Shown piece by piece: positions 1 through 64,000 of a DNA stretch of 64,000 nucleotides. Each line of letters starts with the position of its first letter. Position 1 is the stretch's first letter. A program made the position numbers and the translations under genes. Below the pieces are notes generated by a model. That model was given only the letters and a program-made list of their open reading frames with translations, was not told the DNA's origin and ran no database searches. The stretch is from Nocardioides conyzicola (GTDB lineage: Bacteria > Actinomycetota > Actinomycetes > Propionibacteriales > Nocardioidaceae), in NCBI RefSeq assembly GCF_039543825.1, contig NZ_BAABKM010000002.1:900133-964132 (forward strand), read 5' to 3'.

Positions 1-30
1 GCGACGCTGATTCATTCGCGGAAGCCGCAT
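1..30 (-). CDS. 5' end of a gene cut by the window edge, downstream of the ABC permease
   Basis: On the minus strand an ATG at 30-28 overlaps the permease stop by one base (TGATG) and opens a frame of ten codons (MRLPRMNQRR) that runs off the window. The overlap suggests translational coupling. The ATPase or substrate-binding partner of the permease would be expected here, but ten codons cannot show which. Confidence 0.35.
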   Translation of the reverse strand, partial: MRLPRMNQRR

Positions 31-869
31 CAGAGAGTTCTCGCTGAGAGGTCGCGACGTGTGGAATGCCATGGAATTGTCACCCTTTCGATGATCTCAA
101 CTAGGTAGAACAGTGCGAGTCCGAGAAGGGTCAGGACGGCGATGATCGCGAAGAGAAGCGACGTCTGGAGGTTGGCGTTGGCCTGGAGCAGCATGTAGCC
201 CAGCCCCTCGGTGGAGCCCACAAACTCGGCGACCACGGCACCGATGACGGCCAGCGTCACGGCGATCTTCAGGCCTGCGAAGAAGTGTGGGAGTGCCGTC
301 GGGAACTGGACTCGCCTAAACGTCGACCACATTCCTGCCCCCATCGTGCGCAGCATCTCGTTCATCTCCGGAGGCGCGGACCTAAGACCCGTGATGGTGT
401 TCAGCAGTACGGGGAAGAAGCAGATCAAGAAGGTCGTAAGGATCTTTGGCGTCGTCGTGAACCCGAACCACACGACGAACAGCGGCGCGACGGCGACCTT
501 GGGCACCGTCTGAAGAACCACCAAGATGGGGAACAGTGCTCGCCACACAATCCTTGACGCAACCAGGATCATCGCGAGCGGGAGACTGACCACCACAGCC
601 AGGATGAATCCGACAACCAGCTCTCGCGTGGTTACTAGGAGATTGGTCCAGATCGCATCACGGGATTCGACCGCGGCACTCCAGATGTCTGTAGGTGCCG
701 GAAGGATGTATTCCGCAGGAGAGAACAGCCAGACGCCGAGTTCCCACGCGATAATCAGCAGCACGAACACGCCGACCGGCAGAACCTTCTCGGCGATCAT
801 GCCCGCGGTCACATTGGCCGAAGGCCTCGTAACCCCGCGGGCTTCCGGTTCCACTGTTACTAGCGCCAC
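30..869 (-). CDS. ABC transporter permease, SsuC/TauC-like (nitrate/sulfonate/pyrimidine type)
   Basis: Inner-membrane permease of the BPD_transp_1 superfamily, as used for taurine, alkanesulfonate, nitrate or thiamine-precursor uptake. About six hydrophobic segments are visible, beginning with VGVFVLLIIAWELGVWLF. The EAA loop region reads RTMGAGMWSTFRRVQFPTAL, with the usual conserved glycine. The frame is open from a TTG at 953, but I place the start at GTG 869: it has an AGGAG just upstream, and the longer version would run through the palindrome at 923-939. From 869 the product is 279 aa, normal for the family. The gene is divergent from a TetR gene, so repression by that regulator is likely. 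The substrate is unknown, and no ATPase or binding protein is visible in the window. Confidence 0.85.
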   Translation of the reverse strand: MALVTVEPEARGVTRPSANVTAGMIAEKVLPVGVFVLLIIAWELGVWLFSPAEYILPAPTDIWSAAVESRDAIWTNLLVTTRELVVGFILAVVVSLPLAMILVASRIVWRALFPILVVLQTVPKVAVAPLFVVWFGFTTTPKILTTFLICFFPVLLNTITGLRSAPPEMNEMLRTMGAGMWSTFRRVQFPTALPHFFAGLKIAVTLAVIGAVVAEFVGSTEGLGYMLLQANANLQTSLLFAIIAVLTLLGLALFYLVEIIERVTIPWHSTRRDLSARTL

Positions 870-922
870 ACCTTCTCCTTGACTCCTGACCGGAACCACT
901 GGCTTCAGCGCGTTTCCGATTT

Positions 923-939
923 CGAAACGATCCGTTTCG
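923..939. promoter_or_regulatory. Palindromic operator between TetR gene and ABC permease
   Basis: CGAAACG-ATC-CGTTTCG is a perfect 7+7 bp inverted repeat with a 3-bp centre. It lies about 54 bp upstream of the permease start proposed here and 77 bp upstream of the TetR start. Divergent TetR regulators usually bind such 15-20 bp palindromes in the shared intergenic region. Binding itself is inferred. Confidence 0.6.
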
Positions 940-1016
940 TTTTGATCTCGCAACGAATGTAGCCTTCGTCACACGGGGCGGTCAAGGATTTCAACGATTA
1001 ACGAGAGGATTCGCCC

Positions 1017-1643
1017 ATGGAGGCATCGACGTCCGACACGAGCGCAGTGAGGAGCAGCGGGCGACCGCGCAGCCGGCGTGCCCACGACGCGATCATTGAG
1101 GCAACGGTCGAGCTGCTGGCTGCCGTCGGCTACGGCGACATGTCCATCGAAGCCATCGCTGAGAGGGCCGGCGTGGGGAAGAGCACGATCTACCGATGGT
1201 GGCCATCCAAGGGGGCCCTGGCCGGCGAAGCTCTTGCGCAAGGCCTCAACCGGGGTCCCGAACCGCCGACCGGCAGCACGCGGGAAGACCTGATCCGCAC
1301 CATCGAGGTGACGATCGGCAACTACTCCGATTCCAGCGCAGCGATGTCGATCCTGCCGGCGCTGGTGGCGCATCTGGAGAGGGATCCGGAACTCCTCCAA
1401 GCCTTTCGGCATAGCTTTCTGGAGCCGCGTCGAAGGAACGGTCGAGCACTCATCGCGAGCGCAGTCGAACGAGGCGACCTCCCGGAAGACGTAGACCCCG
1501 ACCTGCTCATGGACATCTGGGCCGGCGCCATCTTCTACCGATCATTGGTGTCCGGCGGACGCCTAGAGGGCGTGAGCGGGCAACTTGCCGAGTTCATCCT
1601 CTCCGGACGGCTTCCGCGACTGATGCCTGACGACCAGCCCTGA
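1017..1643 (+). CDS. TetR/AcrR family transcriptional regulator
   Basis: A 208-aa DNA-binding repressor. The N-terminal TetR_N domain lies at about residues 20-68: RAHDAIIEATVELLAAVGYG leads into the helix-turn-helix AIAERAGVGKSTIYRWWPSK. The C-terminal ligand domain is of the TetR_C_11 type, with the IEVTIGNYSDSSAAMSILPA and DPDLLMDIWAGAIFYRSLVS regions. ATG 1017 has a GAGAGGA ribosome site. It is divergent from the ABC permease with a perfect palindrome between them, so local repression of the transporter and itself is the likely role. The ligand is unknown. Confidence 0.9.
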   Translation: MEASTSDTSAVRSSGRPRSRRAHDAIIEATVELLAAVGYGDMSIEAIAERAGVGKSTIYRWWPSKGALAGEALAQGLNRGPEPPTGSTREDLIRTIEVTIGNYSDSSAAMSILPALVAHLERDPELLQAFRHSFLEPRRRNGRALIASAVERGDLPEDVDPDLLMDIWAGAIFYRSLVSGGRLEGVSGQLAEFILSGRLPRLMPDDQP

Positions 1644-2037
1644 CCCAGGCTCGATATGTTGCGGTCGATCGATGCGTGGCGACCATGTCGCAGTTGGACC
1701 AGTAGCCGCCTTCTGGCTTGAGAGCTCTGCAACGGTCGAAGGCGATGATGCACGGCGCGCGAAACACCTCGCCTGCGTAGCACCGGTAACACGAACCCGA
1801 CATGACCAGCGGGCCGGGAGCCGGGCTCGGTTGGGGTGCCAGCACCGGGTTCGCCGAGCGGGCGCGATCGAACTGTCGCGGCTACCGCCACTGTGATCTC
1901 GACACCCGGATGGGGACGGACCCCAAGCGCACTACGTCGGACCGGAACCTGAAATTCGTGCTGGAAGGTCTACTGCTCGCGCAGCCGGGTACGGCGCGCC
2001 CGAACTGACAGGTCTATATTGCGCAGGTCTCCTAGCA
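1644..2037. other. No convincing gene between TetR and LysR genes
   Basis: Only weak open frames are present. A minus-strand frame (1845-1594) contains a Cys-rich stretch SGSCYRCYAGEVFRAPC but overlaps the TetR gene end and has no ribosome site. A plus-strand frame (1802-2008) is Arg-rich and shadow-like. This could be decayed coding sequence. No hairpin or promoter was recognised. Confidence 0.4.
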
Positions 2038-2946
2038 CTAAACTGGCGGACGTCTGCCCCGATTCCGGGTCGCGCTTTGGCGGATCAGATCGCAAAACTC
2101 CTGAGTCGCCACACTGGGACTCACATCGCGACGCCAGCAGAGAAATAGCGCCCACGGATACGGCGCGTCGGCGATCGGGACCCTCGTGCACCCAGAAGCC
2201 GAAACAGCGTCAGGTATGACCGCGACACCGACTCCCGCAGCGACGAAACTGGAGATGGCCGCCAGGTCGCGGAGCTCAGCTACGAGGTGGCGCTGGAGGC
2301 CTCGACGGGCGAGTTCGGCGTCGAGGATCACACGGTTGCTGGAACCGGCAGCGGTATCAATCCACGGTTCACCTGCAAGATCTTTCAGTCGCAGTCGCCG
2401 GCGTCCGCCTAGCCGGTGGTCAGTCGGCAACAGCGCGACGAATGGGAACTCAGCAATCGCCTCCACTTCGATGTCCGTACCGGACTCGACTGGAGAGGCC
2501 GAGACGACAAGGTCGACACGGCCTTGACGCAGATCGTCGACTGGGTCACTCAAGCCATCCCGTGCAGCCATGATCACGAGGTCGTCCTGAGGATGCCGTT
2601 CGCTGAAGATGCGGATCAGATGCGGAAGGTCAAGGACATTCGCGGGCGCCGAAAGCCCAACCCGGACTCGGCTTCGCAATTCGGCCAAGGCGCCTTCTGC
2701 AGGAGAGCTGTGCATTCGCTCGTACGCCGAGACCAGCGCCCGCGCCTCGGGGAGAACCCTCTTACCGTCTTCGGTCAGGGAGACTCGTCGGGTTGTGCGA
2801 TCGAGCAGCGTCACGCCGAGCTCGCGTTCCAGACTCCGCAGGGCGGCCGACACGGTCGATTGCGCGGCACTCAAACGCTCCGCGGCACGTGTCACGCTCA
2901 GTTCCTCGGCGACGACAACGAAGTGCTTGACCGTGCGAATGTCCAC
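2038..2946 (-). CDS. LysR family transcriptional regulator
   Basis: A 302-aa regulator with an N-terminal winged HTH (residues 1-60; SVTRAAERLSAAQSTVSAAL followed by LERELGVTLLDRTTRRVSLT) and a C-terminal periplasmic-binding-like effector domain (from about residue 90). The effector domain shows the usual LTxxDHRLGG and GVGVAVIPDAV regions. It lacks the paired redox cysteines of OxyR, so despite sitting on the ahpCF side it is not an evident peroxide sensor. The neighbour in the same direction is a poorly supported frame, and it runs opposite to ahpC. Target and inducer are unknown. Confidence 0.9.
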   Translation of the reverse strand: MDIRTVKHFVVVAEELSVTRAAERLSAAQSTVSAALRSLERELGVTLLDRTTRRVSLTEDGKRVLPEARALVSAYERMHSSPAEGALAELRSRVRVGLSAPANVLDLPHLIRIFSERHPQDDLVIMAARDGLSDPVDDLRQGRVDLVVSASPVESGTDIEVEAIAEFPFVALLPTDHRLGGRRRLRLKDLAGEPWIDTAAGSSNRVILDAELARRGLQRHLVAELRDLAAISSFVAAGVGVAVIPDAVSASGCTRVPIADAPYPWALFLCWRRDVSPSVATQEFCDLIRQSATRNRGRRPPV

Positions 2947-2991
2947 TAAGACATTATGCAGTCACGTTGATGACTCGTGCAGAATTTATCG

Positions 2992-3513
2992 TTACTGGTG
3001 AACCTCCTGCGAGCTCCGTCGGACTCGAAAGAGTTCGTGTCGTCCAGCCGGCGGTCGCAGGGAGGTTCGCTGAGCCGGTCCGGGCAGCGTCACCATTGCG
3101 CTGTCCGCCCACCTCTGCCCTTGTCCCCCAATGCGCAGAGCCAACGTGCCCGACAGTTCCGGTCGAAGTCCAAGACCATCCTTGAATCGTTCAAGTCTTC
3201 GGGGCAGGTTGCGACGAAACTCAAGACATGACGCGAGTGCCTGACGAGAGAGCGAGCCGATGACGGCCTTGCAGGTCCCCCGCGCTTCGTCGAGGTCGAG
3301 CCGCTCCGCGATCTCATGGGTGGCGTCGTCCGGCCCGGCCGCAACCACAAGGACTCTTTCGGAAACCCCACCGGAGACCGCTGGCCTGGCGCTACCGATC
3401 GACGCGTTGATGCCTGAAGCGATGATCGGGCCCAGCTGGTCCGCCGGCCACAAGCCGGCAGCGGTGGACGCGCCGTCGTTCTCACGCGCATCACACTGCT
3501 CCTGCCCACGCAC
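2992..3513 (-). CDS. Hypothetical protein, weakly supported
   Basis: A 173-codon frame from GTG 3513, upstream of the LysR gene on the same strand. The first two thirds look protein-like (GPIIASGINASIGSARPAVS, VVAAGPDDATHEIAERLDLD) with mostly GC-ending codons; the last third is Arg-rich and less convincing. No family was recognised and no ribosome site is obvious. It may be a real short gene, a degraded gene, or chance. Confidence 0.3.
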   Translation of the reverse strand: MRGQEQCDARENDGASTAAGLWPADQLGPIIASGINASIGSARPAVSGGVSERVLVVAAGPDDATHEIAERLDLDEARGTCKAVIGSLSRQALASCLEFRRNLPRRLERFKDGLGLRPELSGTLALRIGGQGQRWADSAMVTLPGPAQRTSLRPPAGRHELFRVRRSSQEVHQ

Positions 3514-3723
3514 CGCACACGTACGCCGCGACGTCCCATCCAGCCCGACGATGGCGGGCGCAGACGAACTTTCTTCGCCTGGCCCCTCGCCGACGAGCTA
3601 CGGATGGCGCAGGAGTCAAGCGAAACCGTCGCGTCCGGCAGCACATCAGAGTTCCATCTGCTCGCCGCAGTTCTAAATCACATCGCTCGGCTACACGGCC
3701 ACGGAAACGAAAGACGTCACGAC

Positions 3724-4287
3724 ATGCCACAGATCGGCTCCACCATCACACCCTTCCAGCTCAACGCCTACAGAAATGGCGAGTTCATCGAGGTGAACGA
3801 GAGGGACTTTGCCGGTCGGTGGAACGTGCTGATGTTCTACCCGGGCGACTTTACGTACGTCTGTCCGACCGAGCTCGAAGATCTCGCCGAGCACTACGAC
3901 GAATTCGCGAAGCTGGGCGTCGAGGTGTACTCGGCATCGACCGACAGCCACTTCGCCCACAAGGTGTGGCACGACTCGTCCTCGGCGGTCGGAAAGGTTC
4001 AATTTGCGATGCTGGCTGACCCGGCCTTGCGCTTCGCACGCGCCTTCGACGTTCTGGTCGAACAGACCGGTCAAGCCCTGCGAGGTACTTTCGTCATCGA
4101 TCCGGAGGGAGTCATCCGTGTCCTCGAGGTCCACGACGACGGTGTCGGGCGCAACGCCGCAGAGCTGCTCCGCAAGGTCAAAGCAGCCCAGTACGTTGCC
4201 ACCCATCCCGGCGAGGTGTGCCCGGCCAAGTGGGACAACGACGAAGCGGCCCTCGCCCCCACCTTTGATCTCGTGGGCAAGATCTGA
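3724..4287 (+). CDS. ahpC: Alkyl hydroperoxide reductase subunit C (2-Cys peroxiredoxin)
   Basis: A 187-aa typical 2-Cys peroxiredoxin that reduces H2O2 and organic hydroperoxides in the cytosol. The peroxidatic cysteine is C47 in FYPGDFTYVCPTELED and the resolving cysteine is C166 in HPGEVCPAKW. The length and the C-terminal DLVGKI match the enterobacterial AhpC type rather than the shorter-ended mycobacterial AhpC that works with AhpD. The frame is open upstream to 3604, but ATG 3724 gives the exact family N-terminus (GSTITPFQLNAYRNGEF). The stop overlaps the ahpF start by one base (TGATG), so the two are translated together. Peroxide induction is expected for the family, but I see no OxyR gene beside it. 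Confidence 0.96.
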   Translation: MPQIGSTITPFQLNAYRNGEFIEVNERDFAGRWNVLMFYPGDFTYVCPTELEDLAEHYDEFAKLGVEVYSASTDSHFAHKVWHDSSSAVGKVQFAMLADPALRFARAFDVLVEQTGQALRGTFVIDPEGVIRVLEVHDDGVGRNAAELLRKVKAAQYVATHPGEVCPAKWDNDEAALAPTFDLVGKI

Positions 4288-5861
4288 TGCTCGACGACTC
4301 CGTGCGATCACAGCTCACCAGCTATCTCGACCTCCTCGTCACACCGGTCATCATCACCACGGTTCTCGATGAGAGCGATTCTTCCCATCAGGTGCGCGAG
4401 CTGCTGGCCCACTTCGGTGCACACCCGCTCATCCAACTGAGCGAATCCGATCCGCGCGACGAAGCACGTGTCCCCTCGTTCAGCGTGGCGGCCGCGGACG
4501 CTCCCGCCCGGGTCGAGTTTGCAGGACTCCCGCTCGGTCACGAGTTCTCCTCGCTCGTGTTGTGCGTCCTCCAAGCTGGGGGCGTCGCCGTGAAGGGGGA
4601 GCAGAGCCTCCTCGATGCAGCGGTCGGACTAGCAGGCCCCCTGCACTTCGAGACCTACTTCTCACAGAGCTGCCAGAACTGTCCCGAGGTTGTTCAGGCG
4701 CTCAACGCGCTGGCCGTCCTCAACACCAACGTGACGCACACTGCTATCGACGGCGGCACCTTCCCCACAGAGGTAGAAACCCGCGGGGTGTTGAGCGTCC
4801 CGAGCGTCTATCTCAACGGGGAAGTCTTCGCTCAAGGCCGGATGGGTCTCGCCGAAATTGTGCGACGCCTGGACGTGGCCTTTCCCGACCAGGTACCGGA
4901 GGCATTCAACGAGGGCGGCCACTATGACGTCCTCGTGGTCGGCGGGGGGCCTGCCGGCGCCACAGCCGCGGTGTACGCCGCCCGGAAGGGTCTCCGAACA
5001 GCGATCGTCGCAGAGCACCTCGGGGGACAAGTTCTCGACACCGCGAGCATCGAAAACTTCACTTCGGTGCGACACACCGAAGGAACACAGTTCGCCCGTG
5101 AACTTGAAGAGCAGGTCCGAAGCTATGAAATTGACGTCGCCCTGGGTCACCGAGTGACGGCTTTGACGACCAGCACCGACACCAACGTCGACGCGATCAG
5201 CGTTCTACTCGAAGGCGGCACGCGGCTAACCTCGCGCACTGTCGTGATCGCTACCGGTGCGCGGTGGCGCACTCTTGGCGTCCCGGGCGAAGATGCGTAT
5301 CGCAACAGGGGCGTCTCGAACTGTCCCCACTGCGATGGGCCGTTGTTCGCCGGCAAGGATGTCGCCGTTGTCGGCGGCGGCAACTCGGGAGTGGAGGCCG
5401 CCATTGACCTTTCGATGGTCGCGCGATCCGTCACGCTGCTGGAGTACGCCGAGCGCTTGAGCGCGGACCGAGTTCTGGTTGAGGCAGCCATGGCGAGACC
5501 CAACGTCACCATCGTGACGGCGGCACAGGTGACGGGCGTGGTCGGTGATGAGCAACGGGTCACCGGCATCGCGTGGACACCAACGGACGTCGATGATCGG
5601 CGGATCGTGGACATCGACGGCGTGTTCGTCCAGATCGGGTTGCTGCCCAATACTGAATGGCTCACTGAAGAAGTCGGGCTCAACACCTCCGGTGAAGTGG
5701 TCGTGGATCGTCATGGCCGCACGACCATGGCGGGCGTCTTCGCCGCCGGCGACTGCACCGATAACCCCTACAAGCAGATCGTCACCGCCGCAGGCGATGG
5801 AGCCCGCGCTTCCATTGCGGCCTTCGAGTATCTCGTCCGGCTTCCAGTCGCCGCTGCCTGA
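4287..5861 (+). CDS. ahpF: Alkyl hydroperoxide reductase subunit F (NADH:AhpC oxidoreductase)
   Basis: A 524-aa flavoprotein disulfide reductase that passes electrons from NADH to AhpC. Residues 1-200 form the tandem thioredoxin-fold N-terminal domain with redox pair C129/C132 (SCQNC), the same numbering as in E. coli AhpF. Residues from about 212 form the thioredoxin-reductase-like part: FAD motif VVGGGPAGATAAVYA, active-site C346-PH-C349 (RGVSNCPHCDGPLF), NADH site VVGGGNSGVEAAIDL and the C-terminal FAD motif GVFAAGDCTDNPYKQI. It starts inside the ahpC stop codon. The complete domain set indicates a working AhpCF system. Confidence 0.96.
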   Translation: MLDDSVRSQLTSYLDLLVTPVIITTVLDESDSSHQVRELLAHFGAHPLIQLSESDPRDEARVPSFSVAAADAPARVEFAGLPLGHEFSSLVLCVLQAGGVAVKGEQSLLDAAVGLAGPLHFETYFSQSCQNCPEVVQALNALAVLNTNVTHTAIDGGTFPTEVETRGVLSVPSVYLNGEVFAQGRMGLAEIVRRLDVAFPDQVPEAFNEGGHYDVLVVGGGPAGATAAVYAARKGLRTAIVAEHLGGQVLDTASIENFTSVRHTEGTQFARELEEQVRSYEIDVALGHRVTALTTSTDTNVDAISVLLEGGTRLTSRTVVIATGARWRTLGVPGEDAYRNRGVSNCPHCDGPLFAGKDVAVVGGGNSGVEAAIDLSMVARSVTLLEYAERLSADRVLVEAAMARPNVTIVTAAQVTGVVGDEQRVTGIAWTPTDVDDRRIVDIDGVFVQIGLLPNTEWLTEEVGLNTSGEVVVDRHGRTTMAGVFAAGDCTDNPYKQIVTAAGDGARASIAAFEYLVRLPVAAA

Positions 5862-5896
5862 ATTCATAAGTACCACCTACCCGAACGGATAGCCCT

Positions 5897-6667
5897 ATGA
5901 CAGCCAACACCTACGCATTCGCTGGGAAGACCGTCTTCATCACAGGCGGCGGCAGCGGGATAGGACGCGCCATCGCCAAGGCGTTTTTGGCCAACGGCGC
6001 GAACGTTGCGATCGGAGGCCGCCGCCGTGAACGGCTGCTGGAAACCCTTGCCGGGGAGCCCGCGGACCGCACGCTGGCCGTCGAGGTCGACGTTTCCGAC
6101 GGCGCTGCAGTCGACGCCGCCGTCAGCAAGGTCATCGAGAGGTTCGGTCAGCTCGATGTGGTTGTCAGCAACGCTGCGGCTTACGCTCACGGCGACTTCG
6201 TCGATCTTGGCGGCAGTGAATGGGAGACGATCCGCTCGACCAATATCGACGGATTCGTGCACATCGCGCGCCGCACCTTGCCAGAGCTCGAGCGAACGGG
6301 GGGCAACCTTGTCGCAGTCGGCTCGGTCTCCGGCTTCCGTGGGGACTGGGGTCAGGCTCTTTACAACGCCAGCAAGGCCGCCGTCATGAACTTCATCCAG
6401 TCACTGGCGCTTGACTATGGGGAGCGCGGTGTACGACTCAACGCTGTCGCACCGGCCGCAACCCGAACCGAGATGACTGAAGCGTTTAGTCAAGATGAGG
6501 CCGCGGTCGCAGCAGCGACGAACCGGGTCGCACTGGGGCGTCTTGGCGAGCCGATCGACGTCGCTCCTGCTGTTCTGTTCTTGGCCAGCGACGACGCGCG
6601 CTACATCACCGGCGCATGGCTGCCAGTCGACGGCGGCACGAGCGCGTCGACGGGTCAAGCGCACTGA
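5897..6667 (+). CDS. SDR family NAD(P)-dependent oxidoreductase
   Basis: A 256-aa classical short-chain dehydrogenase. The nucleotide-binding motif TGGGSGIGRAIAKA is at residues 15-28, NAG-type motif SNAAAYAH near residue 91, catalytic Ser in VGSVSGF and the Tyr-Lys pair in LYNASKAAVMN. The C-terminus has YITGAWLPVDGG, typical of 3-oxoacyl-ACP reductase/glucose dehydrogenase-like SDRs. Acidic and basic residues do not settle cofactor choice. It follows ahpF by 35 bases and could be co-transcribed. The substrate is unknown. Confidence 0.9.
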   Translation: MTANTYAFAGKTVFITGGGSGIGRAIAKAFLANGANVAIGGRRRERLLETLAGEPADRTLAVEVDVSDGAAVDAAVSKVIERFGQLDVVVSNAAAYAHGDFVDLGGSEWETIRSTNIDGFVHIARRTLPELERTGGNLVAVGSVSGFRGDWGQALYNASKAAVMNFIQSLALDYGERGVRLNAVAPAATRTEMTEAFSQDEAAVAAATNRVALGRLGEPIDVAPAVLFLASDDARYITGAWLPVDGGTSASTGQAH

Positions 6668-7015
6668 CAGTCCCCTGTGCGACGGCGATCGTGTTCGTCC
6701 CCAGATCCAGCGACGATGAACCGCCGACTCGCCTGGTCGGATACCTCTCGCCGGCCCCTCTTAGGCAGTTCGCAGCGCTCCTTCAGTGTCTACTTTGGGA
6801 ATGACGGCCGGCTCTCACAGTTGCCGCCGCCTCGGCACCGCGACTCCAGTGCGCAGTGCGGCCCAAGGACTGGCGTGGGGGGCGAACACGACAACTCGTG
6901 CGACGTCACGAAGCGTCGTTGAGGGTGGACAGCAGAACGACGGTCGGACCACGCGCAGCGGTGGGTCCCGTTGCGCGAACGTCGAGGTCCTGGCTCGACG
7001 GGCACGAGACCAATC
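6668..7015. other. Gene-free stretch between convergent SDR and IclR genes
   Basis: About 350 bases between two gene 3' ends. The frames here are Arg/Ser-rich shadows without ribosome sites. I saw no clear hairpin, repeat or small gene. Confidence 0.5.
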
Positions 7016-7774
7016 TCAACGACGCTCGAGCGACTTGGTCAGTTCATGGGCCGTCCTCAGCAAGAGCTTGCCGAGTTCTGCCCGACGCGTGTCGCCGAAG
7101 CGCTGTTCGATTCCCGTCAGACTCAGGGCCCATCGGGGCCGCTCCCCCACCCCAAACACCGCAGCTCCCATGCCCCAGCTTCCCTCGACGATCAGGCCCG
7201 GGTTGACCGCGTACCCGGCTTGCCGCGTCTTCGCTAGGCGCTCACGTACGGCTTCAGCGGCGTGCTGTGGTCCGAAGGTCCTGGTGAGATCGTTGCGGGC
7301 CAAGTAGTCATCAACTTCGGTCGCAGGCAGATACGCGAGGATCGCGAGGCCGGCTGATGCAACCCCTAACGGGAACCTCGTACCTTCGCTCAGGACATGC
7401 GAGCGAATCGGAAAGCTGCCGTCCTCCCGAATCAGACAGATCGTCTCGTCACCTCGGCGCGCCGAGAAGAACGCGCTCTCGCCGGTTGCCACCGACAGGT
7501 GCCTCACAAAGGGCTGCGCTATCGCAGTGACGTCGTAGCGTGCACCTGCCGCTGTTCCTAGCAAGTACAGCTCGGCACCGAGAAGCCAACGCCCTATTTC
7601 GTCCCGGTCGACCAATCCTTCGGCATGTAAGGAACTGAGGAGCCGGTGGACGGTCGGGCGCGCGAGATTGGTGATCCTTGCGATGTCCGAGGTGGTAGCA
7701 CCCTGTGGCTCCGCTCGCGCAAGTGCTCGAAGCACGACCCCAGCGCGACCGATGACGTCCGATGGGGTGTTCAT
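7016..7774 (-). CDS. IclR family transcriptional regulator
   Basis: A 252-aa regulator. The N-terminal winged HTH (residues 1-70) reads TSDIARITNLARPTVHRLLS. The C-terminal IclR effector domain includes VRHLSVATGESAFFSARRGD, FPLGVASAGLAILAYLP and the late KTRQAGYAVNPGLIVEGSWGMGAAV segment. I chose ATG 7774 over an upstream TTG at 7792. It is divergent from the CoA-transferase operon; the intergenic region holds a TTCAGT/ACTGAA inverted repeat and one of the four ATCGATAAT sites. IclR proteins typically control aromatic, acyl or glyoxylate catabolism and are the leading candidate for the ATCGATAAT regulon, though that is inference. Confidence 0.9.
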   Translation of the reverse strand: MNTPSDVIGRAGVVLRALARAEPQGATTSDIARITNLARPTVHRLLSSLHAEGLVDRDEIGRWLLGAELYLLGTAAGARYDVTAIAQPFVRHLSVATGESAFFSARRGDETICLIREDGSFPIRSHVLSEGTRFPLGVASAGLAILAYLPATEVDDYLARNDLTRTFGPQHAAEAVRERLAKTRQAGYAVNPGLIVEGSWGMGAAVFGVGERPRWALSLTGIEQRFGDTRRAELGKLLLRTAHELTKSLERR

Positions 7775-7800
7775 TGTATGAACGCTACCCAACGCCCCGG

Positions 7801-7828
7801 TTCAGTCTGCGAATAGATCCTCACTGAA
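7801..7828. promoter_or_regulatory. Inverted repeat TTCAGT-N16-ACTGAA in the IclR/CoA-transferase intergenic region
   Basis: Perfect 6-bp arms (7801-7806 and 7823-7828) lie between two divergent gene starts, where an IclR autoregulatory operator would be expected. The arms are short and the function is inferred. Confidence 0.3.
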
Positions 7829-7844
7829 TCAAAGGCCGCCGTTG

Positions 7845-7857
7845 ACGATTATCGATG
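7845..7857 (-). promoter_or_regulatory. Shared operator site 1 (ATCGATAAT box) upstream of the CoA-transferase operon
   Basis: The minus strand reads CATCGATAATCGT, matching 11 of 13 positions of the box TATCGATAATCGA found upstream of the cyclase and alcohol dehydrogenase genes. It ends about 21 bases before the GTG start preferred for the CoA-transferase A gene. The spacing suits a repressor that blocks early transcription. Confidence 0.6.
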
Positions 7858-7878
7858 GCGCACCGTTCACTGGATGGC

Positions 7879-8646
7879 GTGGACAAGCTAGTAGCTTCGG
7901 CGGCGGAGGCCGTCGCCGACATCCCCAACGCGGCAACGCTGGCCGTCGGCGGCTTCGGGCTGTGCGGGATCCCATCCGTGCTCATCGAGGCGCTCCTTCA
8001 AGCAGGGCCGCACAGCCTGGAGGCAGTGTCCAACAACTGCGGCGTCGACGACTGGGGCCTGGGAAGGCTCCTCTCCGCCAAGCGCTTGCGCCGAATGGTG
8101 GCCTCCTACGTCGGCGAAAACAAGGAGTTCGAGCGTCAATACCTCCGCGGCGAGCTCGAGGTCGAGCTAACACCGCAGGGAACCCTCGCCGAGCGCATGC
8201 GAGCAGGCGGCTCCGGGATTCCGGCGTTCTTCACCGCCACCGGAGTCGGCACGCAGGTGGCCGACGGCGGCCTCCCTTGGCTCTACAACGTCGACGGTAG
8301 CGTCCGCATCGCCTCACCGGCCAAGCCAACCGAGTATTTCCATACGCCGGAGGGACCGAAGGAGTTCGTGCTGGAGAGGGCGATCGTCGCCGACTTTGGC
8401 CTCGTCCGCGCCTGGAAGGGCGACCGGCATGGCAATCTCGTCTTCCGGGAGTCGGCGCGAAACTTCAACCCTCTCGCCGCAATGTGCGGCCGAGTGACGA
8501 TCGCCGAGGTGGAAACTCTCGTCGAACCGGGCGAGATCGACCCGATGCAGGTGCACACCCCAGGCGTCTACGTGCAGCGCGTCGTCGCACTCACGCCTGC
8601 GCAGGCAGCCGACAAGCGTATCGAAAGGAGGACGGTACGGACATGA
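7879..8646 (+). CDS. scoA: 3-oxoacid CoA-transferase subunit A
   Basis: The A subunit of a family I CoA-transferase (succinyl-CoA:acetoacetate or 3-oxoadipate type), which moves CoA from an acyl-CoA to a 3-oxoacid. The N-terminus KLVASAAEAVADIPNAATLA leads to the glycine-rich oxyanion loop VGGFGLCGIPSVLI, then NNCGVDDWGLG and ARNFNPLAAMCG, all typical of the family. Homologues begin just before this point, so I prefer GTG 7879 (product 255 aa); ATG 7855 is the alternative but has no ribosome site and overlaps operator site 1. Its stop overlaps the start of a 47-codon frame that in turn overlaps the B subunit. A BKACE enzyme in the same apparent regulon releases acetoacetate, the likely substrate. 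Confidence 0.92.
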   Translation: MDKLVASAAEAVADIPNAATLAVGGFGLCGIPSVLIEALLQAGPHSLEAVSNNCGVDDWGLGRLLSAKRLRRMVASYVGENKEFERQYLRGELEVELTPQGTLAERMRAGGSGIPAFFTATGVGTQVADGGLPWLYNVDGSVRIASPAKPTEYFHTPEGPKEFVLERAIVADFGLVRAWKGDRHGNLVFRESARNFNPLAAMCGRVTIAEVETLVEPGEIDPMQVHTPGVYVQRVVALTPAQAADKRIERRTVRT

Positions 8647-8786
8647 GCCGAACCCGGGCCGTAAGTCCTCTCGACACGCGAGTGCAGCAGCCGCCTGGCG
8701 CTTCATTGGCTCACGCACCTGCCACAACTGACGCGCCTGGTGCGCTACCTGTCGAGATGCCGACCGCAGAGGGGGCCCAACGATGA
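8643..8786 (+). CDS. 47-aa small ORF coupled between the two CoA-transferase subunits
   Basis: The frame starts at ATG 8643, overlapping the A-subunit stop (ATGA), and ends at 8786, overlapping the B-subunit start (ATGA). The strong AAAGGAGG ribosome site near 8624 serves this ATG, not the B subunit, which is 140 bases away. The peptide ([20 protein letters not shown]...) is Pro/Ala-rich, has no membrane segment and matches no family I know. It may be a real small protein, a translational relay bringing ribosomes to subunit B, or both. In related operons the two subunit genes normally abut. Confidence 0.5.
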
Positions 8787-9445
8787 GTTGGAGTCGTGAA
8801 GAGATGGCGGCTCGAGCCGCAGCTGAACTGTCGGATGGGTCGTATGTCAACCTCGGCATCGGACTCCCCACGCTCGTGCCAAACTACGTGCCGCCGGACG
8901 TGGAGCTGGTCTTGCAGTCCGAGAACGGTATTCTCGGCTTCGGTCCCTACCCGTTCGAGGGGGAGGAAGACCCCGACCTGATCAATGCCGGCAAGGAAAC
9001 GGTCACGCTGCGGCCCGGCGCGTCCTTCTTTGACTCGGCCATGTCGTTCGGGATGATCCGCGGCGGAAAGATCGACGCCGCGATCCTAGGAGCGATGCAG
9101 GTCTCCAAGACAGGCGACATCGCTAACTGGATGATCCCCGGCAAGATGATCAAGGGGATGGGCGGTGCGATGGATCTCGTCCACGGAGCGAGGAAGGTCA
9201 TCGTGCTGATGGAGCACGTCGCTAAGGACGGGTCGTTCAAGATCGTCGAGGAGTGCAGCCTTCCCTACACCGGACGCCGTGTCGTCCAGCGAGTGATCAC
9301 AGACCTCGCCGTCATCGACGTTCACCCTGACGGACTGCATCTCGTTGAGCTTGCCCCCGACGTGAGCGAGGACGAGGTCCGAAGCAAGACTGAGCCGCCC
9401 CTGACGGTTGCGCTCGAAACACCTACACCGTCGCCGACGTACTGA
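8783..9445 (+). CDS. scoB: 3-oxoacid CoA-transferase subunit B
   Basis: A 220-aa B subunit of the same CoA-transferase. It carries the catalytic glutamate that forms the glutamyl-CoA thioester, in [11 protein letters not shown] near residue 50. Other family features are [13 protein letters not shown] near the N-terminus, [20 protein letters not shown] and [19 protein letters not shown]. The start ATGA overlaps the stop of the preceding 47-codon ORF. Together with subunit A it should activate acetoacetate or a related 3-oxoacid for thiolysis; a thiolase gene lies at 39.2 kb. Confidence 0.94.
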
Positions 9446-9617
9446 CCCGCAGTTCAGCCACATCAGCATCAGAGCCCGTCCCCGCGTCCACGCCCGCCGG
9501 TGCAATGGACGCTGGGACGCTTCAATGCCAATGGCTGTGGCCAGCACCATGGCCGCAGTGGGCAAGCGGGCCTAACTAAGGCTGTGGCGTTTCCCAAAGT
9601 GACGACGCTCACCGTAC

Positions 9618-9630
9618 TATCGATAATCGA
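9618..9630 (+). promoter_or_regulatory. Shared operator site 2 (TATCGATAATCGA) upstream of the cyclase operon
   Basis: An exact 13-base match to the site at 25920, 26 bases upstream of the cyclase ATG. Its core TATCGATA is a perfect palindrome in otherwise GC-rich DNA. Confidence 0.7.
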
Positions 9631-9656
9631 GTGCAGTCGCCAGAGAGGGGCAGACG

Positions 9657-10574
9657 ATGTCGTCAGCAATTAGCGAGAGCCAGCAGTCAAGCTACAGCGA
9701 AGTAGGACCTGCTGGTGTCCAGAGTCCGCACGAGGTCCTCGACGCCTTGCGCATGCCACAGAGCGGCCAGGTGTACTCGCTCGCCCTTCCTCGGTTCACC
9801 GGCATGCCGCTGTTCGGTGCGCACCCGCCATTCCAAGTGTCGATGTACCGGACCCCCAACGGTCTGCGGGGCGACGGCATCGAACCATGGGGACCGCACA
9901 ACGAGGTCAACCTGCAATACATGGCCGAGACCGTCAGCGGCACTGCGCACAGCGGCGCCCACGTCGACGCCCTGGCACACATGACCATCGGCGAAGACGA
10001 CCACTGGTACGGCGGCGGCAATGCCCGGGAGCATCTCGGCGACCGAGGCCCAACGGTCGGTGATGGCGCCAAGCTCCCCGTCTTCATCCGTCGCGGCGTT
10101 TTGCTCGACGTCCCCGGATTTCTCGGCGTCGACGCTCTGAACTCGCATCAGCCGGTCAATGCAGACGAGCTCCAGCGGGTCGCCGCGCACCAAGGCGTCA
10201 CAGTCCAGGCCGGCGACGTCGTGCTCATCCGGACCGGCTACCTCGGTGCGTGGCCCGACGCCGCCAAGATGGCAAACCACACGACGGCTGGCCCCGACAT
10301 CTCCGCCGCTCGCTGGCTACTGGATCAAGGCGTCGTCGCTACCGGAAGCGACACCGAGACCTATGAGGTACAGCCCGCACCAGACCGCGGCAGCCCTGCC
10401 AACCCGCAACCGGTGCACACACTCCTTCTCATCGAGAACGGCATCTACCTGTTCGAGGGCATCTACCTCGAGGAGCTGGCGCGGGACAAGACTTACGAGT
10501 TCCTGTTCATCGCCCTTCCTCTCAAGATCAACGGAACGACCGGGTCGATGCTCGACCCGGTGGCGATCGTCTGA
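9657..10574 (+). CDS. Cyclase family protein (kynurenine formamidase/isatin hydrolase-like metal hydrolase)
   Basis: A 305-aa member of the cyclase family (PF04199): metal-dependent amide, lactam or lactone hydrolases including bacterial kynurenine formamidase and isatin hydrolase. The metal motif is present as HSGAHVDALAHM near residue 100, followed by RRGVLLDVPGFLGVD and the later GDVVLIRTGYL. The ATG has an AGAGAGGGG ribosome site, and operator site 2 lies just upstream. Ten bases separate it from the carbonic-anhydrase-like gene, so it probably leads a three-gene operon. In the inferred pathway it would open a cyclic intermediate; the substrate is unknown. Confidence 0.88.
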   Translation: MSSAISESQQSSYSEVGPAGVQSPHEVLDALRMPQSGQVYSLALPRFTGMPLFGAHPPFQVSMYRTPNGLRGDGIEPWGPHNEVNLQYMAETVSGTAHSGAHVDALAHMTIGEDDHWYGGGNAREHLGDRGPTVGDGAKLPVFIRRGVLLDVPGFLGVDALNSHQPVNADELQRVAAHQGVTVQAGDVVLIRTGYLGAWPDAAKMANHTTAGPDISAARWLLDQGVVATGSDTETYEVQPAPDRGSPANPQPVHTLLLIENGIYLFEGIYLEELARDKTYEFLFIALPLKINGTTGSMLDPVAIV

Positions 10575-10583
10575 GGGCTCTCG

Positions 10584-11099
10584 ATGCGAATCGAACTTGG
10601 ACCCGCGGCCCCCACTTCCGATACGACGGCGTGGATTGCGCCTACGGCAGTCATCGCTGGGGCCGTCACGATCCAATCGGAGGCGAGTGTGTGGTTCGGT
10701 GCAGTACTTCGCGGTGACGGCGACGAGATCACGATCGGGTCAGGGACCAACGTTCAGGATGGCAGCATCATCCACGCTGACCCGAGCTACGCAGTAAAGG
10801 TTGGTCAGCAAGTCTCTGTCGGGCACGGGGCGGTCCTTCACGGATGCACGATCGGCGACAAGACACTCATCGGGATGCGCGCGGTTGTTCTCAACGGCGC
10901 CGTGATCGGCGAACAGTGCCTCGTGGCCGCGGGCTCTGTCGTGCTTGAAGGCTCGACCTTCGAGCCTCGAACGCTGATCGCAGGCGTGCCGGCCAAGGCA
11001 AGGCGTCCACTGACCGATGCGGAGTGCGCCGAAATCGAACGCAACGCGGAGAACTACCTGCGCCTCGCCGCCCGGTATAGGGATGCTGTCGAATCATGA
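10584..11099 (+). CDS. Gamma carbonic anhydrase family protein
   Basis: A 171-aa left-handed beta-helix protein built from hexapeptide repeats (IAPTAVIAGAVTIQSEASVW and onward). The three zinc-ligand histidines of gamma-class carbonic anhydrases appear in GSIIHAD, VGHGAVLHGC. Members act as carbonic anhydrases or as acyl-CoA-associated proteins (PaaY/CaiE-like), so the exact reaction is uncertain. Its stop overlaps the glycerate kinase start (ATGA at 11096), indicating coupling. A bicarbonate-supplying role next to PEP carboxylase (14.2 kb) is possible but speculative. Confidence 0.88.
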   Translation: MRIELGPAAPTSDTTAWIAPTAVIAGAVTIQSEASVWFGAVLRGDGDEITIGSGTNVQDGSIIHADPSYAVKVGQQVSVGHGAVLHGCTIGDKTLIGMRAVVLNGAVIGEQCLVAAGSVVLEGSTFEPRTLIAGVPAKARRPLTDAECAEIERNAENYLRLAARYRDAVES

Positions 11100-12340
11100 C
11101 CGCCACGTTTCGAGTGGTCCTCGCGCCCGACAAGTTCAAGGGCTCACTTCGCGCATCCGAGGTCGCCGACACGATATCCACCGTGTTGCAACACCTCGCT
11201 CCAAGCATCGAAGTCACCCGGCATCCCATCGCAGACGGAGGTGAGGGATCTGTCGAACTCGCGCTGTCTGCCGGCTTCGAGCCGATCTCCGTGCCGGTCA
11301 CCGGGCCGCTCGGCGCTGCGGTGGAGGCGATCTTCGCGCTGAAGGACCGCGTGGCTGTTCTCGAAATGGCATCTGCGGCCGGTCTGGGGCTGTTGCCTAG
11401 CGGCCCGAACAGCGACACGGCCTGGGACGCCACTACATACGGAGCTGGCGAGCTGATCTCCGCGGCTCTTGACCGTGGCGCAGCACGGATCATCATCGGT
11501 GCTGGCGGAAGTGCAACCACCGATGGAGGAATGGGGGCAGTGGAGGCACTCGGTGTTGACGTGCATGCACTGGGACAGCCCGCACACCGGGCCGACACTC
11601 AGCGAAACGGGCTGGACCCGCGACTGGCCGACGTCGACCTGATTGTCGCCTGCGATGTCGACAACCCGCTCGTGGGCCCCCATGGTGCGGCCCATGTCTA
11701 CGCGCCGCAGAAGGGCGCTGACGACGCGTGCGTCGCGCAGCTTGAGCTGCGCTTGGCGTGGTGGGCGGACGCGGTCGCGAAAGCCACCGGGGCGGATCTT
11801 CGCGATAGTCCAGGCGTCGGAGCAGCTGGTGGTTTCGCGTTCGGACTTGTTTCGCTTGCTGGTGCTCGGATTGTGTCGGGGGTCGAGATCCTGAGTGAGC
11901 TGACCGGCCTGAACGAGGTAGCGGCCAGAGCTGACCTTGTCGTCGTCGGGGAAGGTTCCTTGGACCAGCAGAGCCTGCGAGGCAAGGGACCGATCGGCGT
12001 TGCCCGTCTGGCGTCATCGCACGGTGTCCCGGTGGTCGCTGTGGCGGGCCGGAATCTTCTTTCCGAGTCCGAGTGGAGAGAGGCTGGCTTGCGTGCCGTC
12101 TACGTCCTCTCCGATATCGAGCCCGACCCGAAGGTCTGCATCGCAGACGCTCGCCGGCTCCTCGCTGAGCTCGCGGTCACGCTCGCCGACGACTGGCTGC
12201 CGGCTTTGACGCAGGACGCAGGGCGCTCCGCCCGCTCTCATGACGGAGACGGGTCGCACTCCAACCCAGATCCGCTGTCTCCGGATGAGTATCGGGAAGC
12301 GTTGCTAAGTACGGTCGTTCGTTCTGAGGAATCGGGCTGA
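11096..12340 (+). CDS. glxK: Glycerate kinase
   Basis: A 414-aa glycerate kinase of the GarK/GlxK family (PF02595), making phosphoglycerate from D-glycerate and ATP. Signature segments include LAPDKFKGSLRASEVADTI at the N-terminus, PIADGGEGSVE, IIIGAGGSATTDGGMGA, APQKGAD, GAAGGFAFGL and VVGEGSLDQQSLRGKGPIGV. The family is usually about 380 aa; here the last 40 residues (from about 372) form a polar, Asp/Ser-rich tail of unknown role. The ATGA overlap couples it to the carbonic anhydrase gene. It implies that the local pathway or a related one yields glycerate. Confidence 0.93.
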   Translation: MTATFRVVLAPDKFKGSLRASEVADTISTVLQHLAPSIEVTRHPIADGGEGSVELALSAGFEPISVPVTGPLGAAVEAIFALKDRVAVLEMASAAGLGLLPSGPNSDTAWDATTYGAGELISAALDRGAARIIIGAGGSATTDGGMGAVEALGVDVHALGQPAHRADTQRNGLDPRLADVDLIVACDVDNPLVGPHGAAHVYAPQKGADDACVAQLELRLAWWADAVAKATGADLRDSPGVGAAGGFAFGLVSLAGARIVSGVEILSELTGLNEVAARADLVVVGEGSLDQQSLRGKGPIGVARLASSHGVPVVAVAGRNLLSESEWREAGLRAVYVLSDIEPDPKVCIADARRLLAELAVTLADDWLPALTQDAGRSARSHDGDGSHSNPDPLSPDEYREALLSTVVRSEESG

Positions 12341-12686
12341 GCAACCAACCGCACAAAACCGGGCCCGCCGCCGTCCACTGACGAGCGACCGGCTTGGGGG
12401 CAGGGGCCGTGCCGGCGTCGGACCTTCGCTCCGCCGCAGTCCGAATGTTCCGTCAACATCCAAGAGGGTCGACGGATCGTCCATGTAGAAGCGTCGGCTC
12501 ATTTGTTGAGTCAAGAGGTGCACAGGTTGTGCCCTGTTACCTCCGAGACCGTCGCGCGCTGAACGCTGCCAACGCGAACCACAACACTCCAGAGCTGGCT
12601 CGCGGCAGTTTCAGCACCGACACCCCATGTGCGGCCCCGTGAGAACGAACTGATCGGGCGGGTCGCAGAGTGAAGGGAGCGATTGC
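12341..12686. other. Gene-free stretch upstream of the DHA2 exporter
   Basis: About 345 bases between same-strand genes, presumably holding the exporter promoter. No operator palindrome, ATCGATAAT box or credible small gene was seen. Confidence 0.45.
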
Positions 12687-14240
12687 ATGCCGACCAATGA
12701 GACCAGCAAGTACACCGTCGCCGTCCTGGCTACGCTCGCCCTATTCGTCGACCTCGTCGACCTCACCGCCGTCAACGTCGCCCTTCCGACGATCCAACGA
12801 GACCTCGGCGCGACGACGGGAGCGGCGCAGTGGTCGATCACTGCCTATGTTCTAGCCCTTGCGATCATCATGACGACAAGCGGCTGGGTCGTCGACCACC
12901 TCGGCGAGAAGTGGGCGTTCGTTCTAGCCCTCGTGGTGTTTGCACTGGGCTCCGCGATGTGCGCCGTCGCGTGGAGCATGCCTGCGTTGATCTGCTTTCG
13001 AGCACTCCAGGGCGCTGGCGGAGGTCTCCTCGTTCCGGTCAGCATGGCCACGCTCTTCCAGGCGTTTCCGGCTGCGGAACGCGGCCGTGCATCGGCGATC
13101 TTCTCGACACCGGCTGCGTTGGCGCCCGCGGTCGGGCCTTTGGTCGGCGGCCTTCTGGTCACCGTGGCGTCGTGGCGGTGGGTCTTTCTCATCAACGTAC
13201 CCGTGTGTCTGGTTTGCCTGGTCGTAGCCGTCCTCGTCCTCCCTGCTCGCCAGGAGCGGAAGAACTCGCCGCTTGATCTGGGAGGCTTCGCGACGGGCGC
13301 AGCGACCGTTGTTGCGCTGGTGCTCGGCCTCGCACTGCTCTCAGAGGACTGGCGTGGACGGACCGGCTGGCTGCTCCTGGTGGGCGGTGCTGTGCTCGTG
13401 TTCGGCTTCGTGACGATCGAGCGCCGCAGTGCTGCGCCGCTCGTTGACGTGCAGCTCTTCTGCGAGCGCTCATTCGCTGCGGGCAACGGCGCGATGGCGT
13501 TGGCTGCCGCATCCTTCGGTGCGACCCTCTTCGTTCTTCCGTTGCTCCTTCAGGATCTGCGCGGCGTCGGCGCGCTAACCAGCGGAGCGCTCATCGCATG
13601 CCACGCTCTGGGCAGCGTCATCGGGACGCCGGTGGCTGGCAAACTCGTAGAGCGAGGACATGCGCGATCGTCGCTTTGCTGGTCGCTTGCCGGTACGGCC
13701 GCTACAACCGCGTGCATTGCGGCGGTGGCGGTTAGCATGCCGTGGCTGTTGGCTGGTCTGCTTCTCCTCATCGCTGGAGTGTTCTTCGGTATCTCCGTGG
13801 TCCCTCTGCAGACGGCCCCCTTCGAAGGACTGCCTTCGGATGGCCTGACTGGACCGACATCCGTGCTTAGCGTGATTCGTCAGATCGGTCTGGCTGTCGG
13901 CACATCCGTTGCGGCAATGGTGCTCGGGATCGCAGGGGTGGCCGGATCTGCGGCCACGGCAACTCACGGCTATGTCGTCGCACTGTTCGTTGCTGCTGCC
14001 TTCGCCGTCGCCGGCGGCCTGGTTGCAATGCAGCTCCCCCATCGGGCGACCTACAACACCACGAAAGAGGCACCCCCAGTTCAGGAGATCGACGCGCACC
14101 GCCACCACAGCGCCTATCGGCAGCGAGTTTGCTGCGGTTTCTGCGACGATGTCTGGAGGTGCCGGACCACCTCAGCCAGTGTTCCGCATCCCGGCCGCGA
14201 TACCGCTGATCGTCAGCAAGAGAGCGCGTTCGAGCGCTGA
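12687..14240 (+). CDS. DHA2 family MFS transporter (EmrB/QacA type)
   Basis: A 517-aa drug:H+ antiporter-like protein with about 14 membrane segments. The family motifs are present: FVDLVDLTAVNVALPTIQRD in TM1, GWVVDHLGEKWAFVLALVVF (motif A region), FRALQGAGGGLLVPVSMATL in TM4 and motif C-like PALAPAVGPLVGG in TM5. ATG 12687 has an AAGGGAG ribosome site. The last 60 or so residues (after about 455) are polar, Cys/Arg-rich and unlike the family, and the final 69 bases overlap the convergent ppc gene. The natural stop may therefore have been lost and the tail be a read-on extension. The substrate is unknown. Confidence 0.9.
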   Translation: MPTNETSKYTVAVLATLALFVDLVDLTAVNVALPTIQRDLGATTGAAQWSITAYVLALAIIMTTSGWVVDHLGEKWAFVLALVVFALGSAMCAVAWSMPALICFRALQGAGGGLLVPVSMATLFQAFPAAERGRASAIFSTPAALAPAVGPLVGGLLVTVASWRWVFLINVPVCLVCLVVAVLVLPARQERKNSPLDLGGFATGAATVVALVLGLALLSEDWRGRTGWLLLVGGAVLVFGFVTIERRSAAPLVDVQLFCERSFAAGNGAMALAAASFGATLFVLPLLLQDLRGVGALTSGALIACHALGSVIGTPVAGKLVERGHARSSLCWSLAGTAATTACIAAVAVSMPWLLAGLLLLIAGVFFGISVVPLQTAPFEGLPSDGLTGPTSVLSVIRQIGLAVGTSVAAMVLGIAGVAGSAATATHGYVVALFVAAAFAVAGGLVAMQLPHRATYNTTKEAPPVQEIDAHRHHSAYRQRVCCGFCDDVWRCRTTSASVPHPGRDTADRQQESAFER

Positions 14241-16862
14241 ACCGGTCTCCCCGTTACGTCTGCGGGTCAGCAGTTGAACCTGGAGCCAGTGGAGCGGTTC
14301 GAGGTACCTTTCGCGCACCTCCAAGGTGGTGCGCAGAATCGGATCCCGTTCAAGTAGCTGCGCCTGCGCAGTCACCTTGAGTATCCAGTCGACCGTTAGC
14401 CTGTACTCCTGCGCGATCACGTCGAAGATGGGCTGCAACGGCGCGTCGACGAGGGCGCGAACGTACTGCTCCGCGATCGCTAGATCGGTCTTGGCCAGGG
14501 TCATCGCGACGTTGTCGATGAAGGTGCGGAAGAAGGGCCACTGTTCATACATAATGTGTAGTTCGGCCTCGCGCTCACCAGCCGCGGCCAGGCCCGTACC
14601 GACACCGAACCAACCGGGAATGATCTGCCGGGACTGTGTCCAGCCGAAGACCCAGGGGATGGCACGAAGGTCGTCCAGGCCACCATCCGCATTGGGTCTA
14701 CGTGCCGGTCGCGAGCCGATGTGGAGCGCCCCCAGCAGATCGACGGGGGTTGATGCGAGGAAGTACGCGGAGAGCCCGTCATGTGCCATCAGGTCGCGGT
14801 ATCGGCCTTCAGCACTGACCGAGATGGAATCCATGATGGTGTCCCAAGTCTTTGCCTGCTCCGCGGAACGGGGGTCATGATCGAGCAGGACGCTCGCCTC
14901 GAGGGTGGCGGCAACCATCAGCCCCAGGTTCTCTCGAGACAGGACCGGCAAGGCGTACTTGTCCGAGATGACCTCGCCTTGCTCTGTCATCTTGATCTCC
15001 GAGCCAACCGTTCCCCACGGCAAGGCCGTGATCGCATCGTAGGTAGGCCCCCCGCCTCGGCCCACGGACCCGCCGCGTCCGTGGAAGAAGACGACCCGAA
15101 GCCCATGCCGTGCCGCAACCTCGAGGGCCCGGCGCTGCGCGCGCTGAATCTGCCACTGCGACGTGGCGATCCCACCTGCCTTGTTCGAGTCTGAGTAGCC
15201 GAGCATGACCTCCTGCACGTTCCCGCGCAGAGTAAGGAGGCTGCGGTACGAGGGGTCTTGGAAGAGAGCGTCCAAGATCTCGCTTACGTTCTCGAGTTCG
15301 ACAATCGTCTCCAGCAACGGCACGAAGCCGATCCGCGCGACGTCGGCGGCAAGGTCCACCAGACCGGCTTCACGTGCGAGCAGCACGGCGGCGAGTATGT
15401 CGTCCGCGTCGTGGGTCATGGAAACGATGTAGCTCTCGATGGCGCGGTCACCGAGAGTGTCAAGGGTTCGGTCGATGACCCGGAACGTCTCCAACGTCCT
15501 GTTCGCGTCCGGGTCGAGCTGGACCCGCGATGGGGCGAGAGGTCGACGCTTGGCGAGTTCGTCTGAGAGGAGCCGAAGGCGCTCCTTCTGACCGAGCTCG
15601 GCGTAGGGACGAGGGAGCTCCCCAGTTCTGTCGAACAGCTGGCCGATGGCGTGGTGATGCTTTGCTGAGTGCTCTCGGATGTCAACGGTGGCTAGAGTGA
15701 ACCCGCTTGCTTGGACGATTCTGATGAGTCGTTCGACCTCGCCGGCGGCCATGAGTGGTCCCTGGTTCTTCGCGACCGACTTGTGGAGCAGGAGCAGGTC
15801 GTCCATCAATTCTGGGGCGTCGTGGTAGTCGCGTCCGGGCGTGTGGGTTTCGCCAGTCTTGATGCGTTCGAGGGTCAGTTCGAGCCTAGCGTCGAGGCAG
15901 CTGACGAATAGTCGGTAGGGCTCTTCGGCGTGCAGGCGCAGGTAGCGAGGGTCGACTTCAGGGAGGTTCGCGAGGTATGAGCGCAGGGTCGCCTTGAGTT
16001 CGGGTGAAACCGCCGAGAGCCGCTCCGAGACCGACAGATCGGCTCGGAGCTCTTGGAGCGCTCGGCGGATGAGTCGGATCCCGTGGAAAGCTTGCGACTC
16101 CAGGATCTCTCTCGTGGCGGCCGGGGTCACGTTCGGGTTGCCGTCTCGGTCACCGCCGATCCATGATCCGAACCGTAACGGAGTCGCCCGCAACGGCAAT
16201 TCGATCCCTCGCGCTTCGAGCTGCTCGCACATGTCCTCGATGACGTCCGGCAACGCCGAGGCCGTCAGCGCTTCCAGGTAGTAGATGCCATTTCGTGCCT
16301 CGTCGAGCGGCTCGGGGCGACGCGGGCGGATCTCGTCGGTGGCCCAGAGAAGGTCGATCGTTTCTGCCAGACGTCGTGTCCGCCGGGGAGAGTGAGGTTC
16401 GTCCAAGAGTGCGGCGACTCGGCTGAGCTTCTCAAGGCGAGAGCGTCGGGCTACTTCAGTGGGGTGCGCCGTCAGGACAGGTCGCACTGTAACCTGCGAT
16501 GCGGCAGCCGCGAGCGTTGGCTGGGCGACGCCGGTGGCATCCATCCGGCGTAGAGCACGTTCGAGCCATGTGCCGTCTCTCTCCTGCTGTTCGAGCAGTG
16601 CCCGGCCCCGATGCACCTGCTCGGTGACGTTCGCGAGATGGAAGTAGGCAGTGAAGGCACGTGCGAGCTTCGCGGCGGTCTCGAGATCGAGCCCTGTTAC
16701 GGTCGCCAGCGATGCGCTCTTAGCGTGAGTACGGACAGTCTCGACTAGGTCCAAGAGCTCGGGCCCCTCGCTGCGTACTAACGCGTCTCCGAGGAGCGAA
16801 GTGACGAGGCGTACGTCGCGGCGAAGGTCTTTAGGAAGGTTGGTAGAAGGCACAGCGATCAC
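14172..16862 (-). CDS. ppc: Phosphoenolpyruvate carboxylase
   Basis: An 896-aa enzyme that carboxylates PEP to oxaloacetate, an anaplerotic step. The full catalytic set is present: VLTAHPTEVARRS (catalytic His), GSWIGGDRDGNPNVT, the DSNKAGG region, the mobile loop VFFHGRGGSVGRGGGP and the C-terminal ISGIAAGMRNTG that forms the effector/active-site end. The length is normal. The 3' end overlaps the exporter gene by 69 bases on the opposite strand. A glycerate kinase and gamma carbonic anhydrase lie 2-4 kb away; together they could route glycerate to oxaloacetate. Confidence 0.97.
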   Translation of the reverse strand: MIAVPSTNLPKDLRRDVRLVTSLLGDALVRSEGPELLDLVETVRTHAKSASLATVTGLDLETAAKLARAFTAYFHLANVTEQVHRGRALLEQQERDGTWLERALRRMDATGVAQPTLAAAASQVTVRPVLTAHPTEVARRSRLEKLSRVAALLDEPHSPRRTRRLAETIDLLWATDEIRPRRPEPLDEARNGIYYLEALTASALPDVIEDMCEQLEARGIELPLRATPLRFGSWIGGDRDGNPNVTPAATREILESQAFHGIRLIRRALQELRADLSVSERLSAVSPELKATLRSYLANLPEVDPRYLRLHAEEPYRLFVSCLDARLELTLERIKTGETHTPGRDYHDAPELMDDLLLLHKSVAKNQGPLMAAGEVERLIRIVQASGFTLATVDIREHSAKHHHAIGQLFDRTGELPRPYAELGQKERLRLLSDELAKRRPLAPSRVQLDPDANRTLETFRVIDRTLDTLGDRAIESYIVSMTHDADDILAAVLLAREAGLVDLAADVARIGFVPLLETIVELENVSEILDALFQDPSYRSLLTLRGNVQEVMLGYSDSNKAGGIATSQWQIQRAQRRALEVAARHGLRVVFFHGRGGSVGRGGGPTYDAITALPWGTVGSEIKMTEQGEVISDKYALPVLSRENLGLMVAATLEASVLLDHDPRSAEQAKTWDTIMDSISVSAEGRYRDLMAHDGLSAYFLASTPVDLLGALHIGSRPARRPNADGGLDDLRAIPWVFGWTQSRQIIPGWFGVGTGLAAAGEREAELHIMYEQWPFFRTFIDNVAMTLAKTDLAIAEQYVRALVDAPLQPIFDVIAQEYRLTVDWILKVTAQAQLLERDPILRTTLEVRERYLEPLHWLQVQLLTRRRNGETGSALERALLLTISGIAAGMRNTG

Positions 16863-17167
16863 GTCTCTCGATCTGTGTATGTGTCATGGGCGGCTACTGC
16901 CGGCAGACCATTCCGAGCGCGGTTGAGAGGCAGCTCGGTGCGCCTGTTCGTCGCAGATGACGGCTCGGCGCCCGTGCGACCGGCATATAGGGAGCCGCCC
17001 GGGACCGTTGCTACGCGGCGTAGCCGGCAGCCAGCAGCCAGCACCGTCGACGTCAGCACATGCCGACCGTGCCGAGCACCCAGAGGTGGACTGTGACCAT
17101 TTCGGTCACGCTGGATGGCTGGCACTTTGCGCCGGTGAGCGTCTTCCGGCAGAGGGATGACGCGCGG
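16863..17167. other. Gene-free stretch between ppc and the GntR gene
   Basis: About 300 bases upstream of ppc and downstream of the GntR gene, likely carrying the ppc promoter. No clear terminator hairpin or operator was identified. Confidence 0.45.
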
Positions 17168-17926
17168 TCAGGCGGCGCCGCCGCCCCCGGTGTCTCGGAG
17201 AAGTTCGGCTTGGAAGTGGTTCTCGAACAACGCGCTGACGTTGCGCTGATGCGTCCGTGCCGCGACGGCTGCCGAGACAGCATCACGACGTTCCAGGGCC
17301 TCGAGAATGGTCTGGTGCTCGGCGATGATCGACCCGATGTCTACTCGCGGCAGCGTCAAGGTAATGAACGTCCGCGCGAACGGCTCGAGTTGGTCGAAAA
17401 CGTGCTGAATGGCTTCGTTGGCGGAGGTGGTCGCGATGATGCGATGAAAACGCGCATCGGCCTGTGTCATGGCGACGAAATTCCGCTCGGCCTGATGGGC
17501 TTGCATCTCCTCGAACGTGGTACGCAGCTCAGCAAGGATCGACTCATCCATCAACGGGGAGGCAATGGTCGCTGCCAACGCATCCAGCTCGGACCGGACG
17601 AGACTGATGTCGGCCAGTTCCTTGCTGGTGGGTAGCCGCACCCGCGCCCCGCGACGAGAGTGGAAGGTCACGATGCCGATCGCAGCCAGGTCACGGAGCG
17701 CCTCTCGTACCGGAGACTGGCTCGTGCCCAACTCTTTGGCGACCTGGAGCTCGACGATGCGCTCTCCCGGCTTGTAGTGGCCGTGCATGATCCGATCGAG
17801 GAGCACCTTCTTCACCGACGTCGAAAGCAGCTCCCCACCAAACGGGACCGCGGGACTGCCTTCTTTCGTCACTGCGTTTCTCCTCAGACCTACTGACGTT
17901 TCCGGAGATCGTCTCACGCTTGCCAT
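17168..17926 (-). CDS. GntR family regulator, FadR/FCD subfamily
   Basis: A 252-aa regulator with an N-terminal winged HTH (about residues 30-95; LLDRIMHGHYKPGERIVELQ and SQSPVREALRDLAAIGIVTF). The C-terminal FCD domain has metal/ligand residues in QADARFHRIIA, IIAEHQTIL and ARTHQRN. These domains bind carboxylates. It is the last gene of the eight-gene minus-strand catabolic operon, 12 bases after the BKACE gene, so it is a candidate local sensor of a pathway acid. FadR-type operators usually resemble TNGTNNNACNA, which the ATCGATAAT box does not, so its own targets are open. Confidence 0.92.
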   Translation of the reverse strand: MASVRRSPETSVGLRRNAVTKEGSPAVPFGGELLSTSVKKVLLDRIMHGHYKPGERIVELQVAKELGTSQSPVREALRDLAAIGIVTFHSRRGARVRLPTSKELADISLVRSELDALAATIASPLMDESILAELRTTFEEMQAHQAERNFVAMTQADARFHRIIATTSANEAIQHVFDQLEPFARTFITLTLPRVDIGSIIAEHQTILEALERRDAVSAAVAARTHQRNVSALFENHFQAELLRDTGGGGAA

Positions 17927-17938
17927 CGCGGCTGGCCC

Positions 17939-18850
17939 TTACTGTGCCGAACGGAGCTGAAGCCGGCGCCGCGCTTCGGCCGGGGTGGCTACTTCGCGGT
18001 AGAGGACCCGGGCAGCTTCGGTGATCCGCTCGACCTGGACGCGGCTGGACTCGGCGAGCTTGCCAGGACCGTCCCACAAAGAGTCCTCCAATCCCACCCT
18101 AGCGTTGGCACCCAGCGCGAGCGCGATGGAGCCGGTACGGATTTGGGCTGCCCCCGCGCCGAGGGTGGACCACTCGAACTGGTCTCCGAAAAGCCGGACT
18201 GCCGTGCGACGCAGATGGAGGAGATCCTCGACGTCAGCACCGATACCGCCGAGCAGGCCGACCACGCTCTGGATGAAGAGTGTCCCTTGGACAAGGCCAC
18301 GGTCGAGAAAGTGCGCCAGGTTGTAGAGATGCGCGGTGTCGTAGCACTCGAACTCGAACCGCGTCCCCTGGTCACCGCAGGTCTTCAAGATCCGCTCGAT
18401 GTCCGCGAAGGTGTTCTTGAAGACGAGATCCTTGTTGCCCAGGTGCTTGCGCTCCCAGTCGAACTTCAGATCCGGGAATCGGTCGAGCATGGGGAACAGG
18501 CCCATGTTCATGGTGCCCATGTTCAATGAGGCGAGTTCGGGGGCAAGGTCGACAGCGGGACCGATGCGCTCCTCGACGCTCATGTGCGGGCTTCCGCCGG
18601 TGGTGAGATTGATGACGACATCGGACTTGCTCTGGATCTCGGCGATGAGTTCCTTGAACAGGCCGGTGTCCTGGACCGGGTGTCCGTCTTGGGGGTCACG
18701 GACGTGGAGATGCACGATCGCGGCGCCAGCGTCGGCGGCGGCGAGCGCCGCCTCTGCGATCTCAGCCGGTGTGATGGGCAGGTAGGGCGACATCGACGGT
18801 GTGTGGATGGCCCCGGTTGGGGCGCAGGTGATGATGGCGGGTGCTGGCAT
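17939..18850 (-). CDS. BKACE family beta-keto acid cleavage enzyme (DUF849)
   Basis: A 303-aa TIM-barrel zinc enzyme of the family typified by 3-keto-5-aminohexanoate cleavage enzyme. Members react a beta-keto acid with acetyl-CoA to give acetoacetate and a shortened acyl-CoA. Zinc ligands H47 and H49 are in AIVHLHVRDPQDG; the catalytic/ligand region near residue 258 reads RVGLEDSLW. Other typical parts are NLTTGGSPHMSVEERIG and ASLNMGTMNMG. ATG 18850 has an AAGGAGA ribosome site. It follows the phosphatase gene by 18 bases in the operon. Specificity within the family cannot be read from sequence here. Confidence 0.93.
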   Translation of the reverse strand: MPAPAIITCAPTGAIHTPSMSPYLPITPAEIAEAALAAADAGAAIVHLHVRDPQDGHPVQDTGLFKELIAEIQSKSDVVINLTTGGSPHMSVEERIGPAVDLAPELASLNMGTMNMGLFPMLDRFPDLKFDWERKHLGNKDLVFKNTFADIERILKTCGDQGTRFEFECYDTAHLYNLAHFLDRGLVQGTLFIQSVVGLLGGIGADVEDLLHLRRTAVRLFGDQFEWSTLGAGAAQIRTGSIALALGANARVGLEDSLWDGPGKLAESSRVQVERITEAARVLYREVATPAEARRRLQLRSAQ

Positions 18851-18868
18851 GACTTCTCCTTGAGAGGT

Positions 18869-19522
18869 TCAGGAAGTCGCCGGTGCGACTTCGTCGATCA
18901 GTAGCGACTCGGCCGTGACCGTGAAGGCGTAGCCGTTGACGTACGGCGGCTCGCCTCCATCGGTGCCGCGCAGTCCCAGTCCGACCGATCGCAGCACTGG
19001 CGAATGAGTGATGGCGACGATGGTGCGGCCCCGCCACGCAGGCACGTCGTTCAAGCTGGCGGCGAAGGCAGCGATGCGTCGTTGCACCGATGCCGCGTCG
19101 TCGCCGGGCGGCGTCTTGTGCGCGACCCAGAACCCGACTCGTTCGGGATGGCGGAGCCATTCGTTGAAGAACGGTGCAGCGTCGACATCGGCGGGGGCCA
19201 GGTGGGCCGTCTGCTCGGCGAACGCCTCCGCGGTACTGACCATGGACACGCGATCACCTCCGAGGTAAAGGTCGGGGTTCCGCAGCGCAAACGAGTCCGC
19301 GACGTCTGGCCGTCGTGCTTCGGGGGCGTCCAGCCCGGCGACGACCGCCTCGGCGGTCTCGCGGGTTCGACGCGTGCCGCCGTAAAGGACAACTGCGACA
19401 TCGTGGCCGTTGTCGCGGATCCACTGACCCGCTCGGTGAGCCTGCTTGTGGCCGGTGTCGGTGATGGCGACGTCACCGCGGTGGCCGTCGACGTGAGCGT
19501 GCCTCAGGAGCAGCAGCTGCAC
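18869..19522 (-). CDS. Histidine phosphatase family protein
   Basis: A 217-aa phosphoglycerate-mutase-like phosphatase. The catalytic RHG motif appears as LLLLRHAHVDGHRGD with A in place of G. Further conserved points are LYGGTRRTRETAEAVV (active-site Arg) and the second catalytic His in VAITHSPVLRSV. The start is GTG 19522. It sits between the Tm-1-like and BKACE genes, which suggests a dephosphorylation or housecleaning step in the same pathway. The substrate is unknown. Confidence 0.85.
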   Translation of the reverse strand: MQLLLLRHAHVDGHRGDVAITDTGHKQAHRAGQWIRDNGHDVAVVLYGGTRRTRETAEAVVAGLDAPEARRPDVADSFALRNPDLYLGGDRVSMVSTAEAFAEQTAHLAPADVDAAPFFNEWLRHPERVGFWVAHKTPPGDDAASVQRRIAAFAASLNDVPAWRGRTIVAITHSPVLRSVGLGLRGTDGGEPPYVNGYAFTVTAESLLIDEVAPATS

Positions 19523-19591
19523 TGCGTCGTTCTCGATGATCTCGACTCCTCGTTCAATAGCTGGCTGATGCCAGGTGGCGTGCAGGTCAGG

Positions 19592-20860
19592 TCAGCTGAC
19601 CGACGCGGCCTGCTTGTTCTGTGCTGCAACCCACTGCTTCATGAACAGATCGAAGATTGCGTCGGCGAACGCCTCGTCGTTGATGTTGTTCGGCATCTCG
19701 AGGAGCTCGACGGACGGGTCCAGGTGCTTGCGGATCGCGTCGAAGAGGGCGGTCACGTCAACGTCGTGCCATTGGCTGCCCTGCTTGAAGTAGTTGTCGA
19801 GCCCGTTCAGGGGCAGGCCGACCGCCCTGGCCCCCGGCGCACGATTGACGTGGTCCGCGACGTACTCGCCCAGTTTCGCCAGCTCCTCGGGCGTGGCCAG
19901 GAGCGACGTGATGTTCGGGTTGTGGATCAGGACGTTGCGCTCCGGGACGTTGTACTCCGGCGGGATCGTGTCGACGGCGCCGAAGTTGAAGCACTCGATG
20001 GCACCAGGCACGACCACCTGCGGGATGCCCGTCCGCACGGCCGCTTCCATGCGCTCGCAGCCGGGATCGAAGATGCCGTGGTTCCAGTGGTTCAAGAGCT
20101 CGGCGAGCGTGAAGTCGATCAGACCGTCGATGGCGCCGTGGTCGATGAGGTGCTCCATGCCGGCGCCCTCGCCGACCGCGTGGAACGTGACGACCTCGAA
20201 ACCTTCGTCCTCGAGGCGGCTACGAACCCGCATGACACCGGGGGTGGTGACCCCGAACATCGAAATCGCGATAAGGGGCTTGCTCGCCTGGGCCTGCGTC
20301 TGCGTGTGCTGGCGGCCCTTTGCCATCCCGGCGACGGCGTGTGCGGCATTTCCAAGGACCAGCTTGGAGATGCTGTTGAGTCCAGCGATGTCCGTGACCG
20401 CGTTCGCCATCAGCATGTCCGAGTACCCGACGTAGGGGCGGGTGTTGTTCGACGCCATTGTGCTGACGATGAGCTTGGGGACTCCCATGCCGAGGTACTT
20501 GAATGCACCGCTAAGGAGGTCAGTGCCTCCGGTTCCTCCAAGTCCGATGACGGCGTCGATGCGGTCCTGTGCGACGAGCTCGTCAAGGACGATGCGCAGC
20601 CCTTCGCTCATCTTCGTGATCGCGAGCACGCGTCCTCCGGCGCCCTCGACGCCGGACTGGAAGTCGTCCAGGCTGATCCCGGCGCGCTCGGCGACCTGGG
20701 CCGCGTCGATGTCGGGGCGGAAGAAGGGGACCCCAAGGACGCCGCAATCGACGACGAAGACGTCGACTCCGGCGGCAATCAGGCAGTCCCGGACGTAGGC
20801 GTACTCGGCACCCTTGGTGTCCAGCGTGCCGGCGAGGCAAACAACGGGGTTGCGATCCAT
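19592..20860 (-). CDS. Tm-1-like ATP-binding protein (UPF0261)
   Basis: A 422-aa member of the family named after the tomato virus-resistance protein Tm-1, whose N-terminal domain binds ATP. Bacterial members have no settled function and occur in catabolic clusters. Recognisable parts are VVCLAGTLDTKGAEYAYVRD at the N-terminus, the glycine-rich AVIGLGGTGGTDLLSGAF and PKLIVSTMAS segments in the ATP domain, and the C-terminal FHAVGEGAGMEHLI region. ATG 20860 has a GGAG 6 bases upstream. A hairpin (20903-20923) separates it from the Mo-hydroxylase genes, so expression may differ from theirs. Confidence 0.9.
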   Translation of the reverse strand: MDRNPVVCLAGTLDTKGAEYAYVRDCLIAAGVDVFVVDCGVLGVPFFRPDIDAAQVAERAGISLDDFQSGVEGAGGRVLAITKMSEGLRIVLDELVAQDRIDAVIGLGGTGGTDLLSGAFKYLGMGVPKLIVSTMASNNTRPYVGYSDMLMANAVTDIAGLNSISKLVLGNAAHAVAGMAKGRQHTQTQAQASKPLIAISMFGVTTPGVMRVRSRLEDEGFEVVTFHAVGEGAGMEHLIDHGAIDGLIDFTLAELLNHWNHGIFDPGCERMEAAVRTGIPQVVVPGAIECFNFGAVDTIPPEYNVPERNVLIHNPNITSLLATPEELAKLGEYVADHVNRAPGARAVGLPLNGLDNYFKQGSQWHDVDVTALFDAIRKHLDPSVELLEMPNNINDEAFADAIFDLFMKQWVAAQNKQAASVS

Positions 20861-20902
20861 CTTGTTCTCCGATCAGGGTTTCTGATTTTGCGAATGCTTC
20901 GT

Positions 20903-20923
20903 AGAGGTGATGGGCTCACCTCT
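20903..20923 (-). terminator. Intra-operon hairpin between the Mo-hydroxylase and Tm-1-like genes
   Basis: AGAGGTGA-TGGGC-TCACCTCT is a perfect 8-bp stem with a 5-base loop in the 113-base gap. There is no T-run. It could be a partial terminator, an mRNA processing or stability element, or a regulator site. Confidence 0.5.
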
Positions 20924-20973
20924 GATGGCGTACTACTGAAAATCGGGGACGGTGTCGGTTGACCCGTCAGCCG

Positions 20974-23391
20974 CTATGCGCCTGCGGCTTTGGCCTCCTG
21001 CATTGCCGTCCAAACCCGCTCAGGTGTTAGTGGCAGGTCGCGAACGACCGTTCCGATTGCTTCGTTGACGGCGGCGCCCAGCGCCCCTGATGTGCAGAGA
21101 AGGGCGCCTTCGCTGATGCCCTTCGAACCGTAGGGGCCTGGGCCGTCATGGTTTTCGATCCCGTGGGTGCGGAGGTCGAGGGGAACGTCCTTGAACGTCG
21201 GGATCCGGTAGTCGAGGGCGCCTAGGTTCCGAATCACGCCGTGCTCGTCGATGAGAAGCTGTTCCATCTGGCTGTGCCCGAGGCCCATGATCGAGGCGCC
21301 TTCGTCTTGCGAGATCACCTGCGTGGGGTTGAGTTCCCTGCCAACATCGCTCACCGACACGTGCTTGTGGAGGAGGAGTTCCCCGGTCTCCATGTCGACC
21401 TCAACCTCGATGGCGGTGCAGTTGAATTCGTAGAACGCCGCATCACCCCCCAGCGGGTGTCCCTTGCGGCCGCGCATTCGTGACGTTCCCTGCCCGACGA
21501 ACTCTCCGCCGAGCGCTCCGAGCGCAACCCGAGAGGCCTCGAGTAGTGGCATCGGACCGTCAGGAGTGCGGAGGAAGCCGGGCTCCTCGGAGAGTGACTC
21601 CTCGTCGACTCCGGTCTCCTCTGAGTACAGCGCCAGGACGCGGCGGCGGATGTCACGGCATGCTTCCAGAACGGCGTTGCCCATGAAGACCGTCGACCGG
21701 CTTGCTGAGGTCTGCAGATCGAACGGGACGATGCCGGTATCTCCGCTGACGACCCGAACCAGCTCCAACGGGGTCCCGAGCTCGTCGGCCACGATTTGCT
21801 GCCAGAGGGTACGGGCACCTTGACCCATGTCCGAAGTGCCGGCATAGGCGATTGCGCTGCCGTCGGCCAGGAACCGGACAAGGCTCTGGGACAGACCAGA
21901 GGTCGCGCCGGGCTTGATAGCGACCGCGATCCCGCGTCCGCGGTTTGCGGGCAGGGGTTCATCCCAGCCGATTAGCTCTGCGGCCTTCTCTAGTGACTGG
22001 TGCCAGTGTCCATCCGCGGTTGCCTCATAGGGCCCGCGGAAGAAGGCCTCCCCCTTGCGGACCAGGTTGCGGCGACGGATGTCCAGGCCGTTGAGTCCAA
22101 GTGCTCGGGCGCCTGCATCGATCTGCGACTCAGTCGCCCACGCGACCTGGGGACAGCCGAAGCCGCGGAAGGCGGTGCTGGGCGTCGTGTTCGACATGAC
22201 CGCGCGAGAGGACGTGCGCACGTTCGGGATGCGGTATGGGCCTGCGCCGACATAGCTGCCCTTCGCCATCACTCGCGGGGCGACGTCGGCGTATGCGCCG
22301 ATGAGGTAGTCGCACTCGAGGTGATGGAACACGAGTTCACCGTCGTCGGAGAATCCCGTCCGTGCATGGACGCGACAGGCGGCGCGGCGCATCATCTGGA
22401 AGGTCTGCTCGAGGGACAGGACGAGACGGCATGGCCGACGAAGACGCAGCGCAAGGAACGCAATCAGCGGCTCCAGCTTGGGATTCTGCTTACCACCGAA
22501 GCCGCCGCCCGGGTCGGGCGCCACGACGCGAACCTGTCCGAGGGCGATACCGAGCACCTTGGCAATGGTGCGTTGCAGCAGGTACGGGTGCTGTACCGGC
22601 GAGTACACGTCAACGCCGCCGGAGTCGGTAGGTACGACAACACTGCCGCCCGGCTCGATCGGGAAGTGCGTGACCATCGGGAACGTGTAGGTGTTCTCCA
22701 CAATGACGTCTGCTTCATCAGCGGCTCGGACGACGTCACCCCACTCGTATAGGGCAGTCTCGAGGACGTTGGTGTGTCGGTGCTCGTCATCTTCGGGGCG
22801 ATGAGACGGATCCCTGACCAGTGGTGCATCGGGCGCCAGCGCTTGGTCGAGCGTGAAGACGCCAGGACGTTCCTCGTACGAGACGGTCACTTCGCGGGCC
22901 GCCGCTTGTGCCTGGTCCAGCGTCTCTGCCACGACGGCCACGACGGGCTCGCCGTGGTAGATGACCTCGCCGTCTGCGAGAACAGGACGGTCCTGGTGGG
23001 AGACGCCGAAGCGTGGCATCGGCTCGGGAAGATCGGCAGCACTGACCACAGCGAGGACCCCGGGCATCGCCCTCGCGCGAGCTGTGTCGATTCCTGTGAT
23101 GGTCGCCCGGGCGACTGGGAGTGTCACCAATGTGACCTGGGCGGCATCGGTAAAGCGGAGGTCGGAGACGAACTGCTGGGTGCCAGTGACTCGGTCGGCG
23201 CCTCCATATCGGCGGATCGAGGCGCCGACCTGCTTGTCGTCGGCCTCGTGATGACCGTCGGCGGCTGCGGTGGCCTTGGCGCTTTCGGCAAGCAAGACCG
23301 CGCTCTCTGCATCCAGTGGTGCGCCTGTCATCTGACGCTCGTCGTCGATCGTCCGCTGGGACACGTCGCTGTGCCCTGCGTTATTCTTCAT
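20974..23391 (-). CDS. Molybdenum hydroxylase large subunit (xanthine dehydrogenase/aldehyde oxidase family)
   Basis: An 805-aa molybdopterin-binding subunit. The N-terminal hammerhead domain spans about residues 50-165 (ADRVTGTQQFVSDLRF). The MoCo domain follows with PDPGGGFGGKQNPKLEPLIA and RGFGCPQVAWATE, and the active-site glutamate near residue 758 is in GSKGISEGALL. It oxidises aldehydes or hydroxylates N-heterocycles or acyl groups with water as oxygen donor; substrate class is not evident. The start overlaps the 2Fe-2S subunit stop (ATGA), and the gene order FAD, 2Fe-2S, Mo is complete. XdhC at 40.4 kb may insert its sulfurated cofactor. The first 45 residues before the hammerhead are an unusual polar extension. 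Confidence 0.94.
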   Translation of the reverse strand: MKNNAGHSDVSQRTIDDERQMTGAPLDAESAVLLAESAKATAAADGHHEADDKQVGASIRRYGGADRVTGTQQFVSDLRFTDAAQVTLVTLPVARATITGIDTARARAMPGVLAVVSAADLPEPMPRFGVSHQDRPVLADGEVIYHGEPVVAVVAETLDQAQAAAREVTVSYEERPGVFTLDQALAPDAPLVRDPSHRPEDDEHRHTNVLETALYEWGDVVRAADEADVIVENTYTFPMVTHFPIEPGGSVVVPTDSGGVDVYSPVQHPYLLQRTIAKVLGIALGQVRVVAPDPGGGFGGKQNPKLEPLIAFLALRLRRPCRLVLSLEQTFQMMRRAACRVHARTGFSDDGELVFHHLECDYLIGAYADVAPRVMAKGSYVGAGPYRIPNVRTSSRAVMSNTTPSTAFRGFGCPQVAWATESQIDAGARALGLNGLDIRRRNLVRKGEAFFRGPYEATADGHWHQSLEKAAELIGWDEPLPANRGRGIAVAIKPGATSGLSQSLVRFLADGSAIAYAGTSDMGQGARTLWQQIVADELGTPLELVRVVSGDTGIVPFDLQTSASRSTVFMGNAVLEACRDIRRRVLALYSEETGVDEESLSEEPGFLRTPDGPMPLLEASRVALGALGGEFVGQGTSRMRGRKGHPLGGDAAFYEFNCTAIEVEVDMETGELLLHKHVSVSDVGRELNPTQVISQDEGASIMGLGHSQMEQLLIDEHGVIRNLGALDYRIPTFKDVPLDLRTHGIENHDGPGPYGSKGISEGALLCTSGALGAAVNEAIGTVVRDLPLTPERVWTAMQEAKAAGA

Positions 23392-23909
23392 CGCGCGGCT
23401 CGCTTCGCGGCGGTCCGCTGTACGGCCTCGACGATCCGTTGGTAGCCGGCGCAGCGGCAGAGGTTGCCAGACATCCCTTCGCGGATGTCCTCAACCGATG
23501 GCTCCGGGTTGGTCCGAAGTAGGTACTCGGCCGACATCACCTGTCCAGGGATGCAGAAGCCGCACTGCACAGCGCCGGCTTCAAGGAAGGACTCCTGCAG
23601 ATCGTTCATGCCACAGGATGAACCGGCGCCTAGACCTTCAACAGTGAGCAGGTCGAGGCCTTCCACCTCCGCGGCAAGCATCAGGCAGCTGTTGACAGCC
23701 TGCTCGTTGATGAGGATGGTGCAGGCGCCGCATTCACCCTCTGCGCAGCAGGTCTTGGTTCCGGTCAAGCCTAAGTCGTAGCGCAGCGCGTCCATGAGCG
23801 TGCGGTGCGCAGGGACCCGGAAGTGGGCGGTCTGTCCGTTGACCGTGCAGTTGACGTCGACCAGTTCTGTCCCGGCCTGATCCACGTTGGTCGTTCCGTA
23901 AGTCGTCAT
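23388..23909 (-). CDS. (2Fe-2S)-binding subunit of the molybdenum hydroxylase
   Basis: A 173-aa CoxS-type small subunit that carries electrons between Mo and FAD centres. The plant-ferredoxin-like cluster reads TKTCCAEGECGACTILI with a later ligand in NSCLMLA; here the usual Gly before the second cysteine position is Cys, giving CC. The C-terminal four-helix cluster is in VQCGFCIPGQVM and NLCRCAGYQRIV. An N-terminal extension of about 18 residues precedes the ferredoxin fold. It overlaps both neighbouring subunit genes by 4 bases. Confidence 0.95.
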   Translation of the reverse strand: MTTYGTTNVDQAGTELVDVNCTVNGQTAHFRVPAHRTLMDALRYDLGLTGTKTCCAEGECGACTILINEQAVNSCLMLAAEVEGLDLLTVEGLGAGSSCGMNDLQESFLEAGAVQCGFCIPGQVMSAEYLLRTNPEPSVEDIREGMSGNLCRCAGYQRIVEAVQRTAAKRAAR

Positions 23910-24778
23910 GAGTCTCTCGTTTCGCTTACTCGGCCGTGCTCAGCGAGTCCTCGGCGCTGCGCTGCCCGGATGACAGCACGTTTGGCCAGCACGCGGAGCA
24001 TGGCCGCCCGATACGGTTGGCCCGCGCGTACATCACCGATGGGGGTCGCAGGCGCCAGGAGAAGGTCCAACGCGTTTTGCAACTCGTCTGGTGACGAAAC
24101 GTCAACGGGATCGGTTGGCCCGCCCACGAGCGTGATGGGCCCGACGGCGCCGAGTCCGGCCGTCAGCCGGCCGTCCGCGTCGACGGCGACGCCAATGCTG
24201 CAAGTCGCAAGGTCGACCCCACGCCGCCTCGTCATGCGCTCGAACGCCGACGATGCACCGTGTGGCGGGCGCGGAACACGCAGTGACGTGACCAGCTCGC
24301 CCGGCTGGCACAACGTGCGCCGCGGACCCAAGAAGAAGTCCTTCAGGTCGGCGGTGCGCTCACCCTCGGTCGAGGCGATCGTCACCGAGGCTCCCATGGC
24401 CACCAACGGCGGTGAGGTGTCGGCAGCCGGCGACCCGTTCGCTGAGTTGGCGATGAGGCTTGCGCGGTTGCGGATGGCCACCGAGCCCACGAGGAGGGCT
24501 GCTTCGGCCAGGCCAGGCAGCCACTTGCGAACGGTCGGATCAGTCGCGACCATCGTCATGGTCGCGGTCGGGCCAAAGGTGATTCCCTCGTCGTCGACGG
24601 CAATCGGCGCCGGGAGGTCGGCGACCCGCTTAATGTCGACCAACAGTGACGGGTCGACCTTGTCGTGGCGGTAGGCGACCAGCAGGTCAGTCCCACCCAC
24701 GATGACCCTGGCGGTGTCCGGTTCGCTGGACAGCGCAATGATCGCATCAGCCGTTGTTTCGGGCCTGTAGTAGCGCAT
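23906..24778 (-). CDS. FAD-binding subunit of the molybdenum hydroxylase
   Basis: A 290-aa CoxM-type flavin subunit. FAD-contacting segments are RVIVGGTDLLVAYRHDKVDP (residues 25-45 or so) and the glycine-rich GSVAIRNRASLIANSANGSP. The CO_deh_flav_C domain follows. I chose ATG 24778 (MRYYRPETTADAI) because it has GAGGAGG eight bases upstream; an in-frame start at 24799 lies before that site. It follows the alcohol dehydrogenase by 42 bases and overlaps the 2Fe-2S gene. Confidence 0.94.
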   Translation of the reverse strand: MRYYRPETTADAIIALSSEPDTARVIVGGTDLLVAYRHDKVDPSLLVDIKRVADLPAPIAVDDEGITFGPTATMTMVATDPTVRKWLPGLAEAALLVGSVAIRNRASLIANSANGSPAADTSPPLVAMGASVTIASTEGERTADLKDFFLGPRRTLCQPGELVTSLRVPRPPHGASSAFERMTRRRGVDLATCSIGVAVDADGRLTAGLGAVGPITLVGGPTDPVDVSSPDELQNALDLLLAPATPIGDVRAGQPYRAAMLRVLAKRAVIRAAQRRGLAEHGRVSETRDS

Positions 24779-24820
24779 CGAACAAACCTCCTCTCGCACG
24801 CTCAGACGGATGGGCCTCGG

Positions 24821-25876
24821 TCACGGATTGACGATGATCTTGATCGCGCCGCTGGCCCGGTCGTTGAAGGTCGCGAGGGCTTTGTCGTACTCCGACAGCG
24901 CGAAGTTGTGGGTGATCAGCTCCTTCGCGCGGATACGGCCGTTGGCCATAAAAGGCAGCACACGTCGCATTTCGCCAGCTGATGCGCGGGATCCCACAAG
25001 TTCGAGCTCGTCGAGAACGAGCGGCTGGCACTTGATGGCGACATCCTCGGTCGGGATCCCGACCATTGCGCATCGCCCGCCGCGTCGCAGCATGGCCATG
25101 GACCACTGGACGGTGAGAGGGGTACCAGCGCACTCGAGGACGACGTCGGCGCCAAGCCCGCCCGTGAGATTCCTGACTTCCTGGACCGGATCCCCCGCGT
25201 TCGTGTCGACCGTCTCGAAACCGAGGGTCGCGGCGCGGTCGAGCCGGTACCCACGGCCAACAACGATGACCCGTGCGGCGCCGCAAATCAGTGCTGAGTC
25301 GGCGGCGAGGAGTCCCACAGCGCCAGCACCGATGACAGCAACCGTGTCGCCGGCTTTGATATTGCCGCGGCGGGCAACGTGCAGCGCAATGCTGGCCGGG
25401 TCGGCGAGTGCGCCCTCGTCAAAGCTCATGCCTTCGGGCAGCTTGAAGATGCACTTCACATTGTGAACGGCGTAGGTGGCGTTGACGCCCTGGACGTTGT
25501 GCCCGTACTGCGAGTGGAGACCCGGCTTGCCGTAGTTCTCGCAGAGGTTGTACTGACCCTCAACACACTTCTGGCATGCGCCGCAAGCGTTGTGGCTAGT
25601 GCCGGCCACGCGGTCTCCGACATTCCAACCGAAGGTGTCCGCGCCCTCGCCGAGGGCCACGATCTCGCCCGCCCACTCATGGCCGGGAGTGAAGGGGAAG
25701 CCCAGTGGCCAGAATCCCGGGTAGTCACCATTGATGAGGTGTGCATCGGTACCGCAGATGGAGACGGAGCGCACGCGGGCAAGAACCTCGTTGCGACGGG
25801 GCTCCGGGACGGGCAGGTCGGCGATGTCAAGGACCTTCGGCTCTCGAACGACCAGGGCCTGCATCATTTGCGTCAT
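24821..25876 (-). CDS. Zinc-dependent alcohol dehydrogenase (MDR superfamily)
   Basis: A 351-aa medium-chain dehydrogenase. Catalytic zinc ligands are in SICGTDAHL and PGHEWAGE; the structural zinc site is the four-cysteine CGACQKCVEGQYNLC lobe. The Rossmann motif is VIGAGAVGLLAADSALICGA. It resembles sorbitol, threonine or polyol dehydrogenases and would produce an aldehyde or ketone for the adjacent Mo-hydroxylase. It is the first gene of the eight-gene operon, with operator site 3 some 44 bases upstream of ATG 25876 and little ribosome site. The substrate is unknown. Confidence 0.94.
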   Translation of the reverse strand: MTQMMQALVVREPKVLDIADLPVPEPRRNEVLARVRSVSICGTDAHLINGDYPGFWPLGFPFTPGHEWAGEIVALGEGADTFGWNVGDRVAGTSHNACGACQKCVEGQYNLCENYGKPGLHSQYGHNVQGVNATYAVHNVKCIFKLPEGMSFDEGALADPASIALHVARRGNIKAGDTVAVIGAGAVGLLAADSALICGAARVIVVGRGYRLDRAATLGFETVDTNAGDPVQEVRNLTGGLGADVVLECAGTPLTVQWSMAMLRRGGRCAMVGIPTEDVAIKCQPLVLDELELVGSRASAGEMRRVLPFMANGRIRAKELITHNFALSEYDKALATFNDRASGAIKIIVNP

Positions 25877-25919
25877 GTCTCACTCAATTCCACGTCGGGC
25901 CGCACCAGGAGCAGCGCTC

Positions 25920-25932
25920 TATCGATAATCGA
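25920..25932 (+). promoter_or_regulatory. Shared operator site 3 (TATCGATAATCGA) upstream of the alcohol dehydrogenase operon
   Basis: Identical over 13 bases to the site at 9618. It sits 44 bases upstream of the ADH start, in the plus orientation relative to a minus-strand gene; the palindromic TATCGATA core makes orientation less important. Confidence 0.7.
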
Positions 25933-26497
25933 AGGTAATCGCCGTCACACTGTGCGTCAAGACACAACGCGGTTATTTCGGCTGATGGCGCGCCCGGACC
26001 CGGCGGCCGGTCGCCCAGGAGAATCCGCCGCGGGCTGAGTCCGGCCATCGGCGCTCCTCTGTCGATGGCACGACGCACGAAGGCGGGCGGATCGACCGCA
26101 AGACAGCCTGAACCGGCCTTATGCGCGCGCTTCGACTTATTGCCGGCGGTTGTCGAGGCTGTGGCGTACTGGTGTCGCATACTCCGCCGGACCGCTCAGG
26201 CACGAACGACGAGCGCGTCGCCGTGCTGGCTCACGCAACAGGAGGCTGCACTCTTGCCATGACTGCCGCCGCGGTCCGTTAGCAGACATGAGGGATACGT
26301 GACACGCCTTACCGCCGCCACCCGCACCAGCAGTTCTGGGGCTTGCTGGCTCGAGAGGATGTAACGCCGGCTCCGACCCCCGTAGCTGCTGCTCGGAGCC
26401 GGCGTTAGATTCGTGGAACCGAGAAGGCGACCGCACTAGTCCCGAGTTGGTATGTGCTCTTCTCGGAAGCGAACCTGCTGTGGCGGTTCCGCTGTCG
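25933..26497. other. Intergenic region between the Liv operon end and the ADH operon promoter
   Basis: About 565 bases. It holds the long inverted repeat at 26362-26407, listed separately, and presumably the ADH operon promoter next to operator site 3. No credible gene was seen; the open frames are shadow-like. Confidence 0.5.
26362..26407 (-). terminator. Perfect 15-bp inverted repeat, likely terminator of the Liv operon
   Basis: The left arm TAACGCCGGCTCCGA (26362-26376) and right arm TCGGAGCCGGCGTTA (26393-26407) pair perfectly around a 16-base loop, about 90 bases after the livF stop. No T-run follows, as is common in GC-rich actinobacteria. This is the longest perfect non-coding stem I noticed in the window. 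Confidence 0.7.
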
Positions 26498-27256
26498 CTA
26501 CCGCGGATGGCTCTGGGCGCTGCCCAATTCCAAATGTTCGGCGTCGTCGACGCCGATCCCGAGATACCGACGCTGTAGCACCGGGTCATCGCGGAGCTGG
26601 GCAGAGGTGAGTTTGGCGACCACCCGACCGTTGGCGATCACAACGAGATTGTCGGCGATTGCTGTTGCAGCAGCCAGGTTCTGCTCGACAACGAGAAGGT
26701 TCATTCCCTCGTCCGCCAACGTTTGGCACGCCCCAACAACCTGCTCAACGACGATCGGCGCAAGACCTTCCGACGGTTCATCCATGACAAGCAACTTGGG
26801 CTGCGTCAACAACGCTCGACCGATGGCGAGCATCTGCTGCTCGCCACCTGACAAGGACGTCCCCTTCGTCTTCTTCCGCTCCGCCAATCGGGGAAACAGA
26901 CTGAAGACACGCGCCTGCGTCCACGGACCACGACGCTCTGCCACCCGCAGCGTCTCCTCGACGTTCAGCGATGAAAACAACCTCCGGCCCTGCGGCACGT
27001 AGGCCACGCCCAACCGGGAGCGCCGGTACGCCGGCAGCTGAGCGATCTGCCGACCAAAGACCGAAATGGAACCGTCAACCCGGCCACGACCGCTCAGAAC
27101 ACCGGTGATGGACTCGCACAACGTGGTCTTGCCCATGCCGTTGCGCCCGACGATCCCAAGGCGTCCACTCGCCAGGTCGAGGTCCAGGTCCTGAAGCACG
27201 TGGGCTGACCCTCGCCAGCCCTGAAGTCCACGGATCTCGAGCGCATTCTCAGACAT
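26498..27256 (-). CDS. livF: Branched-chain amino acid-type ABC transporter ATP-binding protein (LivF)
   Basis: A 252-aa ATPase of the HAAT importer family. Walker A is GRNGMGKTTLCESI, the signature motif is TSLSGGEQQMLAIGRALL, Walker B is KLLVMDEPSEGLAP and the switch His is in VVEQNL as Gln/Asn, typical of LivF. I chose ATG 27256 (MSENALEIRG), which has GGGAG upstream and overlaps the livG stop by 8 bases; an upstream in-frame start at 27286 lies deep inside livG. It is the last gene of the five-gene importer operon. Confidence 0.94.
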   Translation of the reverse strand: MSENALEIRGLQGWRGSAHVLQDLDLDLASGRLGIVGRNGMGKTTLCESITGVLSGRGRVDGSISVFGRQIAQLPAYRRSRLGVAYVPQGRRLFSSLNVEETLRVAERRGPWTQARVFSLFPRLAERKKTKGTSLSGGEQQMLAIGRALLTQPKLLVMDEPSEGLAPIVVEQVVGACQTLADEGMNLLVVEQNLAAATAIADNLVVIANGRVVAKLTSAQLRDDPVLQRRYLGIGVDDAEHLELGSAQSHPR

Positions 27257-28001
27257 GAGCACTCCCGAGGTAGATGTCGTGGACAAGCTGGCTGTCGCTC
27301 GCCTCGCCAGGAGTGCCGTTAAACATGACCGTGCCGTCGACCATCACCGTGACTGAATCTGCGACCGCCAGCGCAACGTTCATGTCGTGCTCGATCAGCA
27401 GCAGAGTGAGGTCCTCGTCAAGTTCGTCCAGCAATTCTGTCAACATGACGCGCTCCGAAGGTGATAGGCCCGCGGCCGGCTCGTCAAGGATGAGCAGCCG
27501 GGGCTCCGAGGCGAGTGCCATCGCCAGCTCCAACTGTCTCTTGCCGCCGTGTGAAAGCGCGTCCGCGAGCATCCCGCACTGGTTGGCGAGCCCGACACGA
27601 TGAGCGAGCTCTCTCGCGCGTTCGCGTCGAGCGCGCGTTGCTCGACCGCCAGGAAACGGGCGCCAGCGACCACCGTGAGCACCGGCTAACGCGAGCATGA
27701 GGTTCTGCTGCACATTCAGCCCGGCGAACAGCTTCGATTCCTGGTAGGTGCGAGCAAGACCTCGCCCAACACGGCGCCGGCCGCTCTCCCGGGTGACGTC
27801 GACGCCGAAGACGTCGATCTCGCCCGAACTCGGCGGGACCACACCGGAAATGAGGTTGACCAGCGTGGTCTTGCCTGCCCCGTTGGGCCCGAGGAGGGCA
27901 CGCTTGGTGCCCACCTCGAGCCGCAGGTCAACGTCGTGGACGGCGACCAGGCCACCGAAGCGTCGGGTAACGCTGCGCAGTTCGAGTGCGGGTGTCGACA
28001 T
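27249..28001 (-). CDS. livG: Branched-chain amino acid-type ABC transporter ATP-binding protein (LivG)
   Basis: A 250-aa ATPase paired with LivF. Walker A is LLGPNGAGKTTLVNLIS, the signature region is DALSHGGKRQLELAMAL (His in place of the second Ser/Gly of LSGG), and Walker B is RLLILDEPAAGLSP, with switch His in LLIEHDMNV. The extra central helices (GRRRVGRGLARTYQESKLF) are typical of LivG. The start GTGATG overlaps the binding-protein stop. The operon order is livH-livM-binding protein-livG-livF. Confidence 0.93.
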   Translation of the reverse strand: MSTPALELRSVTRRFGGLVAVHDVDLRLEVGTKRALLGPNGAGKTTLVNLISGVVPPSSGEIDVFGVDVTRESGRRRVGRGLARTYQESKLFAGLNVQQNLMLALAGAHGGRWRPFPGGRATRARRERARELAHRVGLANQCGMLADALSHGGKRQLELAMALASEPRLLILDEPAAGLSPSERVMLTELLDELDEDLTLLLIEHDMNVALAVADSVTVMVDGTVMFNGTPGEASDSQLVHDIYLGSAHV

Positions 28002-29344
28002 CACGGGCAGCTGGGGTGATCGCGGTCGTTGGCCGGCTGGTCGACGTACTCGGCGCGGTCCATACCGAGGGTCTGGTTGACGTCGGGGATCGTCTTGATC
28101 ATCTTCGACGCGCCGTCGGTGACCTGGAAGATGTAGTTGTTGGCGATGGCCTGACGGTTCTCGTCGAGCTTGACAGGCCCGGACGGACTCACGACCTGCA
28201 TCCCGGAGAGCGTCTCGTTGAGGGCCTTGTGCCCGTCCTCGAGCTTGCCTCCGATCGTGTTGAGCGCATCGAGCGTCGCCTTCATCTCGGTGTAGTAGCC
28301 GACGTCGAACAGTCCGGGCGGCGCAGCGTTGGGGAACAGCTTCGTGAGCTGGGCTGCATAGGCCTTGTACTCAGGGGTGTCGAGCTCAGCGACCGGACCG
28401 GCCGAAACGATGCCTTCGGCCCGCTCGCCGAGTCCCTTGACGACCGAGCCGTCGACCGCGATCGATCCGCCGAGGATCGGCTTGCCCGCCAGCGGAGACT
28501 GGTCGATCTGCTTAGTGAAGTTCAGAACATCCGCTCCGCCGAGCGCCACGAGGATCGCATCGACGTCCGTCGGCATCGTCGCGATGAAGGAAGAGAAGTC
28601 CTTCGTACCCAGCGGAACCCAGATCTTGTCCGGGACCTGCCCGCCGGCGGCACAGTACTGGGTCATGAACCCGCCAACCTGGTCGTAAGGAAAGGAATAG
28701 TCCTCGCCGAGCGTGACGACCTTCTTGTATCCGAGGTCCGTGAACGCGTAGTCACCGAGGCCGGCCATCCACTGAGCGCCGTCGGTAGTGAACCGGAAGA
28801 AGTTCGGCGCCGGGTCACGCAGTGTCGTGTTCTGGGCACCGGAGGTGCCGTTGACGAACGTGGTGTCGAGGTGTTGCTTGGCGTAGTCCTTGACGGCCAG
28901 ACCCTCGTCGCCCGAAAGCGGTCCGACGACCACGTCCACGTCGTCCTTTTCGACCAGTCTCTGCGTGGCCGCGAGCGCTGCGTCCGGAGTGGCGTCGGAG
29001 GACTCGACGACGAGCTCGACCTTCTGCCCTCCGATCGTAAGGTCCTTGATGCCGTTGCGGTCACCGGTGCCATCCAGGGTCGCTCCCGCGTCGACGAGCG
29101 CGACCTTTGCCCCCATGTTGGCGGCCTGGCCGAGGGCGGCGTAAGGCCCGTCGAGCGTGGAGAGCAGCCCAATCTTGATGACGCCGTCACCGGCGGCCTT
29201 GCTGTCCTTCTGCGCTGAGCCAGCGATGCCGCCTCCGGTCGAACTGGACCCGTCTGACGAGCTACTACAGGCAGCGACGGCGAGGGTGGACAGAAGAAGC
29301 AGCGTTGCAGAGGCTGCCCGGGTCGTGGTGCGTGAACGGGTCAT
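28001..29344 (-). CDS. Extracellular substrate-binding lipoprotein of the Liv-type importer
   Basis: A 447-aa solute-binding protein of the Peripla_BP_6 family. The N-terminus is a lipoprotein signal peptide with lipobox LAVAAC, followed by a Ser/Gly linker. The mature part starts with VIKIGLLSTLDGPYAALGQA, as in receptors for branched-chain amino acids, amides, aromatic acids or polyols. It decides substrate choice for the importer. It is larger than LivK (about 370 aa), like many actinobacterial catabolic receptors. The ligand is likely the growth substrate of the linked pathway; that is inference from shared operators. Confidence 0.92.
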   Translation of the reverse strand: MTRSRTTTRAASATLLLLSTLAVAACSSSSDGSSSTGGGIAGSAQKDSKAAGDGVIKIGLLSTLDGPYAALGQAANMGAKVALVDAGATLDGTGDRNGIKDLTIGGQKVELVVESSDATPDAALAATQRLVEKDDVDVVVGPLSGDEGLAVKDYAKQHLDTTFVNGTSGAQNTTLRDPAPNFFRFTTDGAQWMAGLGDYAFTDLGYKKVVTLGEDYSFPYDQVGGFMTQYCAAGGQVPDKIWVPLGTKDFSSFIATMPTDVDAILVALGGADVLNFTKQIDQSPLAGKPILGGSIAVDGSVVKGLGERAEGIVSAGPVAELDTPEYKAYAAQLTKLFPNAAPPGLFDVGYYTEMKATLDALNTIGGKLEDGHKALNETLSGMQVVSPSGPVKLDENRQAIANNYIFQVTDGASKMIKTIPDVNQTLGMDRAEYVDQPANDRDHPSCP

Positions 29345-30411
29345 CAGTGGTTCTCCTGTTGCGTTGGTGAGGCGGAAACTGGCGTCGACGCGGGGGCACG
29401 CAGGCGTCGAAGGCCCGAGATGGAGGTGGCGACGAGGCCGGGGACGCCGTTGGGCGAGACCAGGACGACGCCCATGAACACGAGGCCGATCACGGTGAGG
29501 TAGTGGTCCGTGTAGTCACTGAGGTAGACGGTCATGATGCTGAGAAGGAGGGCTCCCAGCCAGGCCCCTTCGAGGCGCGCGACGCCGCCGAGCACGACGA
29601 TGATCAGAATGTCGATCGTCCGGGTGATGTCGAGCGAACCGGGTGAGACCTGGCCGTTGAACCAGACCGAGATGACTCCGCCGATTGCGGCAACGACTCC
29701 CGCGACCGTGAATCCGACGACGCGGACCAGGGTGGGGTTCATGCCGAGGGCACGTGCGCGGTCGGGTGAGTCCCGGTCTGCTTGAAGTGCGAGGCCGAGC
29801 GGCGAGTGAGCGAACCCGTACAGCGCCAGGAGACAGACCACCGCGGTGCCCAGCGCGAACCAGTAAAAGTTGTGCGGGTCTGACAGGGACACCGACCCGA
29901 TGGAGGGGGGCGCGACCCCGTTGATGCCGCTGAAGCCGTACGTGAAGGGGCGGTACTGGAGCGCGAAGTAGTAGATGAAGACGCCGACAGCCAAGGTGAG
30001 CATCAAGAAGTAGACGGCTCGCGCACGTGCAGCCAACGCGCCAACAGCGAACGCGAGCGCGACCGCCACAGAGATGCCCACACCAGCTGCAGCCCACTGG
30101 TTGACGCCCCGGGTGACCGACAGGTTCGCGGTGACGTACGCGGCGACGCCATAGATGCCCGTTTGCGCCAAGGAGATCATGCCGGCGTACCGGATGAGGA
30201 ACGTCAGGCTAACCGCAACGGTGCCGAGCCACAGCGATCGGATAAGGATCTGCACGAAGAAGTAGGGAGTCAGGACGTACGGCGCGGCGACCAATGCGAT
30301 CGCCACAACGGCGATCGCGGCCACGGCCGCGAGCCGATGCCGTCCCAATCCCGCGAGACGCACTGCATCGGTCGTGCCCATCAGGCTGGCTCTGCGGTCG
30401 ACGGCGCTCAC
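29344..30411 (-). CDS. livM: Branched-chain amino acid-type ABC transporter permease (LivM)
   Basis: A 355-aa membrane protein with about nine to ten hydrophobic segments (GRHRLAAVAAIAVVAIALVA at the start). It has the family signature GINGVAPPSIG and the cytoplasmic EAA-like ALQADRDSPDRARALGMNPT. The start GTG 30411 overlaps the livH stop (GTGA), and its stop overlaps the binding-protein start (TGATG). Confidence 0.92.
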   Translation of the reverse strand: MSAVDRRASLMGTTDAVRLAGLGRHRLAAVAAIAVVAIALVAAPYVLTPYFFVQILIRSLWLGTVAVSLTFLIRYAGMISLAQTGIYGVAAYVTANLSVTRGVNQWAAAGVGISVAVALAFAVGALAARARAVYFLMLTLAVGVFIYYFALQYRPFTYGFSGINGVAPPSIGSVSLSDPHNFYWFALGTAVVCLLALYGFAHSPLGLALQADRDSPDRARALGMNPTLVRVVGFTVAGVVAAIGGVISVWFNGQVSPGSLDITRTIDILIIVVLGGVARLEGAWLGALLLSIMTVYLSDYTDHYLTVIGLVFMGVVLVSPNGVPGLVATSISGLRRLRAPASTPVSASPTQQENH

Positions 30412-31391
30412 TGGACGCCGCCGAACAGACCCTGCGGACGGAAGGCCAGCACGACGATCATCACGGCAAACGTGACGAGCACCGAGTACGTCGGAAGATG
30501 CACCTGAGCGAAGGCCTCAACGAGCCCGACGAGCAGAGCTCCTGCTGCTGCACCTGGAACACTTCCCAGGCCGCCCACAATGACGACGAGCAGCGAGATC
30601 AGCAGGTAACGGGCATCCTCGCCCTGCGAAATCGATAGGTAGGAACCTCCAGCAACTCCAGCAACTCCAGCGAGTAGGGCACCTAGGCCGAACACGAGAC
30701 TGAGCAGAAAGGGGACGTTCACTCCGGTGGTAGCGAGGATGGCGGGGTCATCCACACCTGCACGAATCGTCATCCCGAGTCGGGTGCGCTGCAGCAGGAC
30801 GTACAGGCCGGCTCCGATCAGGAGCGCGAACCCCACTAGGGCGATCCTGTACTGGGAGTACACCAGAGTGCCGACGTGGATCGAGGAATCGAGTACTGAC
30901 GGCGCACCGATGTCGAGGGCTGTGCCGCCCCACACCGAGAGGGTCACGTCAGCGACCACGACGGTGAGGCCGATGGTGAGGAGCGACTCACGGATGGGAT
31001 CGCTGGCGACGCGCCGCAGCAGGAGCACCTGAAAGACCAACCCCATCGCGCCCACGGCCAGGCCCGCGCCGGCAAGGGCCAGCAGCCAACTTCCGATCGC
31101 CTCGTGGATCGAATAGCCGATGTAGCCGCCTGCGAGGTAGAAGCTGCCGTGGGCCAGGTTGGTGACGCGCAGCAGCCCGAAGATGAGGGTGAATCCGCTG
31201 GCGACGATGAAGTAGAGCGCCGCCGAGCTCACTCCGTTGAGCACTGTGCTCACGAACAGCAACGGATTGCTTGCTAGATCGCGGCCGCAGAAGGCGGCCA
31301 AAGAGATGGCGGCGGCGACCGCAAGCATCTGCTGCGCACTGACTCGCGCCCTGGGAGGGCTACGCCTCACCACCGGTTCCAACACTGCCAC
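30408..31391 (-). CDS. livH: Branched-chain amino acid-type ABC transporter permease (LivH)
   Basis: A 327-aa permease, first gene of the importer operon. It has family segments NGVSSAALYFIVASGFTLIF and GLLRVTNLAHGSFYLAGGYI at TM2-TM3, and RTRLGMTIRAGVDDPAILAT at the EAA loop. The frame is open to an ATG at 31454, but I place the start at GTG 31391: GAGGAG lies 6 bases upstream. The longer form would put operator site 4 inside codons 9-14 and add a non-family leader. Regulation by the protein that binds the ATCGATAAT boxes is likely. Confidence 0.92.
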   Translation of the reverse strand: MAVLEPVVRRSPPRARVSAQQMLAVAAAISLAAFCGRDLASNPLLFVSTVLNGVSSAALYFIVASGFTLIFGLLRVTNLAHGSFYLAGGYIGYSIHEAIGSWLLALAGAGLAVGAMGLVFQVLLLRRVASDPIRESLLTIGLTVVVADVTLSVWGGTALDIGAPSVLDSSIHVGTLVYSQYRIALVGFALLIGAGLYVLLQRTRLGMTIRAGVDDPAILATTGVNVPFLLSLVFGLGALLAGVAGVAGGSYLSISQGEDARYLLISLLVVIVGGLGSVPGAAAGALLVGLVEAFAQVHLPTYSVLVTFAVMIVVLAFRPQGLFGGVQ

Positions 31392-31413
31392 GTCGTGCTC
31401 CTCGATAACCGCT

Positions 31414-31426
31414 AATCGATAATTGT
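31414..31426 (+). promoter_or_regulatory. Shared operator site 4 (ATCGATAAT core) upstream of the Liv importer operon
   Basis: The core ATCGATAAT at 31415-31423 matches the other three sites; 10 of 13 positions fit the extended box. On the minus strand the region reads as two direct TTATCGA half-sites 16 bases apart, the second running into the ribosome site. It lies about 24 bases upstream of the start proposed for livH. Confidence 0.55.
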
Positions 31427-32098
31427 CAGCGAACGTAGGTGATGCACGCCACATGCGTCAATGACTTCCGCAGAACTTTGCTCAACACCGTGGACTCAAC
31501 CCGGCACGGACGGCGGCACCGCCAGGGGTGCCGCCCAACTAACAGCGCGAGGCTCGGCAGCACAGGACCTGCGAATCATCACGTCCCAAAGACACGGCCT
31601 CGCAGCCGCAATCCCCTGCTGCCGTGCCGATAGGAACGAATCACCACATTGGGGGCGCGCTAGCCCGTCCGCGTCGAGATCGCAAGCAAGCTGATGGCAC
31701 GGACGGGCCGCTCAGCGCCAGACTGGAAGACCCCAGTCTCTGCGAGTGCCTCGAGTCCGCCGCTAGCTGAAGGAACCAGCGGCTGCAGCGGACCCGATGG
31801 GGCCCCCTCCTATTCGCCCCCACTTCAACGGGCGCGGAAGGAAGCCTCCAACCCGGCAGCGTGCATCGGCACTGTCGAGACAGGAACGTCCTCGCGACAG
31901 CGCGCTGTGGGCGGGGCCGTTCGAGCGCTGGACCCAATTCCACATGCCGCCACGGCTAGCTGCTACTTGAGCGTCGAGAGGTCACGGGTGTCGGATCGTC
32001 CAATAACCGAGCTCGATCCTCTCACTGCGGCACGGCGATCTAGAGCAACCTCGAAAGTGAACTCGGCAATGGCCGGAACACAAGAAGGGTGGAAAGAC
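31427..32098. other. Gene-free stretch upstream of the Liv operon
   Basis: About 670 bases. It presumably holds the Liv promoter at its left end and the promoter of the small membrane protein at its right end. Open frames here are Arg/Ser/Pro-rich and unsupported. No repeats were seen. Confidence 0.45.
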
Positions 32099-32368
32099 AT
32101 GTCTGAGCTCGGTTATACGGTGTGGTTTACATTTATGGCACTCTGGACCGGCGCTGTCCTATTCTTCGGAATGCTTGTCGCAAGCCGCTCCGAGGACCGA
32201 GTGATCAAGCTCCATCCGAGGGAAACGCAGTCGTCTGCGGCCAAATCCACGCTCACCGTTGCGTCCCCAGAGTGGGTTGAAAGCCACGCGCACGAATTCC
32301 CCTTTGTCGAAGAACAAGATGCAGCACCGGTAGCACCTGCAACTCGTGAAGCGCGCGCGGCCCACTAA
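32099..32368 (+). CDS. Small single-pass membrane protein of unknown function
   Basis: An 89-aa protein from ATG 32099 with a GGAAAG ribosome site. It begins MSELGYTVWFTFMALWTGAV, a single transmembrane helix of about 22 residues ending before SRSEDR, then a polar cytoplasmic tail rich in Glu, Ser and Ala. The 5' part is more AT-rich than the surroundings. The layout resembles small accessory subunits of secondary transporters, but no family is recognised and no transporter gene is adjacent, so no function is assigned. Confidence 0.6.
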   Translation: MSELGYTVWFTFMALWTGAVLFFGMLVASRSEDRVIKLHPRETQSSAAKSTLTVASPEWVESHAHEFPFVEEQDAAPVAPATREARAAH

Positions 32369-32832
32369 CAGACCTCAGACCGCTGTGTATCGACTTCCAG
32401 CCGGACCCCGACTAAATCGACCCGGGCGCAGCATTGTTGGTGCAAAGTCATCCGCTCACGGTGAGCGTCGAGGAGATGGCTGAAGTGCCACGAACACGCG
32501 CACCCCGTGCGACTTGTCGCTGCCGATTGGCCCGCCGACGCATCCGTTGGCCGGGCTCGTCACTTACCTACCGGTCACTTTGGGCAACCCACTCCCACAG
32601 ATTCCTAGACCAAAGCAGAGATCCACCCTTGGCTCGCGACCGCTAAGCAGTGCCTGACTCCGTCAGGGACCTTGTGTGGCGGCGCGCTCATAGACGTTCG
32701 CAGGTACACAGGTCACGCACTGCGGACTGTAACCTCGCCGAGTCCGCTTCGGCGCAACGATCAGCGCCCTCTTCGCCGGTACCAGGCAAGAGTGGGCGGT
32801 CTGCCCAGAGTCAGGTTACAGAGGGAGAAGGC
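32369..32832. other. Gene-free stretch upstream of the phosphoesterase
   Basis: About 460 bases with no credible coding frame, hairpin or repeat. It probably includes the promoter for the phosphoesterase gene. Confidence 0.45.
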
Positions 32833-33618
32833 ATGTCGTCGAGAACCGAAGCTGGCCGATTCGCCATGTCGGACGTGCACGGCCACATGCCGGCCTTCAT
32901 GTCGATCTTGCACAGTCACGGCTTGGCCGAGTCTGCTGAGCACTGGACGAAGCAAGGTTCCGAACTCTGGATCTTGGGCGACTATCTCGACCGCGGCGAC
33001 GAGGGGCTCGCCGTCGTCGACGCAGTTCGCACCCTCCAAAGGCAAGCACCCAACCTCGGCGGCGCTGTGCATCCGCTGCTAGGCAACCACGAACTGCAGT
33101 TCCTAGCGGCCGTGCACTTCGGAGACCGCGAGATATCGGGCGACGGAGAGACGTCTTTCCTTTCGAACTGGCGCCGATACGGCGGGCGGGACGAGGAGAT
33201 GGCAGCCGTGTCGGAGGAGCAGGTGCAGTGGATGACACATCTCCCGCTCCTCGCGATGTCAGAAGGCGACCTCCTCATGCATTCCGACACACGTGCGTAC
33301 TTGGAGCTCGGCAGCACGGTCGCCGAGATCAACGAGGCTGGCCACGCCATTATGACGAGTCGTAACAGTGGGGAATGGGCGCGCCTGCATTGGATCATGA
33401 CTCGGCGCGGGGAGTTCAAGTCGCCGGAGTCTCGAGCCGAGGTTCTCTCCGCGCTGAGCGCGCACCGGATAGTGCACGGACACACGCCGCTCCGAACCGG
33501 TTTCGGCCTGTCTGGGCGCTCCGCCGCAAGGCCGTTCTCGTACGGTGACGGTGAGGTCTTGGCCATTGACGGCGGCGTCTTCGAGGACAACGGACGTCTG
33601 ATCCTCGCCGAACTGTAG
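32833..33618 (+). CDS. Metallophosphoesterase (PPP-type serine/threonine phosphatase family)
   Basis: A 261-aa calcineurin-like phosphoesterase. The metal-binding signature set is complete: SDVHGHMPAFMS (D-x-HG), GDYLDRGDEGL (GDxxDRG), PLLGNHELQFL (GNHE), and late histidines in IVHGHTPLRTG. Such bacterial PPP enzymes include protein phosphatases and Ap4A hydrolases; both remain possible. I chose ATG 32833 because of GAGGGAGAAGG just upstream; the frame is open further 5' but that part is not family-like. It is convergent with an AraC gene. Confidence 0.88.
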   Translation: MSSRTEAGRFAMSDVHGHMPAFMSILHSHGLAESAEHWTKQGSELWILGDYLDRGDEGLAVVDAVRTLQRQAPNLGGAVHPLLGNHELQFLAAVHFGDREISGDGETSFLSNWRRYGGRDEEMAAVSEEQVQWMTHLPLLAMSEGDLLMHSDTRAYLELGSTVAEINEAGHAIMTSRNSGEWARLHWIMTRRGEFKSPESRAEVLSALSAHRIVHGHTPLRTGFGLSGRSAARPFSYGDGEVLAIDGGVFEDNGRLILAEL

Positions 33619-33663
33619 AGCGGCTCGGGTGCGCGAACCGGCAGAAATTGCGGTTTGAAAGCA

Positions 33664-33683
33664 AGCGACTCTTCGACGTCGCT
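33664..33683. terminator. Possible bidirectional terminator between phosphoesterase and AraC genes
   Basis: AGCGAC-TCTTCGAC-GTCGCT forms a 6-bp stem with an 8-base loop in the 67-base gap between two convergent gene ends. The stem is short, so support is modest. Confidence 0.3.
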
Positions 33684-33685
33684 GC

Positions 33686-34573
33686 TCAGCGTGGACCGGC
33701 GGCTTGCTGGCGCCACCCCTTCGGAGACACGCCATTTATCTGGCGGAAGCGTCTGCTGAAGTAGGTCGGGTCGGGGTACCCGGTCCTCCGTGCCACCAAC
33801 TCGACCGGAAGGTCTGTCGCCATGAGGAGTTGCCTGGCTTCAGTCATGCGCCGTTCGGTGATCCACTCAAGGACTGTGCGCCCAGTCCGCGCCTTGACCA
33901 CGGCCCCGAGATGAGTTGGTGAGACGTTCACAGCGGTGGCGACGTCTGCGGTAGAAAGCGGGCCACGGAAACCTTCTTCGATGACCTCGAAGCATTCGGC
34001 CAGGAGCGGCAGATTGTTGCTGCGATATTGACTGGTTACGTCCGCAGCGAGTCGAGCTACATTCACCAGCAACAAAACGACTTGGGCCGCGCTCGCTGTC
34101 CGATAACCGGCCTCACGTTCTTCTAGCTCCCGTTGCATCTCGTCGAGTAAGGACTCCAGCATCGGGCGTCGATGCGGGGGCAGGGTCAGGCGACCCAGCG
34201 GGGGGTTCTCTTCTGAGACTAGGAAAGCGCTTAGTAGCGGGTTGGCGCGCCATAGCGGTAGCGAGCCGGCGATCTCCGGCACGGACGCCATGGCACTTGA
34301 GGAGAACTCAACGACCCAACCTTGCGCATCCCCCATCTGAGTCAAGCCGTGGACCTGATTTGGAGGGACAAGGAACAGAGTTCCAGGCGAAATTTCCAGA
34401 GTGTGCCCACCAAGCCGATGCGAACCTCCCCCACTTCGGAAGTACAGAATCTCCAAGTCGTGATGGGCATGATCACCAACCGTGACCCGCGGATGGGAGC
34501 GGTCGAAAAATGTCACGCTGACCGGCGGCCTGAGCGGCCCGGCATCAACCGGCCCGTAATACGGAATCGACAT
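33686..34573 (-). CDS. AraC family transcriptional regulator with cupin sensor domain
   Basis: A 295-aa regulator. The N-terminal cupin (residues 20-110) shows DHAHHDLEILYFRSGGGSHR and ISPGTLFLVPPNQVHGLTQM, the usual AraC_binding pattern. The C-terminal double HTH reads TADVATAVNVSPTHLGAVVK and ITERRMTEARQLLMATDLPV followed by ARRTGYPDPTYFSRRFRQI. Several upstream in-frame starts exist; ATG 34573 gives the normal family length, and the upstream 49 codons are not family-like. It is divergent from the small ORF/ctaF pair. Its targets are unknown. Confidence 0.88.
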   Translation of the reverse strand: MSIPYYGPVDAGPLRPPVSVTFFDRSHPRVTVGDHAHHDLEILYFRSGGGSHRLGGHTLEISPGTLFLVPPNQVHGLTQMGDAQGWVVEFSSSAMASVPEIAGSLPLWRANPLLSAFLVSEENPPLGRLTLPPHRRPMLESLLDEMQRELEEREAGYRTASAAQVVLLLVNVARLAADVTSQYRSNNLPLLAECFEVIEEGFRGPLSTADVATAVNVSPTHLGAVVKARTGRTVLEWITERRMTEARQLLMATDLPVELVARRTGYPDPTYFSRRFRQINGVSPKGWRQQAAGPR

Positions 34574-34843
34574 GCCGCTCGGCTTCACTTCGCATCTCAC
34601 CCCGTCATACTCGGCCGGTCGAGCGAGCCGCCAGCCTGACCGCAGTCTCGCGGTGCGACCGGATGTCCATCGTAGTGCGCGGCTCCTTTGCGTGGGCGAT
34701 GTCCATGCCCGGCGTTGCATCGTTCAACTCTGAGCCCCTCAGCCGGACGAACCTTTCTGTATGGACCTCTTCGAGTCTCTCGGCACCCTTGCTTTCGGCG
34801 GATCTCGGTACTTTGCGCGTCCGCCCGCCCGGCAGGAGTCGGC

Positions 34844-34942
34844 GTGACTGCATTCCTCATCGCTACGATCGCCATCCTGATCACCTTGGTTGGTGGGTGT
34901 ATCGCCGCCGTGATGTGGCCTGGCCGCCGTCGGGAACCCTGA
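34844..34942 (+). CDS. 32-aa single-helix membrane peptide coupled to ctaF
   Basis: From GTG 34844 (GGAG 8 bases upstream) a 32-codon frame encodes VTAFLIATIAILITLVGGCI, then AAVMWPGRRREP: one transmembrane helix and a basic C-terminus. Its stop overlaps the ctaF start by one base (TGATG). Tight coupling, a hydrophobic helix and a positive-inside tail suggest a real small oxidase-associated subunit rather than chance. No family is recognised. Confidence 0.55.
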   Translation: MTAFLIATIAILITLVGGCIAAVMWPGRRREP

Positions 34943-35337
34943 TGAGGGCTCTCATCTGGTCAGCTGCCCTGTGTGCGATCTTTTGGGGGATCTCGGCACC
35001 ACTGTATTGGTTCACGGCTCATGAACCTGCCGGGACTGCCGGCCTCGTGTTCGTAACGTTGATGGCTCTCATGCTGTTGGGATACTCGGCGCTGACGCAC
35101 GCTCGGAGCCCCCAACAACTCGATGATCTTCTGGACGCTGAGATCGAAGAGGGCGCCGGCGAGCTCGGGTTCTTCCCTGCTAACAGCTGGGCTCCCCTTT
35201 CTCTGGCAGCCGCCATCGGCGTATTGACAGTCGGCGTGGCCGTCGGGTGGTGGCTCACGGCCATCGGGATCGGCCTAGTGACGATCGCCGCCATTCACTG
35301 GGTCTTCGAGTACTACGTCGGCGAGTACGCGCACTGA
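34942..35337 (+). CDS. ctaF: Cytochrome c oxidase subunit 4 (actinobacterial type)
   Basis: A 131-aa four-helix membrane protein matching actinobacterial aa3 oxidase subunit IV. N-terminal helices are [18 protein letters not shown] and [17 protein letters not shown]. The strongly conserved centre is [19 protein letters not shown] and the end is [14 protein letters not shown]. In actinobacteria ctaF normally lies beside ctaC/ctaD/ctaE and qcr genes; here none is present, so it is an orphan copy followed directly by sufB. It starts inside the stop of a 32-codon membrane peptide gene. Confidence 0.9.
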
Positions 35338-35393
35338 TGCTGCCCGGCGTTCCCCGTTCGCCTTCCCTTCACAAGACCAGTTGGAGACCTCCC

Positions 35394-36821
35394 ATGACTG
35401 AACTAACTGAGCGGCGCGAGCTCGCCGCATCCCTATCGAGCCAATCGGGCTACGCCTATGGCTGGGCCGACTCCGACGCCGCCGGTGCGGCCGCCAAGCG
35501 CGGCCTGAGCGAGGAGGTCGTCCGGGACATCTCCGCGAAGAAGAGCGAGCCGCAGTGGATGCTCGACCTGCGCCTCAAGGGCCTCAAGCTCTTCGGCCGC
35601 AAGCCCATGCCCAACTGGGGCTCGGACCTGTCGGGCATCGACTTCGACAACATCAAGTACTTCGTCCGCTCCAGCGAGAAGCAGGCCGCCACGTGGGACG
35701 ACCTCCCCGAGGACATCAAGAACACCTACGACAAGCTCGGCATCCCGGAGGCGGAGAAGCAGCGCCTCGTGTCCGGTGTCGCGGCGCAGTACGAGTCCGA
35801 GGTCGTCTACCACTCGATCCGTGAGGACCTCGAGGAGCAGGGCGTCCTCTTCCTCGACACCGACACGGCGCTCAAGGAGCAGCCGGAGCTCTTCCAGGAG
35901 TACTTCGGCACGGTCATCCCGGTCGGCGACAACAAGTTCGCCGCGCTCAACACCTCGGTGTGGTCGGGCGGCTCGTTCATCTACGTCCCGCCGGGCGTCC
36001 ACGTGGACATCCCGCTGCAGGCCTACTTCCGGATCAACACCGAGAACATGGGCCAGTTCGAGCGCACCCTGATCATCGTCGACGAGGGTGCCTACGTGCA
36101 CTACGTCGAGGGCTGCACCGCCCCGATCTACTCGTCGGACTCGCTGCACTCCGCGGTCGTCGAGATCATCGTGAAGAAGGGCGGCCGCTGCCGCTACACG
36201 ACCATCCAGAACTGGTCCAACAACGTCTACAACCTCGTCACCAAGCGCGCCGTCTGCGAGGCCGGCGCGACCATGGAGTGGGTCGACGGCAACATCGGCT
36301 CCAAGGTGACGATGAAGTACCCCGCCGTCTACCTGATGGGCGAGCACGCCAAGGGCGAGACGCTCTCCATCGCGTTCGCGGGCGAGGGCCAGCACCTCGA
36401 CAACGGAGCGAAGATGGTGCACGCCGCGCCGAACACGTCCTCCAACGTGTTGTCCAAGTCAGTCGCGCGCGGCGGCGGCCGGACTTCATATCGCGGCCTT
36501 GTCGAGATCCGCGAAGAGGCAGCCGGGAGCCAGTCGAACGTCATCTGCGACACGCTCCTGGTGGACACGATCAGCCGCAGCGACACCTATCCGTACGTCG
36601 ACATCCGCGAGGACGACGTCTCGATGGGCCACGAGGCGAGCGTTTCGCGAATCACTGACGACCAGCTCTTCTACCTCAGGAGTCGGGGGTTGAAGGAGGA
36701 CGAAGCCCGAGCGGTCATCGTGCGCGGCTTCGTCGAGCCGGTCGCCAAGGAGCTGCCGATGGAGTACGCCCTCGAGCTCAACCGGCTCATCGAGCTCCAG
36801 ATGGAAGGAGCCATCGGGTGA
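35394..36821 (+). CDS. sufB: Fe-S cluster assembly protein SufB
   Basis: A 475-aa scaffold subunit of the SufBCD complex, which builds Fe-S clusters with SufC ATPase energy. Features include [20 protein letters not shown] at the N-terminus, the beta-helix core ([40 protein letters not shown]) and the C-terminal [38 protein letters not shown] 35394 has GGAG upstream and gives the family N-terminus; the frame is open about 50 codons earlier. Codons in 35480-36430 almost all end in C or G, while the last 400 bases are more mixed, suggesting a mosaic gene. The start of sufD overlaps its stop. Confidence 0.96.
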
Positions 36822-38005
36822 CGGTGATGGACAACGTCAACCACTCACTCGAGCTCCGCCGAGGAAACGAGCCTCGCGTCGACTCCCACCTCCACCCGGA
36901 GGGCTCCTTCCGGGTGGAGGACCATATGGTCCCAACGGGTCGCGAGGAGATCTGGCGGTTCACCCCGCTACGGCGCCTCAGGGGCCTGCATACCGACACA
37001 CCGCTCGACGGCGACGGGATGGGTGCCGAGGCCGACTTGCCCCAGGGCATAGCGGTGCAGGTGATCGCCGCCGACGACCCGCGTCGCGGCTCGAGCGGCT
37101 TCGTACCGGCCGACCGCATCGCGGCCCGGGTCTGGGCAGAAGCCCGCACAGTCTGGGCGATCGACGTCGCAGCCGAGGCCGTGGTCGAGAAGCCCGCGTA
37201 CATCACCCTCACAGGTACGGACGCTGGCGTTGCGAGCGCGAACCACGCAATCCTCACCGTCGGTCCTCACGCCAAAGCGACGATCGTCTTCCGCTACGAG
37301 GGCAGCGCCACGCTAGCCGACAACGTCGAGATCGTCGTCGGCGACGGCGCGCAACTGACCGTCGTCTCGATCGATGACTGGACCGACGATGCCGTCCACG
37401 TCGGTCACCGTCACGTGCGAGTCGGTCGCGACGCGACTTTCAAGCACGTCGACATCACCTTCGGGGGTGATGTCGTCCGCAACGACACCACCGTCGAGTA
37501 CGCCAGCCCGGGCGGTCGGGCGGAGCTGCTCGGGCTCTACTTCGCGGACGAGGATCAGCACATCGAGCACCGGCTCTTCGTCGACCACACGGCGCCGAAG
37601 ACGAAGTCCCACGTCGTCTACAAGGGCGCGCTGCAGGGTCAGGGCGCGCACACGGTCTGGATCGGCAACGTGCTCATCCGCACGGTCGCCGAGGGCATCG
37701 AGACCTACGAGGAGAACCGAAACCTGGTGCTCTCCGACGGCTGCCGGGCCGACTCGGTGCCCAACCTCGAGATCGAGACCGGCGAGATCGAGGGCGCGGG
37801 CCACGCGTCCGCGACCGCCCGCTTCGACGACGAGCAGCTCTTCTATCTGCGCTCGCGTGGCGTCTCCGAGTCCGAGGCCCGCCGTCTGGTCGTGCACGGC
37901 TTCTTCATCGAACTGATCCGCCAGATCGATGTGCCGCAGCTCGAGGAAAGGCTGAAGGCCACCGTAGAGGCCGAGCTCGACAAGAACGTGTCGCGCGGTC
38001 CCTGA
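36818..38005 (+). CDS. sufD: Fe-S cluster assembly protein SufD
   Basis: A 395-aa partner of SufB. The N-terminus has [20 protein letters not shown], the SufD entry motif. The beta-helix core includes [20 protein letters not shown], and the C-terminus has [20 protein letters not shown] and [16 protein letters not shown]. The start GTG 36818 overlaps the sufB stop (GTGA). A 12-bp perfect inverted repeat lies within codons 24-35. The gene is complete and in the usual sufB-D-C order. Confidence 0.95.
36889..36920 (+). repeat. 12-bp perfect inverted repeat inside the 5' part of sufD
   Basis: CCTCCACCCGGA (36889-36900) and TCCGGGTGGAGG (36909-36920) pair perfectly around 8 bases that can extend the stem. 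The mRNA would fold tightly about 70 bases after the sufD start. It may affect SufD output or be an accident of the coding sequence. Confidence 0.5.
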
Positions 38006-38052
38006 CCTCTCCTGACACACCCCCAACCACCCCAGAACGGAGTCACCCCAGC

Positions 38053-38811
38053 ATGAGCCAGCTCGAGATCCAGGACCTGAAGGTCTCGGTCGAGACCGAG
38101 TCCGGCCCGAAGGAGATCCTCAAGGGCGTCACACTCACCATCGGCGCCGATGAGACGCACGCGATCATGGGCCCGAACGGCTCGGGCAAGTCGACGCTCG
38201 CCTACTCGATCGCCGGCCACCCCAGGTACACGATCACCGGCGGGACGGCCACGCTCGACGGCGAGGACCTCCTCGACTTGTCAGTCGACGAGCGCGCCCG
38301 CGCCGGCCTGTTCCTCGCGATGCAGTACCCCGTGGAGGTGCCCGGCGTCTCGGTCGCCAACTTCCTCCGCACCGCAAAGACGGCTATTGACGGCGCGGCG
38401 CCTAACCTCCGCACGTGGGTAAAGGATGTCAACGGCGCCCTGGCGAAGATGAACCTGGATCCGACGTTCTCCCAGCGCTCGGTCAACGAGGGCTTCTCAG
38501 GTGGTGAGAAGAAGCGTCACGAGATGACGCAGCTCGCGCTGCTCGACCCGAAGGTCGCGATCCTCGACGAGACCGACTCCGGCCTCGACATCGACGCGCT
38601 CAAGATCGTCTCCGAGGGCATCAACAACTTCCGCCAGCGCGAGGGCAAGGGCGTCCTGCTGATTACGCACTACACCCGGATCCTCCGCTACGTGAAGCCC
38701 GACCATGTGCACGTCTTCGTCGACGGTCGCGTCGCCGAGTCCGGCGGTCCCGAGCTCGCCGAGGAGCTGGAGGCCAACGGCTACGACAGGTTCTTGAAGG
38801 CGTCGGTCTGA
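38053..38811 (+). CDS. sufC: Fe-S cluster assembly ATPase SufC
   Basis: A 252-aa ABC-type ATPase that drives the SufBCD complex. Walker A is IMGPNGSGKSTLAYSIAG, the signature motif is NEGFSGGEKKRHEMTQLALL, Walker B is KVAILDETDSGLDIDALKIV and the switch His is in LLITHYTRIL. The length and motifs are standard. It follows sufD by 47 bases with a GGAG ribosome site. No sufS, sufU or sufT follows, unlike the usual actinobacterial operon. Confidence 0.96.
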   Translation: MSQLEIQDLKVSVETESGPKEILKGVTLTIGADETHAIMGPNGSGKSTLAYSIAGHPRYTITGGTATLDGEDLLDLSVDERARAGLFLAMQYPVEVPGVSVANFLRTAKTAIDGAAPNLRTWVKDVNGALAKMNLDPTFSQRSVNEGFSGGEKKRHEMTQLALLDPKVAILDETDSGLDIDALKIVSEGINNFRQREGKGVLLITHYTRILRYVKPDHVHVFVDGRVAESGGPELAEELEANGYDRFLKASV

Positions 38812-39166
38812 GGCCGATCGCGCCCGCCGACTCCATACTCCCTTGGCTGGGACAGGCTGCTCCGGACTCTCCAACCAGTACGCCTGAGGTTTCAATTCTT
38901 GACGTCGTGATCCAAGATCCTCAGTCTGTTCGCAGCGTTCGCTGAACGAACGCATCGACCTATCGGTCGCCATCCTGCGGGCAATCGATCACCGCAACGG
39001 CCCGAGATATTGACCCCGGTATAGGGGGAACGTTCACTCGTATCTCAGAGTCAAGGTGTCCAGTCAGCGAAGCGGCCCAAGCGCGCCGTCGCGTGTGCGG
39101 CAATGAAGCCCCCTCGCACCGGCCGGGGTTGGTGGGCGGCGTGAACCAAAATCGGAGGATGTCCAC
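38812..39166. other. Gene-free stretch between sufC and the thiolase
   Basis: About 355 bases where the downstream suf genes would normally stand. No residual suf coding was recognised. It probably contains the thiolase promoter. No repeat or strong hairpin was seen. Confidence 0.45.
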
Positions 39167-40357
39167 ATGTCCGAAACCGTCATCGTGGCAGGGGCGCGTA
39201 CCCCGATCGGCCGACTGAGTGGTGGGCTCAAGGACTTGACCGCGGCCGACCTGGGTGGTCATGCGATCAAGGGTGCCCTCGAGAAGGCCGGCGTCACGGG
39301 CGATCAGGTGGACTACGTGATCATGGGGCAGGTCATCCAGGCCGGCGCGGGCCAGAATCCGGCTCGTCTGGCGGCAGTCAACGGGGGGATCCCGATGGGC
39401 GTGCCGTCGATCACGATCAACAAGGTGTGCCTGTCCGGCCTAAACGCCATCGCGCTTGCCGACCAGCTCGTCCGTGCCGGCGAGTGCGAGATCGTCGTGG
39501 CCGGCGGCATGGAGTCGATGACCAACGCGCCGCACTTCCTGCCGAAGTCGCGCGAGGGCATCAAGTTCGGCGACGTCAAGCTCGCCGACTCGATGGCCTA
39601 CGACGCCCTCTACGACCAGTTCACCTCACAGGCGATGGGCCTGCTCACTGAGGAGCGCAACGCGGCCGCCCAGAACCTGACCCGTGAGGAGCAGGACGCC
39701 TTCGCCGCACAGTCGCACCAGAAGGCGGCGCTGGCCTGGAAGAACGGCGTCTTCACCGACGAGGTCGTCCCGGTCTCGATCCCGCAGCGCAAGGGTGACC
39801 CTGTGGTCGTCTCGACCGACGAGGGCGTCCGCGGCGACACCACGCTGGAGTCGCTCGGCAAGCTGCGCCCGGCGTTCAGCAAGGACGGCACCATCACGGC
39901 GGGCTCCGCCTCGCAGATCTCCGACGGCGCGGCCGCTGTGGTCGTCATGAGCAAGGCCAAGGCCGAGGAGCTCGGACTGGAGTGGCTCGCCGAGATCGGC
40001 GCGCACGGGCAGGTCGCCGGACCCGACTCGACACTCCAGCTGCAGCCGGCCGTCGCCACGGCGAAGGCATGCGAGAAGGAGGGCATCAGCCCGACCGATC
40101 TCGACCTCGTGGAGTTCAACGAGGCCTTCGCCGCGGTCGGTATCTCCTCGGCGCGCGAGCTCGGCCTCGATGAGTCGAAGGTCAACATCAACGGCGGGGC
40201 CATCGCGCTCGGTCACCCCGTCGGCATGTCCGGCACCCGCGTCGTGCTGCACCTTGCGCTGGAGCTCAAGCGCCGCGGCGGCGGGGTGGGTGCGGCGGCT
40301 CTGTGTGGTGGCGGCGGCCAGGGCGACGCCCTCATCGTGCGGGTGCCCCGTTCTTGA
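39167..40357 (+). CDS. Acetyl-CoA C-acetyltransferase (thiolase)
   Basis: A 396-aa type II thiolase that condenses or cleaves 3-oxoacyl-CoA. The acyl-accepting cysteine is in [20 protein letters not shown] (about residue 88), the catalytic His in [17 protein letters not shown] and the second Cys near the C-terminus in [15 protein letters not shown] 39167 has CGGAGGA upstream. It could cleave the acetoacetyl-CoA made by the CoA-transferase at 7.9-9.4 kb, though no ATCGATAAT box was seen upstream. Codon bias is strong, as in a highly expressed core gene. Confidence 0.95.
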
Positions 40358-40435
40358 CGCGGACTAGTGTTGTCGCTGCCCTCCCGTGCGGCCACTGCAC
40401 GAAGACCGTTGGTCCGCCGATGATCGGTCGTTGTG

Positions 40436-41632
40436 ATGCGTGATGTGCTCGACGAGCTGATGCGGTGGTGGGAGTCCGGCGAGACGGTCGGCGTCGGCAC
40501 CGTGGTGGCCACCTTCCAGAGCGCTCCCCGGCCGCCGGGGGCCTCGATGCTGGTCGGGCCGGACGACACCGCCGTCGGCTCGGTCTCCGGCGGCTGCGTC
40601 GAGGGTGCGGTCTACGACCTCGCCCAGAAGGTCGCGGCGACCGGCGAGCCGGTGCTGGAGCGCTACGGCGTCTCGGACGACGACGCGTTCGCGGTCGGCC
40701 TCACCTGCGGCGGCATCCTCGACGTCTACGTCGAGAAGGTCCACCGGGCCAGCTTCCCCGAGCTCGGCGAGGTCGCCGCCGACGTCCGCGCCGGTCGCTC
40801 CGTCGCGCTCGCCACCGTTATCGAGCACCCCAATCCCGCGGTCCTCGGCCGGCGCGTGGTCGTCCGCCCCGACGGCACCACGGCTAGCGTCCAGGGCTCC
40901 CTCGGCTCGCGGCGGATGGACGACGCCGTCCGTGACGACGCGCTCGGCCTGCTGGCCCAGGGGCAGAACGCGACGCTCACCTACGGGCCCGACGGGGAGC
41001 GCCGCGGCGAGGGGATGCGCGTCTTCGTGTGGGCCTTCGCGCCCAAGCCCCGGATGCTGGTCTTCGGCGCGATCGACTTCGCGGCCGCCGTCGCGCGGAT
41101 GGGCGCCTTCCTGGGTTACCACGTCACCGTGTGCGACGCGCGCCCGGTGTTCGCGACGCGCAGCCGATTCCCCGACGCCAACGAGGTCGTCGTCGACTGG
41201 CCGCACCGCTACCTCGCGGCTGAGGCGGAGGCCGGTCGGGTCGACGCCCGCACGGTCGTCGCCGTGCTGACCCACGACCCGAAGTTCGACGTCCCGCTGC
41301 TCGAGGTGGCGTTGCGGCTGCCCGAGGTCGGCTACGTGGGCGCGATGGGGTCGCGCCGCACGCACGAGGACCGCGAGAAGCGGTTGAAGGATGCGGGGCT
41401 GACCGCCGGCGAGATCACCCGACTGAGGAGCCCGATCGGCCTCGACCTCGGCGCCCGCACCCCCGAGGAGACCGCCATCTCCATCGCCGCCGAAATCATC
41501 GCCGGCCGTTGGGGTGGTTCCGGCCGCCCCCTGGGACGACTTCACGGCCGAATCCATGGCAATTCACTAACCGTATCGGCAGCGCCGGAGCGTCCGTTCG
41601 CCCAACTTACGGAGCGCCCCGTTTCCCGCTGA
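40436..41632 (+). CDS. XdhC family molybdenum-cofactor maturation protein
   Basis: A 398-aa XdhC/CoxI-type protein that binds molybdenum cofactor and delivers its sulfurated form to xanthine-dehydrogenase-family enzymes. The N-terminal part has the family core RPPGASMLVGPDDTAVGSVS followed by GGCVEGAVYDLA; the C-terminal Rossmann part has GAIDFAAAVARMGAFLGYHV, GYVGAMGSRRTHEDREKRL and SPIGLDLGARTPEETAISIA. Homologues end soon after a GPIH-like motif (here GRIHG near residue 378); about 20 further residues read on in less biased codons, suggesting a displaced stop. GTG 40433 directly precedes the chosen ATG. It probably serves the Mo-hydroxylase at 21-25 kb. Confidence 0.92.
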   Translation: MRDVLDELMRWWESGETVGVGTVVATFQSAPRPPGASMLVGPDDTAVGSVSGGCVEGAVYDLAQKVAATGEPVLERYGVSDDDAFAVGLTCGGILDVYVEKVHRASFPELGEVAADVRAGRSVALATVIEHPNPAVLGRRVVVRPDGTTASVQGSLGSRRMDDAVRDDALGLLAQGQNATLTYGPDGERRGEGMRVFVWAFAPKPRMLVFGAIDFAAAVARMGAFLGYHVTVCDARPVFATRSRFPDANEVVVDWPHRYLAAEAEAGRVDARTVVAVLTHDPKFDVPLLEVALRLPEVGYVGAMGSRRTHEDREKRLKDAGLTAGEITRLRSPIGLDLGARTPEETAISIAAEIIAGRWGGSGRPLGRLHGRIHGNSLTVSAAPERPFAQLTERPVSR

Positions 41633-41969
41633 CCAACGCACAGGCCGAGCCGTGCCTTCACAGGACCAACGGCTGTGCACGGGGACTACACCGAGGTCAC
41701 CGCGTTTCGCTGAACGAGTACCAGCGCCCCTCTACCCGCTTCAGCCATCATGGGGGCCGCCTACGCTGCACGAGGATGCGCAGCTCGCGCATGGGCCTCC
41801 ACCGGGCCATCCGACCTTCGCTCGAACCCGATGCTGGGCAGCTCGGCCCTCCCTCGGTCGCCGCGCATACCCCCGATAACGCCGAGAAGGAGGAACGGCT
41901 GCGCGCTAACGGCCACCTGCTCCGGACCCAACTGCTCGATCAGGCCGAGACGAGAACATCGACTCCGCT
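41633..41969. other. Gene-free stretch after XdhC
   Basis: About 340 bases between two gene 3' ends. Frames are open in all directions but shadow-like. The codon-usage change begins just upstream near 41.5 kb, so a rearrangement junction may lie here. Confidence 0.4.
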
Positions 41970-42785
41970 TCAGCGAGCCTCGGGACGCATCGCAGCCGCC
42001 GTGTCGGCCGCTACCGCCAGCGCATCGGTCAGCGGCCGGTCGAGCAGCTGGGCAAGGTCGGGGCTGGAGTTGCTGAGATACCCATGTCGGACGTTGGTGG
42101 CGATCGAAGCGAGCATTGGCGGCTGGAACGGCAGCAGTGCATCGTCCGCAAGGAGACGGGCCCGGTACTCGCCAAGGTCGATGGATCGGTGGGCGACCTC
42201 GAGATGTTCGGCGACGTCCCTGGCGGAAATCGGTTCACCGACAAGGTCGTAGGTCTTGCCAGCGTGACCGGCGGGGTCGCTCGCAACCGTGGCCGCTGCG
42301 GCGGCCAGGTCGACGCGAGCCACAGCTGAGAGCACACCATCGCCGAAGGCCGACTCCAGACCGTTGGGCGTCCACGTCAACAACGCTCCGATGAGCTCGG
42401 CATATAGACCATTACGCAGGATCGTCCAGGCAACACCGCTGTCCCTGACCAGGTCCTCCGTGACGCGATGGGCGAGTGCGAACCCGAGGTGGTCCCCCGC
42501 CCCGGTCAAGCTGGTGTAAATCACATTCATCACGCCGTCGCGGACAGCAGCATCAAGAACAGTCCGATGCCGAGCGATGACCTGATCGTCCTCGGCATAC
42601 CCGGCCGAGACCAGGACGAGTGTCGAGATGCCAGTGAGGTCCAGGCTGGCGGGATCTTCGAAGTCCAGGTAACGCTGCCCATCGGCAGGAGTCCGGCTGC
42701 CGCCCAAGGCGGCCACCTTTCGGTCGGCCAACTCCTGAAGCGTAAGTGATGCGAGCTGTCCGGTAGCGCCGGTCACCAGGATCAT
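41970..42785 (-). CDS. NmrA-like NAD(P)-binding oxidoreductase (quinone oxidoreductase QOR2-type)
   Basis: A 271-aa atypical SDR of the NmrA/QOR2 group. The NAD(P) motif is MILVTGATGQLASLTLQEL at the N-terminus; other family parts are VIYTSLTGAGDH, LVRDSGVAWTILRNGLYAEL and KTYDLVGEPISARDVAEHL. ATG 42785 has GGAGGA eight to nine bases upstream; an in-frame extension to 42857 is not family-like. It is divergent from an HxlR regulator, the usual arrangement for redox- or electrophile-induced quinone reductase genes. Confidence 0.9.
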   Translation of the reverse strand: MILVTGATGQLASLTLQELADRKVAALGGSRTPADGQRYLDFEDPASLDLTGISTLVLVSAGYAEDDQVIARHRTVLDAAVRDGVMNVIYTSLTGAGDHLGFALAHRVTEDLVRDSGVAWTILRNGLYAELIGALLTWTPNGLESAFGDGVLSAVARVDLAAAAATVASDPAGHAGKTYDLVGEPISARDVAEHLEVAHRSIDLGEYRARLLADDALLPFQPPMLASIATNVRHGYLSNSSPDLAQLLDRPLTDALAVAADTAAAMRPEAR

Positions 42786-42809
42786 GACAGTTCGTCCTCC
42801 AACGTGGTT

Positions 42810-42830
42810 CTCATCAGTAACTAGAATGAG
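42810..42830. promoter_or_regulatory. Candidate HxlR operator (CTCAT-N11-ATGAG)
   Basis: A 5-bp inverted repeat in the 84-base intergenic region between the divergent oxidoreductase and HxlR genes. The position fits an autoregulatory operator; the arms are short. Confidence 0.3.
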
Positions 42831-42869
42831 TTTCGAGCGGCCGAGGTGAGCCCACAAGGAGGCAGTTTG

Positions 42870-43292
42870 ATGTCAGTGACGCACACTGAGGTAACCGCTG
42901 GAGCTGCGGCTCTCGACCCGTGCGGACAGCCCGACCACCCCGACTGCGGAATCCGTGATGTCCTCGATCGCGTGGGCGACAAGTGGTCGGTCCTCGTGAT
43001 CGTTGAGCTTGCGAACGGAGCTCGGCGCTTCCGACAGCTGCAGCGCGCCATCGATGGAATCTCCCAGCGAATGTTGACGCTCACGGTGCGCCGGCTGGAG
43101 CGCGACGGGCTGGTGCTCCGGACCGTGTATCCGACCGTGCCGGCCCAGGTCGATTATCGACTCACCGAGACCGGGGCGAGTCTGACCCATCTTGTTAAGG
43201 CACTCGCCGACTGGTCGCTTGAGCACCGGGACGGCATCGCCCACGCACGCCAGGCTTACGACGCGTCGTATCCGGACAACGAGATGAGGTGA
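42870..43292 (+). CDS. HxlR family transcriptional regulator
   Basis: A 140-aa winged-helix regulator. The HTH region is KWSVLVIVELANGARRFRQL and GISQRMLTLTVRRLERDGLV, followed by the wing RTVYPTVPAQVDYRLTETG. Two cysteines near the N-terminus (DPCGQPDHPDCGIRDVLDRV) resemble those of redox-sensing HxlR proteins such as QorR/HypR types. It has an AAGGAGG ribosome site and is divergent from the NmrA-like oxidoreductase, its probable target. Confidence 0.92.
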   Translation: MSVTHTEVTAGAAALDPCGQPDHPDCGIRDVLDRVGDKWSVLVIVELANGARRFRQLQRAIDGISQRMLTLTVRRLERDGLVLRTVYPTVPAQVDYRLTETGASLTHLVKALADWSLEHRDGIAHARQAYDASYPDNEMR

Positions 43293-43343
43293 CCGTCCCG
43301 GTCATCAACTTCATGACCCGCAGCAACCAGCCACTCGCATCAG

Positions 43344-43362
43344 CGACCCTCGGCTCGGGTCG
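43344..43362. terminator. Possible terminator between convergent HxlR and relaxase genes
   Basis: CGACCC-TCGGCTC-GGGTCG gives a perfect 6-bp GC-rich stem in the 145-base gap between convergent gene ends. There is no T-run. This gap is also where the mobile-element segment begins. Confidence 0.4.
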
Positions 43363-43437
43363 TAGCTGGCCGGGGCGGCCGCGGACGGACTCGCTGACCG
43401 GAAGCCTGGCTGTGGACAAAACTGCAGATGGCACCCT

Positions 43438-46400
43438 CTATGGAGCAGAGATGGATGGCATCTCTGTCACAGGCGAGTGTTGTTGTCGATCGCTGGCACC
43501 CAGTTTCGCGGCGGCTCGTGTCGCCCACAACGCCCGTTGCCGCTCATTGCGTTGCGCATCACTGACGGCACCGCCGCCGAGGGCTTTGTCCCCAGTGACT
43601 TGGTAGCGGTCGCGGTACGCCGCGATCGTCGCGACGGCATTGGTCCAGTCTTCGCGATCATTCGGATCTGACGGTTGCTCACCGAGGCGGCGTACCCAGG
43701 CCGATCTTGTCGTGACTGCTTCGTCTGCGAGGGCGCTCGCGCGGGTCTCGATCAGCTCAATGCGTTCGTCGATGGCCGTCCGGTCCTCATCACTCATCTG
43801 CCCCAGTGGTGCAGGGATGAGTCCGGCGATCAATCTGGGACGCAGGCGACAGCCGTGCGGCGATGACCCGGCTGCCTGGTCGATGCGGTGGCGAAGGACT
43901 GCGGCGATGTCGTCTGCGTCGTCGAGTCCGTGTTGAGCAACGATCTGTGGGACGAGGTTCTCCAGGTCGTGGCGGTAGGCCTCAGCCCTTCGTAGTGCTG
44001 CTGCGAGTGGGCCGAACGCGGTGGACCCCATGACGGAGGCGTGCTGCTCCGTCGTAAGACCGGAACGGCGCAAAAGGTCGATGAATCGGTCGTGCTGGGC
44101 GTCGGCCGCGATGATCTCGAGCTCTGCAGCCAGTCGGTCGATGCCGCCGTGGAGCTCGGACTCGGACTCGAGCGTCTGGTGGGCCGAGAAGGCCGCGCCG
44201 GTGTGCTGCAGCACGCCGTGGAGGACGGTTCGGGCGGTGACGTCGTCGGATTCCGGTGTCGTGTGGCTGTCGTCGGGTTGGTCGAGAGCGACGTACACGA
44301 TGTTGGCGTCGCGTCCCCGGCTCATCGATACATAGAGGTTCTCTCTCGTGGTCGAGGCAGTGACCACGACGTGGGAGGTGTCGACAGTGATGCCCTGGGC
44401 GCGGTGCGCTGTGATGGCGTAACCGAGGTCGAGGTGGTGAGCGACGTACTCCGGCGGCAGGACCGTGGTCCCCCGACGTCGGGGGTCGCTGCGGTCGACG
44501 ACGATTGACCCGTTTCGGCGGATGTCGGTGATGCGCCACCGGTCGCCGTTCTTGACCCACCCGTCCCGTCGCGGGGAGATCGTCAGGAGGGTGCGGTCGT
44601 TGCGTCGGGTGATGACGACGTCCCCGACCGATGCCCGGGTGTCTCCAACGAGGTGGACCTCGCGGCTGTCGAGGGCTCCCTCCAGGATGAGTCGTTCGGC
44701 GCGGGCGCGCTCGTTGAGTGCGCGGACAGCCGACGTCGATTCGGTCACCAGCACGCTGGCTTTGCCGGCGTCGGTATCTTTGCGCCATGCCTGGTAGGCG
44801 GTGTCGAGCATCTCGTCCGTGACGCCTTCACGAACACGGTTCTGCTGGGCGTAGATAGAGATCACCTCGACCTCGCCGCGACGCAAGGCCAGGGACGCTT
44901 CCTTTTCCCACTCGTGGGTAAACCGGTGGATCTCGCTCAGCTCGGGGGTATCGGTGCGCCGCTCGACGAGCAGGGTGAACGCTCCCCCGGCCTCGACAGA
45001 CTGAAGCTGGTACGGATCGCCGACGAGGAGCGCCTTCGCGCCGGCGCCGGCGGCGATGCCGGTGAGCCGGTCGAGAGTGGTGGTGCCGGCAAGGGTGGCC
45101 TCGTCGATGATGAGGAGTTGCCCCGAACGGAGCTCGGTGCGGCCGTGGTCGTAGTCGTGGAGCCACTTCGCCGTGTTGTCACACGCAATTTCGAGGTCGT
45201 CGGCCAAAGCCTGCGCGGCCGCAGCGGACGGGGCGAGCCCGACCACGCTCTCCCGCCCGTGCTCGACGGTCCAGGCCGCGCGCAAGGCCCGCATGGCAGT
45301 CGTCTTCCCGGTGCCGGCGGGACCGACGAGCACATCGACCTGACGTCCCGAACCGGTAATGGCCTCCAGCGCCACCCGCTGCTGCTGACTGATCGGACTG
45401 TGCCCGCGGTCGACGACCCGGGCCACGACAGATGGACAGACTCGGGGTGCCACGGTTGCCTCGGCACGGTCCAGGAGCCGTGCCTCAGCCTCGATCACAG
45501 CTGTTGAGGAGTACTTCACGGCGTGTCGCGGCCGGAAGACGCTGGTGCCGTCATCGCGCTGGAACCTGGCCGGGCTGAGGGCCAGCTCAGGCGGAGTCAG
45601 GGACACCGAGCGGAGTTGAGCCGCATCGACCACCAAGCCGACCAGGGTCTCGCGGTCCTGGGTGCTGGCGAACCGGAATCCCATGGCCTGCCTCGACGCC
45701 TCCGCCACCAGGTTCCAATGCGACCATACCGACCGCTTCACGCTGACCGCGGCCACGACATCGCCCGCGATCGCTTCGATCACCCTCAGGGGGACCTCGT
45801 CCACCGTGATCGACCGAGCGGAGCGGCCGAGCAGGGACGCCGCCCACGAGGTCGGGTCAGTCCGGAGTAGCCCACCAGCCCGCCTCCGCCACTCGTTTGT
45901 CAGGTCGGCCAGCGACTGGGTCTCTTTCGGTGGTCTGGTCGCAAGCGTCGCCTGGGCACGGAGCTCGACGATCTTCTTCTCCGACGGCATCCGCCCGTGC
46001 CGGCTCACGTAGTCGGCGATCAGTTGATCCTTCTTCAGCTCGATCTCCCGCGTGCGGCTGGAGAACTCCCGAATCAGGTCCTCGCTGACGCCGGCGATCT
46101 CCCACTGCGGATTCCGGTCGGCACCGCGCTGGCGTATCTCCCACCCCACACCGAGCTCACGGGTAAGCCGGTCGGCGAGGAGCGCGTTGTAGTGCGCCGA
46201 CAGTCCCGTGACTGAGGCGAAGATCGGCCTTCCGTCGAGGCTGCGCCACCGCCCGTCCCACAGGGTCATGACCTTGTTCGCCACGACAACATGGGTGTGG
46301 AGCTGGGGGTCGCCGGCCCGGGAGTCGTAGTGGTCGTAGGCGACCGCCGCGACCCCGGCGACACCAACCTGAGCGGCGGCGCCGTCCCGGTCGCCGACCC

Positions 46401-46971
46401 CGGTCCGGGTGGCGGCGACCTCGCGCTCGAAGTAACCGAGCACGTCGGCGACCGCGGCGTGGTGCGCTGCCACGATGCGCTCCTGGGTTGCCGCGTCGGC
46501 GACTCCCCAGAGGACCGAGACTGACTTTGGGACGCTGAAGGTCAGGTCGAACCCTGCCACCGGGTGTCTTCCGCCAGCGGCGGTCTCGTCGGCCTCGACG
46601 CGGGTGGTCTCCGCGGCACGGTCCGCGGCGGTCAGGTTCGGGTCGAGGGCATCGAGCCGCTTGCTGATCCGCTCAGCCAGCGGCTGGTAGGTCGCGTACG
46701 CCCGACCCAACTGGTGCCCGGTGAGCGGGTCGCGGCCCATCCCGATCAGCAGCGCGAGCTGTTCCTCGGTGACCTCCATCCCCGGTCGGAGCTGCCCGTC
46801 GCCGAGCGCACTGAGCCCGGAGCCCATCCACCGACCCGGCGGCGTGCCGACCTCGGAGTAGTAGCGGGTCAGTGGTGTCGACAGCGTCCGGTTGCCGTCA
46901 CCGGCAGCCACGCTGCGCAGCAGGTACTGGTAACCGCTGCCCGCCGACATCCGCCGCATCGACACCGTCAC
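43438..46971 (-). CDS. MobF family conjugative relaxase-helicase (TraA/TrwC type)
   Basis: An 1177-aa protein that nicks oriT and unwinds DNA for conjugation. The relaxase domain (residues 1-300) has the N-terminal catalytic tyrosines in LTRYYSEVGTPPGRW, family segment YATYQPLAERISKRL and the metal-binding histidine triad in DPQLHTHVVVANKV (about residue 220). The helicase domain has Walker A VGPAGTGKTTAMRAL (about residue 547), Walker B LLIIDEATLAGTTTL and UvrD-like C-terminal motifs ending GITVDTSHVVVTASTTRENL. I chose GTG 46971 (VTVSMRRMSAG), the family start; an upstream in-frame start at 47034 adds a non-family leader. No coupling protein lies in the window. Confidence 0.93.
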   Translation of the reverse strand: MTVSMRRMSAGSGYQYLLRSVAAGDGNRTLSTPLTRYYSEVGTPPGRWMGSGLSALGDGQLRPGMEVTEEQLALLIGMGRDPLTGHQLGRAYATYQPLAERISKRLDALDPNLTAADRAAETTRVEADETAAGGRHPVAGFDLTFSVPKSVSVLWGVADAATQERIVAAHHAAVADVLGYFEREVAATRTGVGDRDGAAAQVGVAGVAAVAYDHYDSRAGDPQLHTHVVVANKVMTLWDGRWRSLDGRPIFASVTGLSAHYNALLADRLTRELGVGWEIRQRGADRNPQWEIAGVSEDLIREFSSRTREIELKKDQLIADYVSRHGRMPSEKKIVELRAQATLATRPPKETQSLADLTNEWRRRAGGLLRTDPTSWAASLLGRSARSITVDEVPLRVIEAIAGDVVAAVSVKRSVWSHWNLVAEASRQAMGFRFASTQDRETLVGLVVDAAQLRSVSLTPPELALSPARFQRDDGTSVFRPRHAVKYSSTAVIEAEARLLDRAEATVAPRVCPSVVARVVDRGHSPISQQQRVALEAITGSGRQVDVLVGPAGTGKTTAMRALRAAWTVEHGRESVVGLAPSAAAAQALADDLEIACDNTAKWLHDYDHGRTELRSGQLLIIDEATLAGTTTLDRLTGIAAGAGAKALLVGDPYQLQSVEAGGAFTLLVERRTDTPELSEIHRFTHEWEKEASLALRRGEVEVISIYAQQNRVREGVTDEMLDTAYQAWRKDTDAGKASVLVTESTSAVRALNERARAERLILEGALDSREVHLVGDTRASVGDVVITRRNDRTLLTISPRRDGWVKNGDRWRITDIRRNGSIVVDRSDPRRRGTTVLPPEYVAHHLDLGYAITAHRAQGITVDTSHVVVTASTTRENLYVSMSRGRDANIVYVALDQPDDSHTTPESDDVTARTVLHGVLQHTGAAFSAHQTLESESELHGGIDRLAAELEIIAADAQHDRFIDLLRRSGLTTEQHASVMGSTAFGPLAAALRRAEAYRHDLENLVPQIVAQHGLDDADDIAAVLRHRIDQAAGSSPHGCRLRPRLIAGLIPAPLGQMSDEDRTAIDERIELIETRASALADEAVTTRSAWVRRLGEQPSDPNDREDWTNAVATIAAYRDRYQVTGDKALGGGAVSDAQRNERQRALWATRAAAKLGASDRQQHSPVTEMPSISAP

Positions 46972-47033
46972 CGCCGGATCCGCTCCACAGCCCTCAGGTG
47001 CGTGGGTTCCTCCACAGGACCCCTCGATCTGCA

Positions 47034-47216
47034 ATGCGTGTGAAGCCGAGGAACGGTGGAATCGAGACGGAGCGCAGGACCAGGACGCGACCGGGTCGGA
47101 CCGACGAGCTCAGCCTGACGCAGTTCCTGGGGGCCGATGGACGGGCGGGCGCACCTGAGCCAGTAGAGGACCTGACCAAGAGGCGGGTTCAGGAGCAGAG
47201 ATCGGGCTTACGATGA
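47034..47216 (+). CDS. Possible 60-aa hydrophilic protein divergent from the relaxase
   Basis: ATG 47034 opens a 60-codon frame with mostly GC-ending codons and a plausible soluble sequence (TDELSLTQFLGADGRAGAPE, PVEDLTKRRVQEQ). It is Arg-rich and has no clear ribosome site. Small basic proteins are common next to relaxases as oriT accessory factors, but chance is not excluded. The region 46972-47297 is otherwise non-coding and is the natural place to look for oriT. Confidence 0.3.
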   Translation: MRVKPRNGGIETERRTRTRPGRTDELSLTQFLGADGRAGAPEPVEDLTKRRVQEQRSGLR

Positions 47217-47297
47217 GGCACAGACGATGTGAACGCACCGCGCGCGTGGCGTCGTCCGCGCCTCGAGCCGACTGGTGAGAGGGAGCAGGAACCGCAC

Positions 47298-47915
47298 ATG
47301 ACCAGATCACTCGGGGTGAAGGCATGGGCGATCGGCACTGCGGTGTTGGTCGCAGTGACCGCGTGCGCCAATTCTGAGCCAGATCCGACACTGTCTCCGA
47401 CCAGTTCGTCCTCGCCGAGGGCACCCTCGACAAGTCCTTCGTCGACATCGCCGACTGATTCGGCAGCGACCGCCGCGAGTGAGGCGATGGGACGGTACTT
47501 CGCTGTCATTGATGAGCTGGGCAAGGACCCTGACCTCGCCCTCAAGAAGCTTGACTCTGTGGCGACCAGCACGCAGTTGAGCGCCGAACGAATGTTGTTA
47601 AGAGGCCAGCACGACCGGGGCGAGAGGCAGGTCGGAGACACTCACATCGCCGAACTGACGGTGCAGTCGGTCAATCTCGAGAACTCCGATCCCGCAGCGG
47701 GCAAGGTGCCCACAGTCGCAATCGATGTCTGCTGGGACGTAAGCGCAGTGGATGTCCTGGACCGGGACGACAGGTCTATCGTGCCGACGGACCGCCCGGA
47801 TACTGGATGGACCCGATACGTCGTAGCGAACTACAAGTACGCCGCCGACCCGGTCGGAGGCTGGCGGGTCGCGACCGGCAAAGATCTTAAGCAGGCGCCA
47901 TGCAGGGTCTCCTGA
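47298..47915 (+). CDS. Putative lipoprotein of the Tad-like operon
   Basis: A 205-aa exported lipoprotein. After GVKAWAIGTAVLVAV the lipobox is VTAC, then a Ser/Thr/Pro-rich linker (residues 30-60) and a compact domain from about residue 70 ending WRVATGKDLKQAPCRVS. No family is recognised. ATG 47298 has a GGGAGCAGGA ribosome site. It overlaps the next gene by 16 bases and heads an operon running through the Tad-like genes, so an envelope role in pilus or mating-apparatus assembly is likely but unproven. Confidence 0.7.
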   Translation: MTRSLGVKAWAIGTAVLVAVTACANSEPDPTLSPTSSSSPRAPSTSPSSTSPTDSAATAASEAMGRYFAVIDELGKDPDLALKKLDSVATSTQLSAERMLLRGQHDRGERQVGDTHIAELTVQSVNLENSDPAAGKVPTVAIDVCWDVSAVDVLDRDDRSIVPTDRPDTGWTRYVVANYKYAADPVGGWRVATGKDLKQAPCRVS

Positions 47916-48853
47916 CTCGTGGGGTCGTTGTCGCCGCGTTCGCGTTCACCGCCTTGCCTCTCGGTACGGCGTCTGCGGACACCGTGTGCCAGCAAACCAA
48001 CCCGGCTACCGGCGTGTGCCTGGTCTGGGTCGAGGTGCCGGCTGATCCGGAGCCGACCGCGGGTCCCACGGACGATGGGCCAAAGGACTCGGGCTCTGGG
48101 GCGTCCTGCTACTGGGATCCGAGCAAGCAGGGACTTGCGGGGCCGCCGGCGGGACCGGTCCCCTGCACCTCGGAGTACGGCTACTGGTCGAATGCGTACA
48201 ACTGCTACCTCAAGGCGCTGACCCCTCCGCTGCCTGCAGGGGATCCGGCCTGGCAGGGTCACGAACCCGGCGACGGGGCCGTCTATCTATGCTTCCAACC
48301 GCAGACCGGGCTGGCCATCCAGGTCTGGGCTCAGGACCCCCCGGCCGGGTCCGGCGTCGGTCCGACTCCCCGTGAGGTCGCGCAGCTCGCGGTCGACCAG
48401 ATGCAACTGTCGGCCATCGACATTGGCATCGTTCCCGAGCCACGCCCCGGCAGCGTCGGTCTGGTGGGCATGCCGGTGTGGATGTGGGCGAAGGCCACGA
48501 ACGAGCACACCATCGGCCCGGCCACGGCCACCGCGTCGGCAGGCGGGATCACGATCACCGCGACCGCGAAGCTCCTGCATGTCACCTGGAGCATGGGCGA
48601 CGGTGCCGACGTCATCTGCAACACGGTGGGTACGCCGTACAAGCCGTCGTACGGGCGCAAGGACTCGCCCGACTGCGGCCACATCTATAAGACGTCGAGC
48701 GCCCATCAGGCCGACGACGCCTACACGGTGACCGCGACGTCGAGCTGGGTCATCACCTGGTCGGGCGCCGGCCAGACAGGAACGATCCGGCTCGACGGAC
48801 TCGCCCGCTCGACCCAGATCCGGATCGGCGAGGCGCAGGTGCTCGTGAACTGA
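47900..48853 (+). CDS. Secreted protein of unknown function in the Tad-like operon
   Basis: A 317-aa protein with an N-terminal signal peptide (RGVVVAAFAFTALPLGTASA, cleaved before DTVC). The mature part has six or more cysteines (CQQTNPATGVCLVW, SCYWDPSKQG, CTSEYGYWSNAYNCYLKAL), suggesting disulfides, and a beta-rich second half (ATASAGGITITATAKLLHVT, VTWSMGDGADVICNTVG). No catalytic motif was recognised. Such proteins occur beside Tad genes in actinobacterial mobile elements; the function is unknown. Confidence 0.75.
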   Translation: MQGLLTRGVVVAAFAFTALPLGTASADTVCQQTNPATGVCLVWVEVPADPEPTAGPTDDGPKDSGSGASCYWDPSKQGLAGPPAGPVPCTSEYGYWSNAYNCYLKALTPPLPAGDPAWQGHEPGDGAVYLCFQPQTGLAIQVWAQDPPAGSGVGPTPREVAQLAVDQMQLSAIDIGIVPEPRPGSVGLVGMPVWMWAKATNEHTIGPATATASAGGITITATAKLLHVTWSMGDGADVICNTVGTPYKPSYGRKDSPDCGHIYKTSSAHQADDAYTVTATSSWVITWSGAGQTGTIRLDGLARSTQIRIGEAQVLVN

Positions 48854-48877
48854 CGAACTGCCCGGGAGGTACGAGGA

Positions 48878-49567
48878 ATGTCTACATCTGCCCGAGAGGA
48901 CCGGCGAACCGGCCCGCACCCGACCGCGGCTGCGGCCAGCGCCGACTTCGTGCCGCCTCCTAAGTTGCGCAGACGCCCAGCGCTGGTGATCGCCGCGGTC
49001 AGCGTGACCGCACTCGGCTGCCTGATCGGTGCATGGGCGTGGAGCGCGACCACCGACACCCAAGAGGTTCTGGCAGCTCGGGACACGATCCACCGCGGCG
49101 AGGTGATCGCACCCGGAGACATCGAGCGGATTCGCATCAGCGGTGACCCGGCCCTCACTCCGTTGCCGGCCTCTGCGTACGACGACGTCGTCGGCGCACG
49201 GGCCTCACTCGACGTCGCTGCCGGTGGGCTGCTCACCAGGGAGGCGATCGCGACAGACCCGATTCCCCCGAAAGGTCAGTCGGTCGTCGGGATCTCGCTC
49301 ACGGCTGCACAGGTGCCGGGCCTGCCGCTGCACGGCGGCGACAAGGTCCGCATCGTCGCCACCCCCAGTGAAAGCGGCGACACCCCGGCAGGTTCCCCGC
49401 AGTTCACGGTCGGTGAGGTCGTCAACACCTCCATGGACGAGACCACGGGCAACATCGTGGTGAACGTCCTTGTGCCCTACGCGGACGCCGGCGTTCTGGC
49501 CGCGCATGCCGCGACCGGAAACGTCGCGCTGGTACTGGACTCTGTCCAGGACGTGGGGGCCGAGTGA
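48878..49567 (+). CDS. SAF domain protein, CpaB/RcpC-like pilus assembly protein
   Basis: A 229-aa protein with one transmembrane helix (ALVIAAVSVTALGCLIGAWA, residues 35-55) followed by a SAF domain: VLAARDTIHRGEVIAPGDIE and VGARASLDVAAGGLLTREAI. CpaB/RcpC proteins of this type stabilise the outer part of Tad systems. The start has a GGGAGGT ribosome site. Its stop overlaps the next gene (GTGATG), placing it in the Tad-like operon. Confidence 0.85.
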   Translation: MSTSAREDRRTGPHPTAAAASADFVPPPKLRRRPALVIAAVSVTALGCLIGAWAWSATTDTQEVLAARDTIHRGEVIAPGDIERIRISGDPALTPLPASAYDDVVGARASLDVAAGGLLTREAIATDPIPPKGQSVVGISLTAAQVPGLPLHGGDKVRIVATPSESGDTPAGSPQFTVGEVVNTSMDETTGNIVVNVLVPYADAGVLAAHAATGNVALVLDSVQDVGAE

Positions 49568-50331
49568 TGGCCGTTATCTGCCTGACCTCCGCCGGCGGGT
49601 CACCTGGAGTGACCACCACTGCCGTCGGCCTTGCGTTCTGCTGGCCGCGGCCCGTCCTCCTAGTCGAGGCCGACCCGACCGGAGGGTCAGGGATCCTCGC
49701 CGGGTTCCTCAAGGGCACCGCACCGTACGACGGCGGGCTGGTCGAGATCGCCCTCTCGCCGTTGAGCACGGCGGATGCGCTGCGCGAGGTCATCCGTCCT
49801 CTGAGCCCCCACGTGACACTCGTCGCTGGTACCCGGACCCATGGACAAGCAGCGGCGCTACGCGATGTCTGGGAGCCGCTCACAGCTGCACTCGCTGACC
49901 TGGAGAAGAGCGGCCAAGACGTCATCGTCGACGCCGGTCGGCTTGGACTCGTGGGGTCCCCGGCTCCGCTCCTTGACACCGCTGACGCAACCTTGCTTCT
50001 CACCCGCACGAACCTGCCCTCGATCTCCGCCACTCGGTCCTGGGCCGAGACGGCCCGCCACCCGGCGAGCGGCTGGCGCCACCCCGGGCTTCTCTTAGTT
50101 GATGAAGGCCGGCCCTACCGAGACACGGAAGTGTCCAAGGTGCTCGGAGTACCAGTCGTGGCCGACCTGCCCGATGATCCCGTTGCTGCAGCGGTCTATC
50201 ACCGTGGAGCCAAGCCTCCGCGCCACTTCGACACCGGGCCCTACGTCCGCGGCCTCCAGGCCGCCGCACAGTCGATTCAGGCCCACGTCGCCCGCGGCCG
50301 GTTCGCCCTTGTCGAGGAGGCCACACGATGA
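49567..50331 (+). CDS. MinD/ParA-like P-loop protein (CpaE-like)
   Basis: A 254-aa protein of the ParA/MinD class. The deviant Walker A is SAGGSPGVTTTAVGL, where a classic MinD would have KGGVGKTT; the lysine is replaced, so ATP binding may be weak or absent. LLVEADPTGGSG is the switch I-like region and DVIVDAGRLGL the Walker B-like strand. In Tad systems CpaE/TadZ proteins localise the apparatus and often have degenerate Walker motifs. It is coupled to the SAF gene and overlaps cpaF by 4 bases. Confidence 0.82.
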   Translation: MAVICLTSAGGSPGVTTTAVGLAFCWPRPVLLVEADPTGGSGILAGFLKGTAPYDGGLVEIALSPLSTADALREVIRPLSPHVTLVAGTRTHGQAAALRDVWEPLTAALADLEKSGQDVIVDAGRLGLVGSPAPLLDTADATLLLTRTNLPSISATRSWAETARHPASGWRHPGLLLVDEGRPYRDTEVSKVLGVPVVADLPDDPVAAAVYHRGAKPPRHFDTGPYVRGLQAAAQSIQAHVARGRFALVEEATR

Positions 50332-51812
50332 GCGAGGCGTACCGCTACCAGCACGAGTACGGCGACCTCACCCGCCTGCCGCTGTTCACCGAGCCAACCG
50401 AGCCGACCACCCTCGGTTCGCCGCCGGCGCCGGCACCGCTCGGGAACACTGCCACTGATGCGCCGTCGACCAGCCTCGTGGTCGACTGGTCGGCGGTCGC
50501 CGAGTTGCGAGCTCGAGCCTCTGAACAGCTGAGTCAGGCCGTCGCATCGGATCGGAGCCGACTCGACAAGGACGCTCAGCAGGAGCTCGGCCGATCCATC
50601 GTCCTGGACCTGGTCGAGTCCGCGATGGCCGAGGACATCGACAAGGGCCGCGCGGCATGGAGTCCGGAGCGACAGCGGACAACAGCCCAGGCCGTCTTCG
50701 ACTCGCTGTTTCGCCTCGGCCGCCTCCAGCCGCTGGTCGACAACGACGACATCGAGAACATCGTGATTGTCGGCCACGACAATGTGCTGCTCGAGCTGAT
50801 CGACGGCACCCTGGTAAACGGTCCGGCGGTCGCCGACTCGGATCAGGAGCTGATCGACTTCTTGGTGTTCCTCGCCTCCCGCAGCGAGGTCAATGCACGC
50901 TCCTTCTCCGAGGCCCAACCGCGCCTTCACCTGCGACTCGACGGTGGCTCGCGCCTGGCTGCCGCAGCCTGGGTGACCCCTCGCCCGTCGGTCGTCATCC
51001 GTCGGCACCGGCTGATGCAGGTCACGCTCGAGGACCTCGTGGCGCGGGAGATGATGACCGAGACGGTCGCCTCGTTCCTGCGCGCAGCGGTGCGGGCACG
51101 CCGCTCGATCGTCGTAGCCGGCGCCCAGGGGGCAGGCAAGACAACGTTGGTCCGCGCCTTGTGCGCGGAGATCGACGCGATGGAGGCGATCGGGACCTTC
51201 GAGACCGAGTACGAGCTCCACCTCCACGAGTTGGGCCGTCACAAGATCGTCCACGCTTGGGAGGCCCGCCCCGGCTCCGGCGAGCGCGGGGCGGACGGCC
51301 GACAGGCCGGGGAGTTCACCCTCGACGAGGCACTCGTCGACTCCTTCCGGTTCAACCTGTCGCGCCAAATCGTCGGCGAGGTTCGCGGCAAAGAGATCTG
51401 GGCCATGATCAAGGCCATGGAGTCCGGGACGGGCTCCATCTCCACCACCCACGCCGCCGACGCTGTCGCCGCCGTCCGGAAGCTCGTCACCTGCGCCATG
51501 GAGGCCGGCTCCCACGTCACCCAAGGGCTCGCGACCAGCAAGCTCGCGGCGACAGTCGACGTCATCGTCCAGCTGAGCATGACCACCAGCACGGGTGCCG
51601 GGGGTGCGCAACGGACGCGTCGGGTCGCGGAGGTCATCGCCCTGGCTCCCGGGGAGAAGGAGGTCGGCTACGCGACCACCCACGTGTTCCGCGCCAACGG
51701 CTCCGGGGTCGCACAGCCCGAGGTGCTCCCGGACGAGTACCGAGCACTCGCCCAGCACGGATTCGACCTCGCCGGCTACCTGGCCGCGCAGCCATACGGA
51801 GTGCCGTCGTGA
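50328..51812 (+). CDS. CpaF/TadA family secretion ATPase
   Basis: A 494-aa hexameric ATPase that powers pilus assembly. Walker A is VAGAQGAGKTTLVRALCAEI (about residue 263). The Asp/His box is near FETEYELHLHELG, and Walker B-type and His-box parts are SRQIVGEVRGKEIWAMIKAM and GTGSISTTHAADA. The N-terminal domain has PLVDNDDIENIVIVGHDNV and LRLDGGSRLAAAAWVTPRPS, both typical of the family. It overlaps its neighbours by 4 bases on each side. Confidence 0.94.
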   Translation: MSEAYRYQHEYGDLTRLPLFTEPTEPTTLGSPPAPAPLGNTATDAPSTSLVVDWSAVAELRARASEQLSQAVASDRSRLDKDAQQELGRSIVLDLVESAMAEDIDKGRAAWSPERQRTTAQAVFDSLFRLGRLQPLVDNDDIENIVIVGHDNVLLELIDGTLVNGPAVADSDQELIDFLVFLASRSEVNARSFSEAQPRLHLRLDGGSRLAAAAWVTPRPSVVIRRHRLMQVTLEDLVAREMMTETVASFLRAAVRARRSIVVAGAQGAGKTTLVRALCAEIDAMEAIGTFETEYELHLHELGRHKIVHAWEARPGSGERGADGRQAGEFTLDEALVDSFRFNLSRQIVGEVRGKEIWAMIKAMESGTGSISTTHAADAVAAVRKLVTCAMEAGSHVTQGLATSKLAATVDVIVQLSMTTSTGAGGAQRTRRVAEVIALAPGEKEVGYATTHVFRANGSGVAQPEVLPDEYRALAQHGFDLAGYLAAQPYGVPS

Positions 51813-52684
51813 GCCCGCTCGCGGCAGCCCTGGCCGGTGGGCTGATCACTCTCGGCGTCCTCGGAATCGTCGTGGGGGTGCTCCCGACCGCCGAGGTCCC
51901 TCGCACCCAGCGACGCACCAGCCGTCGGCACGCAAGCATGACCAGGCGGACCCAGATGCTGCTTCTTGTCGGACTTGGGGTCGGGGTCATCGGCTGGGTG
52001 ATCACGGGATGGGTACTCGCCCTCGTCATCGCTCCCGTGGGGGTGATCGGACTGCCGGCCCTGCTGGCCGCTCCGCCGGCCGCCTCCCAGATCAACCGGC
52101 TCGAGGCGATGGAGGAGTGGACGCGCTCGCTGGCCGGCGTCCTCACCGTCGGGATCGGGCTCGAGCAGGCACTCGTGGCCACCCTGCGTTCAGCCCCAGC
52201 GCCGATCGACACCGAGGTCACTCGGCTGGTGGCCCGTCTCCGGGCCCGATGGGACACCGAGACCGCACTGCGGGCGTTCGCCGACGAGCTCGACGACGCC
52301 ACCGGGGACCTGATCGCCGCGAACCTCATCCTCGGCGCCCGGCGCCGAGGCGCCGGCCTCGCGAGCGTGCTGGAGGGTCTTGCCGAATCCGTCGCCGCAG
52401 ACGTCCGGGCGCGGCGTCAGGTGGAGGCCGACCGCGCGAAGCCGCGCTCGACCGCCCGGTGGGTGACCCTGATCAGCGCCAGCGTGCTGATCGTCCTAGC
52501 CCTCTCAGGTCAGTACGTCCAGCCGTACGCCAGCCCGATCGGCCAGGTGATCCTCGTGGTGCTGCTCTCGGCGTACGTCGCCACACTGATCTGGATGCGG
52601 CGGATGGCGATTGGCAAGCCGTTGCCGAGGTTCCTCAATCCTCGAGGTGAACCATCACGCATCGACGCTGCGATGTCGTCGTGA
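51809..52684 (+). CDS. TadB-like type II secretion system F-family protein
   Basis: A 291-aa inner-membrane platform protein. GTG 51809 overlaps the cpaF stop. It has membrane helices at AAALAGGLITLGVLGIVVGV, MLLLVGLGVGVIGWVITGWV and two near the C-terminus (VTLISASVLIVLALSGQYVQ, QVILVVLLSAYVATLIWM). The cytoplasmic T2SSF domain lies between, with LEQALVATLRSAPAPIDTEV and GARRRGAGLASVLEGLAESV. It pairs with the TadC-like protein that follows with a 4-base overlap. Confidence 0.88.
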   Translation: MSPLAAALAGGLITLGVLGIVVGVLPTAEVPRTQRRTSRRHASMTRRTQMLLLVGLGVGVIGWVITGWVLALVIAPVGVIGLPALLAAPPAASQINRLEAMEEWTRSLAGVLTVGIGLEQALVATLRSAPAPIDTEVTRLVARLRARWDTETALRAFADELDDATGDLIAANLILGARRRGAGLASVLEGLAESVAADVRARRQVEADRAKPRSTARWVTLISASVLIVLALSGQYVQPYASPIGQVILVVLLSAYVATLIWMRRMAIGKPLPRFLNPRGEPSRIDAAMSS

Positions 52685-53583
52685 TCACCGGACTTCAGCT
52701 CGCGATCCTCGCCGGCGGAATGGTCGGCCTCGGACTGTGCCTCCTGGTGGCCCGTCTGCTGCCCGCGGAGCCAGATCTCGCCGACTCGCTGGAGCGCGTG
52801 TCGACGACGCGCGCCCGGTCGAACGAACGGGTCCTTGAGGGACAGAGCGGAAAGGAACGTCTCGGGCTGTGGGGGCTCCGCGTGCTCCCGCCCGGGCTGT
52901 GGGCACGCACCCCGACCCGCGAGCTCGCCCTCCTGCGGATCCCGATCGCACAGTTCTACGGCGAGAAGCTCACGTTCGCGGGACTAGGGCTCCTCATCCC
53001 CCCGTCCCTGACGCTGCTGTTCAACATCCTCGGCCTCGGCATCCCGCTCCAGATCCCGGCGCTCGCCTCACTGGTGCTCGCAGTCGTCATGTTCTTCATC
53101 CCGAACTACAACGCCGTCGACGATGCCCGCAAGGCACGCGTCGAGTTCGCCCGTGCGCTCGGCGCGTACATCGACCTGGTCGCCCTCGAACGGCACAACG
53201 GCATCGGCGCCCGACAGGCCATGGAGGCAGCAGCCGGAGTCGGCGACTCCTGGGTCTTCACCCGCCTCTCCGAAGAGCTGACTCGCTCGCGATGGTCCGG
53301 ACTGCCGCCCTGGGATGCGCTGCACACCTTGGCGACAGAGCTCGGACTGCCTGAGCTCGACGACTTCGCTGACATCATGCGGCTCTCCGGAGAGGAAGGA
53401 GCAAGCGTGTACGCCACCCTGCGGGCTCGGTCGGCGGCGATGCGTGCGGCGATGCTCAACGATGAGATCGCGCAGGCCAACGCCGTCGGTGAGCGCATGA
53501 CGATCCCCGGCTCGCTGCTCGGCGTCATCTTCATGGCGCTCCTAGTGACCCCTTCACTGCTTCGCATGCTCACCAGCGCCTAA
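52681..53583 (+). CDS. TadC-like type II secretion system F-family protein
   Basis: A 300-aa second platform protein. It has an N-terminal helix (QLAILAGGMVGLGLCLLVAR), a hydrophobic pair (LLIPPSLTLLFNILGLGIPL and ALASLVLAVVMFFIPNYNAV), a T2SSF domain (GAYIDLVALERHNGIGARQA) and a C-terminal helix (IPGSLLGVIFMALLVTPSLL). It starts inside the tadB-like stop. Together with the ATPase it forms the motor part of the Tad apparatus. Confidence 0.87.
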   Translation: MITGLQLAILAGGMVGLGLCLLVARLLPAEPDLADSLERVSTTRARSNERVLEGQSGKERLGLWGLRVLPPGLWARTPTRELALLRIPIAQFYGEKLTFAGLGLLIPPSLTLLFNILGLGIPLQIPALASLVLAVVMFFIPNYNAVDDARKARVEFARALGAYIDLVALERHNGIGARQAMEAAAGVGDSWVFTRLSEELTRSRWSGLPPWDALHTLATELGLPELDDFADIMRLSGEEGASVYATLRARSAAMRAAMLNDEIAQANAVGERMTIPGSLLGVIFMALLVTPSLLRMLTSA

Positions 53584-53655
53584 CACCCGAACAGCAAGCC
53601 CTCAACCTCTACTCGATCGCACCCATCCAGAACGGAAACCATCAGGAGGAATCCC

Positions 53656-53862
53656 ATGTTGAACCTGGAGTTGAAGGTCCTGGTCCTGCTGCAACTGGCA
53701 ACGCTCGCCATCGACGACGAAAGGCGCTCGACTCGGCGTGACGAGCGTGGTTCGGTCACTACCGAGTACGTGCTGTGGGCAGTCGCGGTGATCGCCATCG
53801 TCGGCATCGTCGTCGCCGCGGTCACGGCCTACGTCCAGGCACAGTCCGGCAAGATCAAGTAG
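53656..53862 (+). CDS. Flp-type pilin
   Basis: A 68-aa small pilin. The processing site reads RRDERGSVTTEYVLWAV: cleavage after Gly gives a mature protein with Glu at position 5 and Tyr at 6, the hallmark of Flp prepilins. A hydrophobic helix (VLWAVAVIAIVGIVVAAVTA) and a short C-terminus (YVQAQSGKIK) follow. The leader is long (about 34 residues). ATG 53656 has an AGGAGGA ribosome site. It is the probable major subunit; no prepilin peptidase gene was found in the window. Confidence 0.85.
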   Translation: MLNLELKVLVLLQLATLAIDDERRSTRRDERGSVTTEYVLWAVAVIAIVGIVVAAVTAYVQAQSGKIK

Positions 53863-53872
53863 CCGCTCCCCA

Positions 53873-54274
53873 ATGAGCAGGGAGCGAGACGAGCGGGGAT
53901 CGGCCTCGATCCAGCTCGTCATCCTCCTGCCTGCGCTGTTCGCGGTCCTGTTCGTAGGCATGCAAGCGGCGCTGTTCTACCACGCCCGCACGGTCGCCAT
54001 CGCCGCCGCCCAAGAAGGTGCCCGAGCGGCCGGCGCCGAGCACGGCCACGAGTCCGATGGAGTCCAAGCCGCCAACGACTTCATCGTCGAGGCCGGTGGT
54101 CACGACGTCCTCACCTCGACCTCATCGACCGCCAACCGCACCGCGACCCAGGCCACCGTCACCGTCAGCGGGTTCAGCCTCAGCGTGATCCCCGGTTGGC
54201 ACGTCCGGATCACCCAAAGCGCGACCGCCCCGGTCGAGCGACTGACCGCTCCCACCGCCGCGAGATCCCCATGA
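53873..54274 (+). CDS. TadE-like pseudopilin 1
   Basis: A 133-aa TadE-family protein. The processing-site motif RDERGSASIQLVILLPALFA has Gln where the usual Glu+5 would be. After the helix comes ALFYHARTVAIAAAQEGARA, the classic TadE segment. The end overlaps the next gene by 4 bases. It is probably a minor pseudopilin or assembly factor. Confidence 0.87.
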   Translation: MSRERDERGSASIQLVILLPALFAVLFVGMQAALFYHARTVAIAAAQEGARAAGAEHGHESDGVQAANDFIVEAGGHDVLTSTSSTANRTATQATVTVSGFSLSVIPGWHVRITQSATAPVERLTAPTAARSP

Positions 54275-54747
54275 GACGCCCATCGACGCGCCGCCCTTGG
54301 ATGGGACCCGGGATGGAACCCGTGAGGCAGCGAGACGAGCGCGGGTCCGCAGCGATCGAAGCAGTCATCGGCGTCCCGGCGTTCGGCCTCTTCATTGGCC
54401 TGATCATCCTCGGCGGCCGGACGGCCAGCACTCATGAGGCCCTGCAGTCCGCTGCTGCCGAAGGCGCGCGATCCGCCTCGATCGCCCGCGACGCACAGGA
54501 CGCCCAGGACCAGGCACGCCAGGCCGCGGTCGCCAGCGTCACCAACCAGAACCTCGGCTGCGCGGACGTCAAGGTCAGGGTCGACACAGGCGACTTCACC
54601 AAGCCCCCCGGCGTGCCCGGGACGGTCGAAGTCACCGTCTCGTGTCGTCTGGCGCTCGCGGATCTCGCCGTACCGGGAGTCCCGGGCTCCCGCATCATGC
54701 ACGCCACCATGTCGAGCCCCATCGACACCTGGCGGGAGACACCATGA
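54271..54747 (+). CDS. TadE-like pseudopilin 2
   Basis: A 158-aa TadE-family protein from ATG 54271 inside the previous stop. The motif RQRDERGSAAIEAVIGVPAF keeps Glu at mature position 5, followed by a helix and ALQSAAAEGARSASIARDAQ. Two cysteines (QNLGCADVKV, VTVSCRLALADL) may form a disulfide. It overlaps the next gene by 4 bases. Confidence 0.87.
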   Translation: MRRPSTRRPWMGPGMEPVRQRDERGSAAIEAVIGVPAFGLFIGLIILGGRTASTHEALQSAAAEGARSASIARDAQDAQDQARQAAVASVTNQNLGCADVKVRVDTGDFTKPPGVPGTVEVTVSCRLALADLAVPGVPGSRIMHATMSSPIDTWRETP

Positions 54748-55193
54748 CCACAACCCGCACCGGGCGAACAGGCGAGGCCGGACGCGATGAACGCGGCTCC
54801 ATCACGGTCTGGATGGCGCTGGCGAGCTTCGCGATGATCTTCCTGGTCGGCCTGGCCGTCGATCTCGGAGGACAGGTCCACACTCACGAGCGGGCCCACG
54901 ACGTCGCCGCTCAAGCGGCCCGCGCCGGCGGCGAAGAGGTCGACAGCAGCACCGCTGTCCAAGGTCACGCGTTGAGCATCAATCCCGCAGCAGCGAGAGC
55001 GGCCGCCCAGCGCTACCTCGACGCTGCCGGGGCGAGCGGGACCGTGACCATCACTGGCGGCAACACCCTCCGGGTGACTGTCCGCGACACCTACGACCCG
55101 CAGTTCCTCGGACTGATCGGGATCAACCATCTCGCCGTCACGGGCACGGCAACGGCCCAGCTCATTCGCACCCTCGGAGGTAGCGAGCGATGA
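54744..55193 (+). CDS. TadE/TadG-like pilus-associated protein
   Basis: A 149-aa membrane protein with processing-like motif GRDERGSITVWMALASFAMI and a following VGLAVDLGGQVHTHERAHDV segment, as in putative Flp-pilus-assembly (TadE/G-like) proteins. Mature position 5 is Trp, so cleavage by a prepilin peptidase is less certain. It overlaps both neighbours by 4 bases; the next gene is the LysM-BTAD protein. Confidence 0.82.
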   Translation: MTTTRTGRTGEAGRDERGSITVWMALASFAMIFLVGLAVDLGGQVHTHERAHDVAAQAARAGGEEVDSSTAVQGHALSINPAAARAAAQRYLDAAGASGTVTITGGNTLRVTVRDTYDPQFLGLIGINHLAVTGTATAQLIRTLGGSER

Positions 55194-58100
55194 CCATCCC
55201 TACCCACCAACCCAGCCGTCGTCCCCGCCGCATTCCCCACCGAGATTCGCGGTTGCTAGGACTCGCGGCCACCGTCTCCCTGGTCGCCTTCGTGGCTGGC
55301 GTTCCCGTCCTGCTGCTGACGATCGCGTCCGTTCCAGATCCGTCCGCGTTCTCCTGGTCGCGACTCACCGCCCCCGACGACGGAACCCTGGCACTGCAAG
55401 TCCTGACCTATGTCTGCTGGGCGGCCTGGGCGATCTTCACCTGTCAGCTTGTCGCAGCGATCCTCTCCCAGATCCGAGGAATCCGTGCACCACGGCTACC
55501 CGGACTCGTCTTCCCTCAGCTGGCCGCCGACCGTCTCGTCGCGGCCGCCGCACTCCTCTTCGTGGCCGTGCCGGCCACCACCGCGCTCCTGCCGACCCCA
55601 CATGCCGACGCCTCCCCGACCCAGACGGCAGGGCGAGCACCACAGCCAACGACAGCATCAGCAATCGGGGCAGCAGTAGGGCTGCCGCAAGCAGCGCACA
55701 CCCCGACCTCCGCTACGGCTTCCCCGACCCTCAACGCTCAGCAGAGCTCCGCGCACATGCTGCCTGCGAGCCCGACTCCGCGCATCGAGTCGTACACCGT
55801 CAAGCGGGGTGACAGCCTGTGGCGGATCGCGGAGGACCGGCTCGGCGACGGCGCCCGCTACGTCGAGCTCGTCGAGCTCAACCGGACCGTTCTCGGCGAC
55901 CGCCCCGACTTCTTGATCCCAGGCACCTCGCTCAGGGTCCCGACGACCGAGCCTCCACCCACAGATCCTTCGGCCAAAGTCGAGACCTCGCACGCGTACG
56001 TCGTCAGGCCGGGCGACACGCTCACGCAGATCGCCGCGGCCGAGCTCGGTGAACCCGGCGCCTACCCGACGATCTTCGAAGCCTCGCGCGACACCGTCCA
56101 GCCTGATGGCCGCCGTCTGACCGATCCGGATCTGATCTACACAGGTTGGACGCTGACAATCCCCGACCGCCCCGAATCCCGCGTCGGGTCAGACGAGCAT
56201 CCCCAGCCACGGCATGGCAATGCACCGCAGCGCGCCCCGCGGCCGCCATTCGTCCCTGGACCGCACACCGACGCCACGTCACCCGAGACGCCGCCCGAGA
56301 CCGCGCCGCGCGAGACCTTGCCCGCCGATCCGCCGACCGCCGGCACTCCCGGACACACCAGCTCCGCGGACGAGTCCGACGCCCAGGCGTCCCAACATCT
56401 GACGTCGATCGAGGACACCCCACCCAGCCACGACATCGCCCCGCCGTCCTGGATGCTCCCAGGACTGGCCGGCGCGGGGTCGGTCCTCGGCGGTGCTCTG
56501 TGGCTGGTGTTGCGCGCGCAGCGGCGCACCCAGCTACGCCACCGACGGCCCGGCACGATCGTCGCACCGCCGCCGCCGGAGCTGATCCCTGCCGAGAGGA
56601 CCGCCTGCGCAACCGCTTCGGTGATCGCACCGCGCGTCGACGCACTCGACACGGCGCTGCGCCTGCTTCCGGGTCACCTTCACCTGCTGGTCGCGACGAT
56701 CGGCGACGGTGCGATCTGCTTGATCCTGCGAGAGCCGGCCGAGCTGCCGGAGCCGTGGAGCGGCGCCGGCACCGAATGGCAGATCAGGATCGTCGACGTT
56801 CCCGAGCCACCGTCCGACTCCTTCCCGCCGTACCCGCTCCTGGTGAGCATCGGGCAGGACACGGACGGGGAGTTCGTGTTCCTCAACCTCGAGGAGCTGC
56901 GGACCATCACGGTCTCCGGCGATCTCGACAGGACGCAGGCTCTCGCACGCCACATCGCCGCGGAGATCGCAGTCAACCCGTGGGCGAGCGTCACCACCGT
57001 CGATCTCCTCGGCTTCGGAGCCGACCTGGCGTCGTTCAACCTCGGCCGCGTCCGCACCCACCCCGTCGGAGACACCGCGTTCATCGGCGACCTCACGCGC
57101 GGCCTGGCCGCGATCACCGCACCATCCGACCCCGATGACTTCTCCGTCGCGATCATCGCGGACACGGATGGACCAGCCGCCGATCTCGACCAGCTCGCCC
57201 GGGCGATCCAGTCCATCCCGGGCCGCTCCTCCGCGGCGCTCATCGAGCTAGCCGCCAACCCGCGACCCGACGGTGCTCACCTGGAGGTCACCGCCGACGG
57301 ACTGCTGTGCGAGGCGCGTCTCGGCGTGGAGGTCATCGCCGCCGGTTTGAGTGAGGACGAGGCGCGAGCCTGCGCGCTGCTGCTGGACCTCACACTCGAC
57401 CAGTCCATGATCCCCGTCCCAACATCGACCTCAGAGCCGGCACAGGTCCCCGGGGCACTAGTCGGCGTCGAGGCAGTCTGCGATCTGGGTGGTGCGCTAC
57501 TCAAGGATCTGACCCGGCCCCGCGACGAACACCATGAGGGCCCTGCCGACGAGAGGTCCCTGCTCCCGCTCGAAGCGCACGTGTACGCCGACGCCGCAGC
57601 GACCACGATCGAGGACGTCGAAGTCCTCGCACCACGGGCGACCCCACAGGCCAAGGCCGCAGTGGAGGCCGTGGACCCGGACCTCGACGAGGATCTGGCC
57701 CGATGGGAGTCCCCCACCATCGCGTCGGCCAAGCTGACCCTCCTTGGCCCCGTGGGCGCCCGCACCACCGGGGACGCGAAGACGACAGCCCATCGCCGAC
57801 CGTTCTACGTCGAGCTACTGGCCTACCTCGCACTCCATCCACGCGGGGCCACCGCCGCCGAGATCGCCGACGCCTTCGGTCTCAAGCCCGACCGGGTCCG
57901 AGTCGACATGAGCCAGCTGCGCCGCTGGCTAGGCAACGATCCCCGTACCGGCGACCCCTACCTGCCCAGGGCCACGCCCCAGACGGGGCCCGCGACGGGC
58001 CCTGTCGCCGGCGCCGACACCGCGGCCGTCTACCGGGTCCATGGCGTCCTGTCCGACCTCGACCTGTTTCGCCGTCTCCGCGCGCGCGGACAGAGCCGCG

Positions 58101-58534
58101 GCGCACCGGGCATCAACGACCTGGTCTCCGCATTGCGCCTGGTCACCGGTGAGCCGTTCACGCACCTGCGCGAGGACCACTGGAACTGGCTGCTCGACGG
58201 CGACCGGTGGGACCACGTCATGAGCGCCGCCATCGTCGACGTCGGCCACATCGTCACCACCCATGCGCTCGCCAACGAGGATCCCGAGCTGGCGCTATGG
58301 GCGGCCCAGATCGCCTACCGCGCCTCGCCCTACGACGAGGTCGCCCAACTCGACATCATCGCGACTGAGAAGGCGCACGGCGACAACGACCAGGCCGATG
58401 CAGATCTCGACCAGAAGATCCTCGACCGGCGCGACGACCACATGCCGCCCATCGACATCCCGGCCCGCAGCAGCCAGGTCCTCGGACATAAGCACTGGAC
58501 CAGCCGCGAAACCCGCCCCCGCCGAACCGGCTGA
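55190..58534 (+). CDS. LysM-transmembrane-BTAD fusion protein
   Basis: An 1114-aa multidomain membrane protein. There are three N-terminal hydrophobic segments (near residues 25-45, 65-90 and 112-128). A Thr/Pro linker leads to two LysM peptidoglycan-binding domains (about 199-248, SYTVKRGDSLWRIAEDRLGD; and 267-320, YVVRPGDTLTQIAAAELGE). Another Pro-rich linker precedes a helix near 419-440 (LAGAGSVLGGALWLVLRAQR). A long cytoplasmic part ends in an AfsR/SARP-like winged helix (AEIADAFGLKPDRVRVDMSQ) and BTAD repeat region (about 880-1080). It probably senses cell-wall state and transmits it inside; its coupling to the pilus operon points to control of assembly or expression. Confidence 0.9.
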   Translation: MTIPTHQPSRRPRRIPHRDSRLLGLAATVSLVAFVAGVPVLLLTIASVPDPSAFSWSRLTAPDDGTLALQVLTYVCWAAWAIFTCQLVAAILSQIRGIRAPRLPGLVFPQLAADRLVAAAALLFVAVPATTALLPTPHADASPTQTAGRAPQPTTASAIGAAVGLPQAAHTPTSATASPTLNAQQSSAHMLPASPTPRIESYTVKRGDSLWRIAEDRLGDGARYVELVELNRTVLGDRPDFLIPGTSLRVPTTEPPPTDPSAKVETSHAYVVRPGDTLTQIAAAELGEPGAYPTIFEASRDTVQPDGRRLTDPDLIYTGWTLTIPDRPESRVGSDEHPQPRHGNAPQRAPRPPFVPGPHTDATSPETPPETAPRETLPADPPTAGTPGHTSSADESDAQASQHLTSIEDTPPSHDIAPPSWMLPGLAGAGSVLGGALWLVLRAQRRTQLRHRRPGTIVAPPPPELIPAERTACATASVIAPRVDALDTALRLLPGHLHLLVATIGDGAICLILREPAELPEPWSGAGTEWQIRIVDVPEPPSDSFPPYPLLVSIGQDTDGEFVFLNLEELRTITVSGDLDRTQALARHIAAEIAVNPWASVTTVDLLGFGADLASFNLGRVRTHPVGDTAFIGDLTRGLAAITAPSDPDDFSVAIIADTDGPAADLDQLARAIQSIPGRSSAALIELAANPRPDGAHLEVTADGLLCEARLGVEVIAAGLSEDEARACALLLDLTLDQSMIPVPTSTSEPAQVPGALVGVEAVCDLGGALLKDLTRPRDEHHEGPADERSLLPLEAHVYADAAATTIEDVEVLAPRATPQAKAAVEAVDPDLDEDLARWESPTIASAKLTLLGPVGARTTGDAKTTAHRRPFYVELLAYLALHPRGATAAEIADAFGLKPDRVRVDMSQLRRWLGNDPRTGDPYLPRATPQTGPATGPVAGADTAAVYRVHGVLSDLDLFRRLRARGQSRGAPGINDLVSALRLVTGEPFTHLREDHWNWLLDGDRWDHVMSAAIVDVGHIVTTHALANEDPELALWAAQIAYRASPYDEVAQLDIIATEKAHGDNDQADADLDQKILDRRDDHMPPIDIPARSSQVLGHKHWTSRETRPRRTG

Positions 58535-58543
58535 CCGGCCGGC

Positions 58544-58559
58544 GCCCCGAAGGTGGGGC
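58544..58559 (+). terminator. GC-rich hairpin after the Tad/LysM-BTAD operon
   Basis: GCCCC-GAAGGT-GGGGC lies 10 bases after the LysM-BTAD stop, followed by CCCCGCCC rather than T residues. It lies between this operon and the convergent broken gene at 58595-58880. Confidence 0.45.
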
Positions 58560-58594
58560 CCCGCCCTCGGCAACACCGCACGCGAGGCGGGCCG

Positions 58595-58880
58595 TTAGCG
58601 CCATGGGCCGTTGTTCCAGACGTTGATGTCGCTCTTGGCCGGGCGAAGCACCGACGCAGGCAACCACGCCTGCTGGATCGAGTCGCGCAGGCGGGTTGTC
58701 CAGCCAGATGACCCAGGCATGCCAGCGTGCTCCGTCACGCTGCCAGTCGAGGATCAACCCCGGCGCGGGCGGCGGGTAGTTGCCCGGCCCGAATCGCACC
58801 CAGCAATGCCGCCAGCGACCGGGCTGCGGCCACGCGTCGCGCTTCGGCGGATTCGAGGACACGAGCTCATCTTGCCCCAC
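58595..58880 (-). pseudogene. Frameshifted small conserved mobile-element protein
   Basis: From GTG 58880 the frame reads RWRHCWVRFGPGNYPPPAPG and LILDWQRDGARWHAWVIWLD, then loses sense and runs on into the LysM-BTAD gene. Shifting by one base after about WVIWLDN restores a sensible end: TRLRDSIQQAWLPASVLRPA then KSDINVWNNGPWR and a stop at 58597-58595. The joined product of about 95 aa has the layout of small actinobacterial element proteins ending in a WLPA..LRP motif (recalled, not searched). A one-base indel, real or a sequencing error, is the simplest explanation. Confidence 0.6.
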
Positions 58881-58906
58881 GCTCGAACATGTGTTCGACT
58901 ACGGTC

Positions 58907-59146
58907 ATGGGATCGACACCCAAGCTGACACCCGGGGAGCGGCAGTACATGGCCGGGTACGACGAAGGTCGGACCCTGGCCCTGCGGACCGGCTCATCCG
59001 CAGCTGGCCACCACTGGCTCGCCGTGCATCGCGACGCCGACAGTGACCGCACTGCCTTCATCGCCGGCTACGAATGGGCACTGTGGGACTACGAGGACGC
59101 CAACGGGCTGACCCACGCTCCCGACAAGGACCGAGCCGTCGGGTGA
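58907..59146 (+). CDS. Small hypothetical protein
   Basis: A 79-aa soluble protein from ATG 58907 (another in-frame ATG lies at 58889). The sequence GERQYMAGYDEGRTLALRTG and RTAFIAGYEWALWDYEDANG looks helical and protein-like, with two similar GY(D/E) segments. No family is recognised. It lies between the broken gene and the repeat region, in element DNA. Confidence 0.5.
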   Translation: MGSTPKLTPGERQYMAGYDEGRTLALRTGSSAAGHHWLAVHRDADSDRTAFIAGYEWALWDYEDANGLTHAPDKDRAVG

Positions 59147-59260
59147 GGGGGAGAACCCAGCCCGGAATGCACTGAACCACGCCAACCGGCGAGTGCTCAA
59201 TGCTCGGAGAGCTCCCGGGAGGGGTTTACGCGGAGCCAGGCAAGCCCTCGGCTGAACTTT

Positions 59261-59327
59261 AGGGGGAACGCCCTCTGACCTGGGAAAACGCAACGTTCCC
59301 CCCAGCGTTCCCCCCAACGTTCCCCCT
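59261..59327. repeat. Iteron-like 12-bp repeats upstream of the primase-polymerase
   Basis: Three tandem 12-mers, AACGTTCCCCCC (59292), AGCGTTCCCCCC (59304) and AACGTTCCCCCT (59316-59327), abut exactly. A tenth-base-length inverted copy AGGGGGAACG lies at 59261-59270. Such repeats ahead of a replication gene resemble iterons of a replication origin or of rep autoregulation. The role is inferred. Confidence 0.65.
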
Positions 59328-59331
59328 GCTT

Positions 59332-59350
59332 GTTACCGAATTCTGGTAAC
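59332..59350. promoter_or_regulatory. Palindrome GTTACC-N7-GGTAAC before the primase-polymerase
   Basis: Perfect 6-bp arms, AT-rich centre (GAATTCT), starting 5 bases after the last 12-bp repeat. It may be an operator or part of the origin. Confidence 0.5.
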
Positions 59351-59357
59351 ACCCACA

Positions 59358-59372
59358 CGTCAGTGTCTGACG
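59358..59372. promoter_or_regulatory. Palindrome CGTCAG-TGT-CTGACG at the primase-polymerase start
   Basis: Perfect 6-bp arms with a 3-base centre, ending one base before ATG 59374 where a ribosome site should be. It could hide or regulate translation, or bind a repressor. Confidence 0.5.
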
Positions 59373-59373
59373 C

Positions 59374-60321
59374 ATGCTCGATCCAGAGAACCCGATTCCC
59401 GAGTGGACCCCCTCGACGATGCAGCGGGTGGCCGCCGAGCCGACCCTGGCGGCTGCCGCGATCCGCTACGCGAATCTCGGGATCCCGATCTTCCCGTGCG
59501 TGCCGGGCGGCAAGCAGCCGTTGACTCCGAACGGGTTCCACGACGCCACATCGTCGGCCCGCGTCGTCCACGGCTGGTGGCAGCGCACCCCCCTAGCGAA
59601 CATCGGTCTGCCGACCGGTGCAGGTGCCGGCGTGGTCGTGGTCGATGTCGATGTTCATCACGGCGGCAGCGGGTTCGCTCCGTTCGAGCGCGCTCGAGCT
59701 CGGGGGCTCGCGGAGGGTTGGGGGTGGATGGTTCGCACACCCTCCGGCGGAATCCACGCCTACTACCCAAGCGCGCCCGCCCTGGTGCAGCGCTCCTGGC
59801 AGGTTCCCTCGGCCCACGTCGACTTTCGGGGCGACGGCGGCTACATCATCGCTCCACCCTCACTGATCACCGTGGACGGTGCGCCGACGGTGTACGAGGT
59901 GATCGCGACCGCACCCAGGCATCCCGTGCCGCTCGACGCGACCGGACTGCGAGGGTTCCTCGAGCCTCCTCGCCGCTCTTCCCTGGCCGCGTCGCCGGGC
60001 GTGACTTCGGGCCTCCCGACGGCCGGCTGTCGGCCCGAGGCGCTGGCACGCGTGGTCGCTCTGGCTCCCGAAGGGGGTCGTAACCGGGCGCTGTTCTGGG
60101 CCTCATGCCGCATGGCCGAGGACCGCGACCAGACACTGCAAAGCGCGCGGGCGCACCTGATCCCGGCAGCTCAGCATGCCGGGCTTCCTGATCAGGAGAT
60201 CGAGTCGACGATTGGCTCGGCCTTCCGGATCGCCTCCCGGCTCAGCCCGGCCGCTCGCAGTGGGAGCCGCCTTGGCCCTACCGCTTCGAGCATCCGGTCG
60301 AGTGAGGCGGCGCAGCTGTGA
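59374..60321 (+). CDS. Bifunctional DNA primase/polymerase (Prim-Pol domain)
   Basis: A 315-aa archaeo-eukaryotic-type primase domain protein (PF09250), used for replication by plasmids and integrative elements. Family parts are AAIRYANLGIPIFPCVPGGK, GWWQRTPLANIGLPTGAGAG, the catalytic acidic pair in VVVVDVDVHHGG, the conserved RTPSGGIHAYYP and VDFRGDGGYIIAPPS. No helicase domain is attached, so a separate helicase is expected. It starts right behind a repeat and palindrome cluster, which supports a replication module. The next gene overlaps its stop (GTGA). Confidence 0.92.
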   Translation: MLDPENPIPEWTPSTMQRVAAEPTLAAAAIRYANLGIPIFPCVPGGKQPLTPNGFHDATSSARVVHGWWQRTPLANIGLPTGAGAGVVVVDVDVHHGGSGFAPFERARARGLAEGWGWMVRTPSGGIHAYYPSAPALVQRSWQVPSAHVDFRGDGGYIIAPPSLITVDGAPTVYEVIATAPRHPVPLDATGLRGFLEPPRRSSLAASPGVTSGLPTAGCRPEALARVVALAPEGGRNRALFWASCRMAEDRDQTLQSARAHLIPAAQHAGLPDQEIESTIGSAFRIASRLSPAARSGSRLGPTASSIRSSEAAQL

Positions 60322-60743
60322 ACACCGATGTCGAGTACCGACGCCACCTCCCTCCACACGGCCAGCGACCACTCACACCAGGTTTGCCCGTCGACTCCGC
60401 CCAGGACGTCGAAGCAGCAGCCAGGTACCTGGCCGAGCGCCGCGACCCGTCCCTCGCGCCGACCACGGGCGCGCGGTCACCCGGGGTCGCGGGAGTCACC
60501 TGGGTCAGGCCGACCGAGATGGCCGCCTACGCCGCGCCGGTCCTCGGGCGCGGGATCGATCTGCAGGCCGATCTGATCCGGCGGGCGCGGCGCGGTCCAA
60601 CCAGAAGTGCCAGGGCACTCCCCCGTCTCCTGACGCACTCCACGCGAGCGATTGCGCAATCACCATCAGTCCCACCGTCAGCCCCGCCATCGACCCCGCT
60701 ACCGACGCCGCCGGTTGCCCACGAGGAAGGACCATTGCTATGA
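60318..60743 (+). CDS. Hypothetical protein of the replication/partition cluster
   Basis: A 141-aa basic, Pro-rich protein from GTG 60318 inside the primase stop. The middle part TWVRPTEMAAYAAPVLGRGI and DLQADLIRRARR looks conserved-like; the C-terminus is a low-complexity Ser/Pro stretch. The stop overlaps the next start (ATGA at 60740). A role in DNA binding or element maintenance is only suggested by context. Confidence 0.65.
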   Translation: MNTDVEYRRHLPPHGQRPLTPGLPVDSAQDVEAAARYLAERRDPSLAPTTGARSPGVAGVTWVRPTEMAAYAAPVLGRGIDLQADLIRRARRGPTRSARALPRLLTHSTRAIAQSPSVPPSAPPSTPLPTPPVAHEEGPLL

Positions 60744-61558
60744 GCCGTTCATTCGAGACCTCCGAGGGTCTGCGCCGCCTGTTGATCCGCCTGCGCGTCT
60801 GCGGCCCGCGAGCGTGGGAGCACGATCCAGAGGCGCGCGAGCTCATGGCCTACACCACCCTCAAGTACCAGGCACTCGCGCGTAAGCACCGCTGCGACCC
60901 GACTGCAGGTGCCGCTGCGGCGTTCGAGGCAATGCGCACCTACGCCGTCCGCACCGCGACGGACCCGTGGGCGGTAGTCACCATGGCGGTCAAGGTCTCC
61001 CTGATCGCCGAGGAGCGCGCCGCCGGACTCATGTGCTCGGTCGACCAGGCCCGGCGCCCCGAGTTCTCCTCCCAGCACGACGTGCAACGGTTCTGCGACA
61101 CCGACTCCGACCTTCCCAGCTTCCTCCCAGAGCTGGCCGTCGGACCGGTCGAGCCGGTCATCTCCGAGCAGGGTCGACCGACCACCGCCCACGAGGCCGT
61201 CGATGCGACCATCAACCTGTTCGCCGCCCTGGGCTGGCCCCGAGATACAGCCACCTGCCTGCTCGACTACATCGGGGCACGGCTGATGGAATCCGGCTCT
61301 CGCCCCCGGGCGCACGCCGCGCTCCGTCGCGACCATTCCGCCCGAGCGTTGCTCGACCTCGACCAAGCGGTGTGGTCAACGATGTTGCGCATCATCTTGG
61401 GCAACCCGAACCCCGACGAGGTCTACACCTCTGACGGACACGGCGTCTTGCTGAGGCTGCTTATCGGGCATCACGTCACCGAGCTCCTTGACGACGACCT
61501 GCTCGTCTTCGAGATCAGCGACGCCGCGCCGTCCAGGAGAGGCGCAGTCGATGCATGA
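60740..61558 (+). CDS. Hypothetical protein, weakly sigma-factor-like N-terminus
   Basis: A 272-aa soluble protein. The N-terminal 110 residues (TTLKYQALARKHRCDPTAGA, AAAFEAMRTYAVRTATDPWA, VVTMAVKVSLIAEERAAGLM) loosely resemble sigma-70 region 2 helices, and the second half could be a helical HTH-like domain (RDTATCLLDYIGARLMESGS). No firm family is recognised. It is coupled by overlaps to the genes on both sides and belongs to the replication/partition cluster of the element. Confidence 0.65.
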   Translation: MSRSFETSEGLRRLLIRLRVCGPRAWEHDPEARELMAYTTLKYQALARKHRCDPTAGAAAAFEAMRTYAVRTATDPWAVVTMAVKVSLIAEERAAGLMCSVDQARRPEFSSQHDVQRFCDTDSDLPSFLPELAVGPVEPVISEQGRPTTAHEAVDATINLFAALGWPRDTATCLLDYIGARLMESGSRPRAHAALRRDHSARALLDLDQAVWSTMLRIILGNPNPDEVYTSDGHGVLLRLLIGHHVTELLDDDLLVFEISDAAPSRRGAVDA

Positions 61559-62561
61559 AACCCAGCCCGAGTCCCGGCTCGACACGCGAGGTCGGATCGA
61601 GCTCGACCGAACGATCGACTCGATCGTCGTCGGGACGCGGTATCGCAAGGACCCTGGCGACCTCACCGACCTCATGGCCTCCATTGATCAACTCGGCCTG
61701 CTGCAACCCGCGACGATCACCCCTGACGGTGTCCTCGTGTGTGGGTGGCGCCGCTTGGAGGCTGTGCGGCGGCTCGGGTGGCGCTCGATGAACGTGTGGG
61801 TTCGCTCCGGCATCTCCGGCAGGCTCGAGTCCCTGCTCGCCCAGCAGGATGACAACGACCTGCACAAGCCACTCAACGAGATCGAGAAGGCCACGCTCTA
61901 CCGCGAGCTCAAGCAGGTGCGCGCCGAGGAGGCCGAGCGACGCAAGCAGGCCACTCAGTTCGGAGCCGAGTCATACGGCGGAGCCTCCGGTGGTGCGTCG
62001 GACGCACCACCGGGCGAAACGGGCAAGGCCCGTCGCCAGGCGGCGATGGCGATCACCGGCAAGGCGTCCTACGACACACATGAACGGGTCTGTGCGCTCA
62101 TGGACTGGGCCTCGCGCAAGGCCACCCCTCCCGAGATCCGGGCCATGGCTAACGACGCGTTGCGCAGGATCGAGGCCGGCGAGCCGGTGAAGCCGCTGCA
62201 CCGCGAGGTCAAGGACGCGTGGGACGAGGTCCAGGACCGTGAGGCCGAGACTGGGCTCGCTCGGCTGGCACGTGAGGCCCTCGAGCGCGTCAAGGGTGAG
62301 AGCGGCAGCGCCGGGCCTAAGCGGACCGAGCTCGGTCGCAACCAACGCCCGACCAGCCACTACCGCAGCGTCCGGTCGTTCATCCTGACCTGGACCGAGC
62401 TCGACGGGTGGACCGAGACGTACGACGTCGACGCTCTCGCCATCGAGCTCGCCGACGCGGACTGGGAGCGGTTCGACCGCGTCGTGACCGCCACCATCGC
62501 GTTCCGCGACCAGCTCACCGCCGCGCGGCGCGACGCCCGAACGGCGGACCAGACGGGATAG
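61551..62561 (+). CDS. ParB N-terminal domain protein
   Basis: A 336-aa protein with a ParB/Spo0J N-terminal CTP-binding-type domain: IVVGTRYRKDPGDLTDLMAS, IDQLGLLQPATITPDGVLVC and GWRRLEAVRRLGW (the GxRR core). A charged helical region (KATLYRELKQVRAEEAERRK) and a long C-terminal part follow. ATG 61551 overlaps the preceding gene by 8 bases. It lacks a clear ParB HTH pattern, and no ParA gene is adjacent, so partition or regulation of the element are both possible. Confidence 0.85.
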   Translation: MHETQPESRLDTRGRIELDRTIDSIVVGTRYRKDPGDLTDLMASIDQLGLLQPATITPDGVLVCGWRRLEAVRRLGWRSMNVWVRSGISGRLESLLAQQDDNDLHKPLNEIEKATLYRELKQVRAEEAERRKQATQFGAESYGGASGGASDAPPGETGKARRQAAMAITGKASYDTHERVCALMDWASRKATPPEIRAMANDALRRIEAGEPVKPLHREVKDAWDEVQDREAETGLARLAREALERVKGESGSAGPKRTELGRNQRPTSHYRSVRSFILTWTELDGWTETYDVDALAIELADADWERFDRVVTATIAFRDQLTAARRDARTADQTG

Positions 62562-62611
62562 GTCGCGCACCTCAAGGTCATCCCGACCCATCGTCATTCG
62601 GAGTCCTCGCG

Positions 62612-63307
62612 ATGTCCCACCTGACCACCCACCCGTTCACCGGCCGCCAGCTCCTGCTGCTCCTCGCGGGCGCGCTCGCGCTGTCCGCCCTCGCTGCCGG
62701 TCTCTACGGGTTAGCGCGAGGACCCGGCGGGGCGAGTCCATTACCGGCGAGAACGTCAGGCCCGGTTCACGATGCAGAGGCGGTGAAGATCCACGATCAA
62801 CCAGTCGACGCGCACGTGGACCCTCAGGACCGGCCACTGCCCCATACCGGCGATCCGGTGACGTACGCCCGGGCGGTCGCGAGCTCGCTCTTTGACTGGG
62901 ACACGACCACGGGGTTCCTCCCGGTCGACTACACAGCACCCGTCCTGGCCGACGCCGACCCGTCCGGTGAGGAGACACCCGGGTTGCTCATCGACGTCGC
63001 GACCTATCTGCCGACCCTCGAGCAGTGGCTTGACCTGGGGGCGATGGAGGTGGCGCAGTCCCTGGCGATCGACGAGGCATCCATCCCCGCGTCATGGGCG
63101 GTCGCCGACGAGCAGGCCCGCGGGCAGCTGCGACCCGGGACCACCGCGGTGACCATCAACGGCACCCGCCGTCGCAGCGGGACCTGGGACGGAACCGCGG
63201 CCGAGACATCGTCCCCGGTCTCCTTCACGGTTTTCGTTGCCTGCGCACCGTCGTTCGACCGCTGCCACGTCCTGCGCCTCTCTGAGCTCGACAACCCGTT
63301 GAGGTGA
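62612..63307 (+). CDS. Putative membrane-anchored transfer-associated protein
   Basis: A 231-aa protein with an N-terminal helix (GRQLLLLLAGALALSALAAG), a proline-rich linker and an extracytoplasmic domain with SLFDWDTTTGFLPVDYTAPV and PVSFTVFVACAPSFDRCHVL. ATG 62612 has GGAG upstream. The one-helix-plus-domain plan resembles VirB8/TcpC-type mating-channel proteins in layout, but no sequence motif proves this. It directly precedes a murein hydrolase gene, a common pairing in conjugation clusters. Confidence 0.65.
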   Translation: MSHLTTHPFTGRQLLLLLAGALALSALAAGLYGLARGPGGASPLPARTSGPVHDAEAVKIHDQPVDAHVDPQDRPLPHTGDPVTYARAVASSLFDWDTTTGFLPVDYTAPVLADADPSGEETPGLLIDVATYLPTLEQWLDLGAMEVAQSLAIDEASIPASWAVADEQARGQLRPGTTAVTINGTRRRSGTWDGTAAETSSPVSFTVFVACAPSFDRCHVLRLSELDNPLR

Positions 63308-63320
63308 CCCTTCGGTGGGG

Positions 63321-64000
63321 GTGAAGATCATCGCGTCTGCGGCGCTGTCGGTCCTGCTCGCACCCGGGGCGGCCATGCTCGGGGTCGCGGCGCTGGTCGG
63401 ACCCGCAGCGGCCGGATCCGCTGACTGTCTGTGGGACGACCTGGCAACGGAAAGCGTCGAGGTCGTCGGCGCGGTCCCGGCTGCCCTCACGGCGGCCAAC
63501 GGCAACGGCGCGTCCGTCACGCTCAACCATCGCCAGCTCACCCGTGCCGCGACAGTCATCGCGGTTGGCAGCAGCGAGCAGGTTCCCGCCCGTGGCCAGC
63601 TGATCGCGGTCATGACCGCGATCACCGAGTCCTCGCTCCGGGTTCTCTCGAACATCGGCGCCTACCCTCAGTCGGCTCAGCTGCCCAACGACGGTGACGG
63701 TGGGGATCACGACTCCGTCGGGATGTTCCAACAACGACCCGCCGCGGGGTGGGGCAGTGTCGAGAACCTGATGGACCCCGTGTGGTCAGCGCGTGCCTTC
63801 TACGGTGGACCGAGCGGCCCCAACCACGGCTCGCCACGTGGGCTCCTGGACATCGACGGCTGGCAGGACATGGACCCTGGGGCTGCGGCCCAAGCGGTGC
63901 AGGTCTCCGCCTATCCGGACCGGTACGCCATCAACCGGCCCGTCGCCGAGAAGGTACTGGCCGTGCTGAGCGGCGCCGGCGTCGTCAGCGGAACCCTCAG
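63321..64000 (+). CDS. Murein hydrolase (lytic transglycosylase-like), truncated by the window end
   Basis: The frame runs from GTG 63321 (GTG 63315 is also in frame) off the right edge; 226 codons are visible. An N-terminal signal/anchor (ASAALSVLLAPGAAMLGVAA) is followed by a lysozyme-like domain: GQLIAVMTAITESSLRVLSN (candidate catalytic Glu), then GGDHDSVGMFQQRPAAGWGS and VSAYPDRYAINRPVAEKVLA. Such enzymes open peptidoglycan for conjugation machinery in Gram-positives and often carry a further peptidase domain, which would lie outside the window. Confidence 0.85.
   Translation, partial: MKIIASAALSVLLAPGAAMLGVAALVGPAAAGSADCLWDDLATESVEVVGAVPAALTAANGNGASVTLNHRQLTRAATVIAVGSSEQVPARGQLIAVMTAITESSLRVLSNIGAYPQSAQLPNDGDGGDHDSVGMFQQRPAAGWGSVENLMDPVWSARAFYGGPSGPNHGSPRGLLDIDGWQDMDPGAAAQAVQVSAYPDRYAINRPVAEKVLAVLSGAGVVSGTL

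Follow-up and report, generated by a model that had tools for sequence, protein, structure and literature searches.

Several catabolic and uptake operons of Nocardioides conyzicola share an 11-bp palindromic box, TCGATWATCGA, which, judged from sequence comparison, is in all probability (roughly 0.87) the operator of an FCD-type GntR regulator encoded at 17168-17872 on the minus strand and would serve to control these operons together. Positions refer to the window, the whole stretch of 64,000 nucleotides that was analysed, a negative position lying before its start. The regulon is absent from the literature searched: among the matches listed in titles and beginnings of abstracts of open-licence papers, none presented TCGATAATCG, TCGATTATCGA or longer forms as a GntR operator and none dealt with this gene cluster. 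We regard it as a real regulon of an ordinary kind, the box being very probably a GntR docking site.

The box in the genome

The first-pass annotation had described a 9-bp sequence, ATCGATAAT, at four catabolic promoters and estimated its chance occurrence at well under once in the window. All four copies were found where it had placed them (7848-7856 on the minus strand; 9619-9627, 25921-25929 and 31415-31423 on the plus strand), a scan of the whole genome (4,961,273 bases) gave no fifth, and 100 dinucleotide shuffles contained on average 0.06 copies and at most one per shuffle. The four copies of this 4.96-Mb genome are confined to 23.6 kb.

The best-kept unit is TCGATWATCGA, exact copies of which occur at four places in the genome (9620, 25922, 43150 and -9755), while 263 of the 294 genomes of the family lack the exact box. 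Sites were scored with a matrix whose training sites were picked by pattern and counted on both strands, which forces symmetry, so that the matrix alone cannot prove a dyad; in negative sequences (138,896 bases) the maximum score was 12.3. The palindromic core that had been noted at two of the sites is present, but the dyad TATCGATA is less conserved than TCGATWATCGA: within 220 nt of the start, TATCGATA is found in five of nine upstream regions of the alcohol dehydrogenase (ADH) and five of ten of the cyclase, and exact TCGATWATCGA in nine of nine and seven of ten, respectively (the window's own counted in each). The outer T required for TATCGATA is found in nine of 23 exact sites of relatives. 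We set TATCGATA aside as the dyad for its poorer conservation, provisionally and with the axis of the dimer not fixed, because three-unit sites of some relatives, for example TAGATTATCGATAATCTA, hold both axes.

Sites one by one

994..1004, weak box ACGATTAACGA, two mismatches, matrix score 15.3
7845..7855, S1, ACGATTATCGA, one mismatch, matrix score 15.3
9620..9630, S2, exact box upstream of the cyclase operon, matrix score 27.4
25922..25932, S3, exact box upstream of the ADH-Xdh-UPF0261-BKACE-GntR operon, matrix score 25.9
31402..31426, S4, overlapping degenerate boxes, two mismatches each, matrix scores 14.6 (31402), 20.9 (31409) and 11.6 (31416)
43150..43160, exact copy of TCGATTATCGA within the coding sequence of HxlR, matrix score 11.5

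S1 overlaps a conserved TTGAC (7842-7846), a -35-like element of the CoA-transferase promoter; S2 contains GATAAT, 17 nt after GTGACG; S3 abuts TTGACG-17-TACCTT; and S4, a degenerate triple copy, lies between the livH promoter and the start codon of that gene. The boxes of S3 and S4 are downstream of separate -10-like elements. The spacing of 20-45 bases to the gene start reported in the first-pass annotation holds for three of the four sites (23 nt for the CoA-transferase, GTG 7879; 26 nt for the cyclase; 45 nt for the ADH, ATG 25876), but not for livH (10 nt, GTG 31391).

The weak box at 994-1004, which was missing from the earlier list, is flanked by a divergent TetR-type gene on one side and by an operon for an ssu-type ABC transporter and a Mo hydroxylase on the other; a related ssu-type operon in the relative L059 is preceded by an exact box. 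The strongest site, at -9755, lies 9.8 kb before the window between a MarR gene and a GH3 glycosidase gene, is without a clear target gene and counts against the reading as a GntR regulon. The copy at 43150 was set aside as a regulon site, its score with flanks falling within the range of the negatives, and is probably a chance match. Its position 17 kb from S3 stays odd, given that the genome has no more than four exact copies.

Genes of the cluster

7016..7774, minus strand, IclR protein (g022), a conserved partner of the CoA-transferase whose role as box regulator is not supported
7769..7783, probable operator of IclR itself, GTTCATTGTATGAAC, over the IclR start codon (by alignment; GTYCAYNNNRYGRAC in 28 of 30 loci)
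7879..9445, plus strand, CoA-transferase subunits A (GTG 7879) and B (TIGR02429 and TIGR02428, above cut-off)
9657..12340, plus strand, cyclase-family hydrolase (PF04199), gamma carbonic anhydrase-like protein (NF050158, 162.7 bits, below the cut-off of 250) and glycerate kinase (TIGR00045, above cut-off)
17168..17872, minus strand, GntR/FCD regulator (g029; PF00392, 55.2 bits; PF07729, 69.1 bits)
17939..18850, minus strand, beta-keto acid cleavage enzyme, BKACE (g030; NF053538, 457.8 bits, cut-off 430)
18869..19522, minus strand, histidine-phosphatase-like protein (family matches below cut-off only)
19592..20860, minus strand, UPF0261 (Tm-1-like) protein (PF06792, PF23189)
20974..24778, minus strand, molybdenum hydroxylase subunits of the XdhA/XdhC/XdhB type (xanthine/glyceraldehyde dehydrogenase families, below equivalog cut-offs)
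24821..25876, minus strand, zinc ADH, first gene of the S3 operon (PF08240, PF00107)
26498..31391, minus strand, branched-chain/urea-type ABC transporter LivH, M, K, G and F

The start of the CoA-transferase was set from ATGGACAAGGTG, conserved in relatives. The gntR gene is the last of the S3 operon. Further regulators are a TetR protein at 1017, an HxlR protein at 42870 and the MarR protein before the site at -9755.

The box follows the GntR gene across genomes

An orthologue of this GntR gene was found in six of the 294 family genomes; the exact box is present in all six and in 25 of the 288 others (Fisher p 8.6e-7, a value that overstates the certainty because relatives are not independent). 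Among 80 loci of the BKACE gene, the box occurs in seven of the seven with this GntR versus one of the 73 without it. In the retrieved stretches of box-bearing BKACE loci and GntR-positive genomes, the MarR, TetR and IclR proteins of the window had no tblastn match at 1e-4, and HxlR had a single one, at 29% identity, in G206. Boxes likewise lie close to GntR homologues of 38-41% identity (with one mismatch in L100, exact in L180 and L183); the homologues of 38-40% stand in another gene neighbourhood.

Orthologous promoters gave a divided answer: in GntR-bearing clusters most orthologues of the ADH and cyclase genes are still preceded by the box, whereas among the CoA-transferase genes paired with IclR only the window's copy has it. 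No box with up to one mismatch was found upstream of the cyclase genes of G279 and L058, or within 1.5 kb of the GntR homologue of L184, which is 66% identical to the L180 protein; L056 has the box and no GntR on its short contig. The stray boxes of the 25 GntR-negative family genomes count against GntR. Rarity, clustering, conservation and co-occurrence with GntR strongly support the earlier view of a promoter box that defines a regulon; of the two regulators then proposed, GntR gains from the cross-genome co-occurrence and IclR, which has no box within 1.5 kb of its orthologue in any of 29 loci, loses.

Comparison with other regulators

The IclR protein might bind the box as PcaR and PcaU, regulators of the IclR family, bind a near-identical core, and so control the four operons, but we consider this improbable. 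Its gene is divergent from S1; the operator core of PcaR/PcaU is printed as TCGATWATCG, which is included in the PcaR consensus WWWRKTCGATWATCGSAYRRW (PMC8222616, Table 1; PMC12455658), is identical to the core of the box and counts against GntR; g022 matches the PcaR/PcaU/PobR model, though at 84.6 bits, below the cut-off of 284.75; and GntR-negative family genomes carry the box somewhere in 13 of 96 with IclR versus 12 of 192 without it (p 0.046). However, GntR belongs to another protein family than PcaR/PcaU, and it is GntR, not IclR, that the box tracks across genomes, the retrieved stretches of box-bearing relatives yielding no IclR match. In the IclR loci of relatives (best 29 of 99, window excluded), none of the 29 has the box, exact or with one mismatch, in the 1.5-kb flanks, although IclR and the CoA-transferase are divergently oriented in 30 of 30 loci, and a different palindrome, GTYCAYNNNRYGRAC, marks the IclR start in 28 of them. 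G279 has both the IclR-CoA-transferase pair and GntR, and its IclR locus (L038) is without the box. IclR was rejected as the regulator of the box on account of this absence and of its own palindrome.

That the box belongs to another regulator (TetR, HxlR, MarR or one encoded elsewhere), GntR merely travelling with the pathway, would fit the strongest site next to MarR, as well as a second GntR paralogue (36-38% identity) that accompanies the cluster in G012, G249, G288 and L053. We think it unlikely, since box-bearing relatives gave no MarR or TetR match and one weak HxlR match in the retrieved stretches, the second GntR was undetected in those of L054, L055, L057-L059, G206 and G279, and the 38-40% GntR homologues keep the box in different surroundings. 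Hardly credible is a composition accident or a shared promoter sequence instead of an operator: the box does contain the -10-like GATAAT/GATTAT, well spaced from GTGACG at S2, but at S3 and S4 separate -10-like elements precede it and at S1 it sits on a -35-like one, and the confinement of all 9-mers to 23.6 kb and the lack of the exact box in most family genomes also speak against it.

The GntR regulator agrees in several respects with the FadR subfamily as described in PMC4494728: it combines a PF00392 HTH with a PF07729 FCD domain and is encoded within the operon it would control, and the box, like the operator TKGT-N3-ACMA, one form of TKGT-N2/3-ACMA, is an 11-bp palindrome with the T-G and C-A positions at the same spacing and added half-sites near (for GntR, such half-sites have been described at distances of 7-12 nt). 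It differs in having A/T for T/A at the fourth and eighth positions, in the half-site (TCGA, not TKGT) and in overlapping boxes 7 bp apart. Some members of the subfamily depart from the consensus; the letters TCGA are absent from the main text of that paper (PMC4494728).

Proposed mechanism and pathway

A GntR dimer would bind TCGA-TWA-TCGA, often together with an extra half-site at a distance of 7 bp, and would thereby block RNA polymerase, the sites lying at the promoters of the CoA-transferase, cyclase, ADH-to-GntR and transporter operons or immediately after them. Repression by occlusion is suggested because the boxes overlap or abut promoter-like (-10- and -35-like) elements, and the regulator would repress itself, its gene standing last in the ADH operon. 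An acid intermediate or the pathway substrate, bound to the FCD domain, could cause release. We infer binding, sign of regulation, inducer and substrate from the sequences. The genes would form a single route, in which uptake by the Liv ABC transporter would be followed by oxidation by the Mo hydroxylase and the ADH, hydrolysis by the cyclase-family enzyme, acetyl-CoA-dependent cleavage of a beta-keto acid by BKACE and CoA transfer from or to acetoacetate by the CoA-transferase, with glycerate kinase in the same route.

Among described systems, the oxidative deoxyribose/deoxyribonate pathway of Pseudomonas simiae resembles this gene set in that it, too, comprises a Mo-dependent dehydrogenase, a beta-keto acid cleavage enzyme, glycerate kinase, acetoacetate activation and a GntR-type regulator (PMC6365646); BKACE, Mo dehydrogenase and glycerate kinase share one neighbourhood here and in several relatives. 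Unlike in P. simiae, the cleavage-enzyme operon contains a zinc ADH instead of an SDR, an ABC transporter takes the place of an MFS transporter, and a cyclase-family hydrolase and UPF0261 are present (PMC6365646). SDR genes do lie at 5897-6667 and in the cluster of G206. A Pseudomonas locus of deoxyribonate layout (L109) has GTGATCAC 47 nt before gntR, followed by SDR-like, cleavage-enzyme and, judged by eye, lactonase-like genes. Its cleavage enzyme is 62% identical to g030, but the deoxyribonate-type regulator is only 22% identical to the GntR protein studied here and its operator differs; none of the three copies of GTGATCAC in the window (9293, 51998, 52681) adjoins gntR.

The phloroglucinol pathway of Clostridium scatologenes similarly combines a cyclase-family retro-Claisen hydrolase, a BKACE-family triacetate lyase and a CoA-transferase; it offers no evident role for the Mo hydroxylase and glycerate kinase, and its phloroglucinol reductase is an SDR (PMC10470551), a type of gene that is also present near the cluster studied here. 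Phloroglucinol is a weak candidate for the substrate because glycerate kinase and the Mo hydroxylase would be idle. The 3,5-dioxohexanoate name of NF053538 is not decisive, because the deoxyribonate-type enzyme of L109 is also above its cut-off, and a sequence search of solved structures, in which the cyclase and GntR matched only distant or uncharacterised relatives and BKACE matched DUF849/cleavage enzymes, did not decide the substrate.

A wider reading, which we offer tentatively and at somewhat less than even odds, is that the FCD GntR regulators include a distinct branch (its records are titled Nocardioides, Modestobacter, Streptomyces and Acidimicrobiales; weaker in Rhodobacteraceae), which reads arrays of ATCGAT units spaced by 7 bp, has converged on the core operator of the unrelated IclR regulators PcaR and PcaU, has here taken over, via a new box over the -35 element, the promoter of a CoA-transferase paired with IclR, and runs an undescribed actinobacterial oxidative route ending in acetoacetate and glycerate.

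With a regulator, an operator and a set of targets assigned to the cluster, its substrate can be sought via the inducer. Two unrelated families of regulators seem to use the core TCGATWATCG, so that the motif alone does not name the regulator. Site S1 of the CoA-transferase would be a case of promoter capture, traceable at the level of single bases between close relatives.

Definition and occurrence of the box

All four copies of the 9-mer ATCGATAAT reported by the first-pass annotation were found at their positions. Its expectation that chance copies would be few also held: across 100 dinucleotide-preserving shuffles the copies averaged 0.06 (maximum 1), and the organism's own genome (4,961,273 bases, 7 contigs) contains ATCGATAAT exactly four times, always within the window. 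The element does mark promoters, but its best unit is redefined here as the putative operator TCGATWATCGA (the box). Genome-wide the box occurs at four places, -9755, 9620, 25922 and 43150 (window coordinates), spanning less than 53 kb. Allowing one mismatch yields 20 places; the 16 additional ones comprise 14 copies of TCGATSATCGA scattered over the genome, one TCGCTAATCGA and the site at 7845.

Conservation was assessed in 220-nt upstream regions, where sites were not picked by pattern and the window is one member of each set; the comparison left out the ADH of L059 as well as L054 and L055, where cyclase and ADH come behind other genes. As the first-pass annotation would predict for orthologous promoters, the exact box was kept within 220 nt of the start in 9/9 ADH and 7/10 cyclase regions, while TATCGATA was kept less often (5/9 and 5/10, respectively). 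The absence of a box before the cyclase in G279 and L058 counts against conservation.

For scoring, a 21-bp matrix (22.6 bits) was built from 48 sites with at most one mismatch in the relatives' clusters (seven loci, L053-L059, and five genomes; window sites excluded, one site within an XdhA gene removed, overlapping boxes each counted). Because both strands were counted to make it symmetrical and the pattern was used to select its sites, it ranks sites and is no proof of a dyad. The window and 20 kb on either side were scanned.

Matrix matches and the genes behind them
-9755 (L020:10245-10255), score 27.8, best of the scanned region: about 190 bp upstream of a MarR gene and some 270 bp upstream of a GH3 glycosidase gene
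994, score 15.3, weak: flanked by a TetR-type gene and an operon for an ssu-type ABC transporter, a Cox/Xdh-type Mo hydroxylase and an amidohydrolase
7845 (S1), score 15.3: precedes the CoA-transferase genes (TIGR02429, TIGR02428)
9620 (S2), score 27.4: precedes cyclase (PF04199), gamma carbonic anhydrase-like and glycerate kinase genes
25922 (S3), score 25.9: precedes a one-strand run of ADH, XdhB, XdhC, XdhA, UPF0261, histidine-phosphatase-like, BKACE and GntR genes
31402, 31409 and 31416 (S4), scores 14.6, 20.9 and 11.6: precede a five-gene Liv/Urt-type ABC transporter
43150, score 11.5: inside an HxlR gene (PF01638)

The tenth-ranked score was 7.9, and the maximum in comparison DNA was 12.3 (138,896 bases from L009, L011-L019 and L023-L051, of which L009 and L011-L019 had been fetched for near-matches). 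We accepted 994, 7845, 9620, 25922, the triple site 31402-31426 and -9755 as predicted regulon sites; 43150 was set aside because it lies inside the HxlR gene. The top-scoring box at -9755 falls between the MarR and GH3 genes, would give a leader some 270 bp long and has no clear target. In the operon behind 994, ssuB and CoxM were named by profile scan and the remaining genes by eye; the amidohydrolase had no NCBIfam match.

Promoter geometry

The promoter elements are readings of the sequence, predicted rather than mapped starts. S1 overlaps TTGAC, which was found in 29/30 extracted IclR-CoA-transferase intergenic regions; S2 includes GATAAT, 17 nt downstream of GTGACG; S3 lies directly behind TTGACG-17-TACCTT, a layout resembled by the ADH promoters of G206 and L053; and S4 lies behind TTGACG-18-TACGTT, ending 10 nt before GTG 31391. 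This placement would suit a repressor. Unlike S1-S4, the weak site at 994 is upstream of the TTGACC/TACATT pair of its operon.

The probable regulator of the box

The first-pass annotation had named two candidate regulators, IclR (7016-7774, minus strand) and the FCD-type GntR (g029; 17168-17872, minus strand); GntR is the probable one, supported by its co-occurrence with the box, and IclR is not supported. GntR orthologues (E <=1e-40) are present in 6/294 genomes of the family, G000, G012, G206, G249, G279 and G288, which carry 4, 5, 2, 3, 1 and 3 exact boxes, respectively; at least one exact box was found in 25/288 GntR-negative genomes (Fisher p 8.6e-7, related genomes being taken as independent). 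Seventeen of the 18 boxes of GntR-positive genomes, including the window's 43150, are no more than about 27 kb from a gntR copy, the sole exception being G012 C3:1267318. From a scan of named genome contigs for the beta-keto acid cleavage enzyme (BKACE; in the window g030, 17939-18850, minus strand), the top 80 of 407 confirmed loci were kept. Seven of them encode a GntR with 50% identity or more, and each of these seven has exact boxes, compared with 1/73 loci lacking such a GntR; that single locus, L056, is a contig of 3.3 kb whose box precedes a gene judged LivH-like by eye. The two samples overlap at least at L052 and G249, which share sequence. L095 (Actinomycetospora), a BKACE cluster that even has a 73% cyclase and lacks such a GntR, is boxless.

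More distant homologues were also found. Among 394 genomes drawn from across the class, GntR homologues (<1e-35) occurred, besides the window's own genome, in G333 and G350 of another family (39-40% identity), both with an exact box and TTGATTATCGATAATCAA near. In that family 4/22 genomes have the homologue; exact boxes were found at the homologue loci L180, L183 and L185, and no box within 1.5 kb of L184. A Rhodobacteraceae contig with a 38-41% homologue (L100) has three one-mismatch boxes, located respectively within the regulator gene, in front of it and in front of an ADH gene. Boxes also accompany a 38-40% homologue in another family (L181:7846-7961, L182:3853-3968), near fumarylacetoacetate hydrolase-like and MBL-fold genes with a malate-synthase-like gene close by (by eye). 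Two overlapping one-mismatch boxes, TAGATTATCGATAATC(T/C)A, were seen at G012 C3:828072, G249 C6:76634 and G288 C2:1257433, where they follow LivG/LivF-like genes of a module that also contains a second GntR paralogue (36%).

Recognition of the box by IclR was a serious rival, because the box equals the core of PcaR/PcaU operators as described in PMC8222616 and PMC12455658. IclR orthologues occur in 98/294 family genomes, and in all 30 loci fetched with 1.5-kb flanks (the best 30 of 99 matched places) IclR is divergent from the CoA-transferase; however, none of the 29 loci other than the window has a box, even with one mismatch. Instead, 28 of these 30 carry GTYCAYNNNRYGRAC over the IclR start, and the corresponding GTTCATTGTATGAAC, over the start codon at 7769-7783, is probably the IclR autoregulatory operator; both are close to the published subgroup consensus TGTYCRYW3RYGRACA. 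Among GntR-negative genomes the box is slightly commoner with IclR (13/96) than without (12/192; p 0.046), but of those 13 genomes six have the two on separate contigs, and in the seven that have them on one contig at least about 48 kb lies between box and IclR. A tblastn search (1e-4) of the stretches fetched from relatives with the box gave no match for the window's MarR, TetR or IclR and a single one for HxlR (29%, in G206). The predicted regulator is narrowed to GntR, which would repress by occlusion and may regulate its own gene.

Nineteen box-associated regulators were aligned with one Pseudomonas deoxyribonate-type GntR, which is paired with GTGATCAC. All 19 share SQ[SAN]P[VI]REA[LV] and a GAR[VM]R wing, whereas the Pseudomonas protein has SPMPVREAL; as a lead only, this difference may bear on operator specificity. 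The FadR-subfamily consensus is given in PMC4494728 as TKGT-N3-ACMA, with extra half-sites 7-12 nt away.

Pathway and genomic setting

In the account of Price et al. (PMC6365646), deoxyribose is oxidised to a 3-keto acid, for which BKACE cleavage to acetoacetate and glyceryl-CoA is proposed, with glycerate kinase in the pathway. The steps of the window's regulon are of the same kinds, with enzyme families that partly differ. In the Pseudomonas loci L109 and L131, GTGATCAC stands 47 and 46 nt upstream of a gntR, respectively; behind this gntR come an SDR-like gene and one for a cleavage enzyme that shares about 62% identity with g030, and L109 has a lactonase-like gene as well. Apart from BKACE, the genes of these loci were named by eye. 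A phloroglucinol-like route, as outlined in PMC10470551, is a weaker fit.

AhpC, AhpF (by eye) and SDR genes at 3604-6667, in the same order beside the G206 cluster, may serve to remove peroxide that the Mo hydroxylase makes; no matrix site above 7.9 precedes them. At 43438-54271, a TrwC-type relaxase gene adjoins the HxlR/NAD-binding gene pair, and Tad-pilus-like genes (T2SSE, T2SSF and TadE at 50328-54271) come after it; the catabolic region borders what looks like a mobile or conjugative element.

The CoA-transferase genes lie within the box-bearing cluster in G206 and L059, but in the window they are beside IclR and their promoter has nevertheless gained a box; from this we infer regulatory capture. 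The literature searched held no description of this regulon, which is real and conserved, and ordinary in kind.
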